Positions 1 through 40,018 of a stretch of 40,018 nucleotides of DNA are shown here, one piece after another. The notes below the pieces were generated by a model, which did no database searches, was not told the DNA's origin, and worked only from the letters and a program-made list of their open reading frames with translations. Made by a program: the position numbers and the translations under genes. Source of the stretch: Desulfovibrio sp. OttesenSCG-928-A18 (GTDB lineage: Bacteria > Desulfobacterota > Desulfovibrionia > Desulfovibrionales > Desulfovibrionaceae); contig JAJDJN010000004.1 of assembly GCA_030267245.1 (NCBI GenBank), forward strand, positions 1 through 40,018. The letters run 5' to 3'. Within the stretch, counting starts at the first letter, position 1. Each line of letters begins with the position of its first letter.

Positions 1-645
1 AGGTGGATGTGCAGAGAAAAACCACAGTCGAATCTGGCAATTGTGGCGATGGCTTTGCGCGGCTGGACAACGCCTTCAACACGGGACTGGAAGGACTCGC
101 CAGGCATGGCGGTAACGGCGACGTTCCCGGACGGGACGGAGCGGACAAGACTGGACCAGTTGCCCCGGCAGGCGGCTTTGGCGGGATGGCAGACTCCGAA
201 ATGCTCGGATGTATCCGGAGAAAAGTGGGAAACGAAGACGTTGCGAAATGCACGCTTGATTGCGGAGGGGGAGGGGAAGACGAAGGGATGCGGTTCTCCG
301 GCGCTTCCCGCTCAAGCAGAGATGGCAGGCTGGAACACACCAGCGGCATCGGACGGGAGCGGCGGGAAGAGACCGAGCCCGGATACCTCCATGACGGGGC
401 AGTCTCCGGACGGGCGCAAGGTGAATATGGGCCTTGCCTCGCAGGCTCACATCGGATTCTTGAATACCGCCCCGGCCCGACTAACGGCTTCTGGCGAGAT
501 CCTGACTGGCTCTTCTGCCGGGATGGAAAGTGGCGGCCAGTTAGATCCGGAACTTTCGCGCTGGCTCATGGGGCTCCCGCCAGAGTGGTGCGCCTGCGCG
601 GCTACGGCGATGCAATCAATGCCGAAGCGGCGAGGGCATTTATAA
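1..645 (+). CDS. C-terminal part of a phage DNA methyltransferase-associated protein (5' truncated)
   Basis: The frame is open from the first base of the window and stops at 645, so the N-terminus lies outside. The visible 214 residues carry spaced 'GW-TP' segments (GWTTPSTRDW, GWQTP, GWNTPAASDGSGGKR) and the ending ESGGQLDPELSRWLMGLPPEW. From memory this ending is typical of the C-terminal region of phage cytosine-C5 methyltransferases and related proteins, where target-recognition elements lie between repeats. No catalytic methylase motif is visible in this part, so the activity is inferred only. It lies 31 bp upstream of the next gene on the same strand. It could also be a stand-alone protein of unknown function that shares only this region. 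Confidence 0.6.
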   Translation, partial: RWMCREKPQSNLAIVAMALRGWTTPSTRDWKDSPGMAVTATFPDGTERTRLDQLPRQAALAGWQTPKCSDVSGEKWETKTLRNARLIAEGEGKTKGCGSPALPAQAEMAGWNTPAASDGSGGKRPSPDTSMTGQSPDGRKVNMGLASQAHIGFLNTAPARLTASGEILTGSSAGMESGGQLDPELSRWLMGLPPEWCACAATAMQSMPKRRGHL

Positions 646-676
646 AAGCGGCAATGGAATATCTGGAGGAACAACA

Positions 677-1069
677 ATGAACCATGCCATCGACGCGGCC
701 CTGGAGCCGCATGAATACTTGTCCGATGAAGCCGCCGCATGCTCGTCTAGAACCATGACAATCGAAGTAGAAGAGCACCGCAAGCTCATGGATATAGCCG
801 GGGCTGTGTACGCGCATCTGCACCAGGGCGCATCCGTGGAAGTGTTGCGCAAAGCCTGCAACGATTACTCCGAGTTCTGCGGTGTCATTCCGAAAAGTGA
901 AATAGAAGCCATTGAGCGAATGCGGAGGCAGAAAAAGACAGGAGTGATTGTATCTGCGCTTGTCGAATTGAATAAGGCCATGCAGCAAAACGAGCCCCCA
1001 CGTCAGATACGCAAGCTTTGCGAGCGGCTTATCAGCGACTACGCAGACGCTCGATGGAAGAGGAAATGA
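677..1069 (+). CDS. Hypothetical protein, 130 aa
   Basis: I do not recognise a family. The start is supported by GGAGG about 7 bases before the ATG. The protein is helical and charged (for example EAIERMRRQKK and IRKLCERLISDYADARWK near the C-terminus) with no membrane segment or cysteine motif. It sits between the methylase-like gene and the VRR-NUC gene on the same strand and is probably cotranscribed with them. In the next frame, between about 1068 and 1181, there is a protein-like stretch (AIDWWAFYPGVPDVLREG) that ends on the start codon of the nuclease gene but has no ATG, GTG or TTG start. It may be a decayed or frameshifted gene piece. Confidence 0.6.
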   Translation: MNHAIDAALEPHEYLSDEAAACSSRTMTIEVEEHRKLMDIAGAVYAHLHQGASVEVLRKACNDYSEFCGVIPKSEIEAIERMRRQKKTGVIVSALVELNKAMQQNEPPRQIRKLCERLISDYADARWKRK

Positions 1070-1177
1070 GCATGTCTGGTATTTCCACAATGCGATTTTC
1101 GGCAAGCGTCAGGTCCAGGCAATCGACTGGTGGGCGTTCTACCCCGGCGTGCCGGATGTTTTGAGGGAGGGGATAAA

Positions 1178-1495
1178 ATGACCACCCCCCGCGAAACCAG
1201 CATCACCAAGAGCGCCATCAAAAAGCTCAACGCGCTCCCCAACTGCCGGGCGAAGAAGGCCCACAGCGGCTTTTACGGCCAGTCCGAAGTGGACATTTAC
1301 GGCTGCTGCGAAGGCTTTGCGTTCTTCCTGGAAGGCAAGCGGCCCGGCGGCGAGCCCACTGAGCGCCAAAAATCGATCCTGCGCGATTGGGACAAGGCCG
1401 GGGCAATTACCGGCGTGTACACGTCGGCGGCTGAAGCAGTTGAGATAGTGGTGAAGGGCGTTGCCGAGCGTAAGGCGGCTTTGTTGCGTCCGTAG
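1178..1495 (+). CDS. VRR-NUC domain nuclease
   Basis: This 105-residue protein has the layout of the VRR-NUC branch of the PD-(D/E)XK nucleases: an N-terminal helix (TSITKSAIKKLN), an acidic position in the strand SEVDIYG, then the ExK pair in FFLEGKRPGG. Stand-alone VRR-NUC proteins of this size are common in phage genomes, where they are thought to cleave branched DNA; that role here is family knowledge, not shown. The ATG at 1178 is chosen over an upstream start at 1130 because GGGAGGGG lies just before it and the domain begins there. The C-terminus reads ALLRP, and the DNA around the stop is repeated at the end of the adenine methylase gene downstream. Confidence 0.8.
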   Translation: MTTPRETSITKSAIKKLNALPNCRAKKAHSGFYGQSEVDIYGCCEGFAFFLEGKRPGGEPTERQKSILRDWDKAGAITGVYTSAAEAVEIVVKGVAERKAALLRP

Positions 1496-1497
1496 GT

Positions 1498-1511
1498 AGT
1501 CGAAAGCGAAT
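1498..1511. promoter_or_regulatory. Dispersed palindrome copy 1 (AGTCGAAAGCGAAT)
   Basis: Copy of the ATTCG-N4-CGAAT element with one mismatch in the left arm. It lies between the stop of the VRR-NUC gene and the ribosome-binding site of the next gene. The same 14 bases recur exactly at 12132-12145. It is a candidate repressor-binding site; the binding protein is unknown. Confidence 0.5.
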
Positions 1512-1526
1512 AAAAGGAGATGGTTT

Positions 1527-1754
1527 ATGAATAATGAGACTATGACATGCCCAAATTGCGGGAGCAATTGCTGCCGCGACTCTATTCATAACGGTTTGGG
1601 CTGGATGTATGGGCCTTGGGGCTGCTTTTGTGGATGGAGCGAATCTGAGCGGTACAATCAGCTTACAGGGACGAAGTTTACGGAGGGCGGAACACATAAG
1701 CTTGATCAGTGGGGAGGCGCAACGCCGATAAATAAGGCGGTGAATCGTGGCTGA
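1527..1754 (+). CDS. Small zinc-ribbon-like protein, 75 aa
   Basis: The N-terminus has CPNCGSNCC, followed by a Trp/Gly-rich stretch with CFCGW, which together could bind one metal ion. Phages often carry such short 'Lar-like' or zinc-ribbon proteins (some Lar proteins ease host restriction), but the resemblance is to the general cysteine layout only, so no function is assigned. AAAAGGAG lies 8 bases before the ATG. The 3' end overlaps the GTG start of the adenine methylase gene by 8 bases, so the two are translationally linked. Confidence 0.65.
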   Translation: MNNETMTCPNCGSNCCRDSIHNGLGWMYGPWGCFCGWSESERYNQLTGTKFTEGGTHKLDQWGGATPINKAVNRG

Positions 1755-2223
1755 TATCAAGGCCTGCCTCTCCACCGGCAAAGACGATTGGGAAACGCCA
1801 GAAGATTTCTTTCGGGAGCAGGAACGCAAGTACGGCACCTTTGATCTGGATGCTTGCGCCACAAAGTACAACTCGAAATGCCTGAGCTACTTCTCGCCCG
1901 AAGAAGACGGGCTGAAACAGAAGTGGTTCGGCAACGTCTGGTGCAATCCAGCCTACAGCAAGGGCCAGCCCGACTTCTGGATACGCAAAGCCATCGCCGA
2001 AGTCGAAGCCGGCAATGCCCGCCAAGTCGTCATGCTCCTGCGCTGCGACACCAGCACGAAACGCTGGCACGACCTGATAGTGCCGAACGCTGCGGATTGG
2101 GATTTCGTGCGCGGGCGGATCAAGTTTGTAGGCGGTGACGGCGGCGCACCATTCGCCAGCGTGGTCGTCGTGTTCAGGAAGGGCGAGAAGCGCATCAAGC
2201 GCGAGGCTTTGTTGCGTCCATAG
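1747..2223 (+). CDS. Phage DNA N6-adenine methyltransferase (Dam-type)
   Basis: The protein fits the phage N6-adenine methyltransferase family (PF05869): the start DDWETPEDFF, then FDLDACAT, and the catalytic NPPY-type motif in VWCNPAYS (NPAY variant), followed by a Rossmann-like half with VVMLLRCDTSTKRWHD and a final SVVVVF strand. It would transfer a methyl group from SAM to adenine, probably protecting phage DNA or altering regulatory sites; the target sequence cannot be read from the gene. The start is GTG at 1747, overlapping the previous gene. The C-terminus again ends ALLRP, with the same DNA as at the end of the VRR-NUC gene. At 158 aa it is close to the family's usual length. Confidence 0.85.
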   Translation: MADIKACLSTGKDDWETPEDFFREQERKYGTFDLDACATKYNSKCLSYFSPEEDGLKQKWFGNVWCNPAYSKGQPDFWIRKAIAEVEAGNARQVVMLLRCDTSTKRWHDLIVPNAADWDFVRGRIKFVGGDGGAPFASVVVVFRKGEKRIKREALLRP

Positions 2224-2258
2224 ATAATCAAATTTGACTAAAAAGGAGAGAAAATAAG

Positions 2259-2948
2259 ATGACTGGAGCAGAAAGAATAGCTGTTGAACGTGAACGGCAG
2301 ATTGAAAAGGAAGGGTGGAATGCGGAGCATGATGCACAGCATACCGGGGGAGAACTCGCTCTCGCTGCGGTGTATTACGCCATGCCGGAAGTTATTTTCA
2401 CTGAGGCGGGCGCAAAAGTCATTCGGTGGCACGATGGGAAATACACCAATATTGTGCGTGATAGCGGATACATCATTCCTGACGACATTGACCGGCAAAT
2501 TGGATGGAATCTAAACCGCGACAAAAAAACACGCCTGCGCCAGCTTGAAATCGCCGGGGCGCTGATCGCCGCCGAAATTGACCGCCTGCTGGCGGTGGAG
2601 AAGGAACAGTCTCGCATTAGTGAAACCTTCATAACAGTTAAAGGCAAGACGTTTTTGTGCGCCTGTGGAGGCCAAATTTTCAGCGATTACGGGGACAATA
2701 ACTACAAATGCAACGCCTGCGGCGAAGAGTATGTGGGAAGCCCTAAAGACCAGCCAGAACCGTGGGCCAGTGGCGGCAACTACACACAATGCCCCGGCTT
2801 CGGCAGCACTGGCGATTGCACCGTTACACATACATGTGAACATCACACTGATTGTGCCGCGTCTCTGGCGGACACCATTGAAAACTATTGCGGTCGCTGC
2901 GGCAGACTGAACGAGGAATGCGTTTGTGGAGGTGAAAGCCATGAGTAG
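2259..2948 (+). CDS. Phage protein with N-terminal 'ERQRQIEKEGW'-type domain and C-terminal zinc ribbons
   Basis: The first ~115 residues match a common phage protein of unknown function, with IAVERERQIEKEGW, a HDAQHTGGELALAA helix and the end LEIAGALIAAEIDRL. From about residue 128 there are two metal-binding-like parts: CACGG...CNACGEEY, a classic zinc ribbon, and a Cys/His-rich tail (CTVTHTCEHHTDC, CGRCGRLNEECVCGG). The joining of these parts may be specific to this phage group. The protein is on the plus strand with a good ribosome-binding site (AAAGGAG) before the ATG, and overlaps the next gene by 8 bases. Function is not known; binding of nucleic acid or partner proteins through the ribbons is a guess. 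Confidence 0.65.
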   Translation: MTGAERIAVERERQIEKEGWNAEHDAQHTGGELALAAVYYAMPEVIFTEAGAKVIRWHDGKYTNIVRDSGYIIPDDIDRQIGWNLNRDKKTRLRQLEIAGALIAAEIDRLLAVEKEQSRISETFITVKGKTFLCACGGQIFSDYGDNNYKCNACGEEYVGSPKDQPEPWASGGNYTQCPGFGSTGDCTVTHTCEHHTDCAASLADTIENYCGRCGRLNEECVCGGESHE

Positions 2949-3357
2949 CCACATGCCTGTAACATCGGCCCGCAACAGAAAGCTTTGGAGAGACGTGTTT
3001 TTAAGCGATAAGGCGCACGATGCGGGAAACCCGGACACTTGTACTTGTTTCTTTAAAACTCACGCGCAAGATTTCGCTCTTTTATGCCTTGATGAATTGG
3101 ATAAAATTTATGCCATATCGGAGGCGCAGGAGCGGCTTATTGAGGCTCTGGATGAAAAAATAAAAAGTTTTGCATATCGCAAAAAAATTGAAACCTTAGC
3201 CCGCGAAGTTGAGCATGGCTATCGGGCTGGATGGAATTATCCAAATTTAAAAAAGCGAGTCCGATCCGCAAAGGAAAGGCATCGCAAGGCAATATCTGAA
3301 GTCAAGGCATCTCGCGCCGCCATGGACGCGCTGAGAGCGGAGGTAAACCATGAGTAA
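2941..3357 (+). CDS. Hypothetical coiled-coil protein, 138 aa
   Basis: No family recognised. The ATG at 2941 is preferred over a GTG at 2926 because GGAGGT stands 7-8 bases in front of it. The second half is long, charged and helical (KKIETLAREVEHGY, LKKRVRSAKERHRKA), typical of a coiled coil. A single CTCF motif near residue 40 could bind metal only with a partner. It overlaps both neighbours by 8 bases through the same ATGAGTA arrangement, so it is part of a tightly packed early operon. Confidence 0.6.
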   Translation: MSSHMPVTSARNRKLWRDVFLSDKAHDAGNPDTCTCFFKTHAQDFALLCLDELDKIYAISEAQERLIEALDEKIKSFAYRKKIETLAREVEHGYRAGWNYPNLKKRVRSAKERHRKAISEVKASRAAMDALRAEVNHE

Positions 3358-4486
3358 AACACGCATCGAGTGGTGTGACCACACCATTAATCCTATTGTT
3401 GGTTGCTCAAAGTGCTCGCCCGGATGCGACAACTGCTATGCCGAAAAGATGGCCTGGCGGCTGTCAAAGAATCCGCTCACGGCGCAAAAGTACGCCGGGA
3501 TAGTGGATAAGAACGGCTGGACGGGGAAAATCCATTACAGCACCACGAATGCTCACCGCCATGATGAACCGCACCGTGTGCCAGGCAAAAATAAGCGTGT
3601 GTTCATTGGCAGCATGACCGACATGTTTCACCCGAATGTGGCACAAGATGCGCTCGATGAAGTCTTTGCATCTATTCTGGCCGATACGATTTTCACCAAT
3701 GGACACGGGCATAAATTCATAATGGTGACAAAGCGTGTAGACCGCATGCTTGAATATTTCGCGCCAGGGCCAGATGTACTCTTGCGCCGCTGGTGCGCAG
3801 CCGGTGACGGCTGGATTTTTACCGATGATCCCGACATTAGCTTTTCGGACTATGCCGAGGGGCAGACGATTCCGCAGCCTGAACATGAAAAGCACCCCTT
3901 GTTGCGGCACGAATACCTCTGGCCGCTGCCAAACTTTTGGGCTCTGGCGACCATCTGCAATCAGTCAGAGGCAGACGAAAAAATACCACTTCTGCTTCAG
4001 GTTCCGGCGACAAAGCGTGGCGTGAGCGTGGAGCCCATGCTGGGGGCGGTGAATATATCGCATTACCTGGAACTGGCAAATTGCCAATATGATGTGACGG
4101 GCGATATCCAACACTACGACATGCTACTCAACTGGGTGATCAGCGGCCTCGAAACCGGCCCCAATGCCCGCCCTGCGCATCCTGACTGGCTGCGGTCGCT
4201 GGCCCGGCAGTGCGCCGATGCCGGTGTGCCGTACCTGCATAAGAGCAACGGAGAGTGGCGGGAGGCGGACAGCTTCGAGCGCGGCAAGTATTGCTCCATC
4301 ATAGATTGCTACAGAAGCGCCAGGCCGGAGCAACGGCCTGAAGGAAGCGACGCCGCTTTCATAAAACAATTCTGTCAGGTGGCATTGGCTGAAGGAAGCC
4401 CGGCGGCACGGCTCATGCGCCGCGTCGGCAAAAGCAAAACCGGACGCCTCATTGATGGCGTGGAATACAATCAGTTTCCGGAGTGA
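3350..4486 (+). CDS. DUF5131 (phage Gp37/Gp68) family protein
   Basis: This 378-residue protein begins KTRIEWCDHTINPIVGC and continues with CSKCSPGCDNCYAEKMA at about residues 22-38, the hallmark of the Gp37/Gp68 (DUF5131) family of phages and mobile elements. The cysteine cluster resembles that of radical-SAM enzymes, and the length and later motifs (IGSMTDMFHP, ISGLETGPNARP) fit the family. The reaction is not known to me; a role in modified-nucleotide chemistry is often suggested. GGAGGTAAACC precedes the ATG. It sits among methylase and kinase genes, which agrees with a DNA or nucleotide modification role, but that is inference. Confidence 0.85.
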   Translation: MSKTRIEWCDHTINPIVGCSKCSPGCDNCYAEKMAWRLSKNPLTAQKYAGIVDKNGWTGKIHYSTTNAHRHDEPHRVPGKNKRVFIGSMTDMFHPNVAQDALDEVFASILADTIFTNGHGHKFIMVTKRVDRMLEYFAPGPDVLLRRWCAAGDGWIFTDDPDISFSDYAEGQTIPQPEHEKHPLLRHEYLWPLPNFWALATICNQSEADEKIPLLLQVPATKRGVSVEPMLGAVNISHYLELANCQYDVTGDIQHYDMLLNWVISGLETGPNARPAHPDWLRSLARQCADAGVPYLHKSNGEWREADSFERGKYCSIIDCYRSARPEQRPEGSDAAFIKQFCQVALAEGSPAARLMRRVGKSKTGRLIDGVEYNQFPE

Positions 4487-4492
4487 ATAAAG

Positions 4493-4876
4493 ATGAAAAA
4501 GCATGTACCCTTTACAACTCTCGTGGGGATGACGCTCAAATCCATCACTCATGATATCGATACAATGGAATTTATAAATGCTGAGGGACGACGATTCAGA
4601 TTGTTTCATGATCAAGACTGTTGCGAGTCTGTTGAAATTGAAGATATCTGCGGCGACCTGAACGACCTCATTGGATATCCGATCCTTGTTGCCGAGGAAC
4701 GGACAAGCACCGATGAAGAGGCAAAGGACCGCTGGGATGAATCGTATACTTGGACGTTCTACGAACTGCGTACTATCAAAGGCAGCGTGACAATTCGCTG
4801 GTATGGAACAAGCAACGGATACTACTCAGAAGACGTGGATTTCGTTGAAATACTTGACATAGAGGGTGCAGTATGA
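4493..4876 (+). CDS. DUF7448-like phage protein, 127 aa
   Basis: The sequence has the pattern of a small phage family I remember as DUF7448: a start with TLKSITHDIDTMEF, the segment LFHDQDCCESVEIEDICGDL, then a repeated Tyr/Trp-rich end (TIRWYGTSNGYYSEDVDF). Function is unknown. There is no transmembrane segment. The ATG follows GGAG by 9 bases, and the stop overlaps the kinase start codon (ATGA), so the two genes are likely translated together. Confidence 0.7.
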   Translation: MKKHVPFTTLVGMTLKSITHDIDTMEFINAEGRRFRLFHDQDCCESVEIEDICGDLNDLIGYPILVAEERTSTDEEAKDRWDESYTWTFYELRTIKGSVTIRWYGTSNGYYSEDVDFVEILDIEGAV

Positions 4877-5451
4877 ACCTCATAGGCCTGTCCGGAAAGA
4901 TGGGCGTCGGTAAAACCACCGTCGCCAACATGATCAAAGAACTCGTTCCCGGCACCGAGCGCGTTGCGTTTGGGGATCTGCTCAAGCGCGAGGTTGCGGA
5001 GCGGTTTGATATTCCGTTGGCAGTGTTCTACCACGACAAAAACAAGCGCATCTGCGCCAACCCGCAGCGGTTCGAGGCAGGATGGCCCGGCACGCGCTCA
5101 GTCATGACCGCCCGTGAATTGCTTCAGTGGTATTGCACAGACCTTGTGCGGGCTCAGAATCCCGACTACTGGACCGTCGCCATGCGCGAGCACCTACGCA
5201 CGCTGCGCGGCGTGCCTCTTGTCGTCATTGATGATGTGCGTTTCCCGAACGAAGCAAACTTCATCAAAGAGAGCAGCGGCATGCTCGTTCGCATCGAGGC
5301 ATACCCCGGCTATACCGTCAGCGCAGACGTGGCCGGCCACGCCAGCGAAACAGCATTGGATGATTGGCAGACATGGGATATGGTGTTCAGGCCGGAGCTT
5401 GGGGAAGAAGCGCTGCTGGGAGTGGCGGAAGGGATTCTGAAGCATGTTTAG
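4873..5451 (+). CDS. Deoxynucleoside monophosphate kinase
   Basis: The N-terminus has a P-loop, GLSGKMGVGKTT, at about residues 5-16, and later IDDVRFPNEANFIKE, the pattern of phage deoxynucleotide monophosphate kinases (T4 gp1-like family). Such enzymes phosphorylate dNMPs, sometimes including modified ones, to feed phage DNA synthesis. The length of 192 aa fits a single kinase domain with a lid. It starts within the stop of the preceding DUF7448 gene. Presence beside a DUF5131 gene and two methylase-type genes makes a modified-nucleotide pathway possible but unproven. Confidence 0.8.
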   Translation: MNLIGLSGKMGVGKTTVANMIKELVPGTERVAFGDLLKREVAERFDIPLAVFYHDKNKRICANPQRFEAGWPGTRSVMTARELLQWYCTDLVRAQNPDYWTVAMREHLRTLRGVPLVVIDDVRFPNEANFIKESSGMLVRIEAYPGYTVSADVAGHASETALDDWQTWDMVFRPELGEEALLGVAEGILKHV

Positions 5452-6142
5452 CACAAGAATCCTATACGAACCCGGTTTTGTTTTTGAGGGGAGTTCTCTT
5501 GAAGTCGTTGAAAACATGCCAGTTAAAAAGAAAAGAGCCCGCGTAAAGTGCAGATGCCTATACAAAGGATGTGGCAAAGAGAAAGAATACAACGTCTGCG
5601 ATATTAAGTCAGGGCGGACGAAGACTTGCGGGTGTTCGGTTATAGAGCGCTTGCGGGAAAATCATCCAACGAGAGGGAAACTCAAGAAAAATCGAAACAC
5701 CCCCGAACGCAGACTTCATTCTGTTTGGCACTTCATAAAAAGAAGGTGCTACAACACTAAAGAGAGATTCTACAAAGACTATGGCGGTCGTGGAATAACC
5801 CTGTGCGATGAATGGCTAAACGATTTTCAGGCGTTCTACGACTATTGCATGGCATGTGGTTGGCAACCAGGCTTGCAAATAGACAGGATAAACAATGACG
5901 GGAATTATGAACCGGGAAATATTCGTTTTGTCACAAACAAAGAGAACAATCGCAACCGGCGCGACAATATTGTTTTGACCATAGATGGTATAACATGTTG
6001 CCTGAAAGAGCATGCTGAACGTGCGGGTTTGACATACAACACTGTTTATAGCAGGTATACAGCTATGGGGTGGGACGTAAAAGATTTACTGCGTCCACCA
6101 AAAGAAAAGAAGGCGCTTGATCCCGTTTTCAAGAGTTCGTAG
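5444..6142 (+). CDS. HNH/homing-endonuclease-like protein, AT-rich
   Basis: The core reads YGGRGITLCDEW...F..FYDYCMACGW, then LQIDRINNDGNYEPGNIRFVT followed by KENNRNRR. This is the usual shape of phage and mobile HNH-type endonucleases in which the motif ends in 'GNY.p.NIRwvt..eN.rNrr'. An N-terminal ribbon with CRCLYKGCGK and CGCSV at about residues 43-69 probably binds metal, and the end (LKEHAERAGLTYNTVYSRYTAMGW) looks like a helix-turn-helix. The gene is visibly more AT-rich than its neighbours and overlaps the kinase stop by 8 bases. It looks like a late insertion, a free-standing homing-type nuclease. It ends only 4 bases from a convergent gene. Confidence 0.75.
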   Translation: MFSTRILYEPGFVFEGSSLEVVENMPVKKKRARVKCRCLYKGCGKEKEYNVCDIKSGRTKTCGCSVIERLRENHPTRGKLKKNRNTPERRLHSVWHFIKRRCYNTKERFYKDYGGRGITLCDEWLNDFQAFYDYCMACGWQPGLQIDRINNDGNYEPGNIRFVTNKENNRNRRDNIVLTIDGITCCLKEHAERAGLTYNTVYSRYTAMGWDVKDLLRPPKEKKALDPVFKSS

Positions 6143-6146
6143 CTGT

Positions 6147-6659
6147 TTACAGTTCTGAAAAGGTGGAGCTGATTACGATATTTGAACTAGTTTTTATTCC
6201 TGAAATGCCGGAGCTGTTTTCGATGCTGGAGACGGCCCCGGCATTCCAGATGCAGCCGGAAGCGCAGTCCCAAGCATAGTACCAGCTTGAAACGGTATCA
6301 AAGCGCATTTCCCACTGATACGGCGTTATGATGATGCCGTCATATTTTGCGGCGATGTCATTCCAACGAATATGCAGGCCATCAACGAAATCTTTGCGTA
6401 TGCCGTATCGCCTGGTAATGAGAGCGATGTCTTGTGGGCTGCTCGCCAGCAAGATTTGAGCCTCCGGCTGCAAGGTTACGTCAAAAGCATATACCAGCTT
6501 GTCCAGGCCGAACTCGTTTTCTTTGCACCAGTTCGGCCAGCTATCTTCGCAATCGTCGTCTGACAGCCACAGCCCTCGCGGCTTGAAGTGCGGTTTGTCG
6601 ATTTGCTGCACATCGCGCATCGTCAGCGTTGGCGTCGCGCTGTAGTGTCGAAGTTTCAT
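6147..6659 (-). CDS. Conserved phage hypothetical protein, 170 aa
   Basis: I recall similar phage proteins of unknown function that begin LRHYS and contain FKPRGLWLSDDDCEDSWPNW, a middle YDGIIITPYQWE and the tight motif WYYAWDCASGCIWN. That conserved Cys/Trp motif suggests an enzyme core, but none is known to me. The end is low-complexity (Ser, Ile, Asn-rich). A GAGGA site is 8 bases before the ATG. It is convergent with the HNH-like gene, and its start faces directly into the 21-23 bp repeat array, so that array may also control its transcription. Confidence 0.65.
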   Translation of the reverse strand: MKLRHYSATPTLTMRDVQQIDKPHFKPRGLWLSDDDCEDSWPNWCKENEFGLDKLVYAFDVTLQPEAQILLASSPQDIALITRRYGIRKDFVDGLHIRWNDIAAKYDGIIITPYQWEMRFDTVSSWYYAWDCASGCIWNAGAVSSIENSSGISGIKTSSNIVISSTFSEL

Positions 6660-6839
6660 AGCGTCGTCCTCATTTTTTTGGCGTCGAGACTCGAAAAAGT
6701 TGGCGTCGATCTTGCGTTTTTTGGCGTCGAGACTCGAAAAAGTTGGCGTCGATCTTGCGTTTTTTGGCGTCGAGTGTCAGGATTTTTGGCGTCGAGACTC
6801 GAAAAAGTTGGCGTCGAGAGTCGGTTTTTCCAGCGTCGA
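6660..6839. repeat. Iteron-like array, GGCGTCGA core every 21-23 bp
   Basis: The 8-bp core GGCGTCGA occurs at 6680, 6702, 6723, 6745, 6766, 6789 and 6810, with AGCGTCGA at 6832 and a weaker AGCGTCGT at 6660. Steps are 20-23 bp, close to two turns of the DNA helix. Bases 6680-6722 and 6723-6765 are identical. Cores are preceded by T runs, and alternate cores are followed by GAGACTCGAAAAAG, which holds the odd palindrome TCGAGACTCGA. The period of 43 bases is not a multiple of three, so this is not a coding repeat. It resembles plasmid and phage replication iterons or a partition site. Confidence 0.8.
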
Positions 6840-6883
6840 GGGCGCGGTTTTTGCCCTGCTTCCGGGCCGTTTTCGGGGCTGGG

Positions 6884-7017
6884 CCGGGCACGAGCCCGGA
6901 CAAATGCGCTTGGAGTAGCCGTCAGCGATCCCGGTGACGGACGTGCAAGACCTCATGCTGCTGTTAATAGTAGCAACGATTCAACGGCGCAAGGCTTGCT
7001 TTGCGCCGTTGAATCGT
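6884..7017. other. Cluster of three hairpins next to the iteron array
   Basis: Three inverted repeats follow the array: CCGGGC/GCCCGG at 6884-6899 with a 4-base loop; CCGTCA/TGACGG at 6919-6940; and a perfect 17-bp arm pair at 6976-6992 and 7001-7017 with an 8-base loop. None has a T tract that would make it an ordinary intrinsic terminator. The last lies 30 bases beyond the stop of the minus-strand operon and may end its RNA, or may form part of an origin. No protein-coding gene is supported from 6660 to 7047. Confidence 0.65.
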
Positions 7018-7047
7018 CCGGAAGCTGTCAGCCTCCCAAGAGCACAA

Positions 7048-7311
7048 TCAACCTATCTTGACCGTTGCCCAATTACAGACAAACTCATCCTCATCCACAA
7101 CACCAATTGAGTCGGTAAAAACGATCTTATGAGTTTGTACCCTGTATTCTGCGCCGCTGCCGTGGGTGCCGCTCAATGCGGCATTGCGCGCCGTAAGCTC
7201 GCCATAACATTGTAAGTCTTTGGCGTCACTATCGCTTATAAGCTCCTTGCAAAGTTCGAATTCGCCTGGTGCCATGTCGTCGTTTGAATAATAAATGCGC
7301 GTGATAAACAT
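7048..7311 (-). CDS. Hypothetical protein, 87 aa
   Basis: No family recognised. It is a small acidic protein (DSDAKD, VVDEDEF) without membrane segments. AAGGA lies before the ATG at 7311. It is the last gene of the minus-strand operon that includes the sliding clamp, and ends about 30 bases before the large 17-bp hairpin. Confidence 0.55.
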   Translation of the reverse strand: MFITRIYYSNDDMAPGEFELCKELISDSDAKDLQCYGELTARNAALSGTHGSGAEYRVQTHKIVFTDSIGVVDEDEFVCNWATVKIG

Positions 7312-7323
7312 GTCGTTTCCTTG

Positions 7324-7551
7324 TTATGAGTACAAAAAATTTAGCGCTTGAGCGTGCGCGGAGTATGAAAACTGCCCACAATCGGAATACATAGTCTTAA
7401 AAGCTTGCAGATCTTCTGCTCCGTTCGCGTTTCGCCAAGCGTAAGCAGTTGCTTTTTTTGAATCGACAAAGATAAGCGCAGCATAGTTTATGCCGCTCGC
7501 CATATGGCAGGGCTTTAGCACGGCCCTGTACAGATCATCAATGTTTTTCAT
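7324..7551 (-). CDS. Hypothetical protein, 75 aa
   Basis: No family recognised. The start is supported by AAAGGG about 6-9 bases upstream. The sequence is a soluble small domain with an Ala/Tyr-rich second half (KKATAYAWRNANGAEDLQ). Its untranslated leader contains the first copy of the duplicated stem-loop (7571-7633), which separates it from the sliding-clamp gene. Confidence 0.55.
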   Translation of the reverse strand: MKNIDDLYRAVLKPCHMASGINYAALIFVDSKKATAYAWRNANGAEDLQAFKTMYSDCGQFSYSAHAQALNFLYS

Positions 7552-7570
7552 GTTTTTTCCCTTTGGTCAA

Positions 7571-7633
7571 AAAGTTTCCGGTCTTATCGCTTGCCCTTGG
7601 ACAGCCAAGGGCAAGAGGAAGACTGGAAACTTT
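7571..7633 (-). repeat. Duplicated stem-loop, copy A (leader of the 75-aa gene)
   Basis: A two-part hairpin. The outer arms AAAGTTTCCGGTCTT and AAGACTGGAAACTTT pair with one mismatch. The inner arms CTTGCCCTTGG and CCAAGGGCAAG pair perfectly around an ACAG loop. Bases 7575-7629 match 8830-8884 with only two changes. It starts at the stop codon of the clamp gene, so it lies between two genes of one operon. Confidence 0.7.
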
Positions 7634-8798
7634 AAGCGGCCTGGCTCTGGCGGTCTTCGGCCTCGCAATTGTCAGGATGCCAGCTTTGTAAGATTTTCAT
7701 TGGCATGATGACGTATACGCCGCGCCAGCCATCGCCGATAAAACACGGCCCGACATTGTTTGTAAATTCCAGCGTGACAAAATCGCCTGTTGTGTTTTCG
7801 ACGATCTGCAAAAGGTTTTTAAGCGGAAAAGCTATTATGTTTACATCGCCGTAAAACTCGCATGGCATTTCCGCACTCGCTCGCCTGTTATGTGTCATTA
7901 TTGAGCACTTGCAATCGTCAAAATTAAACACTATTGAACGATCATCATTCGTAACAGACGGCAATAGCGTTTTCAAAATTGCAACAAGCCCTGATCGCGA
8001 AAAAGTTACGCTGCTTTTCGCTTCGCGCTCTCGCCGCACCATAAAATTGCTTATGTCAATCGCATTGTATGGAGAAAAAACGGAAGTATAGACGGAATTT
8101 TGCGAGGCAGCGAAAAAGTGATCTTCCGTTGCAGAAAGGCGGATCGTCTTTTCTGACTTCGGGATTGCCCTTACCCATTGTGCGAACTGGTCCGGCCTTG
8201 GCAAAGTCGCATTGCCACCAGGCGAAAAAGCGCCGTATTGCTCACCTTGCAAAGTCAGACTGTAACATTGATGACCATTGAGGGCGGACATAAGCAAGCG
8301 TGAATCGGAAAAGTCAAGTTGTATGCATGACAAGCCATCATGCGAGGCATCGCCGGCACAAAATGCCATCCGTTCAGCGACGCGCAACAGTTCGGCGCGA
8401 TCAACCTCAAGGCAATTTTGAGGAAAACTTTCAACCTGCTTGCGCATGGGGCGCGATCCATGCTTGGCATTCTCAATCTTTTGCGTTGCCGCGCCTTGAA
8501 AAATGACATCATAGTCCGTTGAAAGCGTTGCATCTGCTACCTTGGCAGACTTTGCGCTTTTTGCGGCGCTGTCGAGCGCTTGATAATTCAAGCTCTCGAT
8601 CGACTCTGGTGCGGTCACTTCGGCAGGTACGCGCGAGACAATGCGCGAGTCATCGTTTTCAGTCGTGATCAAAATTGAGTCTTTGGCGGCTTCAATGGTC
8701 ACGCAGTCATTGAGGTATGCCTTGCCCTTGAGATTGAGGGCGGGCTTGACGGATTGCAGCGCGTTGAAAAAATCGGCAGTGTTAAAAGTCGCTTGCAT
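7632..8798 (-). CDS. dnaN-like: Phage-encoded DNA polymerase III beta-like sliding clamp
   Basis: The 388-residue protein shows the overall pattern of a bacterial beta clamp. It starts QATFNTADFFNALQSVKPAL and has TIEAAKDSILITTEN typical of the first clamp domain, AERMAFCAGDASHDGLSCIQL in the second, and the ending VYVIMPMK, close to the usual 'vyvvMPmrl' at the clamp C-terminus. A short tail after it is extra. As a ring around DNA it would tether a polymerase. No clamp loader or polymerase gene is in this window, so it would have to use the host's or ones outside. The ATG at 8798 is chosen because GAAGGGAG precedes it and clamp homology begins there; a longer frame to 9011 runs through the upstream stem-loop. 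Confidence 0.8.
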   Translation of the reverse strand: MQATFNTADFFNALQSVKPALNLKGKAYLNDCVTIEAAKDSILITTENDDSRIVSRVPAEVTAPESIESLNYQALDSAAKSAKSAKVADATLSTDYDVIFQGAATQKIENAKHGSRPMRKQVESFPQNCLEVDRAELLRVAERMAFCAGDASHDGLSCIQLDFSDSRLLMSALNGHQCYSLTLQGEQYGAFSPGGNATLPRPDQFAQWVRAIPKSEKTIRLSATEDHFFAASQNSVYTSVFSPYNAIDISNFMVRREREAKSSVTFSRSGLVAILKTLLPSVTNDDRSIVFNFDDCKCSIMTHNRRASAEMPCEFYGDVNIIAFPLKNLLQIVENTTGDFVTLEFTNNVGPCFIGDGWRGVYVIMPMKILQSWHPDNCEAEDRQSQAA

Positions 8799-8829
8799 GG
8801 TAAATACTCCCTTCGGTTTTTTGTTAAAA

Positions 8830-8884
8830 TTTCCGGTCTTATCGCTTGCCCCTGGACAGCCAAGGGCAAGAGGAAGACTAGAAA
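8830..8884 (-). repeat. Duplicated stem-loop, copy B (leader of the clamp gene)
   Basis: Second copy of the 55-nt element at 7575-7629, with two base changes. One change turns a T-A pair into a pair that can still form as U-G in the minus-strand RNA. It lies between the stop of the 143-aa gene (8903) and the ribosome-binding site of the clamp gene. It may be an RNA processing or control element, or the trace of a duplicated intergenic unit. Confidence 0.7.
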
Positions 8885-8902
8885 ACGGAATGAGGGCGGA
8901 AT

Positions 8903-9334
8903 TTACAGCGCCAAACGCAAATTCAGGTCTATAAGCTCGTATCTGTACTTCCAATGCGTGCGCAATTCCGGCAAAACCTCTTGCACGTCCGGCGGCGCGA
9001 TCGCCGAACACACATCAATCAAAACATCCTCCGCAATCCGCAATGCATGTTCAAAACGGTAGCAATAACAAGCGTCAGCTTCCTTGTAGATTCCGCGCTT
9101 GGCATATTCCGCGTTGCACTGTTCAAGGTAGACCGTGAATTGGTCTTCGGGCATGGTGTAATCCCGCGCCGGTTCGGTGATCCGCTCGCCGGTGTCCTCG
9201 TCAAAATATTCATTTACGGCCAGGACGGCGGCGCAAATTTCCTGTTCCAGGGCGCGAGCCTTGGCGAGTTCTTCACGGGCAAGGCGAGCGGTGTCTTGTG
9301 CAAGATTGAGATCAAAGCGTGTCAAAGTCTTCAT
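8903..9334 (-). CDS. Hypothetical helical protein, 143 aa
   Basis: No family recognised. The N-terminal half is a long helix (QDTARLAREELAKARALEQ), followed by a central DEDTGERITEPARDY segment and further helices. There is no membrane segment. GGGGGA precedes the ATG at 9334. It lies upstream of the clamp gene in the same minus-strand operon and could act in replication, but nothing in the sequence shows this. Confidence 0.6.
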   Translation of the reverse strand: MKTLTRFDLNLAQDTARLAREELAKARALEQEICAAVLAVNEYFDEDTGERITEPARDYTMPEDQFTVYLEQCNAEYAKRGIYKEADACYCYRFEHALRIAEDVLIDVCSAIAPPDVQEVLPELRTHWKYRYELIDLNLRLAL

Positions 9335-9343
9335 GGCTTCCCC

Positions 9344-9550
9344 CTATATTGTAAAGTATAAATAGTTTTCGTCATCAAGCGCCGGTTGCCGGTAAAACGG
9401 GTGTTTTCCTTTCCGCGTCAGCACATCAACAAACACGCTGTCGTTGATCTTTCTGGCGCGAGGAATTTTTAACGATCTGTTGGATATGCGAATTGCGTAT
9501 ACGTCGCGTGCGCGGCCATCTTCCCGCAAAGTCACGAGTTCTCTTTTCAT
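9344..9550 (-). CDS. Hypothetical basic protein, 68 aa
   Basis: A small, positively charged protein (ISNRSLKIPRARKI, LTRKGKHPFYRQPA). No family recognised. The leader GGTAGGGGG stands before its ATG, similar to that of the next gene in the operon. It might bind nucleic acid because of its charge, but this is only a suggestion. Confidence 0.55.
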   Translation of the reverse strand: MKRELVTLREDGRARDVYAIRISNRSLKIPRARKINDSVFVDVLTRKGKHPFYRQPALDDENYLYFTI

Positions 9551-9561
9551 GGCTTCACCCC

Positions 9562-9912
9562 CTACCAGCTTGTAGAGCCTGGAGCCCAGCCCGCGATCTT
9601 GTTGACGGTAATTTCCGGGTTAATTTCCTTCAGCATCAATTCAAGCTCATAGGTCTTGCTGTAACCGTATCCGGTCAAATGGAAGTGGAAAGCCGGGTAC
9701 TTGTCACGCCGGGAAAAGACCTGATGCCGAAGTGTTGCGGCCTTCTTTTGTTCTCCGGGCTTTAATTCAGAAACTTCCACCACCGGCCATAAAATAGACA
9801 GCAGATCATTGCCCTGATTGACAAATTGGAGGTAGATAGTGAAGCGAGTATCAGACAAAGGCATGATGTACGCGTATTGCGCGGCCTTGATTTGTTCGAT
9901 TTGGGTACGCAT
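9562..9912 (-). CDS. Hypothetical protein, 116 aa
   Basis: No family recognised. The chosen ATG at 9912 (RTQIEQIKAAQYAY) has AAGGGAG 7-8 bases before it; a longer frame to 9945 would start inside that leader. The sequence has strands rich in Tyr/Phe (YAYIMPLSDTRFTIYLQF, FHFHLTGYGYSKTYELEL). The leader, with TCAAGGGAGAAA, is nearly the same as that of the 127-aa gene further upstream. Confidence 0.6.
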   Translation of the reverse strand: MRTQIEQIKAAQYAYIMPLSDTRFTIYLQFVNQGNDLLSILWPVVEVSELKPGEQKKAATLRHQVFSRRDKYPAFHFHLTGYGYSKTYELELMLKEINPEITVNKIAGWAPGSTSW

Positions 9913-10029
9913 GGTGATTTCTCCCTTGATTTTTTGGAGAGTCACGGCTACGCTTTGTTTCTCACTTCGCGGCGCTGCCGTGGCCCTCGTTATGATTGGA
10001 TTCGTTCGGTTGTGGCGGGGGTTTTATTT

Positions 10030-10413
10030 TTACGCGTCGGCGTCTGCCCTGATCCAGGCTTCAAAATCGTCAAGCAACGCCATTCCTTGTGCTGGCAAAT
10101 CCGAAAACTCATAATCTCCGTATCCGTTGCCGTAGAGATAAGCGTCCACAACTTCGCTGCCGTGCTCCCGGCGGGCGTCAGCAAGGCGAGTGTCCAAGGC
10201 TTGGTATTGGGCAACCATATCAAGCCACCAATCTACCGTCTCCCGGGTTGCAATGTGCATTTCCGCCTCGTCGTCATACCCGATGAGGCCGTTTTCAGGG
10301 GAGCCAAAGCCGCCGGCATTGCCGACAAAATCAGCTATCCAGTTTACGCCGGTGCGCAGATCAATGTAATTAAGGTCCACCACATCGCTTGTGCCTATGA
10401 TTTGTACTTGCAT
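10030..10413 (-). CDS. Hypothetical acidic protein, 127 aa
   Basis: An acidic protein rich in Asp, Tyr and Trp (GYGDYEFSDLPAQGMALLDDFEAWIRAD). No family recognised, and no membrane segment. TCAAGGGAGAAA precedes the ATG at 10413. The low pI and absence of enzymatic motifs would fit a DNA-mimic or inhibitor type of early protein, but that is speculation. It belongs to the minus-strand operon; a perfect 9-bp hairpin (10444-10485) lies in its leader. Confidence 0.55.
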   Translation of the reverse strand: MQVQIIGTSDVVDLNYIDLRTGVNWIADFVGNAGGFGSPENGLIGYDDEAEMHIATRETVDWWLDMVAQYQALDTRLADARREHGSEVVDAYLYGNGYGDYEFSDLPAQGMALLDDFEAWIRADADA

Positions 10414-10443
10414 GACTTTCTCCCTTGATTTTTTTGGTTCAAG

Positions 10444-10485
10444 GGGCTAGGCTTTCGTCGGTTCCATCCGATTCCGGCCTAGCCC
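10444..10485 (-). other. Intergenic stem-loop in the minus-strand operon
   Basis: Perfect arms GGGCTAGGC (10444-10452) and GCCTAGCCC (10477-10485), with a smaller inner CGG/CCG pair. There is no T tract downstream on either strand; in the minus-strand RNA it is followed by an A-rich stretch and the next ribosome-binding site. Its placement is like that of the two duplicated stem-loops. Confidence 0.55.
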
Positions 10486-10509
10486 GGTTGAGGTTTTACG
10501 AGTCGCTAC

Positions 10510-10653
10510 CTATCGCAAGTAGGCAGCGGCTCTTTTCTTTGCGGCCTGCTGGCGGCGTATAAGCCGCCGCGTTGCCGCGTCCCGTGACGCCTGCGGATAC
10601 ACTGACGCCACATGCGCCACGATCCGCTTCCAGGTGGACAGCCTCACGGCCAT
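10510..10653 (-). CDS. Small basic protein, 47 aa
   Basis: The ATG at 10653 is preceded by GGGAGGT. The product is strongly basic at its end (RRLIRRQQAAKKRAAAYLR) with a helical start (LSTWKRIVAHVASVYPQ). It is the first gene of the minus-strand operon after its promoter. It may bind nucleic acid. A longer reading to 10728 has poor upstream codons and is not preferred. No family recognised. Confidence 0.55.
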   Translation of the reverse strand: MAVRLSTWKRIVAHVASVYPQASRDAATRRLIRRQQAAKKRAAAYLR

Positions 10654-10790
10654 ACCTCCCTTGGCTTCAGGTCCGGCACCATCGCCGTTCCTGTAATTCC
10701 GCCCTCGGTTTTCTGGTTCACCAAGCATCTTCTAAGCCTGGTTCGTCCCGCGCCTCTTGCGCCTTCCGGTGTTCGTGTTCGTTGATTAAT

Positions 10791-10819
10791 ATATAACGCA
10801 CTATGCGTAATAAAGTCAA
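10791..10819 (-). promoter_or_regulatory. Promoter of the minus-strand replication operon, with internal palindrome
   Basis: Read on the minus strand: TTGACT (10819-10814), a 17-base spacer, then TTATAT (10796-10791). The spacer region holds ACGCA-CTA-TGCGT (10796-10808), a palindrome well placed for a repressor to block the promoter. It lies about 130 bases upstream of the first gene of the operon. Confidence 0.6.
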
Positions 10820-10820
10820 C

Positions 10821-10851
10821 AAAAAAAGAGGAAATTTTAAAAAATTTCCTC
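10821..10851 (-). terminator. Intrinsic terminator of the small HTH gene
   Basis: On the minus strand, a hairpin with arms GAGGAAAT and ATTTCCTC (10851-10828) is followed by seven T (10827-10821). It stands about 30 bases after the stop of the HTH gene and just before the promoter of the next operon. Confidence 0.75.
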
Positions 10852-10880
10852 AAGTATTACAGCCTATTGTAAACTTTTTT

Positions 10881-11123
10881 TTAATCTATTTTGCGCGGCT
10901 CGTTACGTCTCTTTGCGGGCTTGGCCTGCAAGCGCTTAATGTCTGCCGGGGATAGCAGCCAAGTCTTGCCCACTTTCACGCAATCGGCCACTTCTTCACG
11001 CCCGGCATTACACCATAGTTGCAGAGTTCGCGGAGTCGCATAGCCAAGCAGCGCGGCGGCTTCCGTGATTGTCATGTAACCGGCGCGAATATATTCCGGC
11101 ATTGTTTTTGTGACTTCTTTCAT
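10881..11123 (-). CDS. Small helix-turn-helix DNA-binding protein (excisionase/MerR-like)
   Basis: The 80-residue protein has the layout of short HTH_17/excisionase-type proteins: MTITEAAALLGYATPRTLQLW, a turn, then VGKTWLLSPADIKRLQ, and a basic tail (KPAKRRNEPRKID). In phages this class directs excision or represses promoters; without an integrase in the window the role is open. The ATG at 11123 lies only 6 bases from a strong -10 box, so this start would be used on a nearly leaderless RNA; a second in-frame ATG at 11102 is an alternative. Confidence 0.7.
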   Translation of the reverse strand: MKEVTKTMPEYIRAGYMTITEAAALLGYATPRTLQLWCNAGREEVADCVKVGKTWLLSPADIKRLQAKPAKRRNEPRKID

Positions 11124-11129
11124 GTCCTG

Positions 11130-11159
11130 ATTATATCGCCCCATGCGGCATATCGTCAA
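11130..11159 (-). promoter_or_regulatory. Promoter of the HTH gene, likely leaderless transcript
   Basis: On the minus strand: TTGACG (11159-11154), an 18-base spacer, and a perfect TATAAT (11135-11130). The expected RNA start falls at about 11123, the A of the first ATG. Confidence 0.7.
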
Positions 11160-11180
11160 CCCCTCCCCAGGCGGGCAGCA

Positions 11181-11209
11181 TTGATCTCTTATTCGTTTTC
11201 GACTAAATC
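11181..11209 (+). promoter_or_regulatory. rha promoter with operator in the spacer (dispersed palindrome copy 2)
   Basis: TTGATC (11181-11186), a 17-base spacer, then TAAATC (11204-11209). The element ATTCGTTTTCGACT (11191-11204) fills the spacer, the position where a bound repressor would compete with RNA polymerase. It is nearly the reverse complement of copies 1 and 3. Confidence 0.6.
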
Positions 11210-11241
11210 TATGCTCCGCAAATCAAAAAGGAGTTTTGATC

Positions 11242-11952
11242 ATGAAAAACAATCAGCCTGTGCTTTCCTCGCTTTCTGTCGTCGGTGGCGTTCCCCGCGT
11301 TTCGTCGCTCGATGTGGCCCGGCATTTTGAAAAGGATCATGCCGATGTTCTTAAAGCAATCAGAAAAATTATTTCAGAGTGTCCACCGAATTTTAACGAA
11401 GGAAATTTTTCCGGCGTTGAATACTCGGATGCCAAGGGGGAAACGCGGCCCGCCTATGCCCTCACCCGTGACGGCTTTGCACTCCTGGCTATGGGCTTCA
11501 CCGGCAAGCGTGCCCTTGAATGGAAAATCAAATATATCGAAGCCTTCAACGCAATGGAAAAAGCTTTGATTGAACAGCATGTAGCACTAAGGCCCGCTCC
11601 AGCGTGCGCGATCATGGAAATGCTGCCGCCGCTTAAGCTGCACACGCGTCCTGGACAAGTCGCGCGCACAGCGACAATCAAAGAACGCGAAAGCCTGTAT
11701 GAGCCCGTCTGCGAATGGATAAAGTCTATGGACCGCCCTTGCGGCTCCGGCGGCTTTTTCCTGGGGCTGTCGATATGCGCCCACATGGCCGGCGTTGAGA
11801 GATTCTCGCAAATCCCCCAGCACGCTATAAAACCCCTTCATGCCTGGCTTGAAGAACGGATTGACGAATCGTACGCTCTGATTCAGGAACGCAGGAGGCA
11901 CGCTCGCGCCGCCCGGCTCGCTGCTATGCAGCCCGCAACCGCCATCTTGTGA
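11242..11952 (+). CDS. rha: Rha family phage regulatory protein
   Basis: The first ~115 residues match the Rha family: VSSLDVARHFEKDHADVLKAI, then RPAYALTRDGFALLAMGFTG and KRALEWKIKYIEAFNAME. Rha proteins interfere with growth or lysogeny choice in some lambdoid phages and are treated as regulators or antirepressors. The last part (about residues 150-215, RESLYEPVCEWIKSM...HMAGVERFSQIP...LHAWLEERI) is a different helical domain that also appears in the 100-aa protein at 12731 and the BRO protein at 13067. AAGGAG lies about 8 bases before the ATG at 11242. A GC hairpin terminator follows the gene. Confidence 0.85.
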   Translation: MKNNQPVLSSLSVVGGVPRVSSLDVARHFEKDHADVLKAIRKIISECPPNFNEGNFSGVEYSDAKGETRPAYALTRDGFALLAMGFTGKRALEWKIKYIEAFNAMEKALIEQHVALRPAPACAIMEMLPPLKLHTRPGQVARTATIKERESLYEPVCEWIKSMDRPCGSGGFFLGLSICAHMAGVERFSQIPQHAIKPLHAWLEERIDESYALIQERRRHARAARLAAMQPATAIL

Positions 11953-11985
11953 TAGTCTGACAACAAAAGCGACTGCGGGTCTAAT

Positions 11986-12019
11986 GCCCTGGACGGTTTC
12001 AAGCTGGCCAGGGCTTTTT
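11986..12019 (+). terminator. Intrinsic terminator after rha
   Basis: Arms GCCCTGG (11986-11992) and CCAGGGC (12008-12014) followed by TTTTT. It stands 34 bases after the rha stop codon. Confidence 0.8.
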
Positions 12020-12395
12020 GTGTGCCTGGAGCCTGGAGCAAGCCAAGCCGGCGGGGCATCGGTGGCGCCCCGATAGCGTCAAATCAATGACCTGCCCCTA
12101 ATTCGCTCACAATTGCCCGCAGATGCGCGAAAGTCGAAAGCGAATGCCAGGATGGCCGGAGGCGCGAGCGCTCCCCTGGCGGGCAGCCAGGTGGCAAGAA
12201 TGGGGGGGAGGGGGGATGTTTATCTCTAGGGGCTCTCGGGGGTGAACCGACGTCGGCCCTAAATTCACAGTAGGCCAAAATCACCTTGGCGTTACCAACT
12301 GAATTCATTTACTTAATTTTGCTAGGGTGCAAAAGTCCGTATACCTCCCATGCCCTTTGCACCCTCCGAACACGCGCCATCCCGAAGTAGACCAG
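12020..12395. other. Gene-free structured stretch between rha and the small minus-strand gene
   Basis: No protein reading frame here looks real. The stretch holds a GC hairpin (CGGGGC/GCCCCG near 12051-12072), copy 3 of the dispersed palindrome (12132-12145), long G and C runs, and a perfect 10-bp inverted repeat AGGGTGCAAA (12324-12333) / TTTGCACCCT (12356-12365). It may carry a small RNA or control sites. Confidence 0.4.
12132..12145. promoter_or_regulatory. Dispersed palindrome copy 3 (AGTCGAAAGCGAAT)
   Basis: Identical to copy 1 at 1498-1511. No gene start or obvious promoter stands next to it, which would suit a transcription-blocking site rather than a classical operator. Confidence 0.5.
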
Positions 12396-12566
12396 CTACC
12401 CCCCTTGCCCGGCTCCCACACGGCCACGTTGACCAGCCTTCAATGAATCAAGGACCACCAGGAGCCTGTAAACAATAGCGTTCTGGAGCTCTTTGTCGCC
12501 CATGTCGGCACTTTCCACAGCAGCCTCGATCAGGATGAGTTCCCGCACCATTTCTTCGTAAGACAT
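12396..12566 (-). CDS. Small hypothetical protein, 56 aa
   Basis: A short frame on the minus strand with a strong ribosome-binding site (AAAAGGAGAGAGT before the ATG at 12566). The product begins SYEEMVRELILIEAAVESA and continues QNAIVYRLLVVLDSLKAG, an amphipathic helical pattern, with a Gly/Arg tail. It is divergent from the 100-aa gene at 12731, and the AT-rich gap between them (12567-12730) would hold both promoters. A perfect 10-bp inverted repeat (12324-12365) lies past its stop and may end its RNA. No family recognised. Confidence 0.55.
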   Translation of the reverse strand: MSYEEMVRELILIEAAVESADMGDKELQNAIVYRLLVVLDSLKAGQRGRVGAGQGG

Positions 12567-12730
12567 ACTCTCTCCTTTTCTAGAGTTTTTCTATAATATA
12601 CTGTAATCACTACAACTATAGCGGCCATGTTTATAAATATCAACAAAAAAATTAAAATATTTTAATTTCAATTCGATTGCTAATGTCATATCCTATTCTT
12701 TTACGAATAAAAAAAGACAAGGGGTAGACC
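12567..12730. promoter_or_regulatory. AT-rich divergent control region with palindrome copy 4
   Basis: Between two divergent genes. It contains TGTAATCACTACA (12611-12623), the dispersed element ATTCTTTTACGAAT (12695-12708, one arm mismatch) and a weaker look-alike ATTCGATTGCTAAT (12671-12684). Exact promoter boxes are not clear. Confidence 0.5.
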
Positions 12731-13033
12731 ATGAAAAAGATTTCTTCCACAACACGCCTTACACTTTCATCTCTTTTCCCGGAGAGCGCACCGAGGCTCA
12801 TTAGCGGACTCTGCATGAGTGGCCGTGTATCCACGGAGGGCGAGCGCCAAGAGCTTCTTGAGCCTCTGATTCTGTGGTGGCGCGGTGTCTCTCCTGAACA
12901 TGACCCCATGGATCTTGCGCTCCTGAAAGCTGCGACGGCCAGGGCGGCCGGTGTCGATGATTTTTCGCGCATCAAGGGGGCAGACGTGCCGCTTGTCAAA
13001 ACTTGGCTTCACGAGATTGTGGCGTCTTTGTAG
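12731..13033 (+). CDS. Hypothetical regulator-like protein, 100 aa
   Basis: The last 60 residues (RQELLEPLILWW...ARAAGVDDFSRIKG...LVKTWLHEIV) align with the C-terminal domains of the Rha protein and the BRO protein on either side. The conserved points are the leading ERxEL, a Trp helix, A-x-x-A-G-V, then IP/IK and W-L-x-E. Here the N-terminal DNA-binding or Rha/BRO part is missing and replaced by about 40 other residues. It might compete with the full-length proteins for the same partner. AAGGGG lies about 7 bases before the ATG. Function unknown. Confidence 0.65.
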   Translation: MKKISSTTRLTLSSLFPESAPRLISGLCMSGRVSTEGERQELLEPLILWWRGVSPEHDPMDLALLKAATARAAGVDDFSRIKGADVPLVKTWLHEIVASL

Positions 13034-13066
13034 CAACTTCTAACTCAAAACCGAAGGAGTTTTACC

Positions 13067-13771
13067 ATGACCAAGTTTCCCGCTCTCACTTTTCAGTCCA
13101 CCACTTTTGATATCGTTGATCTTGATGGGCAGCCGTGGCTACAGGCTCCTCAAATTGCAGCGGCCTTGGGATACTCGCGCCCTGACGAAATCTCGCGCCT
13201 CTACCAGCGAAATGCCGACGAGTTTACTGAAAGCATGACGCAAACTATTGAAATCGTCGCAGAACACCACTTTGACACGCCAAATGGCCTTAGCAACGGG
13301 CGAACCCGCATCTTCTCCCTGCGCGGCTGCCACCTCCTTGCCATGTTCGCCCGCACGCCGGTCGCCAAAGACTTCCGTAAGTGGGCGCTCGACATCCTGG
13401 AGAGAGAAGCGCAACAGGCTCAACGCCATCCGCTTCCCGCGAACGTCCACCCCGCGAGCCTGCTCCCAGCTTTCTTTCAGGAACTCCCCACCCTCCCGAA
13501 AGGCAACCGGGCGTCCAGCAGTCGAGAGCGCCGCGAGCTCTTTATAGCCATGCATAACTGGATAAAAACGTGGGGAGGGCACAGCACTGAAGATTACACC
13601 TTCGCTCAGGCCATATGTGCCAGGCTCGCCGGGGTCAATGAGTATAAGCTTATACCCTTTGCCTCACTTCCCGCACTCGTTAAATGGCTGGAAGAGCACA
13701 CGAAAGAAGCCTCGACCATTGAGGAGCACGCGCTGCCGGACGCCGGCGACACGCTTGGGGTCGGCTCCTAA
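13067..13771 (+). CDS. BRO-N domain antirepressor-like protein
   Basis: Residues 1-115 form a BRO-N domain (FQSTTFDIVDLDGQPWLQAPQIAAALGY, then SLRGCHLLAMFARTPVAKDFRKW), as found in phage antirepressors and baculovirus BRO proteins. The rest carries the C-terminal helical domain shared with rha and the 100-aa gene (RRELFIAMHNWIKTW...CARLAGVNEYKLIP...LVKWLEEHT). CGAAGGAG precedes the ATG. A 114-bp block (13304-13417) is about 95% identical to the BRO gene at 26783-27754 on the other strand. The likely role is to switch immunity by binding a repressor or operator; the repressor is not identified. Confidence 0.8.
   Translation: MTKFPALTFQSTTFDIVDLDGQPWLQAPQIAAALGYSRPDEISRLYQRNADEFTESMTQTIEIVAEHHFDTPNGLSNGRTRIFSLRGCHLLAMFARTPVAKDFRKWALDILEREAQQAQRHPLPANVHPASLLPAFFQELPTLPKGNRASSSRERRELFIAMHNWIKTWGGHSTEDYTFAQAICARLAGVNEYKLIPFASLPALVKWLEEHTKEASTIEEHALPDAGDTLGVGS
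13304..13417. repeat. 114-bp inverted repeat, copy in the first BRO gene
   Basis: Pairs with 27404-27517 in opposite orientation, with about six differences by eye. It encodes the BRO-N core around the conserved RIFSLRGCH...LAMFARTPVAKDFRKW. Confidence 0.8.
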
Positions 13772-14262
13772 AAAATCTGCGAAAATGAACGCGGTGCCCG
13801 GTCGCACGGTCAGCAATACCGCACCCTCAGCCAGAAAAATAGCCTTATATTTCAGGGCGTTTTCATTTGGCCCCTTTATGCATTTTGCATTTTTCATGCC
13901 AAAAATTATAATATTTTTACAACACTCGGTAACTTTCTGTTTTATTTCACGATACTATTTAACTAACCAATACTCTAGGTTTTGAGTCAGTTTGTTTTTT
14001 TGAAACAATTTAAATTTTCCGAAAATGTTTATTACGAGTAGCAAGCCTACTGTGCCAATGGTTTTAAAGTATTGGCTGGAGTGTTGAGAGATGAGTGGGG
14101 TATTGCTATCTCTGGGGATTGCCTGGCCCGTTTTGACCTTATCCTATTTAATTTATTGACAAACCCCCTATATAAGGGGACCTGGACTCGTTGGGAGAGT
14201 AAGAAAAAAAGGGCATCCGGAGAGGGCGGGGCGGAAAGCAAGAAGCGTGCCACCACGCCAAC
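13772..14262. other. Gene-poor AT-rich stretch before the lysis genes
   Basis: No convincing gene. It has a strongly AT-rich part (about 13890-14045), the tight palindrome CCCCT-ATATA-AGGGG (14167-14181) just after a TTGACA (14156-14161), and a tiny frame at 14091-14159 for a 22-residue hydrophobic peptide. The region probably holds the promoter of the lysis genes, but no clear -35/-10 pair at proper spacing can be assigned. Confidence 0.4.
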
Positions 14263-14278
14263 TTGACGAGGCGTGATT

Positions 14279-14292
14279 ATTCGTTTACGAAT
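14279..14292. promoter_or_regulatory. Dispersed palindrome copy 5 (ATTCGTTTACGAAT)
   Basis: Perfect 5-bp arms. A TTGACG (14263-14268) lies just upstream, so a repressor bound here could cover the -10 area of a promoter driving the lysis cassette. Confidence 0.6.
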
Positions 14293-14364
14293 ATGAAAAC
14301 GCCACCGGAATCGCAAGAGCGAAGCGTGCAAGCGAGGGTGGGAAAAAGCGTGGAGAACGCGGGC

Positions 14365-14952
14365 ATGGCATTATCTTTTTCCGACATTGCGCAGGCAGCG
14401 CGGGGGCTCGGCCTGGACCCGTGCATCATCAAGGCCGTGGTCGAGGTAGAGTCTGGCGGCAGCGGCTTTTTGCCCGATGGCAGAACGAAGATTCTGTTCG
14501 AGGGGCATGTTTTCTGGAAAGAGCTTCAGAGGCGTGGCATAGACCCCGCGCCCCTGGCTTCCAAGTATCCCAACGTCATTTACCCCAAGTGGGATCGCTC
14601 GCGGTACAAGGGCGGTGCCGCCGAATGGGAACGCCTGCATATCGCCGCCTCGGTGAACAAGGATGCCGCGCTGTGTTCCGCATCTTGGGGGCTGTTCCAA
14701 ATCATGGGCTTCAATCACCGCGCCTGCGGCTTTGGCTCCGTGCAGGCCTTTGTGGACGCGCAGGGGGAAAGCGAGGCGAAGCAGCTTGAGTCTTTTTGCG
14801 CTTTTATGCGGTCCGAGGGGTTGGTCCTTTTTCTCACGGGGTTGGATTGGGCGGGTTTTGCCCGCCGGTACAACGGCCCGGGCTATGCCGCAAACCAGTA
14901 CGACGTGAAGATGCGCAAGGCCTATGAGCGCTGCAAGGCAGCAGGAGTCTAG
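14365..14952 (+). CDS. Phage endolysin, N-acetylmuramidase family
   Basis: The protein matches the N-acetylmuramidase family (PF11860, DUF3380): an N-terminal SDIAQAARGLGLDPCIIKAVVEVESGGSGF with the likely catalytic Glu in VEVESGG, then LFEGHVFW, SWGLFQIMGFNHRACGF and the end WAGFARRYNGPGYAANQYDVKM. It would cut peptidoglycan glycan strands. No signal peptide is seen, so export would rely on a holin. The ATG at 14365 (GGAG about 8 bases before it) fits the family start; earlier in-frame starts at 14293 (no ribosome site) and a TTG at 14263 are possible. It opens a lysis cassette with spanins and a holin-like gene. Confidence 0.85.
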   Translation: MALSFSDIAQAARGLGLDPCIIKAVVEVESGGSGFLPDGRTKILFEGHVFWKELQRRGIDPAPLASKYPNVIYPKWDRSRYKGGAAEWERLHIAASVNKDAALCSASWGLFQIMGFNHRACGFGSVQAFVDAQGESEAKQLESFCAFMRSEGLVLFLTGLDWAGFARRYNGPGYAANQYDVKMRKAYERCKAAGV

Positions 14953-14954
14953 CA

Positions 14955-15476
14955 ATGAGCGACACAGCCCGCCGCCTATTCTTGACGTTTTCCCTGACCG
15001 TAGCTTTGGCTTTAGGCGTCGGCGTTGGTTATGTTTTTTTTGTCCCGCCCCTGGAGCGCGACATAGCTCAGGCATACGCCAAACATGCCGAACTCAAGGC
15101 CGAGTTCTCGGAATTCCAATTCGGCGTTATTCGCGCCACATCTCAGGTTCTCTTGGGCTCCGCTGCGGCCACAGTCGAATCACTGCACACACGGGGGAAA
15201 GCCCATGAAGAGATTAGCGCCGCCGGTGTTGAAGTACAGGTCAACATTGCCACAGCCAAAAGCGCGCCGGGGCACGTTGACCTTGATGCTTTGTACGATC
15301 CTGATTTTGTCCGGCCTGTGCGCCGCCTGTGGGACGCGGCAGCCGGAACCGAAGGCAGTGCCCGTGGCGGTTCCGCTTGTCCCTCCGGAACAGCTTTATG
15401 CGTCGATGGCGTTGCCCCCGCTGCCGGAACCGCTGACTCCGCGCAAGCATATGGCTTGGACGGCGAGGGCTCTTGA
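14955..15476 (+). CDS. Inner-membrane spanin (Rz-like)
   Basis: A single N-terminal membrane segment (about residues 8-30, LFLTFSLTVALALGVGVGY) is followed by a periplasmic helix (AQAYAKHAELKAEFSEFQF), the layout of Rz-type i-spanins. The call rests on this layout, the position right after the endolysin (3 bases) and the overlapping lipoprotein gene in another frame, not on sequence identity. With the lipoprotein it would join inner and outer membrane at lysis. The last third is Ala/Gly-rich because that DNA also encodes the overlapping lipoprotein. Confidence 0.7.
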   Translation: MSDTARRLFLTFSLTVALALGVGVGYVFFVPPLERDIAQAYAKHAELKAEFSEFQFGVIRATSQVLLGSAAATVESLHTRGKAHEEISAAGVEVQVNIATAKSAPGHVDLDALYDPDFVRPVRRLWDAAAGTEGSARGGSACPSGTALCVDGVAPAAGTADSAQAYGLDGEGS

Positions 15477-15570
15477 GTGGATGGGGAAGGCCAGGGCTGA
15501 TCGCGAAGCGTTGCGACAATGGTCGGCGGCAGTTCAGAAGGAGCACGACATGGGGAAAGACGAAAAATGA
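15205..15570 (+). CDS. Outer-membrane lipoprotein spanin (Rz1-like), overlapping gene
   Basis: Read in a different frame inside and beyond the i-spanin gene. The hydrophobic segment LMLCTILILSG ends in the lipobox LCAAC, followed by a proline-rich stretch (PEPKAVPVAVPLVPPE), as in Rz1 lipoproteins. The ATG at 15205 has GGGGG 8 bases before it; an ATG at 15286 would give a shorter, more usual signal peptide (starting MLCTI). At over 80 mature residues it is longer than classic Rz1, with a helical end. The stop overlaps the start of the next gene. Confidence 0.7.
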   Translation: MKRLAPPVLKYRSTLPQPKARRGTLTLMLCTILILSGLCAACGTRQPEPKAVPVAVPLVPPEQLYASMALPPLPEPLTPRKHMAWTARALEWMGKARADREALRQWSAAVQKEHDMGKDEK

Positions 15571-15959
15571 CCATTGTGCCTGACCCGGGGGATAGCAGCG
15601 TGTGGAGCCAGATAGTCGCCATTGTTTGCCGCATGGCTCTGGCTTTTGTGCTCTGGCTTGAGTATGCGCTGCCGCTGATACTCCCCGCCGGCGTGGCCGC
15701 ATGGCTCTACGGACGCCATTTTGGATACCGAGGGGCCGCTTTGAGGCTTTTTGTCGCCACAGGCATGTTCGTGGCCGTGGTTGGCACGCCGGCAACGCTG
15801 ACGTTGTTCGGCCTGGACGTTGACCTCTGGAAAACAGTCGTTTGCTGCGCCCTCTCTGTCTTTTGCTGGGAAGGCGTTCGCTGGCTCAAGGCTGCTATCA
15901 TGCGGCGCCTGGGAATAGACCGCAGGAAAGACACGACACAAGGCGGGGATGACGAGTGA
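15567..15959 (+). CDS. Holin-like membrane protein, 130 aa
   Basis: Three hydrophobic segments are visible (around IVCRMALAFVLWLEYALPLILPAG, LFVATGMFVAVVG and VVCCALSVFCWEGV), ending in a charged tail (RRKDTTQGGDDE). This is the form of a class I holin and fits the lysis cassette, but the family was not recognised, so the call is positional. The ATG overlaps the stop of the lipoprotein gene. A role in membrane-pore timing for the muramidase is inferred. Confidence 0.6.
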   Translation: MTIVPDPGDSSVWSQIVAIVCRMALAFVLWLEYALPLILPAGVAAWLYGRHFGYRGAALRLFVATGMFVAVVGTPATLTLFGLDVDLWKTVVCCALSVFCWEGVRWLKAAIMRRLGIDRRKDTTQGGDDE

Positions 15960-16321
15960 CGGCAGCCAGCAAAAAAGATCGCGACAGGCTGTACGTCGCG
16001 GTGGCCGGGCTTGCGAAGCGGGCCAATGTATATCCCGGCACAATCTGGAGCGGTCTAAAAAAGCACCTCGGCGTTGTTCGCATGAGCGATATAACGGCTG
16101 CACACATTCCCGCAGCCCTGAGCTACCTCAGTGGCCTTACGGAAAATATTTCAGGGAATTTGTCGGACACGGACTTTTTGAAAAAGATGCGCGCAGCGGA
16201 GTCAGAGGACGTGAAACTGCGCTTGGTCAAGATGGCTATTGCGCGATTTCATTTGGCCCGCCCCGAATTGGTCCAGGAATTGTGCGCGGCCATTGATGAA
16301 GCCACTAGCGGCAAGGAGTAG
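15956..16321 (+). CDS. ORF6C-like regulatory domain protein, 121 aa
   Basis: The first half (KDRDRLYVAVAGLAKRANV...IWSGLKKHLGVVRMSDI..AHIPAALSYL) resembles the ORF6C domain that follows Rha, BRO or Ant domains in phage antirepressors: a Tyr-rich helix, then LKKHLGV and a final helix. Here it stands alone, without an N-terminal DNA-binding part. The start is GTG at 15956, overlapping the holin-like gene. It may be a split regulator part or a small structural adaptor. Confidence in the family is moderate. Confidence 0.6.
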   Translation: MTAASKKDRDRLYVAVAGLAKRANVYPGTIWSGLKKHLGVVRMSDITAAHIPAALSYLSGLTENISGNLSDTDFLKKMRAAESEDVKLRLVKMAIARFHLARPELVQELCAAIDEATSGKE

Positions 16322-16324
16322 CAC

Positions 16325-16555
16325 ATGCGCTGGCAGAACCATCAGCCTGTCTCCCCGGAGAAGTGCACCTACCATTCTTTTCTCGACGGTCCCGGCCCGT
16401 GCCCATCGTGCGGTAGCAAGAAAGTGCTCAGGACAGGGACGGAGACAAATTTCCCTTATCGCGTTCGCTATTATCGTTGCAACAGTTGCTTATACACTTT
16501 TCAGAGCCTGGACATCGATTCCAGGCATATATTGAGTAAGCTAGGCAAAGAATAA
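16325..16555 (+). CDS. Ogr/Delta-like zinc-ribbon protein, 76 aa
   Basis: CPSCGSKKVLRT at about residues 26-37 and YYRCNSCLYTFQSLD at about 49-63 give two CxxC pairs separated by a hydrophobic arm, close to the Ogr/Delta late activators of P2/P4 phages. Those proteins turn on late genes. Here the gene is last before an intrinsic terminator and directly ahead of the packaging and head operon, which suits such a role. The start lies after AAGGAG. It may alternatively be an unrelated zinc ribbon. Confidence 0.55.
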   Translation: MRWQNHQPVSPEKCTYHSFLDGPGPCPSCGSKKVLRTGTETNFPYRVRYYRCNSCLYTFQSLDIDSRHILSKLGKE

Positions 16556-16578
16556 TTTCCGGCTACTGAGTTTTTACG

Positions 16579-16605
16579 CCGCCCTTTGGGGCGGTTTCTT
16601 TTTTT
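16579..16605 (+). terminator. Intrinsic terminator before the packaging operon
   Basis: Arms CCGCCC (16579-16584) and GGGCGG (16589-16594) around TTTG, then TTTCTTTTTTT. It closes the lysis/regulator operon. Confidence 0.85.
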
Positions 16606-16610
16606 GTCCT

Positions 16611-16626
16611 CCTCCCATGTGGGAGG
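16611..16626. other. Short hairpin upstream of the packaging genes
   Basis: CCTCCC-ATGT-GGGAGG, just after the terminator. The stretch up to 16671 probably holds a promoter; TTGATT (16634-16639) and TTACAT lie 17 bases apart, a weak match. Confidence 0.35.
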
Positions 16627-16671
16627 GCAACTCCTTGATTTTTTCCACCTTTCCCCGCTTACATTGACAGC

Positions 16672-17031
16672 ATGGCCCAAAGACCACACAGACCATGCCG
16701 AAATCCCGGATGCCGCGCACTCACGCAAGAGTCGAACGGCTACTGCGCAGAGCATCAGCACATTGCCGAGGCGAAGGAACGCGAACGGCAGCGCAGGGGC
16801 GACGAGCGCAGGGAAAGCGCGTCAAAGCGCGGGTATGGGCGGTGGTGGAGCAAGGTGCGCGAACGGGCTCTGAAAGCAGAACCGCTGTGCCGGGAATGCA
16901 AAGCGAGCGACCGGATAACCCCGGCGGTGTGCGTTCACCACATTGACGAGAACCCGCGCAACAACGAGCGCAAGAACCTCATGCCGTTGTGCTTCGACTG
17001 TCATGAAAAAGCGCACGGAAGGATGCGATAA
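16672..17031 (+). CDS. HNH endonuclease next to terminase
   Basis: A 119-aa protein with an N-terminal CRNPGC...YCAEH ribbon, a basic linker, then the HNH fold: CRECKASDRITPAVCVHHIDENPRNNERKNLMPLCFDCHEKAH. His-His, Asn and the second CxxC motif are all present. HNH proteins beside the small terminase are widespread in phages with HK97-type heads and assist DNA cleavage in packaging. The stop overlaps the next start (TAATG). Confidence 0.85.
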   Translation: MAQRPHRPCRNPGCRALTQESNGYCAEHQHIAEAKERERQRRGDERRESASKRGYGRWWSKVRERALKAEPLCRECKASDRITPAVCVHHIDENPRNNERKNLMPLCFDCHEKAHGRMR

Positions 17032-17345
17032 TGAGCGACAAGACTTTTGCTGTAATCAGCATAGACCACAATGACATCGCTGGTTCTATTTCTCAGGCTG
17101 TAGAAGAGGCGAAGAATGAATTCATGGCGGAGATTGTCAAGGGCGGATTTCTCATTTCTGCAAAGGACACGCTGTTTATACATTCGCCCGCTGCCGCCAA
17201 CGAAATTAAGCGAATAGTGGTTAACGGCGTGGAGATCCCCACAGACGGAGTGCAGGACATTACTTTTACGGCATATGCAGCCGATCTTTGCAATCTTCAG
17301 ATCAACAGACTCCTGTCAGCGGGCAGCTATGGGGGGAAGTCGTAA
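17031..17345 (+). CDS. Hypothetical protein, 104 aa
   Basis: No family recognised. The sequence is soluble with a helical N-terminal half (AGSISQAVEEAKNEFMAEIV) and a strand-rich second half (KRIVVNGVEIPTDGVQDITF). It lies between HNH and TerS in a tightly overlapping operon (AAGGA before the ATG), so it is likely made with packaging proteins. Confidence 0.6.
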   Translation: MSDKTFAVISIDHNDIAGSISQAVEEAKNEFMAEIVKGGFLISAKDTLFIHSPAAANEIKRIVVNGVEIPTDGVQDITFTAYAADLCNLQINRLLSAGSYGGKS

Positions 17346-17806
17346 TGGCCGGACGTAAGCCCTTGCCGCAAGAAATCAAGGCCCTCAAGGGTACGCTGCG
17401 TCAGCACCGGGTGAATAAAGATGCTCCGCAGCCCCTCGAAGGCGAGATGCTTTGTCCCGAGAATCTTCCCCAGGACGCCGTCAAACATTTTCACAACCTC
17501 AAGTTTAAAGTTGAAGCGTTGGGGCTGTCTTCTCCGACATACACCGAAGCGCTTTGTTTGGCCGCAATGCGCATGGGCCAAATTGAAAAGCTCAACATCT
17601 CGCTCCTGGCCGAGGGCTACGTGATTGAGACCATGGATAACAAGGGCAATGAGTCCATGAAGGCAAACCCCGCCTATTCCATGCTTTCTGATGCCATGCG
17701 CCATTTGCAATCGCTTCTGGCTGATTTTGGCATGAACCCTTCTTCGATTCAGAAAGTCGGCGCCAAAGGCAAACAGCAAGACAACCCGTTTGAGGCTTTT
17801 CAGTAA
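17345..17806 (+). CDS. terS: Terminase small subunit, P27 family
   Basis: The start AGRKPLPQEIKALKGTLRQHR is the signature of P27-type small terminases, followed by PENLPQDAVKHFHNL, a helical core with TEALCLAAMRMGQIEKL, and the family's common ending with PSSIQKV...NPFEAF. It recognises phage DNA and presents it to TerL. The start codon overlaps the previous stop; a longer frame from 17288 is not preferred because the family start is here. Confidence 0.9.
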   Translation: MAGRKPLPQEIKALKGTLRQHRVNKDAPQPLEGEMLCPENLPQDAVKHFHNLKFKVEALGLSSPTYTEALCLAAMRMGQIEKLNISLLAEGYVIETMDNKGNESMKANPAYSMLSDAMRHLQSLLADFGMNPSSIQKVGAKGKQQDNPFEAFQ

Positions 17807-17829
17807 CAAGGGCTTTTGCGCCCAGGGCT

Positions 17830-17843
17830 AATCGTAAACGAAT
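17830..17843. promoter_or_regulatory. Dispersed palindrome copy 6 (AATCGTAAACGAAT) at the terminase start
   Basis: One mismatch in the left arm. It ends 5 bases before the TerL ATG, where a ribosome-binding site would be expected; no purine-rich site is visible. A GGGC/GCCC hairpin lies just upstream. Confidence 0.55.
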
Positions 17844-17848
17844 AAAAT

Positions 17849-19540
17849 ATGACGCAAGAATTCACCAAATATCCGCATACGGCAGACGGCCACCAGTACG
17901 CGCTTGACGCGGAACGCGGCGCTGTTGACGTGTGCAGATGGGTGAAGCTCCAGGCGAAAAAGCATCTTGAAGACCTCGACCGACAAAGCGACCCGGCATT
18001 TCCATTTTATTTCGATCCCAAGAAGGCGAATGAAATTGGGCATTTTGCATCGCTCATGATGCACGTCAAGGGTAAGTGGGCGCAGACTCCGACTCCTGTT
18101 CTTTTTGAGCCCTGGCAGGAATTTGCTTTCGGCATCCCGCTGGGATGGATGAAGAAAGATGGAGGCAAGCGCCGCTACCGGAACATGTTCGACCTCATTC
18201 CAAGGAAAAACGGGAAGAGTGTTTCAGCAGCCATTTTAGGCAACTACATGCTGACGGCAGACGGCGAGCCCGGTGCGGAAGTGTACTGCGGCGCGTCCAA
18301 AGAAAAGCAGGCGTGGGAGGTGTTCGGACCGGCACGGCTGATGGCGCTGAACAACCCGTTTTACAGGGAATATTACGGCCTGCATGTCGGTGCCAAGAAC
18401 ATCGCCGTTTTGAACACGGCCTCGAAATTTGAGCCGGTGATCGGCAACCCCGGCGACGGCTCCAGCCCGCATTGCGGCATTGCTGACGAAGAGCACGAGC
18501 ACCTTGATTCGCGCCTGGTGGACACGTTTCAGACCGGCATGGGGGCGCGGGAGCAGCCGTTGCTTCTTGAAATCAGCACCGCCGGCACGAACCTCGCCGG
18601 ACCTTGCTACGCCAAGCAGCAGCTTGTCCAGAAGGTGCTCGAAGGAACGCTCGAAAACGATGAGTTGTGGGGGCTGATCTACACCATCGACCCCGAAGAC
18701 GACTGGACGGATTTTGAGGTCTGGCGCAAGGCGAACCCGAATTTCGGCGTGTCCGTGTTCGAGGACTTTTTGCTGGCCCGCTACCGCGAGGCCATGCAGA
18801 GCCCGGACAAACAGAACATCAACCTCTGCAAACACCTGAATGTCTGGTCGAATGCCGCCGTTGGCTGGATAAACATGGTGAAGTGGGAGGAATGCGCTGA
18901 CAAGAACTTGCTCATGGACCGTTTCAAGGGCTGCCAGTGCTGGGTCGGCGTGGACCTCGCCAGCAAGGTTGACCTCACGGCCATGATGTTCCTGTTCCGG
19001 CGCGAGGGCGAATATTATCTGTTCGGCAAATACTATCTGCCCGAAGACACGGTGCGGCTGCCGGAAAACTCTCATTATCAGCGCTGGGCAGCCGAAGGAT
19101 ACCTGACTGTCACGCCCGGGGCCCGGACTGATTACCGCTACCTCGAAGAAGACCTTGCGGAGATTGCGAAAGCGTTCTCAGTGCGCGAACTCGCTTATGA
19201 CCAGCGCGAGGCCGAATATCTGATGCAGAACATCCGCGAGTGGGCGTCGTTCCCCTGCGTGGAAGTTCCGCAGTCTCCGACGTTCATTTCCGAACCCATG
19301 AAAGAGTTTGAGGCCCTGTACCTCTCCGGGAAGCTGCACCACGACGGCAACCCCATGCTGCGCTGGCAGGCGTCAAACGTCATTCGCAAAAGCAGCAAAG
19401 CGAAATCTTACTATCCGGCCAAAGAGCGCGAGGCGAACAAAATTGACGGCATCGTGGCCGCGATCATGGCGCTGTCGCGAGCGATGACGTTTGAAGACCC
19501 GGCCAGCGTCTACGAGTCGCGCGGCCTCATTGTCCTTTAG
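17849..19540 (+). CDS. terL: Terminase large subunit
   Basis: The 563-residue protein has the ATPase-nuclease layout of large terminases (Terminase_1 type). The Walker A-like PRKNGKS is at about residue 118, and the Walker B-like ADEEHEHLDS at about 212. The RuvC-like nuclease part starts with CWVGVDLASKVDLTAMM near residue 364 and later has acidic positions in ELAYDQREAEYL and the family end EANKIDGIVAAIMAL. It cuts and pumps DNA into the head. The ATG at 17849 lacks a visible Shine-Dalgarno sequence and follows copy 6 of the dispersed palindrome. Confidence 0.93.
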   Translation: MTQEFTKYPHTADGHQYALDAERGAVDVCRWVKLQAKKHLEDLDRQSDPAFPFYFDPKKANEIGHFASLMMHVKGKWAQTPTPVLFEPWQEFAFGIPLGWMKKDGGKRRYRNMFDLIPRKNGKSVSAAILGNYMLTADGEPGAEVYCGASKEKQAWEVFGPARLMALNNPFYREYYGLHVGAKNIAVLNTASKFEPVIGNPGDGSSPHCGIADEEHEHLDSRLVDTFQTGMGAREQPLLLEISTAGTNLAGPCYAKQQLVQKVLEGTLENDELWGLIYTIDPEDDWTDFEVWRKANPNFGVSVFEDFLLARYREAMQSPDKQNINLCKHLNVWSNAAVGWINMVKWEECADKNLLMDRFKGCQCWVGVDLASKVDLTAMMFLFRREGEYYLFGKYYLPEDTVRLPENSHYQRWAAEGYLTVTPGARTDYRYLEEDLAEIAKAFSVRELAYDQREAEYLMQNIREWASFPCVEVPQSPTFISEPMKEFEALYLSGKLHHDGNPMLRWQASNVIRKSSKAKSYYPAKEREANKIDGIVAAIMALSRAMTFEDPASVYESRGLIVL

Positions 19541-19547
19541 GTGACGC

Positions 19548-20774
19548 ATGTTCCAGTGGTTCCGAAACATATTCAGCAAGCGGGTGGTTAAGCCGCAGCA
19601 TCAGCAGCCGGAGTCTGATCGCTATCGCTGGTTCCGCTATGGCGAAGTGCTGGTCAATGAGGACACGGCGCTGACGCTTTCCGCCGTGTACAGGGCCGCT
19701 ACATACATCGCGCAGACCACGGCTATTCTGCCCTGGGGCGTCTATGAAGATTATCAGGTGAAGGGAAACGACCCGGTGCATTGGCTGCTGCGCCGCCGCC
19801 CGAATTCTGAAATGTCGCCGTTTGAGTTCAAGCGCCTCATGGTGTTCTCGGCCCTTCTGCGCGGCAACGCTTATGCGGAAATCGAGTTCAACAATGCCGG
19901 CGTCCCGATGGGGCTTTGGCCGCTCCCTTCGCACAGTGTTGCTCCGAGGCGCGATAGCTCCGGGACGTTGTTTTACCGGGTGAGCGGCATCGGCGATTAC
20001 GTTGATATTCCCGCCTCTCACATTTTCCACGTCAAGAATATCGGGTCTGACGGCATCGTGGGCATATCCATCATCGGGCTTGCTTCGCGGTCAATCGGCA
20101 TGGGCATCGCGGCTGAAGAGTTCGGTTCAAATCTGTTCCAGAGGCAGGCCGTGCCCAGCGGCGTGCTGGAAGTGCAAAAAGAATTGAGCGGAGAAGCGGC
20201 AGACCGTTTGCGGACGCAATTCGGGGAGAATTTCGGCGGCGGCAAGAACGCGGGCAAGCCCATCGTTCTTGAAGAAGGCATGAAGTGGAGTTCGATCATT
20301 ATCAACCCTGAAGACCTTCAGTTCATCGAAAGCCGCAAGTTCACGATTGAAGAAATTGCTCGTTGGTTCGGCCTGCCGCCGCACAAGCTGGCTGACCTTA
20401 CTCACGGGACATTTTCAAATATCGAACACCTTTCCATCGAGGTCGTCAACGACGCGATCACTCCCTGGTGCAAATGCTTTGAGGAAGAGGCCGACTACAA
20501 GCTGCTCGGACGGCGCCGTGGCAATGTCTATACGAAGCTTGATCTGCGCGGGCTGCTGCGTGGCGACAATGAAAGCCGGATGCGCGGCTACGCCACAGGG
20601 CTCCAGAACGGGCTGTATTGCGTGAATGAGTGCCGAGAATGGGAAGATTTACCCCCGGTGCCCGGCGGCGACAAATATTTCGTCCAGATGCAAATGACCC
20701 CGCTGGAACAAGCGGGCGTTGTTCAGCAATTAACCACAAGCGAGACTGACGATGGCCCTGAAAGTTCAGAATAA
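19548..20774 (+). CDS. Portal protein, HK97 family
   Basis: The sequence follows the HK97 portal pattern: an early VYRAATYIAQTTAILPWGVY, the conserved LLRRRPNSEMSPFEFKRLMVFSALLRGNAYAEI, then HVKNIGSDGIVGISII and IEEIARWFGLPPHKLADL. Length 408 aa fits. It forms the ring through which DNA enters and to which the connector proteins attach. It overlaps the protease gene by about 22 bases. Confidence 0.93.
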   Translation: MFQWFRNIFSKRVVKPQHQQPESDRYRWFRYGEVLVNEDTALTLSAVYRAATYIAQTTAILPWGVYEDYQVKGNDPVHWLLRRRPNSEMSPFEFKRLMVFSALLRGNAYAEIEFNNAGVPMGLWPLPSHSVAPRRDSSGTLFYRVSGIGDYVDIPASHIFHVKNIGSDGIVGISIIGLASRSIGMGIAAEEFGSNLFQRQAVPSGVLEVQKELSGEAADRLRTQFGENFGGGKNAGKPIVLEEGMKWSSIIINPEDLQFIESRKFTIEEIARWFGLPPHKLADLTHGTFSNIEHLSIEVVNDAITPWCKCFEEEADYKLLGRRRGNVYTKLDLRGLLRGDNESRMRGYATGLQNGLYCVNECREWEDLPPVPGGDKYFVQMQMTPLEQAGVVQQLTTSETDDGPESSE

Positions 20775-21459
20775 GACCAAGGATGCCGCTGAAATCTTCA
20801 TCTATGACGAGATTGGCGAAGGCTGGTACGGCGGCATTTCCGCCAAGGCGTTTGCGGAAGAAGTGAAGAAGCTCGGCGATGTGAAGACCATCGACGTGTT
20901 TATCAACTCGCCTGGCGGGTATGTGTTTGAGGGCGTTGCCATCTACAACACGCTCAAGAACAACAAGGCCAGAGTCATCGTCCATATTGATGGTCTCGCG
21001 GCGTCCATTGCCTCGATTATCGCCATGGCCGGTGATGAGGTTCACATGGCCGCGAATGCGTTCATCATGATCCATAACCCCTGGTCCGGGCTGTACGGCT
21101 TTGCCGAAGATTTTCGCAAGGAAGCGGACCGGCTCGACCTGATTGCAGGGACGCTGCGCGATACCTACACCGCGAAAGCGAACGGCAAAACGTCTGCCGA
21201 GCAGTTTGCCGCCTGGATGGACGAAGAGAAGTGGTTCACCGCTGTCGATGCTATGGACGCCGGGCTGGTGGACACCATCACCGAAGAGCTTCAGGCAGCG
21301 GCAAAGTTCGACCTCTCGAAGTTCAACTATCGCAACATTCCCAAGGACAAAGTCTCTGGCGCGTCTCTCGTGGACATGCCGGAAGACAGGAAGCTTCGCG
21401 CCCGCATGGCCCGGATGACCATGTGGCAGCAGAAACATAAAACCGCTTCGGCCCAATAG
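20752..21459 (+). CDS. Head maturation protease, ClpP-like
   Basis: A ClpP-type serine protease used for prohead maturation. INSPGG at residues 51-56 forms the oxyanion-side loop; the likely nucleophile is Ser85 in DGLAAS, and the likely His is 108 in FIMIHNP. The end has the usual long helix and basic tail (EDRKLRARMARMT). It lies between portal and capsid, as is normal. It would remove the N-terminal scaffold of the capsid protein. Length 235 aa is typical. Confidence 0.92.
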   Translation: MALKVQNKTKDAAEIFIYDEIGEGWYGGISAKAFAEEVKKLGDVKTIDVFINSPGGYVFEGVAIYNTLKNNKARVIVHIDGLAASIASIIAMAGDEVHMAANAFIMIHNPWSGLYGFAEDFRKEADRLDLIAGTLRDTYTAKANGKTSAEQFAAWMDEEKWFTAVDAMDAGLVDTITEELQAAAKFDLSKFNYRNIPKDKVSGASLVDMPEDRKLRARMARMTMWQQKHKTASAQ

Positions 21460-21485
21460 CAGGCGGAAGCATAACAGGAGGGCGT

Positions 21486-22982
21486 ATGTACCCGATTCCC
21501 AAAGGCCTGCTTGCCAAACTGCGGGCCGAACTCGGCAAAGGAATTTCCCGTTTTCGCAATGACTTTTCGGATTCCATTGCGGAACTGGAAGAGAAGATGC
21601 ACGACCTTACCGACCGCGTGACCAAGCTTCAGGCGGCGATTGACGGAGACGGACGCAGCCCCACTCCCGAAGAAGCCAAGGAGCGCCAGGCGCTTATGGA
21701 CGAATTCGATGAAACGGAAAAGGAGCTCCAGGCCCGTCTTCGCCTCCAGGATCAGGAAGCGCGGCTTCAGGCTTCCGCCGGGCGCTATACCGTTCCCGGC
21801 CAGCCGGCCAATAGCAATGCCGATCCCGAAAGCGAATCTGAAGACTCCCCGGCTCCGAAGGCGCAGGCCCGCCCTGTGCAGCCCGCCGCGCCGAAGGCGT
21901 CAGTCGAAGTTGGCGCTCCGTCTTACTACAAGACCGGCGGCTTCAATCACTTCGGCGAGTTCGCGTTGGCCGTTTTCAACGCCAACCCTCGTTCTGGACG
22001 GGGGATAGATAAGCGCCTGCTTCAGATCACCAAGAATGCCCCGACTGACTTCGGCAGTGAGGGCGTTGACGCTGACGGCGGCTTTGCCGTCCCGCCCGAC
22101 TTTCGGGCCGAGATCATGCGCAAGGTGATGGGCGAAGCTTCAATTGTGGGAATGACTGATCAGCAGACCACCACCAGCAAGGCCATGACCTTCCCCATGG
22201 ACGAAACGACTCCCTGGCAGTCCACCGGCGGCATCCAGGTGGGATGGATCGGCGAAGGCCAGCCGATCACCCAAAGCAAGCCCGCGCTGACCAGCGGCGA
22301 AATCAAGCTGAACAAGCTGGCCGCGTTGGTACCCATCACCGAGGAACTGCTGGAAGACGCCCCGGCCATGGATCGTTACTTGAACTCCAAGGTTCCCCAG
22401 AACATGGGATTCGCCTTGAACGATGCCATCATCAATGGCACCGGCACCGGACAACCCCTGGGCATCCTGCAATCCGGAGCGCTGATAACCGTGGCCGCCG
22501 ATACTGCACAGGTGGCGGACACGATCACCTACACCAACATCGCCAAGATGCGCGGTGCCATGTACGCCGCAGGCAAGTCTCGCGGCGTGTGGCTGGCGAA
22601 CCCGTCCATTGAAGAAACGCTTATGCTGATGACGTTCCCGAGCACCACCAGTACCGTGCCGGTGTATCTGCCGCCCAACGGCGCTTCCGGTTCTCCCTAC
22701 GCTACCCTGTTCGGGCGCCCGGTCATCCCGACCGAAGCATGCGCGGATACCGGAGATCTCGGCGACCTCATCTTTGTGGACCTTGCACAGTATGCGACCC
22801 TGACTCGTCGCGGACGTGGTCTGAGGACAGATTATTCCATCCATCTGTTCTTTGACTACGACATCGGCGCGTTCCGCTTCATCTTGCGGTTCGGCGGCAG
22901 GCCCTGGTGGAACTCTCCCATCCAGGGCAAGACGGCCAGTCGCAAGTACAGCGCGTTCGTAGCTCTCGCCGAGCGCGCGTAA
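21486..22982 (+). CDS. Major capsid protein, HK97 fold, with N-terminal delta domain
   Basis: Residues 1-90 are a coiled coil (LRAELGKGISRFRNDFSDSI and following), the delta or scaffold part. It is followed by a Pro/Ala/Ser linker, then the HK97 capsid core with TDFGSEGVDADGGFAVPPDF, GWIGEGQPI, LVPITEELLEDA and INGTGTGQPLGIL. The protease upstream would cut in or after the linker, leaving a mature protein of roughly 350 aa; the exact site cannot be read. CAGGAGG lies before the ATG. Length 498 aa is longer than classic HK97 because of the extended linker. Confidence 0.93.
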   Translation: MYPIPKGLLAKLRAELGKGISRFRNDFSDSIAELEEKMHDLTDRVTKLQAAIDGDGRSPTPEEAKERQALMDEFDETEKELQARLRLQDQEARLQASAGRYTVPGQPANSNADPESESEDSPAPKAQARPVQPAAPKASVEVGAPSYYKTGGFNHFGEFALAVFNANPRSGRGIDKRLLQITKNAPTDFGSEGVDADGGFAVPPDFRAEIMRKVMGEASIVGMTDQQTTTSKAMTFPMDETTPWQSTGGIQVGWIGEGQPITQSKPALTSGEIKLNKLAALVPITEELLEDAPAMDRYLNSKVPQNMGFALNDAIINGTGTGQPLGILQSGALITVAADTAQVADTITYTNIAKMRGAMYAAGKSRGVWLANPSIEETLMLMTFPSTTSTVPVYLPPNGASGSPYATLFGRPVIPTEACADTGDLGDLIFVDLAQYATLTRRGRGLRTDYSIHLFFDYDIGAFRFILRFGGRPWWNSPIQGKTASRKYSAFVALAERA

Positions 22983-23041
22983 CCCAGACCCGGCCCGGGG
23001 GTTCTCTCCTTTCTCCCGGGCCGGCGCCAGAGGATATGCAC

Positions 23042-23512
23042 ATGGAAAAAATCAAGATCAGGTTCCTTGAAGACTGCGCCCCGAAGGACGGGAGCGGCAC
23101 CAAGTATAAGGCCGGCGAAGAACGCGAAATGGCTCGGCCCAGCGCTGAACATTGGGTCAAGCGCGGGAAGGCTGAAGCGGTGAACGGCGAGACCCAGGCT
23201 CCTGTACCTCTGCCCATCCCCGGTGCCCCGGCCCTAGGCCCGGAGGACGGCAAGCAGCCGGAAGGCGACAAGCAGCCGGAAGGCGACAAGCAGCCGGAAG
23301 GCGACAAGCAGCCGGAAGGCGACAAGCAGCCGGAAGGCGACAAGCAGCCGGAAGGCGACAAGCAGCCGGAAGGCGGCAAGCAGCCGGAAGGCGACAAGCA
23401 GCCGGAAGGCGACAAGCAGCCGGAAGGCGACAAGCAGCCGGAAGGCGACAAGCAGCCGGAAGGCGACAAGCAGCCGGAAGGCGACAAGCAGCGTGGCAGG
23501 AGTAAATCCTGA
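23042..23512 (+). CDS. DUF7210-like protein with a KQPEGD hexapeptide repeat tail
   Basis: The first ~50 residues (KIKIRFLEDCAPKDGSGTKYKAGEE, then SAEHWVKRGKAE) match the small phage domain often found between capsid and connector genes. The second half is a run of 13 KQPEGD units (one is KQPEGG), coded by an 18-bp tandem repeat. Such a charged, extended tail may be exposed on the virion like a decoration or fibre, but this is inference. The ATG at 23042 is chosen because homology begins there and AGAGGA precedes it. The stop overlaps the connector start. Confidence 0.7.
   Translation: MEKIKIRFLEDCAPKDGSGTKYKAGEEREMARPSAEHWVKRGKAEAVNGETQAPVPLPIPGAPALGPEDGKQPEGDKQPEGDKQPEGDKQPEGDKQPEGDKQPEGDKQPEGGKQPEGDKQPEGDKQPEGDKQPEGDKQPEGDKQPEGDKQRGRSKS
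23252..23493. repeat. 18-bp tandem repeat coding for KQPEGD
   Basis: The unit GGCGACAAGCAGCCGGAA is repeated about 13 times, nearly perfectly (one unit has GGCGGC). The near absence of silent changes points to recent expansion or homogenisation; repeat number is likely to vary between relatives. Confidence 0.9.
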
Positions 23513-24096
23513 TGTTCCTTACCCGCACGCAGCCTACTGAATTGCCCTTTGAGTTTGCCGAGCTCAAGCAGCATTGCCGGGTGGACGCCGACTATACGGA
23601 CGACGACGCCATTCTGGAAATGTACGCCTGGGCGGCGATCAAGCAGGGTGAGTTCAGCAGCAACCGCGTGTGGGTAGAGAGCGAATGGACGGGTGAACTC
23701 ACATCGTTTCCGCGCCGGGTAATCGAAATCCCGAAAAGTCCTTGCACGGAGGTCTCCAGCATCGGCTTTATGAATGCCGCCGGAGCGCGGCAGACGGTGC
23801 CAGACTCAGAGTATGTCGTCTCTCCGTCTTCTCTGGTGAGCGGCGGGGGCAGACCCTACGCAATGGTGACGCCTGTGGCCGCGTGGCCGCAGGGCTCCAA
23901 TGTGGACATCACGTTCAAGGCCGGGTGGGCAAAGGGTTCTTTTCCGCGCGATCTCATGGAATGGGTGTTCGTCAAAGTGAGCAGCCATTATGAACAGCGC
24001 GAAGACCTGGCGAGTGCGACGCGCAAGATTGCCATCGCGTTTCCCCGGCATTTCGTTGATTCGCTTCTGGATGCGTATTACTTGCCGAGGTTTTGA
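23512..24096 (+). CDS. Head-tail connector protein (gp6-like)
   Basis: The start TELPFEFAELKQHCRVDADYTDDDAIL is the usual beginning of phage gp6-like connector proteins (four-helix adaptors under the portal), followed by PKSPCTEVSSIGFMNAAG and FKAGW. It attaches to the portal ring. The ATG overlaps the stop of the repeat protein. Length 194 aa fits. Confidence 0.85.
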   Translation: MFLTRTQPTELPFEFAELKQHCRVDADYTDDDAILEMYAWAAIKQGEFSSNRVWVESEWTGELTSFPRRVIEIPKSPCTEVSSIGFMNAAGARQTVPDSEYVVSPSSLVSGGGRPYAMVTPVAAWPQGSNVDITFKAGWAKGSFPRDLMEWVFVKVSSHYEQREDLASATRKIAIAFPRHFVDSLLDAYYLPRF

Positions 24097-24098
24097 CC

Positions 24099-24455
24099 GT
24101 GGCCGACCAGTACCTTCTCGCATCGCGCCTGACCAGCCGCATCACGTTTCAGAAGAAAGTGAGCGGTGGGCGCAACCCTGACGGGAGCCCGAAAGGCGAG
24201 GAATGGGTTGACCACAAGTCTACTTGGGCCGAGGTAATCACCATCGGCGGCGAGGAAGGCAGGCGGGCGCTGGCGGACAGTGCCGAGACGCGCTACCGGG
24301 TGACGTTCCGTGGATACCACAAAGACATCGAGCCTTCCATGCGGGTCAAGCTGGGCGGCGGCAAGACGGTAGCCATTACCAGCCTGCCCCGCGACCCTGA
24401 CGGCAGGGGAGTTCTTTTGGAGCTCAACCTCATAGAGCGACAGGGGGACGTGTGA
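24099..24455 (+). CDS. Head closure protein (SPP1 gp16-like)
   Basis: A small protein of about 118 aa with the head closure pattern: LTSRITFQKKVSGGRNPDGSP, a EEWVDHKSTWAEV strand, RRALADSAETRYRVTFRGY, and GRGVLLELNLIERQGDV at the end. GTG at 24099 has GAGG 8 bases before it, so it is preferred to the TTG at 24093. It closes the portal channel and joins the tail. It overlaps the next gene by one base. Confidence 0.82.
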   Translation: MADQYLLASRLTSRITFQKKVSGGRNPDGSPKGEEWVDHKSTWAEVITIGGEEGRRALADSAETRYRVTFRGYHKDIEPSMRVKLGGGKTVAITSLPRDPDGRGVLLELNLIERQGDV

Positions 24456-24901
24456 TGGCCGTGAACAAGCGCATCCGCTTCCGTGGTGGCGGGTACATGG
24501 ACATGAGCCTGTACTTTGACGAGATTCCTGACGCGTTCAGGGACGCTGTGATGGCCGAGCTTTCTCCGGTCATGGATAAAATGGTGTCTTCCGCGAAGCA
24601 GAAAGTGCATGTGGGCAGCGGGCCGCGAGATCCGAGGCCCGTCTACGAAGACGGCAAGTACGCGGGCGAATCCTGGACCTCCCGTGACCCCGGCAGGCTG
24701 AAGAAGACCATCAGGCGGGCGGTGCATCGCCGGAAGGATAAAACCGCTGTCATCGGCTTTTTTGAGGCCGGGAGTGAAGATGCCTATTACGCGCTGATGC
24801 ACGAGTATAAGAACCCGTACTTTGAATCCTCGTTTAACGAGAACCGCGCTACGGCCATGAATGCCGTTATCAAAGCTCTGGACAAGGTGACAAAAACATG
24901 A
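24455..24901 (+). CDS. HK97 gp10-like neck protein
   Basis: The length and pattern (MVSSAKQKVHVGSGPRD, then ALMHEYKNPYFESSFNENRA) match HK97 gp10-type proteins of the head-tail junction. 'HE' followed by the aromatic 'p.PF'-like segment is the family's recognisable point. It overlaps both neighbours by 1-4 bases. Confidence 0.8.
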   Translation: MAVNKRIRFRGGGYMDMSLYFDEIPDAFRDAVMAELSPVMDKMVSSAKQKVHVGSGPRDPRPVYEDGKYAGESWTSRDPGRLKKTIRRAVHRRKDKTAVIGFFEAGSEDAYYALMHEYKNPYFESSFNENRATAMNAVIKALDKVTKT

Positions 24902-25317
24902 GGACCGCGCTACTCACCGGCATATTCAGCCACCTGACGGCAAACCCCGACGATGCCTTTGTGCTCGCGCTCGGCGGGGCCGCCAATGACGGGGCTGACT
25001 TGCGCTACTGGCCGAACGGAGCGCCGCAGCGGGCGGCGTACCCCTACGCGGTGGCGATGCTGGTTTCCGACCTCGATGTTGGCGCAATCACCGCCGATAT
25101 CAGTGAAATTCAGTGGCGCATGATGATATTCACCAGGACGCTTTCAGAGGGCAACGCCCTCGCCGCGTCCTGCAAAAAATTGTTCAACAGGCAAGTCCTG
25201 TCCTGCGGGACGGGCTGTTTCATATGCAGATACGAGGGCACGTTACCTTCCTTGCGGGAGTCGGACACGGACCCTTTTGAAACGCCGGTAACGTTTTCGT
25301 GTTACCTTGAGGAGTAA
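24898..25317 (+). CDS. Tail terminator / DUF3168-like protein
   Basis: Position between gp10 and the tail tube, size (139 aa) and the pattern YPYAVAMLVSDLD...IQWRMMIFTRTLSEGNALAASCKKLFN agree with tail-completion proteins of the DUF3168/lambda U type, which cap the tail tube. Direct sequence recognition is moderate. Confidence 0.7.
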   Translation: MRTALLTGIFSHLTANPDDAFVLALGGAANDGADLRYWPNGAPQRAAYPYAVAMLVSDLDVGAITADISEIQWRMMIFTRTLSEGNALAASCKKLFNRQVLSCGTGCFICRYEGTLPSLRESDTDPFETPVTFSCYLEE

Positions 25318-25322
25318 AGCCC

Positions 25323-26033
25323 ATGTCTCAGGCAAAGCAGTGTGGTACCGGGGCCAATGTCGGTATTGATACCGAAGTCATTTTTCATCCGAAAACAGCC
25401 AGGGAAATCAAGCTCCCCGGCCTGAACAACGCGCAGCTTCCGGGGTGGAACACGGAACAGATTACAGACGACTCTTTTGACAAGGAAATCGCCGGGATTA
25501 TCCTCGGCGGCCTGTCATATCAGCCGGCAAGCATGTCGGTATATATGCGGAGCCAGGACCCGGCCCAGGAAGAGATCCGGGTGATGTCGCGAGAACGGCG
25601 GGAGTTCAATGATATCTGGATCGTATATAACAAGAAGTACGGCCATTTCTGGGCGCTGGATCTTGTCCGCGATCCCTGCGGATTGTGCGGATTGTCCAAT
25701 TACGCGCCGCAATCATATGGCCGTAACGATCTCCAGCAGATCCAGTTTACGCTCACGGCAAACGGCGACAGCGCTCTGTATGAGTACCATACGACTTCGG
25801 TACAGTACGACATTGCAGCGGGCGTAGCCACCGCCACTGACGGCGACTTTGTAAACAGGGGCTTCAAGAAGGGCATGACGCTGATCATGGAAACCGGCGA
25901 CCAGACAAGCCCGTTTGTGCTTGGCCTGGTGGCCGAAGTGACGGCGACCACGCTTACACTTACCGACACGTCAATAACCCAGGCCGGGCTTGAGGGCCGC
26001 ATACACGGCGCGGTCGTTTCGCTGGAGGATTAA
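25323..26033 (+). CDS. Major tail tube protein
   Basis: This 236-aa protein lies between the tail terminator and the chaperones, the normal place for the tube protein. It has a tube-like core (about residues 1-150) and then an extra C-terminal domain rich in Thr/Val (FVLGLVAEVTATTLTLTDTS), of the kind often added as a surface domain. GAGGAG precedes the ATG. The call rests on order and general features. Confidence 0.8.
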   Translation: MSQAKQCGTGANVGIDTEVIFHPKTAREIKLPGLNNAQLPGWNTEQITDDSFDKEIAGIILGGLSYQPASMSVYMRSQDPAQEEIRVMSRERREFNDIWIVYNKKYGHFWALDLVRDPCGLCGLSNYAPQSYGRNDLQQIQFTLTANGDSALYEYHTTSVQYDIAAGVATATDGDFVNRGFKKGMTLIMETGDQTSPFVLGLVAEVTATTLTLTDTSITQAGLEGRIHGAVVSLED

Positions 26034-26038
26034 CAGCA

Positions 26039-26401
26039 ATGGCGCTGATCATCAAAAAAGACAATTCGGTGCGCAAATGGTTCGATATCCCTGGCGGTGG
26101 CGGCGCCCAGGTGCTGTTGCGTATGGAAGGTGAATCGGAAGCCGCTCTGGGCACGGAGGCCTTGTACACCAAGGTTTACGCTGGGGCCAGTGTCAGCGAG
26201 GACATTGAAAAGCTATACCTCAACGCCATTGAAGACTGGCGAGGCGGTGTTGAGGACGAATCCGGCAAAGCGCTCAAATGCACCGTCACCAACAAGCGGC
26301 TGTTCATCCGCCAGGACGGGATAATTCATTTTTTGCGCGAGTCCCTGGCCGAGATGCGTGAAGGGCTCGAACAAGAGCGCAAGGCCGCTGAAAAAAACTG
26401 A
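26039..26401 (+). CDS. Tail assembly chaperone, G-like
   Basis: A 120-aa protein in the place of lambda gpG, directly after the tube gene, with a long terminal helix (LRESLAEMREGLEQERKAAEKN). Near its end the codons GAA AAA AAC TGA form the slippery heptamer A-AAA-AAC (26392-26398). A -1 shift there continues into the frame that follows to 26745 and would make a G-T fusion, as in lambda. The protein helps the tail tube form around the tape measure. Ribosome site GGAGGA precedes the ATG. Confidence 0.82.
   Translation: MALIIKKDNSVRKWFDIPGGGGAQVLLRMEGESEAALGTEALYTKVYAGASVSEDIEKLYLNAIEDWRGGVEDESGKALKCTVTNKRLFIRQDGIIHFLRESLAEMREGLEQERKAAEKN
26392..26398 (+). promoter_or_regulatory. -1 frameshift slippery site AAAAAAC
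   Basis: Canonical X-XXY-YYZ heptamer in the zero frame of the G gene, directly before its TGA. A stem (ATTGC/GCAAT around AGCC-GGGA-GGCT, roughly 26420-26450) lies about 22 bases downstream. Confidence 0.75.
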
Positions 26402-26745
26402 CCAGCCTTGCGTCATGGATTGCGGAAGCCGGGAGGCTCGACTGCAATTTGTGCCGCAGGGTGTATGAAAACTATGGGGACGAACCCCCTTGCGCGACAT
26501 GTTATCCCGGCATCCACCCCTGGAACGAGACGGCATTCAACGTTTGCTGGAAGTGGGTCAAGGGTCAATGGCGGTCAGCGCCATCAGGGGTGCTGGCAGT
26601 TGATCTTTGCGCCATAGATATAGCCTTGCGTTACTGTGGCATAGACGAAGCGGACAAGCCCCGAGTCGCGGGGCAACTGTTGAAAATAGGTGAAGTTGTG
26701 CTTGCCGAATTCAGACGCAGGGAAGAGGCGCAGGCGAAAAATTAG
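26398..26745 (+). CDS. T part of the G-T tail chaperone (reached by frameshift)
   Basis: The frame is open without its own good start or ribosome site from just after the slippery site (LTSLASWIAEAGRLDCNLC) to 26745. It has cysteines in CNLCRRV and CATC that could bind metal, then WNETAFNVCWKWV and a helical end. It fits the T domain of tail chaperones, made only as an extension of G. It is followed by a bidirectional terminator. Confidence 0.75.
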   Translation: MTSLASWIAEAGRLDCNLCRRVYENYGDEPPCATCYPGIHPWNETAFNVCWKWVKGQWRSAPSGVLAVDLCAIDIALRYCGIDEADKPRVAGQLLKIGEVVLAEFRRREEAQAKN

Positions 26746-26777
26746 GGCCGGGGGTGACTCCCCGGCCCTCTGTTTTT
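26745..26777. terminator. Bidirectional terminator between tail chaperones and the inverted antirepressor
   Basis: Arms GGGCCGGGG (26745-26753) and CCCCGGCCC (26760-26768), then TCTGTTTTT to the right and, read on the other strand, TAATTTTTC to the left. It would end both the late tail RNA and the antirepressor RNA, in the middle of the tail gene cluster. Confidence 0.85.
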
Positions 26778-26791
26778 ATTCGTTAACGAAT
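26778..26791. promoter_or_regulatory. Dispersed palindrome copy 7 (ATTCGTTAACGAAT)
   Basis: Perfect over all 14 bases. It overlaps the stop codon of the inverted antirepressor and lies right after the terminator, not at a promoter. Confidence 0.6.
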
Positions 26792-27754
26792 GAGCCGTTC
26801 AATGCGGTTGATGTTTCTCAGCAGCAGCATTTGCATTGCGTTTTCAAGGGCTGGATAGCCCATGTTCGCGCCAGGTATGGTGGTTTCCAGTATGGTCAGG
26901 TCGTCGCGTATGCGCTCCAGGGCGCGGGTCATCGAGCCTTGCGCTGCGCGGTTTTTGGCAGGCGCGGGGGCCTGCGGTTCGGGGGCGGGAGGCAGTTGTT
27001 TCATTTTTTTCCGATCAGGTTTCGGCACGACGAGTGCAAGCGGGCCGTTTTTGGGGAGCACGTAGACGCCGCGAGATGTTGACCGCCCCTCCGCTTCGGG
27101 GAATTTGAGGTTGTAGCGGGCGTAGCCGCAGCCGAACATCCTCAGAAGCCTGGAGATGTAGCCGTCTGCCCAATCATCGGCTTCCGGCTTGCGCTGCACC
27201 AGCCATTCCCTGAAATGGTCGGCAAAGAAGCACGTTTTGATCCTGTTGCCATGGGTCATGAACGGGGTGCGGGCGCGGCAGGCGGCAATGTCGTCGGTGC
27301 TTGGCGGGTAGGCTTCCAGGTAGTCGGTAACGTCCGTCCAGAGCAGGGTGCGCGGCAGTCCGGCGATGGGTTCATCGTCAGCAATGGCCGCTTGGGGGCG
27401 CGGCTGTTGCGCTTCTCTCTCCAGGATGTCGAGCACCCACTTACGGAAGTCTTTGGCGACCGGCGTGCGGGCGAACATGGCGAGAGCGTGGCAGCCGCGC
27501 AGAGAGAAGATGCGGGTTTCCTGCGGCCCGCCAGGCGTCGGCAGCGTGACCACGGCGGTCATTGAGTCGGTGAACTCGTCGGCGTGGCGGTCGAAGAGGT
27601 TTCGGATTGATCTGCCTCCATAGGTAGGATCAAATTGACCTTCCCTTTGACTATACCCCAAAGCCTCTGCGATTTGTGGGATTTTGACCCAGGGCTGCCC
27701 GTCACGATCAATGACATCAAAAGCGGTGGATTGGAAAGCGAGAACCGTTTGCAT
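26783..27754 (-). CDS. Second BRO-N antirepressor, inverted within the tail operon
   Basis: Residues 1-120 form a BRO-N domain very like the one at 13067 (FQSTAFDVIDRDGQPWVKIPQIAEALGY, SLRGCHALAMFARTPVAKDF). The rest is different: a linker, then a domain with WTDVTDYLEAYPPSTDDIAAC, HFREWLVQRKPEADDWADGY and RGVYVLPKNGPLALVV, basic and probably DNA- or protein-binding, and a helical tail. The ATG at 27754 has GGAGG 6 bases before it, but that site lies inside a stem (27761-27828). It stands on the minus strand within plus-strand tail genes, as morons do. It may act as a second immunity switch. Confidence 0.8.
   Translation of the reverse strand: MQTVLAFQSTAFDVIDRDGQPWVKIPQIAEALGYSQREGQFDPTYGGRSIRNLFDRHADEFTDSMTAVVTLPTPGGPQETRIFSLRGCHALAMFARTPVAKDFRKWVLDILEREAQQPRPQAAIADDEPIAGLPRTLLWTDVTDYLEAYPPSTDDIAACRARTPFMTHGNRIKTCFFADHFREWLVQRKPEADDWADGYISRLLRMFGCGYARYNLKFPEAEGRSTSRGVYVLPKNGPLALVVPKPDRKKMKQLPPAPEPQAPAPAKNRAAQGSMTRALERIRDDLTILETTIPGANMGYPALENAMQMLLLRNINRIERLIR
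27404..27517. repeat. 114-bp inverted repeat, copy in the second BRO gene
   Basis: Opposite-orientation partner of 13304-13417. Recombination between the two would invert the 14 kb between them or swap antirepressor C-termini. Confidence 0.8.
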
Positions 27755-27760
27755 GAAAAC

Positions 27761-27828
27761 CTCCGAAGAACTTCTCAATTGGCATTCGCGAAATGCAAAA
27801 TGCCGGGTGTTGAGAACGACCTTCGGAG
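27761..27828 (-). promoter_or_regulatory. Leader stem-loop covering the antirepressor ribosome-binding site
   Basis: Three nested perfect arm pairs: CTCCGAAG/CTTCGGAG (27761-27768, 27821-27828), TCTCAA/TTGAGA (27773-27778, 27810-27815) and GGCATT/AATGCC (27781-27786, 27799-27804). In the minus-strand RNA, GGAG of the ribosome-binding site is part of the last outer arm, six bases from the ATG. Confidence 0.7.
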
Positions 27829-27880
27829 TCGCCGCAGGGCTTTAGGCCAAAGCCATTGGACATAACCTGCACACCCGGCA
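27801..27880. other. Overlapping inverted repeats upstream of the antirepressor
   Basis: TGCCGGGTGT (27801-27810) and ACACCCGGCA (27871-27880) are perfect 10-bp arms and enclose a further hairpin, GGCTTT-AGGCC-AAAGCC (27838-27854). The first arm overlaps the leader stem, so the two structures exclude each other. The rest of the gap to 28085 holds no gene; it contains dispersed palindrome copy 8. Confidence 0.6.
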
Positions 27881-28040
27881 TCATAGCCGTAAGCGCCTCA
27901 GCCAAATTCTAGGCGCAAAAAAAGCCAGTCTGTCGGGTTGGCGTATCCGCCGAAGGGTGTTTCTCACGCACCGTGAAGGCAGCTTGCCAAATCCCGATGG
28001 AAATGTCAAGTTCTATAAAAATGAGGCGTAAGACAATATT

Positions 28041-28054
28041 ATTCGAATACGAAT
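28041..28054. promoter_or_regulatory. Dispersed palindrome copy 8 (ATTCGAATACGAAT)
   Basis: Perfect arms. It directly follows TATTAT, a possible -10 box, 32 bases before the start of the HIRAN-HhH gene. A promoter for the moron genes under the same control is likely. Confidence 0.55.
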
Positions 28055-28085
28055 AAAAAGTAAAGGGAAAAGCGGAGACTGTGGC

Positions 28086-28928
28086 ATGTTCAAGCTTTTG
28101 AAAAAAATACTTTCAAGAGGTGCCCGCACAAGGGGCACCCATAACTGTTTTGGCGGTAGAACTTTTGACGTTGATTCTCCAGAAGCCCAACGGACCATTA
28201 GAGCCTTCTCTCCAAGGCCTCTTGCAGATACGGCAGAGGATGTCGAACTTCATTCCGACCGCTACGGATATGACTATTCCCCGCCCTCCAATGATGCATG
28301 TAAATTTTTAAAGAGAAGTTTGGTGCCTATCTTTCCTGCATCAGGATATGGATTTTATCGAGAACGGCAAAGTGGGTGGTTTAGAATCAGAGGCGGATGG
28401 TTTGAAAACGTTGATGGAAGCGACAGGAACAATGAGGCATCGAATGTTCGCGTGGGAGATTTTTTGTATTTCTTTTGGGAAAAAGATAACGATAGCGACC
28501 AACACGCGGTCGCCGTGTTTAGGCTCCCCAAAAATCGGGGTCATTTCAAAGAGAATAACCAGATAGGCTATGTGCCAAGAGACAAGAGCGAAAGGATACT
28601 GGAAATTTTCAACTCAGGACACAGGGTGCTTGCAGAGGTTAGAAGGAAATATGCGCAAGGGGATGGGGGCATTAAAATAATTGTAACAACATATCGTTTT
28701 GAGGAGAGGGGCGATAATGTAGTATTTAGAATCACGCCAAAAGATGACTTGGCGATACGCTTGTTACGAAGCAAGGAGATCAGACGTCAGGCATTTGAGA
28801 ATTTAGGATTGGCCGGCTTGTTAAATTATGAACGGTTAAAAGCGTCTTCTGATAAAGAAATTCTCTCTATAGAAGGCGTTGGCAAAAAGACTTTGTCTAT
28901 TCTAAGGGGGCTTAGGGAGCCGCGTTAG
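28086..28928 (+). CDS. HIRAN-like and helix-hairpin-helix protein (accessory gene)
   Basis: A 280-aa accessory protein. About residues 110-210 resemble a HIRAN domain: RVGDFLYFFWEKDNDSDQHAVAVFR, then NNQIGYVPRDKSERILEIFNSGHRVLAEV. HIRAN domains bind DNA ends or damaged DNA in helicases such as HLTF. The C-terminus (LLNYERLKASSDKEILSIEG followed by VGKKTLSILRGL) looks like a helix-hairpin-helix DNA-binding unit. The N-terminal third is not recognised. The gene is clearly AT-richer than the tail genes around it, with its own leader and palindrome copy 8, typical of a moron. A role in DNA repair, exclusion of other phages or anti-defence is possible; none is shown. Confidence 0.65.
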   Translation: MFKLLKKILSRGARTRGTHNCFGGRTFDVDSPEAQRTIRAFSPRPLADTAEDVELHSDRYGYDYSPPSNDACKFLKRSLVPIFPASGYGFYRERQSGWFRIRGGWFENVDGSDRNNEASNVRVGDFLYFFWEKDNDSDQHAVAVFRLPKNRGHFKENNQIGYVPRDKSERILEIFNSGHRVLAEVRRKYAQGDGGIKIIVTTYRFEERGDNVVFRITPKDDLAIRLLRSKEIRRQAFENLGLAGLLNYERLKASSDKEILSIEGVGKKTLSILRGLREPR

Positions 28929-29041
28929 CCGGATTCCCCCCCCTTGGCTTGTCTACTGAGCTTTGTCTTCGCCCACATGATGCAAGATTCCTCGCCACGC
29001 CGCGTCAGCGAATTGCCTACGAGTTAATGGAGGGAACGACC

Positions 29042-29581
29042 GTGACCAACTGTGTAAAGTGCGGTGCCAGCATGAGGCTATTCGGAAAAAATCAACCCTC
29101 AGACGAGTTGGCCAACGAAAGACTGAGAAGTCAGGGGTACGACATCGAATATGGTATGTGTCGTGCTTGCGCTGAAGTTGTCTACGGGCAAATCAAAGCT
29201 GGCGAGATGGCTCCCGATGAAGCAAAAGTTGCCGAGGAGTATAAACAAGACGCGGTACCAAGTGTTAATGTGTACACCATTTGCCCTCAATATGTGGACT
29301 TTGCGTACATCGGCATCGTCTCTTCCCATGTTGCCCTCGGTACTGGCCTAATCAGCCACGCTCTATCCTCTTTAACTGACTTTTTTGGTCAGGAGTCGAG
29401 CACATACAGCGATAAGTTACAGGCGGCCGAGGGAGCCTGCCTCGCTAAGTTGAAAATCCGTGCGCATGAAATGGGGGCTGATATGGTTATTGGGATGCAG
29501 ACTACATACACCGAACTGACGAGTGGTCACGGCATGCTGTTGGTCTGCATGGCAGGAACGGCGGTAAAGCAAAAGCAATAG
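29042..29581 (+). CDS. Zinc-ribbon plus YbjQ/UPF0145-like protein (accessory gene)
   Basis: The N-terminus has CVKCGASM and, 30-odd residues later, CRACAEVV, a possible zinc ribbon. The second half (YIGIVSSHVALGTGLISHAL, SDKLQAAEGACLAKLKIRAHEM, GADMVIGMQTTY, then LLVCMAGTAV) follows the YbjQ/UPF0145 fold, a small pentameric family of unclear function. GTG at 29042 is chosen because GGAGGG lies 7 bases before it and the ribbon begins at once; a TTG-started longer frame from 28949 is possible. Second gene of the moron pair. Confidence 0.7.
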   Translation: MTNCVKCGASMRLFGKNQPSDELANERLRSQGYDIEYGMCRACAEVVYGQIKAGEMAPDEAKVAEEYKQDAVPSVNVYTICPQYVDFAYIGIVSSHVALGTGLISHALSSLTDFFGQESSTYSDKLQAAEGACLAKLKIRAHEMGADMVIGMQTTYTELTSGHGMLLVCMAGTAVKQKQ

Positions 29582-29659
29582 AAATGGCTGGGGAGTCTCA
29601 GTCATTAAGCCTTCACCCCAATAGGGGGCTCCTGCTTCATAATTTGATTTATCTACCCC

Positions 29660-29675
29660 ACCCCCATATGGGGGT
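29660..29675. other. 16-bp perfect palindrome after the YbjQ-like gene
   Basis: ACCCCC-ATAT-GGGGGT, with a second C/G hairpin (CCCC-AATA-GGGG, 29616-29627) before it. No T tract follows, so these may be weak terminators or pausing sites closing the moron RNA. Confidence 0.45.
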
Positions 29676-29691
29676 CCGCACCCTTGTCCTT

Positions 29692-29750
29692 TAAGCCATA
29701 AGCGCCATACCTTTGCCATAATCAGGCAGGAGTATGGCGCTTATGGCTTA
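29692..29750 (+). promoter_or_regulatory. 19-bp perfect inverted repeat enclosing the tape-measure start
   Basis: Arms 29692-29710 and 29732-29750 are exact reverse complements with a 21-base gap. The right arm contains the first ATG (29734) and the second in-frame ATG; the ribosome-binding site CAGGAG lies in the loop. Confidence 0.8.
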
Positions 29751-32700
29751 TCGCATTTCTACCATCCAGGCGGCCGTTGTTGCGGACACCAGACAATTCG
29801 ATCTGAGCTTGAGAGAAGCCCAGAAGACGGCGGAAGCGTTTTATCAGCGTTCTGCCAAGAGTTTCGGGCGGCTGGAGAAAGACCTGCTCGCAATGAAGTC
29901 TGCCACCGGCATGACTGAAAAAGAGTTTGCCAAGCTGCATGCGGCCATGAAGGACGGCACCGCGCTCTCCGCAGCCAGCCGTTTCCTGGATAAGGTAGCC
30001 CGTTCCGCCAGTCTCACTGACGCCGAGTTTCGCAAGTTGGAGCGCAGTATGGGCCTTGCCGGCAAAAGCGGGCTCGCCAACCGCTTCAAGAACGACGCGC
30101 AGGCCGCGCAATCCTACCAAAGCGCCCTCGCTGGCCTCAAGACCGCTATAACGGGCTATCTCAGCATTAATATGCTGCGAGATGTCGCCAAAACCAGCGT
30201 TGATCTCGCGTCCATGCAGAAGACCTTCTATGCCCTGACCGGCTCCACGGAGGGGGCCCGGGCTGAAATTGCGTATCTGCGCGATGAATCGCAGCGCCTT
30301 GGCCTGGACTTTTTCGCATTGACTGAGAGCTTCAAGGGTTTTTCCGCCGCAGGCAAGACAGCGAGCATGGATGCCGCGCAAGTGCGCGACATTTTCACGT
30401 CCGTTACCGAGGCCTCTACGGTACTTGGCCTGAACGCTGACCGGACCAAGCTCGCCCTGTACGCCCTGGAGCAGATGCTTTCGAAGGGCGCCGTATCCAT
30501 GGAAGAATTGCGTCGGCAGTTGGGCGACCAGTTGCCCGGCGCGTTCCAGCTTGGCGCTAAGGCCATGGACTTGACCACGCAGGAGTTTTCCAAACTGGTA
30601 GAAACGGGTCGTCTTGCCTCGGCTGATTTCTTGCCCAGATTTGCGGAAGAGTTGCGCAAGGCTTACGGCCCCGGCCTGGCCGAGGCCATGAAGACACCGC
30701 GTGCCGAAATTCAGCGCCTCATGAACGAGCTCACTTTTGCCAAGGTGCAGATAGGCGAAGGCGGCTTTTTGGCGGGGTTGTCCAGTGGAGCAAAAGAACT
30801 GGCAGAATCCTTGCGTTCGGCAGAGGTGAAACAATCGCTTCGTTCTCTTGGCGAAGGGTTGGGAGCGGTAACGGGTATTCTGGCCAAGGGGGTGGCAGTA
30901 GCGGTCGAGAACGCTGATGCTATAAAAATGCTCGGGGTAGCCTACCTTGGCTATAAAGGCTTTGCTATAGCATCGGAAGCGGCGACAGCCCGTCTCGTTG
31001 CCACTGGGGCCATAGCTTCGCGGAGTGAAATAACCAGAAGCGCTGCTATCGGAGTGACTATTAAGAGCTTCAGAGAAAAAGCGCTTGCAGTCAAGAATTC
31101 AATAACGGCGACAAACGCTGCCATAACTGCGGACTTGAATGCTGCTAAAGCGTCTCACCAGTCCACGCTGGCTGTCCAGCAAGAAGCTTTGGCTCGCGCG
31201 AGTCTTGCAAAATATATAGCTGCAAATTCAGTGGGGTCAAAGGAACAGGCGTTTGCATTTAATCTATTGGCGAAGGCGGAGCGGGAATACATAGGGCTTA
31301 CCGGCGCGGCTTCCAGAGCTACTGCGCAACTCACCGCAGCGCAGGCTCGAGCTACGGTGGCGGCGCGTAGCATGGCCGGTGCGCAATCCCTGTTACTTGC
31401 TGCCGGTCGAGGAGTTCTTAGCTTTTTCGGCGGCCCCTGGGGTTTGGCCCTGACTGCGGCCACGGTGGGGGTATTTGCGCTGTCCACTGCGGAGACCGAT
31501 GCGGACAAGGTCGCCAGAGAATACGGTGTTACCCTGGACGAAATTGCCGAGCGTTATAAGGCTCTGGCACTCGAAGCACAAGCCACAACCGGGGAAACGA
31601 ACCACCTTACGGAGTCACATCGCAAGGCCATTGCCGAGCAGCGTGCGCTCAAGCAGCAAGAGATAGACATCCTGAAAGAGCGCCTGGCGGCAAGGAGGGA
31701 ATTGCTCGCATTCTTTGACGATACCGATGTGTCGGACATGGATGCAACACTTCTCGGCTCATCCGGCTTTGCCGAAATTGAATTTTTGAGCTCGGCAGTC
31801 ACGGAATTTTACAAAGAATACAAAGAGGTAGTCAAACTTTTTGACGAGCAGTCCATCTCCGCCAAAGAAGCAGAGTTGCGCCTGGGCAATCTGCGTATGA
31901 AACTTGAAGAGCTCGCCAAAGCTGACGGCGGTTTTTCGTATCATTCGCAGGAAGCGCGAAATCTGGGCGACGAAATCAACGAGACCCTGACCATATTTGT
32001 CGCTCTTATGAAAAAGATGGGTGAAGCCGAGAGCACCACCCCTTTTGCGAGCCATATCAAGGCCTTTCAAGAGTATAACAAGAAGGGCGCCGAGTTGCTT
32101 GGCAAGTGGGCGGACGAGTCCGACAGCGGCAAGCGGCAGAAGCTGGACGACGATCTCAAGCTGATGAAAGACTACGTCGAGCGCCAGCGGGCTACCCTGG
32201 AAGGCAACGACGATGCACTGGCACAGCTTGCGAAAAAGGCGGCGCAAGCTGAAGAGGTGTACCAGAAAAAACTCAAATCCCTCTCTCGCGGGTCTTCGGG
32301 CGCTTCCGGTCGCACGGCTGGTTCCATTGAAAGGACCATCGACAGCTTGACCGCCAAAGTGGAAGGCCTGCGCGGCAAGCTGCACGAAGACGCCGGCGAA
32401 ACCTACCTCTCCAGATTGAACAAGGATATCGCGGACGCGGAGCGCGGTATTGCAAAGCTCAGTGGGGCGCAAAAAGTTCAGGCCCAGGAACTGCTCAAAG
32501 AATACCGTGCCCTGGGCGAACTGATGGCTGCCAAGGAAAACGAGAAACAGTTCCAGAAAAATATGCAAGTCCGCTTGGACTTTGAGCGGGAATACGCAGA
32601 CATGACGGGCTTGACTGCGGATGCCGTCTCCCGGAGCCTGCAACGTCAGTACGAGGATTACAGAAAAGCCGGCGTTGATATCGTCCAGTTGGAGGAATGG

Positions 32701-33534
32701 AAAGCCGACAAGATCATGCGCGCCAGTCGCACGGCTGCGGACGGCATGGCAAGGGCTTTCAAAGACTACGCCCTCGACGCCATGGATGCCGCAAAAAACA
32801 TGGAGGACTTGGTAGGCAGCACTTTTTCCGGCATGGAAGATGCCCTGGTCAATTTCGTCACCAGGGGCAAGCTGAGTTTTACCGAACTGGCGAACTCCAT
32901 TATCGCGGACCTGGCCCGCATCGCCATCCGGCAGGGCATCACCGGCCCGCTGGCCAGTGGGCTCAGTTCGGCGCTGGGCGGGCTGTTTGGCGGCATGGCG
33001 TCTTCCTTTACCGGCGGGTCATACTCTGGCCCCCTGAGTACAGGCGGGTACTCCACGCCCAACTTGTCCGGGTACGTGGTCCCTTCCGCCAAGGGTAACA
33101 CCTTTTATGCCGGTTCCGGACTATCCCGGTATACCAACTCGATAGTTGACAAACCCACTCTTTTTGCCTTCGCCAAGGGCGGCATCCCCGGCGTCGGGAT
33201 GATGGGCGAAAAAGCCGGCTCTCCCGGTGAAGCCGTCATGCCGCTTGTGCGCGACAGCCGGGGAGATCTGGCCGTGAGCGCCGTGGGCATGACCGGGAAC
33301 TCCACTGTCAGAGCCCCTGTGCAGGTCAGCATCCAGGTGCACAATAACAGCAGTGCTGAAGTTACCGCGCAGGCCTCGCAAGACGCCTTTGGGAACATCA
33401 GCATCGACATGATTGTTGATCAGGTTGAATCGCGTATGGCCGGCAAGGCCATGCGCGGCATGTCGCCCTATGCGCGGGCCATCGACAAGACACGCGGCAC
33501 CAGTGACGCCATGCGTAGCCTGAGGAGGGTATGA
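29734..33534 (+). CDS. Tail tape measure protein
   Basis: At 1266 aa this is the longest gene, in the usual place after the chaperones. The N-terminal part (TIQAAVVADTRQFDLSLREAQ; LYALEQMLSKGAVSMEELRRQLGDQLPGAFQLGAKAMDLTTQEF) matches the tape measure domain of lambda-like tails. Long helical and coiled segments follow (about residues 570-1000), with hydrophobic stretches near residues 380-400 and 545-590. The end (FVTRGKLSFTELANSIIADLARIA, then FAKGGIP and GEAVMPLVR) matches the lambda H C-terminal family. Its length sets tail length. The start codon lies in the 19-bp hairpin. Confidence 0.92.
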   Translation: MALMAYRISTIQAAVVADTRQFDLSLREAQKTAEAFYQRSAKSFGRLEKDLLAMKSATGMTEKEFAKLHAAMKDGTALSAASRFLDKVARSASLTDAEFRKLERSMGLAGKSGLANRFKNDAQAAQSYQSALAGLKTAITGYLSINMLRDVAKTSVDLASMQKTFYALTGSTEGARAEIAYLRDESQRLGLDFFALTESFKGFSAAGKTASMDAAQVRDIFTSVTEASTVLGLNADRTKLALYALEQMLSKGAVSMEELRRQLGDQLPGAFQLGAKAMDLTTQEFSKLVETGRLASADFLPRFAEELRKAYGPGLAEAMKTPRAEIQRLMNELTFAKVQIGEGGFLAGLSSGAKELAESLRSAEVKQSLRSLGEGLGAVTGILAKGVAVAVENADAIKMLGVAYLGYKGFAIASEAATARLVATGAIASRSEITRSAAIGVTIKSFREKALAVKNSITATNAAITADLNAAKASHQSTLAVQQEALARASLAKYIAANSVGSKEQAFAFNLLAKAEREYIGLTGAASRATAQLTAAQARATVAARSMAGAQSLLLAAGRGVLSFFGGPWGLALTAATVGVFALSTAETDADKVAREYGVTLDEIAERYKALALEAQATTGETNHLTESHRKAIAEQRALKQQEIDILKERLAARRELLAFFDDTDVSDMDATLLGSSGFAEIEFLSSAVTEFYKEYKEVVKLFDEQSISAKEAELRLGNLRMKLEELAKADGGFSYHSQEARNLGDEINETLTIFVALMKKMGEAESTTPFASHIKAFQEYNKKGAELLGKWADESDSGKRQKLDDDLKLMKDYVERQRATLEGNDDALAQLAKKAAQAEEVYQKKLKSLSRGSSGASGRTAGSIERTIDSLTAKVEGLRGKLHEDAGETYLSRLNKDIADAERGIAKLSGAQKVQAQELLKEYRALGELMAAKENEKQFQKNMQVRLDFEREYADMTGLTADAVSRSLQRQYEDYRKAGVDIVQLEEWKADKIMRASRTAADGMARAFKDYALDAMDAAKNMEDLVGSTFSGMEDALVNFVTRGKLSFTELANSIIADLARIAIRQGITGPLASGLSSALGGLFGGMASSFTGGSYSGPLSTGGYSTPNLSGYVVPSAKGNTFYAGSGLSRYTNSIVDKPTLFAFAKGGIPGVGMMGEKAGSPGEAVMPLVRDSRGDLAVSAVGMTGNSTVRAPVQVSIQVHNNSSAEVTAQASQDAFGNISIDMIVDQVESRMAGKAMRGMSPYARAIDKTRGTSDAMRSLRRV

Positions 33535-33535
33535 C

Positions 33536-34081
33536 GTGGCTACGCAATCCAAAGCCCTGGCGCAAGCTTACGCAGCGGCCAAGCACAACACGATCATTCT
33601 GCACACGCTGGAGGTTAACCACAAGTCGTTTGCGGAACCTATTCGCGTGTGCCGCTACCCGGTAACGGACAACCAGCCGGACATCATAGCCCTGAGGCTT
33701 GAGGATGACGCGCCGTACAACCCCGGACAGGTGGTGGATTTTATTGGCGTTCCGTTCAACATCGTCACGCCCGACAATAGTACAGACAGTATCGGCGAGT
33801 TCCAGATCAGCTTGGACAACGTTGCCGACACCCTGCACAAGTACTTGAGGTCCGCTGTCATACACGGCGGTCAGATAACGGCCATATACCGGGATTACGT
33901 TCGAGGGGAGGGGGAAAGCGACAACGGCCCCGGCCAGGTGAGCCACGGCATCAAAATCATGAGTCCGAAAAAGGAAGGGTCGACAATCGTCTTTACGGGC
34001 GCGGTGCTCGGATGGACGCAACGCTCTTACGGGTATCTATACACTGCCGGCGGGTATCCCGGCCTGGTGAGGGGGCGGTGA
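33536..34081 (+). CDS. DUF1833 family tail protein
   Basis: A 181-aa protein matching DUF1833, a family between the tape measure and the tail-tip genes in many siphophages. Visible family points are IILHTLEVNHKSFAEPIRV, VDFIGVPFNIVTPDNST and EFQISLDNVADTLHKYL. It probably connects to the distal tail. The GTG start has GGAGGG before it; the stop overlaps the next ATG. Confidence 0.85.
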   Translation: MATQSKALAQAYAAAKHNTIILHTLEVNHKSFAEPIRVCRYPVTDNQPDIIALRLEDDAPYNPGQVVDFIGVPFNIVTPDNSTDSIGEFQISLDNVADTLHKYLRSAVIHGGQITAIYRDYVRGEGESDNGPGQVSHGIKIMSPKKEGSTIVFTGAVLGWTQRSYGYLYTAGGYPGLVRGR

Positions 34082-34524
34082 TGATACCTACACCACCATG
34101 GTTCCATGAATACCTTGGCAAACCCTGGGCAACCCCCCCGGACCCGCCGCATTCTTTCACATGCGGCGAGCTCGTTCGGCATGTCATGAAGACACGCTGG
34201 GGCCTAGAAGTTCCGGAAATTCTGGTTGACCCGCTGAATACGCTGCAATGCGTCAGGGCCATAGGCAGACCCGAGTATTTTGGGTTGCGCCGGCTTGGCT
34301 CTGACGAAATTCCGCGCGAATACGACGTTGTTTACTGCGCGGAGAGGAATTACCAGCGGCACGTCGGCATCGCCGTCGACACCATTGACGGGCTGATGGT
34401 CATGCACTGCCAGCAGAGCACGCCGGTCTGCCTGCATCCGCCTGCGGAGTTGCTTGCCCGCGTGTTTAAATCGATGACATGGCTGCGCTTCACGGCCCTT
34501 GAGGAGGCGCGGACATGCGCATGA
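34081..34524 (+). CDS. NlpC/P60-like tail assembly protein
   Basis: Position (between DUF1833 and J) and pattern agree with the NlpC/P60 (lambda K-like) tail peptidases: FTCGELVRHVMKTRWG with the candidate catalytic Cys about residue 24, then QRHVGIAVDTIDGLMVMHC with the candidate His. It would cut peptidoglycan during DNA entry, or act in tip assembly. The ATG at 34081 sits on the previous stop (ATGA); an upstream frame from 34012 is not preferred. Confidence 0.75.
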   Translation: MIPTPPWFHEYLGKPWATPPDPPHSFTCGELVRHVMKTRWGLEVPEILVDPLNTLQCVRAIGRPEYFGLRRLGSDEIPREYDVVYCAERNYQRHVGIAVDTIDGLMVMHCQQSTPVCLHPPAELLARVFKSMTWLRFTALEEARTCA

Positions 34525-37500
34525 TGCCGGGCACAAGCCAGCAAGTTTTGGCCCCCCGCGCTGTTATTATGTGCGGTACGCAGGTCGTATCCGTCTGGGA
34601 TCTTGACCCGGGGACCACGATCCAAGAATTTGCCGCCGCGCATGGGGTTGCTCCCGGGCTGTGCCCGAGTCCTGTCGTGGCGATGTTGAATTTTGGCGAC
34701 GACAACTATGTTTTGCATGAAGACTGGGAGAAGACGAGTCTGCAAAACGGCGATCTGCTGGTTATCGCGCAGATCCCAATGAACGGCGGGGGCGGCAGCA
34801 ACCCCCTTCAGGCCGTGTTCGCCATCGCCATGATGGCGGCGATGATTGCCGTGCCCCAAGTCGGCCCCTTCGCTGTTGGCAGCGCCCTCGCCGGATGGGG
34901 AGGGGCGGCAGCCGCAGGCATCGGCCTCGTCGGCAGCCTTGTCAGCGGGATGCTGTTTGGCACTCCGTCCGGGCAAACCGGCGCATTCCAGGCCGAGCAG
35001 GCGTCACCGACGTATTCCATCAACGGCACGGGGAACCAGGCCCGTCTCGGACAGGTCGTGCCAAAGGGCTTCGGGCGCATGCGCATTGTGCCTGATATCG
35101 TTGCGAAACAATGGACGCTGTACATTGGCAACGAGATGTACTGGCATGGTGTGTATGGATGCGGGCGCGGGCCGTATGAGCAACATAGCTACACTTTCGG
35201 CGACGTTGTTTTCTGGGAAGACGGGAAGCTCATCGAGTCAGCCCTGACATCTGAAGCCGGGGAGCAGTACACCAACACGATCAATGTGCAGATCGTTGCG
35301 GTGGCGGACGGCGGCGACTGGTACGGGCCGTATCAGGCCACGGAGAACGATGCCCTGACGATGAACATCACTGTGAATTTCCCGGATGGCCTGTGCACGT
35401 TTTATTATTACGAAGACACAAACCAGGAGACGGGCGAAGACATAAGCGGGTGGAGAGCGCAAAACGCCACAGCCAGCATCGAGGCTGAATATCGGGAGGT
35501 AGGCGCTACGGAATGGTTGCCCCTGGCGTCCGCTACAGTGACCAAGGCTACTTTGTCCCCGTTCACGCAGCTTTTGAGCGGCAAAGCGCCCGGCTTCGGA
35601 AGGTGGGAGGTCCGGGTGCGGAATACCTCTGTAATCCCGGACGAATCAACATATACAGTCGGGTGGCAAATATACAGCACACCAAACCACAAAACCGTGG
35701 TGCTTGGCAATATAAGCTCCATCGGCGCGTCGATTAGTGTGCAGGTTACCGAGCCCGGCGGCACGGTGACTCTTTTCCCCGACAACGTGGAGCCAAGCTC
35801 TAACGTGGCTTCGCAAGAACTGCTTGCGCCGAATCAGGCCGGTCACGACTGGATCGGCCCGTTCCCGATCAATTCGCCAGGCACGCGGATTTCCGAGGCG
35901 AAGTATAATTTTGTGTTTGAAGGCGGTCTCGGACGCTACAATAGCTCGGGCAAGCTGCGAAACCACTCGGTGGGGATTGAAATTCAGCATCGCGCAATCG
36001 ACGACTACGGCAACCCCATTGGCGAATGGGAAACGGTTCTGACCAAGACCTACTCGGAAGGGACTTTGACCGCGCTGCGCTACACGGAAACCATCGCCAC
36101 GGAGCCGGGGCGCTATGAAGGACGGGTCAGGCGCACATCCAACAAGCGGACTGACAACAGGGGTATAGAGACGATCAAGTGGGAGGCCCTTGTAGGCATT
36201 ATCCCCGGCTCCCTGACCTACGACCAGACGGTTGTGGCAATCAAGATCAAGGCCACGAACGTTTTGAGTCAAGCGGCGTCCAATAATTTTTCCGTCGTCC
36301 AGACCGCCAAGCTGCCGCTGTACGACAGGCAGACAAAGACATGGAGCGAGCCGGTGGCGACCCGCTCATGGGCGGCGGCCATCTCGGACGTATGCAAAGA
36401 CGTGCACGGCGGAGGGTTGACCGACAAGGAAATAGACCTTGATACCCTTTGGCGCATTGACGAGATCCTTCAGGAGAACGGCTGGTATTTCGACGCCTGG
36501 GTTGACGGTGCCTATAAGGTGTGGGCGCTGCTTGTGGAGATGTGTGTCGGGTACAGGGTCGCTCCACGGCTGGTCGGAACTACACTGTCCTTCGTATACG
36601 ACCAGGCAAACCGCCCGGTACGGCACATATTCACACCCTACGATATTGTACGCGGCAGCTTTGTCCCGACGTACAACACCCATGACGAAGACAATCCGGA
36701 CCATGTAGTTGTTGAATACCTGGATGAAGAGGTCGGGTATCTCCAGCGGGATGTCCCTTGCCAGCTTTCGGACGGAGAAAGCGAGAAGGCGGCCACGATC
36801 CAATATCTCGGCATCTGCAACCGGGACCACGCCTTCAAGACGGGCTTGTTCTATGCCGCCTGCAACCGTTGGCGCCGCCTGGGGTGCGAGTTTGAGACGG
36901 AAGGCGTCGGCAGGCTTTTGAACATCGGCGACGTGATCAGCCTGACGCACCCAACCCTGGAAAGCATGGTGTCGGGGACGTTCACATGGTGGGACAGCAA
37001 GTCTCTAATCCTGCAACTGGACCGCGATGTTGCCTCCCGCATTCCCGAGGAAGCTGAGAATCTGTACATGGCGTTGAACCGCCCGGACGGAACCCCCTGG
37101 GGGCCGGTCAAGCTGCTTTGGGTTGACTGCGACAGGGCCCGCTTTGACCCGGAGGATTATGCCGTCCTGATGAACCAGGGGCTTGAGTCGCCTTTTGAAT
37201 GGCTGAGTGTGGGCAACGACCAGATCCCCACAGTATGGACGATACAGGAAGGGGAAGAGATACCAGAGCGTTATATCATAACTTCCCTGGCGCCGGTCAG
37301 TACCTATCGTTATCGCGTCACCTGCATCAACGACAGCGATAAAATCAACGCATATGACGCCCTGCCCACACCGCCGTGGGAATATCGTGGAGAACTTCCC
37401 AACTATGACGCGCTTCCGGTCCCCGGCAATTTGCGAGTGGGCCTGACGGATGACACGACGCAGGGCGGCCTACTTTCGGCGACTTGGGAAGAAGTGCCCG

Positions 37501-37706
37501 GTGCCACAGCTTACGAAATAGCCACCAGCGCGGACGGCGTCAACTGGACGCGGTACGGAAGGGTGAACGGGAACACCGTGCAGATCCCGGTGGCCTATGA
37601 CGCGGTATGGTTCCGCGTGGCAACGGTGCGCGTGAGCCAGCAATCGTCATGGGTGGTATGGCAGGGCGGCTTCGAGATTTCGGACGAATTTGACGTGGCG
37701 GTATAG
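34515..37706 (+). CDS. Host specificity / tail tip protein (J-like)
   Basis: This 1063-aa protein starts with a small beta-grasp-like domain (PGTTIQEFAAAHGVAPGL...NGDLLVIAQIP; similar to lambda I) and then a hydrophobic Gly/Ala part (about residues 90-145). The J-like core follows (GQVVPKGFGRMRIVPDIVAKQW, YGCGRGPYEQHSY, GDVISLTHPT), and a fibronectin-like module closes it (LRVGLTDDTTQGGLLSATWE...AYEIATSADGVNW). It forms the tail tip and contacts the host receptor. The fusion of an I-like domain with J is seen in some phages. Confidence 0.85.
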   Translation: MRMMPGTSQQVLAPRAVIMCGTQVVSVWDLDPGTTIQEFAAAHGVAPGLCPSPVVAMLNFGDDNYVLHEDWEKTSLQNGDLLVIAQIPMNGGGGSNPLQAVFAIAMMAAMIAVPQVGPFAVGSALAGWGGAAAAGIGLVGSLVSGMLFGTPSGQTGAFQAEQASPTYSINGTGNQARLGQVVPKGFGRMRIVPDIVAKQWTLYIGNEMYWHGVYGCGRGPYEQHSYTFGDVVFWEDGKLIESALTSEAGEQYTNTINVQIVAVADGGDWYGPYQATENDALTMNITVNFPDGLCTFYYYEDTNQETGEDISGWRAQNATASIEAEYREVGATEWLPLASATVTKATLSPFTQLLSGKAPGFGRWEVRVRNTSVIPDESTYTVGWQIYSTPNHKTVVLGNISSIGASISVQVTEPGGTVTLFPDNVEPSSNVASQELLAPNQAGHDWIGPFPINSPGTRISEAKYNFVFEGGLGRYNSSGKLRNHSVGIEIQHRAIDDYGNPIGEWETVLTKTYSEGTLTALRYTETIATEPGRYEGRVRRTSNKRTDNRGIETIKWEALVGIIPGSLTYDQTVVAIKIKATNVLSQAASNNFSVVQTAKLPLYDRQTKTWSEPVATRSWAAAISDVCKDVHGGGLTDKEIDLDTLWRIDEILQENGWYFDAWVDGAYKVWALLVEMCVGYRVAPRLVGTTLSFVYDQANRPVRHIFTPYDIVRGSFVPTYNTHDEDNPDHVVVEYLDEEVGYLQRDVPCQLSDGESEKAATIQYLGICNRDHAFKTGLFYAACNRWRRLGCEFETEGVGRLLNIGDVISLTHPTLESMVSGTFTWWDSKSLILQLDRDVASRIPEEAENLYMALNRPDGTPWGPVKLLWVDCDRARFDPEDYAVLMNQGLESPFEWLSVGNDQIPTVWTIQEGEEIPERYIITSLAPVSTYRYRVTCINDSDKINAYDALPTPPWEYRGELPNYDALPVPGNLRVGLTDDTTQGGLLSATWEEVPGATAYEIATSADGVNWTRYGRVNGNTVQIPVAYDAVWFRVATVRVSQQSSWVVWQGGFEISDEFDVAV

Positions 37707-37710
37707 CGCA

Positions 37711-38271
37711 ATGGCAAATGGAGATTACACATTCTACGACGAGAACGGACGCCTGGTATGGCCTAAGTATATGCCGCATCCGCAGCGTAGCGGATACGGC
37801 TATCAGCCCGTGGATCGTCGGACGAAGACCGACATGGAAATCGGCAGTGTCTACCGCACGGAGTTCGACACGGACGAAACGACGCTGGAGTGCTCGCTGA
37901 TTCTCCCGCCGGATCTGGCCGCTGTCTTTGAGGCGTTCGAGTATCACGCGCTGCACGGCGGGGCGACATGGTTTGAACTGCCGGTGATGGTTGCGGGGCG
38001 CATAAAGCACCACACGGTGAGGTTCAGGGAGCACCCAAGCGCATCAATCCTGGGCACATGTCACACGCAATATACCCTGTCCCTGGACGTGCAGAAGCGA
38101 CACCTGTTGTGCCCCGAGGATATGGCGGCGCTTATGGAAAATTCGCCCTGCCAGATCCGGGCGTTTGAAAAAGGCCTTGCGGAAACCAACATCATTTACT
38201 CCGGCCTTGTCGCAAGCATGGCCGGCATAACCATCATGCCCACGGACTTGCCGCCGTTTTTTCAGGACTGA
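37711..38271 (+). CDS. Tail-associated hypothetical protein, 186 aa
   Basis: No firm family. It is Tyr/Trp-rich at the start (YTFYDENGRLVWPKYMPHP) and has strand-rich segments (TLECSLILPPDLAAVFEAF, GATWFELPVMVAGRI). Its place between the tip protein and the fibre suggests a tip or baseplate accessory role. The ATG at 37711 is chosen; a longer frame from 37690 would overlap the J gene end. Confidence 0.6.
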   Translation: MANGDYTFYDENGRLVWPKYMPHPQRSGYGYQPVDRRTKTDMEIGSVYRTEFDTDETTLECSLILPPDLAAVFEAFEYHALHGGATWFELPVMVAGRIKHHTVRFREHPSASILGTCHTQYTLSLDVQKRHLLCPEDMAALMENSPCQIRAFEKGLAETNIIYSGLVASMAGITIMPTDLPPFFQD

Positions 38272-38293
38272 TTGAAACGTACAAGAGGTAGCC

Positions 38294-39493
38294 ATGTCAC
38301 AATGTTGCAACACAACGCCGCTGGATGAGGTGATTGTAAGCCTTAAAGAATCCGGGGCGATACTGATAGCCAATGCCGACAAATTGTCGGTGTTTGTCAA
38401 CGGCGGTGAAAACCAGTTGGTGAATCTGGGCGGCGTTATGACGCCTGTTCTGCGCAACCTGGCCCGGCAGATGCTCGAAGTCTATATCCGGCTAGCGTCC
38501 AGGGTTCGTCTTGGCGTGGTGCGTATTGGTGACGGGCTGGATATTGATGAAGCCGGGCTTTTGTCCTTGGCCGTTCAAACCGGCACCGGGCTGGTTTTTG
38601 ATGAAAACGGCGCATTGGCGATAGATTTCAGTCAGATGCCGACTGACAAGTTTGAAGAGATGTTGAAAAGCATCCATGTGCCGATCTGGCTGTCAAAATC
38701 GACAGATTGGTATGTCGATATGGCAAATGGCGTTGACGATTCGCAAAACAGGGATGGTCTGTCATGGGGGCGTGCCTTCAAGACGGCGCAGTACGCCCTT
38801 GAGTACGTCGCATCGAACTTCAATTTGGGCAAATATGCCGCGCGGATAAACTTGTCTGGCGGAATATATGGACCTATAAACCTGCCAAAACATTCAAATA
38901 CAACAGGTGCTATATCTATAATCGGCAGTGGAAAAGGGGACACGGTTTTGGAGAGGATTGGCGGTAGCGTGGTAGGGTCCATGCCGTCGGCCGGAAGTTT
39001 TTCTATGTCAGACCTTACCTTGCGTATGCTGGCTTCCGGGTCCCAAAGCCAGCATACCACCATGTTTCTGAACCCGGGGGTGGCCTTGAGTGTAAAAAAC
39101 GTGTCGTGCCAATTTTACGGGTCCCAGGACTATGTGACGGGTACAAAATCCCTGTGCCGGATTGCCGGGGGATCCCTGACCATCAATGGCGGGTGCGATT
39201 TTCTTGCGCAGGCTGATGGGAACCAGTGGGCTGGCTCCATCCTGCATATGAACGACGGCGGGGTAATATGGCTTGGCAGTGATACGGAAATGAACGGCAT
39301 TACAGATGTGACTTTACGTGGGCTATCTGGGTCATCTTTCAACCGGAATGCCACTATGCCGATAATAAGCGGTACAGTTACCGGGAAGCGTTATCAGCTG
39401 AATGAAGGGGCGTCCGCGCGGACGATAGGCGGCGGCCCCCAGTTCTTCCCCGGCACCATTGACGGCACTGCAAGCACCGTACAGTACTCGTAG
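38294..39493 (+). CDS. Tail fibre / receptor-binding protein with beta-helix-like body
   Basis: The N-terminal ~130 residues form a helical and beta attachment part (LLSLAVQTGTGLVFDENGALAIDF). Residues ~150-350 show repeated short strands of the beta-helix type (SWGRAFKTAQYALEYV, ISIIGSGKGDTVLERIGG, LTINGGCDFLAQADG, MNGITDVTLRG) as in parallel beta-helix fibres. The order after J and a following small gene that looks like a fibre partner support a receptor-binding role. A depolymerase activity cannot be seen. AAGAGGTAGCC precedes the ATG. Confidence 0.7.
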   Translation: MSQCCNTTPLDEVIVSLKESGAILIANADKLSVFVNGGENQLVNLGGVMTPVLRNLARQMLEVYIRLASRVRLGVVRIGDGLDIDEAGLLSLAVQTGTGLVFDENGALAIDFSQMPTDKFEEMLKSIHVPIWLSKSTDWYVDMANGVDDSQNRDGLSWGRAFKTAQYALEYVASNFNLGKYAARINLSGGIYGPINLPKHSNTTGAISIIGSGKGDTVLERIGGSVVGSMPSAGSFSMSDLTLRMLASGSQSQHTTMFLNPGVALSVKNVSCQFYGSQDYVTGTKSLCRIAGGSLTINGGCDFLAQADGNQWAGSILHMNDGGVIWLGSDTEMNGITDVTLRGLSGSSFNRNATMPIISGTVTGKRYQLNEGASARTIGGGPQFFPGTIDGTASTVQYS

Positions 39494-39501
39494 GGGGGTA
39501 T

Positions 39502-40018
39502 ATGGACCAATATTACTGGAAAATCGACACTGGCGCGATATATGGATCCGCTGAACTGGCTTGGGTAACAAGCATTCCGGATTGGGCCGTAGTCACGGAC
39601 CTTATGATGGACGGCCCGGACGGCGGAAAAGTGCCGGCGGACCTGGATTTTTTGCGCAAGACCGTCGCCTTTTACGGGTTGCCCACAGGGCAATGCCTGC
39701 TGCCCCTGGAAGAACTGCGCACGGCGAAGTTGGCCGAAATCAACGCCGGGTATGAGTCCGTCATGTCCTACGTCCAGGCGGGCTATCCTCTGACCGAGGT
39801 TTTGTCCTGGGAGCGCCAGGCCACGCAGGCGCGCGAGTTGCAATCGGACCCGGATGCCGATGCGCTTTTTGTCCGCGCCCTGGCGGCAACCAAGGGTGTT
39901 GACGTGCCGGAAATGACGCGGCGCATTCTGTCCAATGCGGAATCCTGGGAACCTGTCGCCGCCATGCTTACGGCTCAGCGGCAGTTGATGGAAGAAGCGG
40001 TCTTTGCGGCGCAGGGCA
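39502..40018 (+). CDS. Fibre-associated tail protein (3' truncated by the window)
   Basis: The frame begins at the ATG at 39502 (GGGGGG site before it) and is open to the last base, so the end is missing. The beginning (DQYYWKIDTGAIYGSA) is an aromatic beta segment. After about residue 75 comes a helical domain with RTAKLAEINAGYESVM and WERQATQARELQSDPDADAL, of the form found in phage tail-fibre-assembly or DUF4376-type proteins. Likely a partner or chaperone of the preceding fibre. Confidence 0.65.
   Translation, partial: MDQYYWKIDTGAIYGSAELAWVTSIPDWAVVTDLMMDGPDGGKVPADLDFLRKTVAFYGLPTGQCLLPLEELRTAKLAEINAGYESVMSYVQAGYPLTEVLSWERQATQARELQSDPDADALFVRALAATKGVDVPEMTRRILSNAESWEPVAAMLTAQRQLMEEAVFAAQG

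Follow-up and report, generated by a model that had tools for sequence, protein, structure and literature searches.

A short dyad-symmetric site, ATTCG-N4-CGAAT, recurs at eight noncoding or gene-edge positions of a tailed phage contig from a Desulfovibrio bin. Judged from their sequence and placement, these sites constitute a real, phage-specific network and are probably operators. We give somewhat better than even odds (probability about 0.55) that they are the operators of one dimeric phage-encoded regulator, most likely a lysogeny repressor encoded in the missing part of the phage. A preliminary description of the same DNA had read the palindromes as a phage-wide operator or stoperator network. 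Enrichment, placement, and the contrast with the whole bin support that reading in part: the dyad sites form one network spread over the noncoding DNA of the phage, and a single dimer presumably binds them.

The window, that is, the whole 40,018-bp stretch of DNA that was analyzed, is one complete contig (C253) without a terminal repeat, and belongs to a host bin of 2.37 Mb that is 66% complete. Its gene content identifies it as an HK97-type tailed phage or prophage, with late genes for TerS (starting at 17288 or later), TerL (17849), portal, a ClpP-like protease, and major capsid (21486), followed by long tail genes; the named large-terminase relatives come from Desulfovibrio and Desulfovibrionaceae bins. 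The left end falls within a methyltransferase-like ORF, both ends look cut, and no continuation of either end was found among the bin contigs. None of the contig proteins scanned was recognized as an integrase, a CI-like repressor, or a primase, so part of the phage is probably missing from the contig; the lack of a clear CI-like repressor had already been noted. The gene after capsid (22907-23512) codes for a long KQPEGD tandem repeat, and the contig also encodes a phage Dam-type methyltransferase (1747-2223), a DUF5131 protein (3350-4486), and a DNA polymerase processivity-factor-like protein (7632-8798), for which no matching polymerase was recognized in the contig.

All eight coordinates and sequences given in the preliminary description are exact, as is its statement that the arms carry no or one mismatch: three sites are perfect (14279, 26778, and 28041) and five have a single mismatch. 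A ninth one-mismatch match, at 12671-12684, had been overlooked. The sites are as follows.

1498 to 1511, plus strand: site 1, AGTCGAAAGCGAAT, in its 16-bp form TAGTCG-N4-CGAATA, then AAAA
11191 to 11204, minus strand: site 2, AGTCGAAAACGAAT on the minus strand, in the gap that separates the divergent HTH (minus) and Rha (plus) genes
12132 to 12145, plus strand: site 3, AGTCGAAAGCGAAT, the 14-mer of site 1 without the outer T/A positions
12671 to 12684, plus strand: weak near-match, ATTCGATTGCTAAT, 24 bp from site 4
12695 to 12708, plus strand: site 4, ATTCTTTTACGAAT, then AAAAAAA, 22 bp ahead of ATG 12731
14279 to 14292, no strand assigned: site 5, perfect, ATTCGTTTACGAAT, upstream of endolysin
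17830 to 17843, plus strand: site 6, AATCGTAAACGAAT, at the TerS/TerL junction
26778 to 26791, minus strand: site 7, perfect, ATTCGTTAACGAAT, between the plus-strand late genes and BRO2 (minus), including the BRO2 stop codon
28041 to 28054, plus strand: site 8, perfect, ATTCGAATACGAAT, then AAAAA

The eight sites fit an extended 16-bp form, TATTCG-N4-CGAATA: seven have no or one mismatch to it, and the remaining one (12132) is the exact 14-mer of 1498. Aligned in a common orientation they read T-A-[T/G/A]-T-C-G-N4-C-G-A-A-T-A, with a spacer that is always 4 bp and mostly A/T, and at least one arm is perfect in every site. Pair 2-13 is broken in four of the eight sites and compensatory changes number zero; because changes in the arms are never compensated, the feature is one of DNA rather than RNA, and an RNA hairpin element, whose stem no such change preserves, was ruled out. 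The 12671 near-match may be an auxiliary site, tentatively so because its matrix score of 12.1 is about the mean of the chance maximum.

It is the noncoding placement that makes the case for the motif decisive; the raw count alone does not. Over the whole window the 14-bp motif has 9 matches versus 1.88 expected. When the count is judged over all possible palindromes, this form gives p = 1e-4, which is modest evidence only, and the 16-bp form TATTC-N6-GAATA a borderline p = 2.5e-6, barely past the best of 30 shuffles. Noncoding DNA makes up 9.4% of the contig, an approximate figure because it comes from a coding map made by hand on the basis of ORFs and homology, and this DNA holds all nine 14-bp matches, with 26778 straddling the BRO2 stop. 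This bears out the gene-free or gene-end placement claimed earlier, and the comparison of coding with intergenic rates shows the motif to be commoner than chance in noncoding DNA, where resampling of this AT-richer sequence predicts 0.23 matches. The best of 1,560 composition-matched control palindromes, assessed on the same hand-drawn map, reaches 3. An unbiased scan of all palindromes with 5-bp arms, in which ORFs of at least 120 aa were masked mechanically, gave the same answer in the unmasked gaps and placed ATTCG-N4-CGAAT at rank 1 (log10 p of -10.5). Another palindrome, CGTCA-N4-TGACG, is over-represented window-wide (12 matches) and was rejected, as it has no perfect copy and lies mainly inside genes.

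The distribution over the bin is one-sided as well. At up to one mismatch, the 16-bp form has seven matches in the 2.37 Mb, all seven on the 40-kb phage contig; the other 2.325 Mb of this 66%-complete bin are free of it. Six congeneric genomes have 2 to 4 scattered 16-bp matches each, one per contig and with spacers mostly containing G/C, which is background. Thus, one short site recurs at many phage loci and is absent from the rest of the sampled host bin, as in an operator network. Because all 16-bp matches sit on the phage contig, a phage-encoded dimeric DNA-binding protein is favored as the binder and the host factor suggested earlier is disfavored. S24 CI-type repressors are encoded on bin contigs C1 and C262 and were considered; those contigs have no 16-bp site at up to one mismatch.

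Most sites lie close to gene starts. The preliminary description held that the sites mark the starts of units, which is true in part: six of the eight are within 72 bp of a start, but 26778 and 12132 lie away from starts, 1498 and 17830 fall inside co-directional gene runs, 26778 separates convergent genes, and 12132 is in long noncoding DNA after Rha. Site 1 occupies a 31-bp gap with plus-strand genes on both sides, beginning 2 bp past the stop of 1175-1495 and ending 15 bp ahead of ATG 1527, with AAAAGGAG downstream overlapping the likely ribosome-binding site. Site 2 is 37 bp ahead of the Rha ATG (11242) and upstream of the sigma70-like promoter of the HTH gene (TTGACG-18-TATAAT, 11159-11130), site 3 is inside a 443-bp noncoding stretch 3' of Rha (11953-12395), and site 4, with the weak 12671 match, precedes the gene of a 100-aa protein and BRO1. 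Site 5 abuts ATG 14293, the homology-supported endolysin start being ATG 14365. Direct reading of the sequence upstream of endolysin also shows a TTGACA with the inverted repeat CCCCTATATAAGGGG close behind it (14156-14179). Site 6, in a 42-bp gap, is 23 bp past the TerS stop and 5 bp ahead of the TerL ATG (17849). Site 7 has convergent genes on either side and is preceded by a hairpin terminator (26744-26769), and site 8 is 31 bp ahead of ATG 28086 (HIRAN gene) and upstream of the divergent BRO2 gene. The genes for this HIRAN-domain protein and a PHROG-15412 protein (28086-29581) adjoin BRO2 between the capsid-type and tail genes; the block is moron-like, and BRO2 has site 7 on one side and site 8 on the other. 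A scan for a shared promoter layout at the sites found no common sigma70 arrangement and no consistent promoter; 17830, 1498, and 26778 have no recognizable promoter.

The proteins of regulatory type encoded in the contig, together with one related to them, are as follows.

10881 to 11123, minus strand: small HTH_17 excisionase or MerR-like protein, a candidate binder (Pfam HTH_17, 3.8e-6; PHROG excisionase, 6e-8)
11242 to 11952, plus strand: Rha-family or antirepressor protein (Pfam Phage_pRha, 1.3e-29; PHROG Rha-like regulator)
12731 to 13033, plus strand: 100-aa protein, mostly the C-terminal domain common to Rha and BRO1, with no Pfam or PHROG match
13067 to 13771, plus strand: BRO1, antirepressor-type (Bro-N, 5.9e-12; PHROG anti-repressor Ant, 1.8e-37)
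26783 to 27754, minus strand: BRO2, antirepressor-type, flanked by sites 7 and 8 (Bro-N, 3.2e-11; PHROG anti-repressor Ant, 1.1e-35)

The C-terminal domain of about 70 aa that Rha, the 100-aa protein, and BRO1 have in common shows 18 invariant columns in the three sequences. It has no Pfam or PHROG match, and a search of viral contigs with its alignment found no relatives.

The dyad symmetry, the constant 4-bp spacer, and the confinement of the sites to the phage point to a DNA-binding protein that acts as a dimer and is encoded by the phage, and the three antirepressor-type genes (Rha, BRO1, and BRO2) suggest that there is a repressor to antagonize; sites lie upstream of Rha and around BRO2. 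Such a dimer would read the ATTCG/CGAAT half-sites across the A/T-rich spacer. Bound near starts (1498, 11191, 12695, 14279, 17830, and 28041), it would stop the transcription of early, regulator, lysis, and packaging genes at initiation or soon afterwards in elongation, and at 17830, 1498, and 26778, where no promoter is recognizable, it may block elongation. The neighboring Rha and BRO genes would relieve repression on induction. Against the repressor-operator reading stand the lack of a recognized CI-like repressor or integrase in the contig, the lack of consistent promoters at the sites, the position of 26778 and 12132 away from starts, and the fact that the network is found in no relative examined.

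A tentative alternative is that a regulator encoded in the contig itself (HTH_17, Rha, BRO1/BRO2, or the common C-terminal domain) binds the sites; it would serve as a repressor, or as an activator or switch of the lytic phase, and not in CI-like immunity. This alternative would fit sites that precede Rha (11191) and the run from 12731 to BRO1 (12695) and flank BRO2 (26778 and 28041), and an HTH gene divergent from site 11191. Excisionase-type HTH_17 proteins, however, mostly bind direct repeats, relatives bearing BRO or Rha lack the motif set, and the AlphaFold model of the common C-terminal domain, three main helices with a mean pLDDT of 74, gave at this low confidence no significant fold match and no clear HTH match.

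A doubtful alternative is that the sites are symmetric stoperators, at which bound repressor would halt elongating RNA polymerase within units, much as in phage L5 but at a dyad. Sites 1498 and 17830 do lie in 31- and 42-bp co-directional gaps, 26778 is just past a terminator at a convergent end, and the CGAATAAAA side points along the transcription of an adjacent gene in most sites, although this polarity comes from few unambiguous cases. The stoperators of L5 (Cluster A) are likewise dispersed and phage-specific and sometimes at promoters, but they are 13-bp asymmetric sites oriented with transcription, 20 to 30 per genome and mostly away from promoters, that block elongation (PMC6550527). 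Here there are eight dyads, three with perfectly palindromic arms and most near start codons, and we do not class the set as stoperators because this asymmetry is lacking. It is similarly doubtful that a dyad stoperator system operates in this phage of a Gram-negative host, in which a dimeric repressor would silence the whole prophage by stopping elongation, binding inside late and early runs (the TerS/TerL junction and 1498) and at the convergent 3' end, with release by three antirepressors that are themselves under the same sites.

The scattered inverted repeats of N15 illustrate another role, that of centromere or replication sites dispersed over a prophage that resembles a plasmid. That the sites here have this role instead of transcription control seems improbable: they are dispersed, phage-specific, symmetric, and intergenic, and Cluster O phages bear such repeats, for which no regulatory role has been demonstrated (PMC4351075), but no ParA/ParB was recognized among the proteins scanned and the sites hug start codons. 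Although about one third of the host genome is unseen and LexA was not identified, a host regulator is unlikely as the binder. Phage genes under host LexA control are common, but it is highly improbable that the sites are a box for a regulator of the Desulfovibrionaceae host, for example its SOS box, given the empty remainder of the 66%-complete bin and the six selected host-contig matches examined, five of which fall within long ORFs and the last (C288) at the end of a contig. Chance or a composition artefact, for which only the borderline raw count over all palindromes speaks, is refuted by the noncoding-only and composition-matched controls and the whole-bin contrast and has a negligible probability.

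Among known systems, the set would work most like P1 and SPbeta in outline, and it most resembles Cluster O in form. P1 has 22 dispersed 17-bp asymmetric operators (ATTGCTCTAATAAATTT) of its repressor C1, plus antirepressors (PMC8546580); many sites spread over the phage genome and antirepressor genes are common to both, as is a single repressor, presumed here, but our sites are eight dyads of 14 to 16 bp. The SPbeta element SPBRE, also short and dispersed across intergenic regions, was predicted from sequence alone and later shown to be the site of the master repressor MrpR (PMC10516654); MrpR is a recombinase-fold repressor, unlike any protein identified here, and the motifs are unrelated. 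Cluster O mycobacteriophages carry 34 copies of the palindrome TGTTCGG-N3-CCGAACA, about one third in coding DNA (PMC4351075). Both are dispersed phage-specific dyads with an A/T-rich spacer, but the sites here are all noncoding or at gene edges and mostly near start codons. In the fashion of P1 and SPbeta, the palindrome most likely marks the binding sites of a single protein, encoded by the phage, that would control many of its genes at once.

The search for the network covered 288 family genomes and those viral contigs that have relatives by capsid, TerL, BRO, or Rha. No comparable palindrome set occurs in 15 related phage or prophage stretches, which is weak evidence because several are partial. 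Of the relatives whose flanks could be used, the nearest (TerL or MCP about 60%) lack the motif. The sole close relative (L004, TerL 89%) is a 5-kb fragment that covers no site region. Among 333 loci screened for clustered sites, the best had two 16-bp matches per locus, and the network was not found. Related phages show a different element, AAAACCGTCCA[A/G]AAAAT, about 60 bp before TerL and followed by TATGCTTAAGCAAATG-like DNA (L174, 7341 and 9940; L175, 2122; L187 and L207, 3826; L068, 805); one of the two L174 copies precedes TerL and the other another gene, and this is possibly a late-promoter element of those phages. A congeneric prophage contig (G009:C169; L115, 16357-18564) has 14-nt and 22-nt tandem repeat arrays.

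A limited search of the literature on lysogeny control in Desulfovibrionaceae phages returned nothing directly relevant. Contrasting a contig with the whole of its bin distinguishes phage-encoded from host regulators in metagenome bins at little cost, and whether a single symmetric operator links the early, antirepressor, lysis, and packaging genes can be tested on this phage. If confirmed, the sites would offer a convenient way into the control of lysogeny in Desulfovibrionaceae phages.

Follow-up and report, generated by a model that had tools for sequence, protein, structure and literature searches.

The phage contig and the genes around the array

The window analysed here is a whole contig (C253; 40,018 bp) of a Desulfovibrio draft genome that is 66% complete and divided among 318 contigs. 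Its predicted genes are those of a tailed phage or prophage and include an endolysin (14263), an HNH protein (16672), the small terminase (17288), the large terminase TerL (17849) and a portal protein (19548); a Dam methylase, a dNMP kinase and an HNH protein are encoded as well. The HNH gene at 16672 together with the terminase genes suggests a cos-type genome that would circularise. Position 1 of the contig falls inside a C5-type methyltransferase gene (the first ORF matches phrog_363) and the contig has no terminal overlap, so that part of the phage, comprising early genes, is missing from it; a search of the same draft genome for this left part, using its methyltransferase, did not find it. 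Three proteins, namely Rha (11236–11952), a Bro-N protein (13067–13771) and a short protein (15956–16321), all match antirepressor families, and their C-terminal segments seem to be related.

A non-coding array of direct repeats lies at 6678–6839, between two minus-strand genes. The gene on one side encodes a 170-aa protein of the phrog_8582 family (6147–6659; function unknown), whose start codon abuts the array. Its homologues occur in actinophages of Mycobacterium, Microbacterium and Gordonia at ~35–45% identity, an unexpectedly cross-phylum distribution, and it has no solved relative. On the other side is the gene for an 87-aa acidic protein (7048–7311), for which no family and no phage homologue was found. 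The sequence-only reading had offered these two proteins as possible initiators. Both, however, are acidic (net charge -6 for the 170-aa and -8 for the 87-aa protein), and the actinophage homologues of the 170-aa gene sit in operons that have no array upstream; neither protein therefore looks like the array binder. The same reading had also taken a nearby sliding-clamp operon as a hint of an origin. The gene in question, on the minus strand at 7632–8804, encodes a divergent DnaN-like sliding clamp (DNA polymerase processivity factor; phrog_947) and is uninformative on where replication starts. Among the products of the minus-strand operon, a small HTH_17/excisionase-like protein (10881–11159, minus strand) is the only one assigned to a DNA-binding family, and it is a candidate binder of the array; none of these proteins is a known initiator. 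Small basic proteins are encoded at 9344–9550 and 10510–10728.

Units, spacing and flanks of the repeat array

The array comprises seven exact units and a degenerate eighth, all on the plus strand, at a mean spacing of 21.7 bp. The sequence TTGGCGTCGA is found exactly at 6678, 6700, 6721, 6743, 6764, 6786 and 6808, with start-to-start steps of 22, 21, 22, 21, 22 and 22 bp, and each occurrence contains the core GGCGTCGA (at 6680, 6702, 6723, 6745, 6766, 6788 and 6810). The eighth unit reads AGCGTCGA at 6832, within CCAGCGTCGA at 6830. Nine units had been proposed initially, of which eight are better supported: the first (6660–6677, minus strand; GCGTCGT at 6661) is doubtful, since it overlaps the ribosome-binding site (GAGGA) from which the 170-aa gene would be translated and may be coincidental; a T7 tract (6673–6679) follows it. 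Even with this unit included, the core-to-core distances (20, 22, 21, 22, 21, 22, 22 and 22 bp) never reach the upper end of the proposed period of 20–23 bp. The proposed common face of the helix holds for neighbouring cores, which lie within ~35 degrees of each other, but not for the array as a whole: at 10.5 bp per turn, a mean spacing of 21.7 bp adds up to a drift of 171 degrees between the first and last cores, and the cores trace a slow superhelical path.

The repetition itself is well beyond chance, with seven copies of one 10-mer within 200 bp against at most three in 200 shuffles of the window. The rest of the window has only two exact matches to the core, both of them single sites on the minus strand. 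The identical 43-bp pair noted at first reading is real (6674–6716 and 6717–6759) and belongs to a perfect 43-bp tandem duplication of 2.3 copies, flawless in period over the 101 bp of 6674–6774, which is a recent expansion; as the assembly is a draft, the copy number is possibly under-called. Such a duplication indicates that slippage or unequal crossover occurs at the array, and a neutral, functionless tandem duplication could be proposed on that ground. Against this, when the five distinct units are compared, the columns GCGTCGA are invariant while the spacer columns agree in just 10–60% of pairs. Constancy of the core between varying spacers is typical of protein-binding arrays and points to selection on the core, and we regard a neutral duplication as very unlikely. 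The array is a new sequence of a familiar element type and, in our judgement, very probably a genuine iteron-like array of protein-binding sites.

Nine A/T homopolymer tracts of 5–7 bp (6673–6852) precede or separate successive cores and extend past the last one, compared with 0.66 expected per 180 bp. Beyond them, a short G+C-rich hairpin (CCGGGC ACGA GCCCGG; 6881–6899) adjoins the array, although the minus-strand RNA around it folds no more strongly than shuffled sequences. A second hairpin of 20 bp (6976–7017; 95% complementary, lacking a T-run) begins 30 bp past the stop codon of the 87-aa gene and is probably the 3' end of that gene's operon; it has no further copy in the draft genome.

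Several other assignments were rejected for the repeat region. A coding repeat is incompatible with the 21/22-bp spacing, which breaks the reading frame, and the plus-strand ORF of 157 aa over the array (6588–7061) is a shifting-frame translation of the repeat with no constant peptide period. An RNA element was likewise discarded, as shuffled sequences fold at least as well as the minus strand of the array (z +1.9 and +1.1), and no Rfam match was obtained. No tRNA was found.

Operator and centromere readings

The position of the array immediately upstream of the ribosome-binding site of the 170-aa gene fits an operator cluster, through which a phage regulator (the HTH_17 protein encoded on the contig, for example, or one encoded off it) would control the 170-aa gene as an autonomous, moron-like unit. 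The hairpin at 6976–7017 points the same way in that it would close the upstream operon, leaving the 170-aa gene possibly as a unit of its own. However, no sigma-70-like promoter was found on the minus strand of 6660–6975, where phage promoters may differ from that consensus; the array-free operons of the homologous genes also count against such control, and eight operators exceed the need of a simple switch. Overall, we consider this reading rather unlikely.

Direct repeats of a short motif are also what a partition centromere (parS/parC-like) of an extrachromosomal prophage would present. The closest precedent is the parS of phage RedRock, in which an 8-bp motif is directly repeated eight times (PMC7157519); the present array has an 8-bp core in about eight copies. 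The likeness ends with copy number and motif length: in the RedRock sequence that we inspected, the repeats flank parAB and follow one another back to back every 8 bp, whereas those of the present array are 21–22 bp apart, and neither ParA nor ParB was recognised among the contig proteins scanned. A centromere is an improbable function for the array.

Possible replication origin or transposon end

Several non-coding direct repeats lying about two helical turns apart are the pattern of an iteron origin, and a role related to replication is our leading guess for the array, tentatively held. In this reading, one protein would bind the GGCGTCGA cores cooperatively, the A/T tract ahead of each core would ease bending, and the bound protein would wrap ~160 bp of DNA, so that the array might mark or control a phage replication origin in the manner of lambda O or RepA; the initiator gene would be located in the part of the phage that is absent from the contig. 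Two comparisons favour the origin reading. The annotated iterons of lambda ori (sites for the O protein) are direct repeats in a row with spacings of 20, 24 and 23 bp, close to the 21–22 bp seen here. In addition, a relative from the same TerL group (IMGVR_UViG_3300025154_000178; TerL 50% identical) carries four non-coding GTAA(N4-5)TTAC palindromes at comparable spacing (22, 20 and 24 bp; L279:6924-7003), ~320 bp past an O-like/DnaD-like initiator gene and a helicase-loader gene. A genome that would circularise, as its cos-type genes suggest, and the loss of early genes at the cut end of the contig also fit an origin. This second array is a probable phage origin, although it is a single case and its core differs from ours in being palindromic and AT-rich. 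The gamma origin of plasmid R6K, with seven tandem 22-bp iterons, offers a similar count and period; that system includes an AT-rich segment and the Pi protein, for which our contig has no gene.

Other features weaken the origin reading. Phage iterons normally lie within or beside the initiator gene, and those of lambda lie inside it, next to an AT-rich stretch; the present array has neither. As first noted from the sequence, no initiator-like protein is visible among the proteins scanned of this contig, which begins mid-gene at position 1. No DnaA box with at most one mismatch lies beside the array, the nearest being at 7091, and no AT-rich stretch adjoins it, the flank at 6840–7047 being just 39% AT. 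GC skew, suggested earlier as a check, did not bear the proposal out, since the array is near a local maximum of cumulative skew (~7000) rather than a minimum, a placement that gene orientation alone could explain. The original proposal of an origin is therefore kept as a possibility, which the array of the related phage supports and which the missing initiator, DnaA box and AT-rich flank count against. On two other contigs of the same draft genome (G000:C1:21387-23704 and G000:C275:2153-4899), helicase- or primase-like genes come after DnaD/O-like initiator or helicase-loader genes, and the stretches scanned there contain no comparable array. The AT maximum of the window itself is at 12626 (86% AT in 50 bp), and the surrounding AT-rich segment between the Rha and Bro-N genes (12551–12700) is a better candidate for unwinding or for a promoter than the flanks of the array.

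If the array does prove to be an origin, it would provide a concrete 160-bp replication candidate for a group of phages of sulfate-reducing bacteria in which no initiator is recognisable close by, and its binder could be fished out directly. We looked for the array elsewhere in several ways. Apart from its own contig, none of 297 related genomes had a three-core match; the same pattern gave 36 matches in IMG/VR, which inspection assigned to coding or G+C-rich repeats. Exact words of 19–21 bp from the array had zero matches, a two-core pattern yielded no equivalent array and no istA match among the genome_contigs matches listed, and blastn against phages and plasmids returned weak matches only. 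Searches of IMG/VR with the 170-aa protein, the clamp and seven early proteins recovered no relatives, and no relative that keeps the genes around the array was found. Within the sets searched, the array is private to its contig.

The main unexpected rival to the origin is a solitary transposon end of the IS21-family (IstA) or Tn7/Mu-like kind, that is, a row of transposase sites left behind, or expanded, after the rest of the element was lost. At IS21 ends, an IstA tetramer binds direct repeats that lie 23 bp apart (PMC10122671). Related genomes hold IS21-family loci with arrays of like architecture at their ends, with a core beside an A/T tract and 3–5 copies 23–26 bp apart; these share with the present array short-core direct repeats by A/T tracts at about two helix turns. 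A simple array detector counted six arrays across the IS21 loci (94 kb in all), a single one across the viral TerL loci (424 kb) and none around dnaN (72 kb), a comparison biased by the choice of IS21 loci for their ends, by the mostly structural content of the viral loci and by the loss of imperfect iterons. The detector misses lambda ori itself, whose iterons are imperfect, and absences elsewhere are consequently weak. In the related genome G018, a solitary, IS21-end-like array of four copies at 20 bp (TGTCGC-type; GCGACA...TTCAGAAATAAC) lies directly upstream of a methyltransferase gene (L236:574-652, equivalent to G018:C2:93573-93651), with no istA found beside it, indicating that lone arrays do exist in the family.

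The differences from such ends are nevertheless considerable. While alike in architecture, the present array has no sequence in common with the IS21 ends of relatives. IS21-family ends usually have 2–5 copies at 23–26 bp, an inverted partner end and istAB in between, none of which applies here: the copies are more numerous and the spacing shorter (21.7 bp) than in the IS21 ends seen, no inverted partner array is present in the window, no transposase was found on the contig, and no IS21 transposase was found in the 66%-complete genome. A second copy of the core array was not found either, and perfect cores are unlike decay. A solitary transposon end is an unlikely explanation. A variant, in which a solitary, expanded array of transposase sites would serve not as an origin but as a decoy or target-immunity signal keeping a host transposon out, seems extremely unlikely. 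Since origins, centromeres and IS21 transposon ends have one common architecture at the level of sequence, an iteron array should not be equated with an origin from sequence alone.

A separate set of repeats is found at 23240–23492, where fourteen near-perfect 18-bp copies (CCGGAAGGCGACAAGCAG) encode a hexapeptide repeat, apparently inside the ORF at 22907–23512.

Follow-up and report, generated by a model that had tools for sequence, protein, structure and literature searches.

Among phage regulators, proteins of the Rha, BRO and KilA type are very common, and their mechanism is largely unknown. The locus described here raises the question of why three neighbouring regulators of one prophage, which begin with different N-termini, should end in the same short domain, and what the smallest of them, made of little else, might do. 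The prophage is contained in a window of 40,018 nucleotides (the whole stretch of DNA that was analysed) at the start of contig C253 of Desulfovibrio sp. OttesenSCG-928-A18, whose genome is incomplete (66% complete). The features on which the argument turns are collected in Table 1.

Table 1. Features of the regulator locus and its surroundings in the window
Feature	Position	Strand	Remarks
Operator-like palindrome TATTCGTTTTCGACTA, 2 mismatches	11190-11205	.	Upstream of rha
rha gene, 236 aa	11242-11952	+	N-terminal Phage_pRha head, C-terminal shared domain
Shared domain in Rha	11659-11871	+	Profile placement, pairwise shuffles
Probable intrinsic terminator after rha	11986-12019	+	GCCCTGG...CCAGGGC TTTTT
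Operator-like palindrome TATTCTTTTACGAATA, 1 mismatch	12694-12709	.	Upstream of the 100-aa gene
100-aa gene	12731-13033	+	Shared domain almost alone, plus N-terminal stretch of ~30 aa
Shared domain in the 100-aa protein	12821-13027	+	Profile placement
bro gene, 234 aa	13067-13771	+	N-terminal Bro-N head, C-terminal shared domain
Shared domain in BRO	13502-13711	+	Profile placement
Muramidase gene	14263-14952		Prophage marker
121-aa ORF, further stand-alone ORF6C-like domain of the wider family	15956-16321	+	HMM, PHROGs
Likely large terminase	17849-19540		Sequence

All three open reading frames were present in the frames previously described. The head of Rha belongs to Phage_pRha, with 103 bits against PF09669 (E 1.3e-29, curated cut-off 29.9) and 94.9 bits against TIGR02681 (E 2.9e-27, curated cut-off 45.95), and the head of BRO belongs to the BRO family (PF02498, E 5.9e-12, 46.5 bits, curated cut-off 25.6); the 100-aa protein had no match in Pfam, PHROGs or NCBIfam. 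A ribosome-binding site, AAGGAG, precedes the ATG of rha at 11242. The 100-aa gene looks coding as well, since it has a ribosome-binding site of its own (AAGGGG) and a codon-position G+C (0.60/0.49/0.58) near that of rha (0.61/0.45/0.58). It is followed after 33 bp by the start of bro, with which it likely forms one operon, and this spacing, together with the putative terminator behind rha (a 51 nt fold at -20.5 kcal/mol), indicates that the three genes probably make up two transcription units. We considered whether the 780-bp gap ahead of the 100-aa gene might hold a decayed head and rejected this, because its frames are full of stops and no remnant was visible by eye. On the minus strand, a 56-aa ORF (12396-12566) with a good ribosome-binding site (AAAGGAG) and no NCBIfam match runs divergently from the 100-aa gene, and a promoter-like site at 12643-12615 belongs to it. 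No Rfam elements were found in the window.

The C-termini of Rha, the 100-aa protein and BRO align over ~65 residues with pairwise BLOSUM62 scores of 68, 91 and 89, which none of the 2000 shuffled controls made for each pair reached (mean about 26, never above 59). Identity among the three domains is ~30%, and all of them agree in 13 columns (R, ER, L, W, A, AGV, I, WL, E). A profile of the shared domain places it in all three proteins, and when the BRO tail was searched against the whole genome it retrieved the Rha tail (E 2e-5) and the 100-aa protein (E 1e-3), with nothing further below E 0.45. These results bear out the preliminary description, which had proposed a C-terminal domain common to the three neighbours and carried almost alone by the 100-aa protein; the short N-terminus of the latter aligns with the linker of BRO. 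A second BRO gene of the window, at 26783-27778 on the minus strand within the late region, has a different C-terminus, and its protein gave no match to the shared-domain profile.

While the preliminary description had assigned the domain to no named family, we find that it is a divergent ORF6C-like tail, judged on sequence profiles, and too divergent for direct recognition. The shared domain had no direct match in Pfam, PHROGs or NCBIfam, and none of the three tails matched ORF6C (PF10552, cut-off 22 bits), for which reason we call the tail ORF6C-like and not ORF6C. When the profile of the three window tails was compared with that of 42 Rha and BRO tails from relatives and viral contigs, the probability was 94% and the score 36.5, which none of 100 column-shuffled controls equalled (mean 8.9, maximum 15.3). 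Against the closest subfamily alone the score was 34.1, compared with at most 14.3 for natural helical controls. In one-way HMM searches with the relatives' tails the window tails were not significant, and the evidence for the family relation is therefore the profile-profile result. Members of the relatives' tail family match Pfam ORF6C in the same profile region, several of them above the cut-off, and also match the antirepressor PHROGs 245 and 2127. The Rha and BRO tails of relatives follow the pattern 'ADRRPLxxLVxxW...V..hFgV..v.eL....i.dAi.WVQ.kID', and the viral BRO tails 'TPEQQxxI...V......IY..LK..F.VAKYDQLP'.

The window tails thus resemble the C-terminal parts of ORF6C and of PHROGs 245 and 2127 in standing behind Bro-N or Rha heads and in a collinear helical pattern of ~60 residues with a '.V..y..I' core, a relation that runs through the tails of the relatives. 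They differ in scoring below any Pfam or PHROG cut-off, in having their own Trp-helix/AGV/WL.E signature and in occurring almost alone in the 100-aa protein. A tree, from a short alignment and with long branches, put the three window tails in one group (99/94), surrounded by a mixture of Rha and BRO tails. Neither IMG/VR nor GTDB contigs nor 348 genomes of the order yielded a close relative of the window-type domain; we regard their matches at E 0.016-0.08 as chance. Some Rha proteins of relatives (L087, L090, L096, L097, L098, L106 and L109) carry two tandem Trp-containing ORF6C-like domains.

Structure prediction agrees with a common domain. AlphaFold2 modelled the 100-aa protein with helices at residues 36-53, 62-72 and 83-99 (pLDDT ~90 over residues 31-100 save one loop) and the BRO tail with helices at 156-168, 174-187 and 198-221 (pLDDT about 92). 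The two domain models agree in a small three-helix bundle, although the underlying alignments share sequences and the predictions are not fully independent.

That the ends of these regulators are exchangeable, as had been suggested from the window, is also seen in relatives, which carry the same kind of tail on Rha and on Bro-N heads. We compared 57 Rha and 57 BRO C-termini from the host's family, taking BLAST E <= 1e-3 as a shared tail. Rha-BRO pairs lying within 30 kb of each other shared their C-terminus in 6/11 cases, against 2/31 of the other same-genome pairs and 112/3207 of the pairs from different genomes, counts that include the window pair itself and pairs that are not fully independent (near pairs versus different genomes, Fisher p 8.5e-7; shuffled genome labels, p 0.0002). 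Unrelated viral contigs show the same tendency: five BRO loci had a neighbour with the same tail within 6 kb, and the four of these five that were typed combined KilA-N, AntA or Bro-N heads with P22_AR_C tails. P22_AR_C (PF10548) is likewise a tail common to neighbouring regulators, but it is a different domain from the window tails, which had no Pfam match to it and an hhalign probability at noise level (0.7%). That Rha, Bro-N and KilA modules are shuffled is already known (PMC6145125, citing Iyer et al. 2002). What is new here is that tail sharing is concentrated within single prophages, of which no description was found in the searchable literature.

The 100-aa protein is also not the only stand-alone tail of its genome. 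The 121-aa ORF, which the preliminary description had missed, matched the HMM of the relatives' tails at E 2.8e-4 before its inclusion in the profile, and matched the antirepressor PHROGs phrog_2127 (E 1.4e-5) and phrog_245 (E 1.5e-5). On a second prophage-like contig (L211), a BRO protein with the tail (7670-8572, minus strand) and a 126-aa protein that carries the tail alone (9830-10210, minus strand) are 1.3 kb apart. Stand-alone versions are rare in relatives: among 199 genomes of the host's family, all tail matches outside the own genome fell in frames of 167-545 aa, in a search whose profile included the 100-aa and 121-aa proteins, so that their own matches arise by construction, and did not include the 126-aa protein.

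The reading that we favour, with a probability of about 0.6, is that these antirepressor-type regulators carry a matched partner-binding or pairing tail and that the 100-aa protein is a stand-alone version directed at the same target. The ORF6C-like three-helix bundle would be a probably protein-binding module that phages recombine onto different antirepressor heads. In Rha and BRO, the N-terminal heads would act on DNA, and the matched tails would bind one another or a single common partner, most likely a repressor. The 100-aa protein, a tail made almost alone and apparently from the BRO operon, would most likely act on this same partner, whether by competing with the full-length proteins or by serving as a small antirepressor itself. 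Gifsy prophages provide an established precedent for small repressor-binding antirepressors: GfoA, GftA and FsoA lack a DNA-binding head, act on phage repressors and are under LexA or phage repressor control (PMC3121763), and they offer a possible functional model for the 100-aa protein. Matched tails within a prophage, together with tails expressed on their own, offer a direct way to the binding partner of the tail, which would be one partner common to all proteins with the same tail; one tail may in this way tie several regulators to a single partner.

An alternative with some weight, although we consider it unlikely, is a purely mosaic history in which recombination swaps 3' halves between neighbouring antirepressor genes, the tail serves generally for folding or self-association, and the 100-aa gene is a remnant that lacks a head and has no function of its own. 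Domain shuffling of these modules is known, as mentioned above, and the matching of tails could stem from recombination between neighbours without any common partner. The 100-aa protein could be such a remnant, because stand-alone versions are rare in relatives, and the alignment of its N-terminus with the BRO linker is in line with this origin; yet further stand-alone forms occur in the same genome, the 100-aa gene has an intact frame, a base composition like that of coding DNA, a ribosome-binding site of its own and an upstream operator-like site, and in the domain of its product all 13 invariant residues persist at only ~30% identity, from which we infer that it has long been under selection.

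Comparison with known structures bears on what a protein-binding tail might contact. By sequence, no relative of solved structure was found, and Foldseek with the 100-aa model returned nothing at E <= 0.001 in BFVD or PDB. Structural matches were middling, including a TrmJ-type tail (Z 4.3-7.3) and KIX (Z 6.0), as is expected of a three-helix bundle. The 100-aa and BRO models both matched the Red-beta C-terminal domain in complex with an SSB peptide (PDB 8tfu, 8tg7; Z 5.1-5.7, rmsd 2.4-2.9) over nearly the whole length of that domain, and the 100-aa model also matched 80alpha Sak bound to the Stl repressor (8qe9; Z 4.8). Both are three-helix bundles comparable in size to the window domain, and both lie C-terminally in phage DNA-binding proteins. 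The tail of lambda Red-beta binds proteins (SSB, exonuclease) and not DNA (PMC8303780), and the C-terminal domain of 80alpha Sak binds the Stl2 repressor (PMC11846896). In hhalign, Red-beta tails reached 50% with the joint ORF6C-like family and 0.2-11% with its subfamilies, and the profiles are collinear, with a score of 22.9 against a shuffled maximum of 17.0. We take this weak collinear similarity as a suggestive lead to homology and no more; the antirepressor tail and the SSB-binding annealase tail possibly share an origin, but the Red-beta and Sak tails sit on recombinases, unlike the window tails, and the similarity is not significant in most comparisons.

A more far-reaching form of the favoured reading, which we regard as speculative and rather doubtful, would draw these threads together: regulators with unrelated heads would be kept on one matched tail within a prophage as a one-target network, the 100-aa and 121-aa proteins would be its competitors or minimal antirepressors, and the tail may share ancestry with the SSB-binding tail of annealases. 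Still less probable is that the tail mainly links its carriers to replication and recombination, binding an acidic SSB tail or a recombinase partner as the Red-beta and Sak domains do and so recruiting the heads of Rha and BRO to phage DNA that is being replicated. The matches of both models to the SSB-peptide-bound Red-beta domain, that of the 100-aa model to Sak and the profile score above all shuffles would fit such a role; Z values near 5, however, are common for three-helix bundles, the KIX and TrmJ tails score equally well or better, most subfamilies, and the window tails taken alone, show only noise-level profile similarity to Red-beta, and the SSB-contact lysines have no reliable mapping. 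Finally, a chance or low-complexity helix resemblance among the three C-termini can be dismissed as extremely improbable, for although the domain is short and its identity only about 30%, the pairwise scores lie outside all 2000 shuffles for every pair, the profile-profile match to the tails of relatives is independent of them and the predicted folds of the 100-aa and BRO domains are alike.

Returning to the favoured reading of a matched tail, the sites upstream of its genes suggest how these might be controlled. The palindrome TATTCGTNNACGAATA occurs at 11190, 12694, 14278, 17829, 26777 and 28040, with a weaker copy at 1497, and a wide score gap sets these six strong sites and the weaker one apart from all other positions in the window. 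When up to 3 mismatches are allowed, the window contains 8 sites, where 0.85 would be expected. The listed sites mostly lie just upstream of plus-strand genes, one overlapping the point where the muramidase gene likely starts and another standing 4 bases ahead of the likely terminase start. As with stoperators, several copies of one site are distributed over short intergenic stretches across the phage genome; stoperators, however, are asymmetric sites with a known elongation-stopping repressor, and TATTCGTNNACGAATA is a palindrome, so that we do not claim this class and describe the sites as resembling dispersed operators. The natural reading is that they are putative sites of a phage-specific regulator. 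A host LexA-type regulon is unlikely, because all genome sites at <=1 mismatch, in this incomplete genome, are confined to the prophage contig. The contig yielded no S24 or HTH_3 repressor; an HTH protein encoded at 10881-11159 is one candidate binder of the sites. Elsewhere in the window, the DNA at 6588-7061 looks tandemly repetitive, its ORF translations repeating FLASRLEKVGV..., and two genes with HIRAN and YbjQ domains (28086-29581), possibly cargo, lie amid late genes with an operator-like site ahead of them.

What the first reader, a model, noticed from the sequence alone, without database searches (positions are those of the whole stretch)
29692..29750. 19-bp perfect inverted repeat enclosing the tape-measure start codon
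The right arm holds both candidate ATGs and the ribosome site is in the loop. In RNA this would be a very stable hairpin that hides the start of the longest gene. The sense may be to delay tape measure synthesis, to terminate moron RNA read-through, or it may be a mark left by the insertion of the moron cassette.
Basis: seen in the sequence. Interest (0 to 1): 0.7.

Follow-up and report, generated by a model that had tools for sequence, protein, structure and literature searches.

The report
Hairpin hiding a phage tail-gene start
In a bacterial prophage, the start of the gene for the tail "ruler" protein lies inside a perfect 19-base-pair hairpin that should block its translation from any RNA running in from the genes inserted just upstream, and a relative without those genes keeps one side of the hairpin but not the other, which suggests the second side was copied from the first.

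Summary
The arms 29692-29710 and 29732-29750 are perfectly complementary over 19 bp, the longest such repeat in the window; none of 200 simulated sequences exceeded 15 bp. The RNA folds at -42 kcal/mol (z -9). Both ATGs and most of the Shine-Dalgarno (SD) sequence are paired; the SD is in an apical stem, not a free loop. Homologues indicate the second ATG (29743) is the original start.

One close relative was found (L070, a viral contig; tape-measure N-terminus 71% identical) and it lacks the inserted gene cassette. It keeps the inner left arm (CGCCATAC, 8/8), the A+T-rich loop and an 8-bp hairpin that hides the SD, but its right arm does not pair. So the left arm is not a scar of the cassette. 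The right arm is the odd one out, probably a copy of the left made by template switching.

The most likely role resembles T4 gene e. Read-through RNA from the cassette, which has no terminator before the tape-measure gene, carries the left arm and is silenced. Tape-measure protein would come from RNAs starting just downstream of the left arm, where weak promoter-like elements are conserved. The promoter and the regulation are inferred, not shown. The hairpin is not an intrinsic terminator.

The parts
29692..29710 (+). Left arm of the 19-bp perfect inverted repeat; its inner 8 nt (29703-29710, CGCCATAC) are identical in relative L070
29732..29750 (+). Right arm; holds ATG 29734 and ATG 29743; only 8/19 identical to L070, including a 3-nt length difference before the start codon; inferred derived arm
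29712..29730 (+). Apical stem-loop (29712-29717 paired with 29725-29730) that takes in most of the SD; the equivalent in L070 is an 8-bp stem with the SD fully paired
29728..29732 (+). Shine-Dalgarno AGGAG of the tape-measure gene
   Evidence: sequence
29743..33534 (+). Tail tape-measure gene (ATG 29743 favoured; ATG 29734 would add MAL in frame)
29684..29711 (+). Candidate promoter A: TTGTCC - 16 nt - CATACC; elements kept in L070 as TTGCCC - 16 nt - CATACT; weak match to consensus (7/12 and 8/12)
   Evidence: sequence; inference
29714..29722 (+). Candidate promoter B: extended -10 TGCCATAAT (L070 TGCAATAAT); four such sites in the window against 3.05 expected, so weak alone
   Evidence: inference
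29661..29676 (+). Upstream perfect palindrome ACCCCCATATGGGGGT (approximate coordinates), roughly aligned with an AACCCC/GGGGTT hairpin in L070
   Evidence: similarity marginal: 26 of 500 shuffles as good
26744..26769 (.). Intrinsic-terminator-like hairpin, T-tracts on both strands, between the DUF1799 gene and the inserted cassette; L070 has a GC-rich stem followed by CTTTTTAT at the same place
26783..27754 (-). Cassette gene: Bro-N domain protein, opposite strand (start codon inferred)
28086..28928 (+). Cassette gene: HIRAN-domain protein
28949..29581 (+). Cassette gene: YbjQ-like protein; no + strand terminator-like site between its end and the tape-measure start

Best explanation
It is an RNA hairpin that closes the tape-measure start on long transcripts. 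Step 1 (computed): any RNA that contains the left arm folds so that the SD and both ATGs are paired. Step 2 (anatomy): the HIRAN and YbjQ cassette genes sit on the same strand just upstream with no recognisable terminator before the tape-measure gene, so their RNA should run into it; the hairpin would keep that RNA from making tape-measure protein when the late genes are off. Step 3 (inferred): productive tape-measure mRNA starts downstream of the left arm, from promoter-like elements inside the structure that are kept in L070, and so lacks the hairpin; this is the logic of T4 gene e. Origin (inferred): a small SD-hiding hairpin already present in the ancestor primed a template switch in replication, which copied the left arm into the right arm and made the stem perfect, with the upstream ATG as a by-product.
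For: Stem strength and pairing of the start. L070, without the cassette, keeps CGCCATAC, TTGC.ATAAT.A and GCAGGAGT and an 8-bp stem in which the SD has P(unpaired) 0.001. Left arm 14/19 identical to L070 (10/19 by MAFFT), right arm 8/19, next 23 coding bases 18/23. Terminator-like structure between DUF1799 and tape-measure gene in both phages, which calls for a promoter or antitermination beyond it. No + strand terminator-like site between 28346 and 30607. RNA starting at 29728 has the SD largely open (mean 0.64). T4 precedent: e, soc, 49, I-TevI (PMC3014915). Template switching makes perfect hairpins in one event; intrastrand events follow the 5' base (PMC8794818).
Against: Only one close relative exists in the collections, so the direction of change rests on two sequences. 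The promoter elements are weak matches, and candidate B is expected by chance. With candidate B the leader would be only about 14 nt. Even RNA without the left arm keeps ATG 29743 largely paired (P(unpaired) 0.1-0.3). No transcript data. The apical stem shows no compensatory change and is weaker in the window than in L070 (-5.9 vs -10.4 kcal/mol).
Confidence: 0.42

Rival explanations
1. Mutational by-product: a recent template switch made the stem, with no selected function; it lowers tape-measure expression and the prophage tolerates it, is impaired or is defective.
For: Perfect 19-bp match with one arm unlike the relative fits a single recent event; perfection implies recency or selection and the data cannot separate them. 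No relative shares the full stem.
Against: Tape-measure ORF is intact at 1266 aa and all tail genes examined are open; the leader block is conserved in L070 although the two phages are about 69% identical in DNA, so the region is constrained.
Confidence: 0.3
2. RNase III processing site: the 26-bp stem is cut to separate cassette RNA from tape-measure RNA.
For: Stem length is in the range of RNase III substrates (general knowledge); position between two transcription units.
Against: Cuts within the right arm would separate the SD from, or destroy, the start codon, so processing would not yield a translatable tape-measure mRNA.
Confidence: 0.1
3. Conserved SD-hiding hairpin that only lowers tape-measure output on the ordinary late transcript (a dosage control), opened by ribosomes or a factor.
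For: L070 without the cassette also has its SD paired; tape-measure protein is needed in few copies (general knowledge).
Against: A -42 kcal/mol stem is far beyond a modest attenuator; a terminator-like structure lies upstream of the gene in both phages.
Confidence: 0.12
4. DNA operator: palindromic binding site for a regulator rather than an RNA element.
For: Perfect dyad symmetry; 12 sites within 3 mismatches of the core GCCATAAGCGCCAT against 5.5 expected.
Against: Those other sites are scattered through the window, mostly in coding sequence, with no dyad; L070 lacks the dyad.
Confidence: 0.04
5. Intrinsic terminator or scar of cassette insertion.
For: Position at the right edge of the cassette.
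Against: No T-tract after the stem and not listed by the terminator scan; the left arm aligns to the leader of a relative that lacks the cassette.
Confidence: 0.02

Closest known systems
T4 gene e (and soc, 49, I-TevI) start-hiding hairpins on early read-through RNA (PMC3014915)
   Same: SD and start codon paired in a helix on long RNAs running in from upstream; promoter-like elements within the upstream strand of the helix so that short RNAs would escape
   Different: Gene is a tape measure in a siphovirus-type prophage; the source of read-through would be cassette genes; promoters only suggested, and not T4 late type; 19-bp perfect stem; regulation not shown
Template-switch (quasipalindrome) hairpins (PMC8794818; PMC7202029, abstract only)
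   Same: Perfect inverted repeat at a place where the relative has a short hairpin; cluster of changes plus a 3-nt length difference in one arm; 5' arm kept
   Different: Single relative, no outgroup, so direction is parsimony only

Membership tests
T4 gene e-type start-hiding hairpin | SD and/or AUG paired in a stable helix on the long RNA | tested here: met
   each base of both ATGs at P(unpaired) 0.001 or less, SD mostly paired
T4 gene e-type start-hiding hairpin | Read-through RNA from upstream genes reaches the start | tested here: inconclusive
   No + strand terminator-like site between YbjQ and the tape-measure gene; no transcript data
T4 gene e-type start-hiding hairpin | A promoter within or after the 5' strand of the helix gives RNA without the hairpin | tested here: inconclusive
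   Weak -35/-10-like and extended -10 elements conserved in L070
T4 gene e-type start-hiding hairpin | Measured drop in translation of the long RNA | not testable with these tools
   needs a reporter
Template-switch hairpin | One arm kept from the ancestor, the other replaced by its reverse complement in one cluster | tested here: inconclusive
   Left arm 14/19 (10/19 in MAFFT), right arm 8/19 to L070 with 3-nt length difference; no outgroup
Intrinsic terminator | GC-rich stem directly followed by a T-tract | tested here: not met
   right arm followed by TCGCATTTCT, left arm on the other strand by AAGGACAAGG; not listed
Known structured RNA family | Match to an Rfam model at gathering score | tested here: not met
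   no match in the window

The most novel reading that the evidence does not exclude
A template switch turned a small conserved SD-hiding hairpin into a complete translational lock on the tape-measure gene, and the lock was kept because the cassette had brought read-through transcription into the tail operon: a one-step mutation insulating a late gene from cargo-gene transcription in a prophage.
Probability: 0.2. Interest if true: 0.6.

Novelty: new member of a known kind. Interest (0 to 1): 0.4.

Why it matters
If right, it shows how a temperate phage can host expressed cargo genes in the middle of its late operon without making the downstream late protein: an RNA lock rather than a terminator. 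It would also be a natural example of a regulatory hairpin at a start codon built in one replication error. Both points can be tested with simple reporters and by sequencing close relatives.

Tried and rejected
Exact search for the arm in viral contigs: 15 stretches, none with the inverted repeat, chance matches in other genes. Tape-measure protein searches in phage records, viral contigs and genome contigs gave only distant relatives (about 25-46% identity) whose starts do not inform on the arms. Capsid relatives mostly have other tail modules. Leader pattern in viral contigs and 288 genomes of the family: only L070 and the window itself. G009:C169 has a 54% identical major tail protein but other genes downstream, so it is no outgroup. 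Antisense ORF 29417-29719 considered and dropped as spurious. Assembly artefact thought unlikely: 19 bp is short, and both flanks continue into sequence homologous to L070.

Full report
Observation. Counting one mismatch and six more pairs the arms are 26 nt with a 7-nt loop. It is the longest perfect inverted repeat in the window; 200 Markov simulations of the window gave at most 15 bp, and 466 kb of other viral contigs held only one 16-bp A+T-rich repeat, seen in three related contigs. The RNA folds at -42.2 kcal/mol, z -9.1. In a 219-nt read-through RNA each base of both ATGs is unpaired with probability 0.001 or less, and four of the five bases of the SD AGGAG are paired. Around the other starts examined in the window the mean is -17.7 kcal/mol, sd 6.5. 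The SD is in an apical stem, not in a free loop.

Start codon. Homologues begin with M-x-x-R-x-S-T-I-Q-like sequence (L070) or M-x-x-x-I-x-x-I (more distant ones), so ATG 29743 (MAYRISTIQ) is the likely original start; ATG 29734 adds MAL. The gene is a tail tape measure.

Surroundings. Upstream lie the DUF1799 tail gene, a terminator-like hairpin with T-tracts on both strands (26744-26769), a Bro-N gene on the opposite strand, then a HIRAN gene and a YbjQ-like gene on the tape-measure strand. G+C dips to about 0.44-0.50 over the HIRAN and YbjQ genes. No + strand terminator-like site lies between YbjQ and the tape-measure gene, so cassette RNA probably runs into it (inference).

Relative. Searches of phages, plasmids, viral contigs and genomes gave one close relative of this region, L070 (IMGVR_UViG_3300000062_000034): major tail protein 78%, tape-measure N-terminus 71% identical. 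It has no cassette: the tape-measure gene follows the DUF1799 gene after about 150 bp. By global alignment the left arm is 14/19 identical, the right arm 8/19 with a 3-nt length difference, and the following 23 coding bases 18/23. MAFFT gives the outer left arm 2/11 rather than 6/11, so the robust part is the inner octamer. L070 has its own 8-bp stem, ACTCTTGC/GCAGGAGT, with the SD fully paired (P(unpaired) 0.001), and its start codon is partly open.

Origin. Since the left octamer exists in L070 without a partner, the simplest history is that the small hairpin came first and the right arm was rewritten as the reverse complement of the left. A template switch does this in one step; such events are documented to create and perfect RNA hairpins, and intrastrand ones follow the 5' base (PMC8794818). 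The extra upstream ATG would be the copy of the conserved CCAT. With two sequences this is parsimony, not proof. The left arm is not a scar of the cassette.

Mechanism. The stem lacks a T-tract and is not an intrinsic terminator. Its predictable effect is to stop translation of any RNA that contains the left arm. T4 genes e, soc, 49 and I-TevI work that way, and for gene e late promoters in the upstream strand of the helix give short RNAs that escape; lysozyme synthesis from the long RNA falls about 100-fold (PMC3014915). Here a terminator-like structure lies between DUF1799 and the tape-measure gene in both phages, so a promoter or antitermination beyond it is needed. Two weak promoter-like sites are conserved: TTG[T/C]CC-16-CATAC[C/T] and TGC[C/A]ATAAT. 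RNA from either would start after the left arm. RNA starting at 29728 has the SD mostly open, though ATG 29743 remains largely paired. Shown: the structure, its rarity, the partial conservation. Inferred: the promoter, silencing of read-through, the template switch.

Rivals. The strongest is a by-product without function. RNase III processing, dosage control and a DNA operator are less likely for the reasons listed in the rival explanations.

Verdict. A real and unusual structure, most likely a new member of a known kind (start-hiding hairpin); its origin by template switching in step with a cassette is the more novel reading, and it is untested.

Noticed in passing
6976-7017: Second strongest inverted repeat of the window: 20-nt arms, 95% complementary (17 bp perfect), 2-nt loop, in a stretch without an obvious gene.
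   Followed up: no
6674-6853: Tandem repeats (periods 22, 43 and 65) built on TTGGCGTCGAGACTCGAAAAAG.
   Followed up: partly
26744-28928: Cassette between the DUF1799 and tape-measure genes: Bro-N gene on the opposite strand, HIRAN gene, YbjQ-like gene; absent in L070. A second Bro-N gene lies at 13067-13771 and a Rha gene at 11236-11952.
   Followed up: partly
L072 (G009:C169): Same-genus contig with a related major tail protein (54%) followed by a terminator-like hairpin and different downstream sequence, apparently another insertion place in the tail operon.
   Followed up: partly
3350-4486: DUF5131-family gene (E 1e-63) in the left half of the phage.
   Followed up: no
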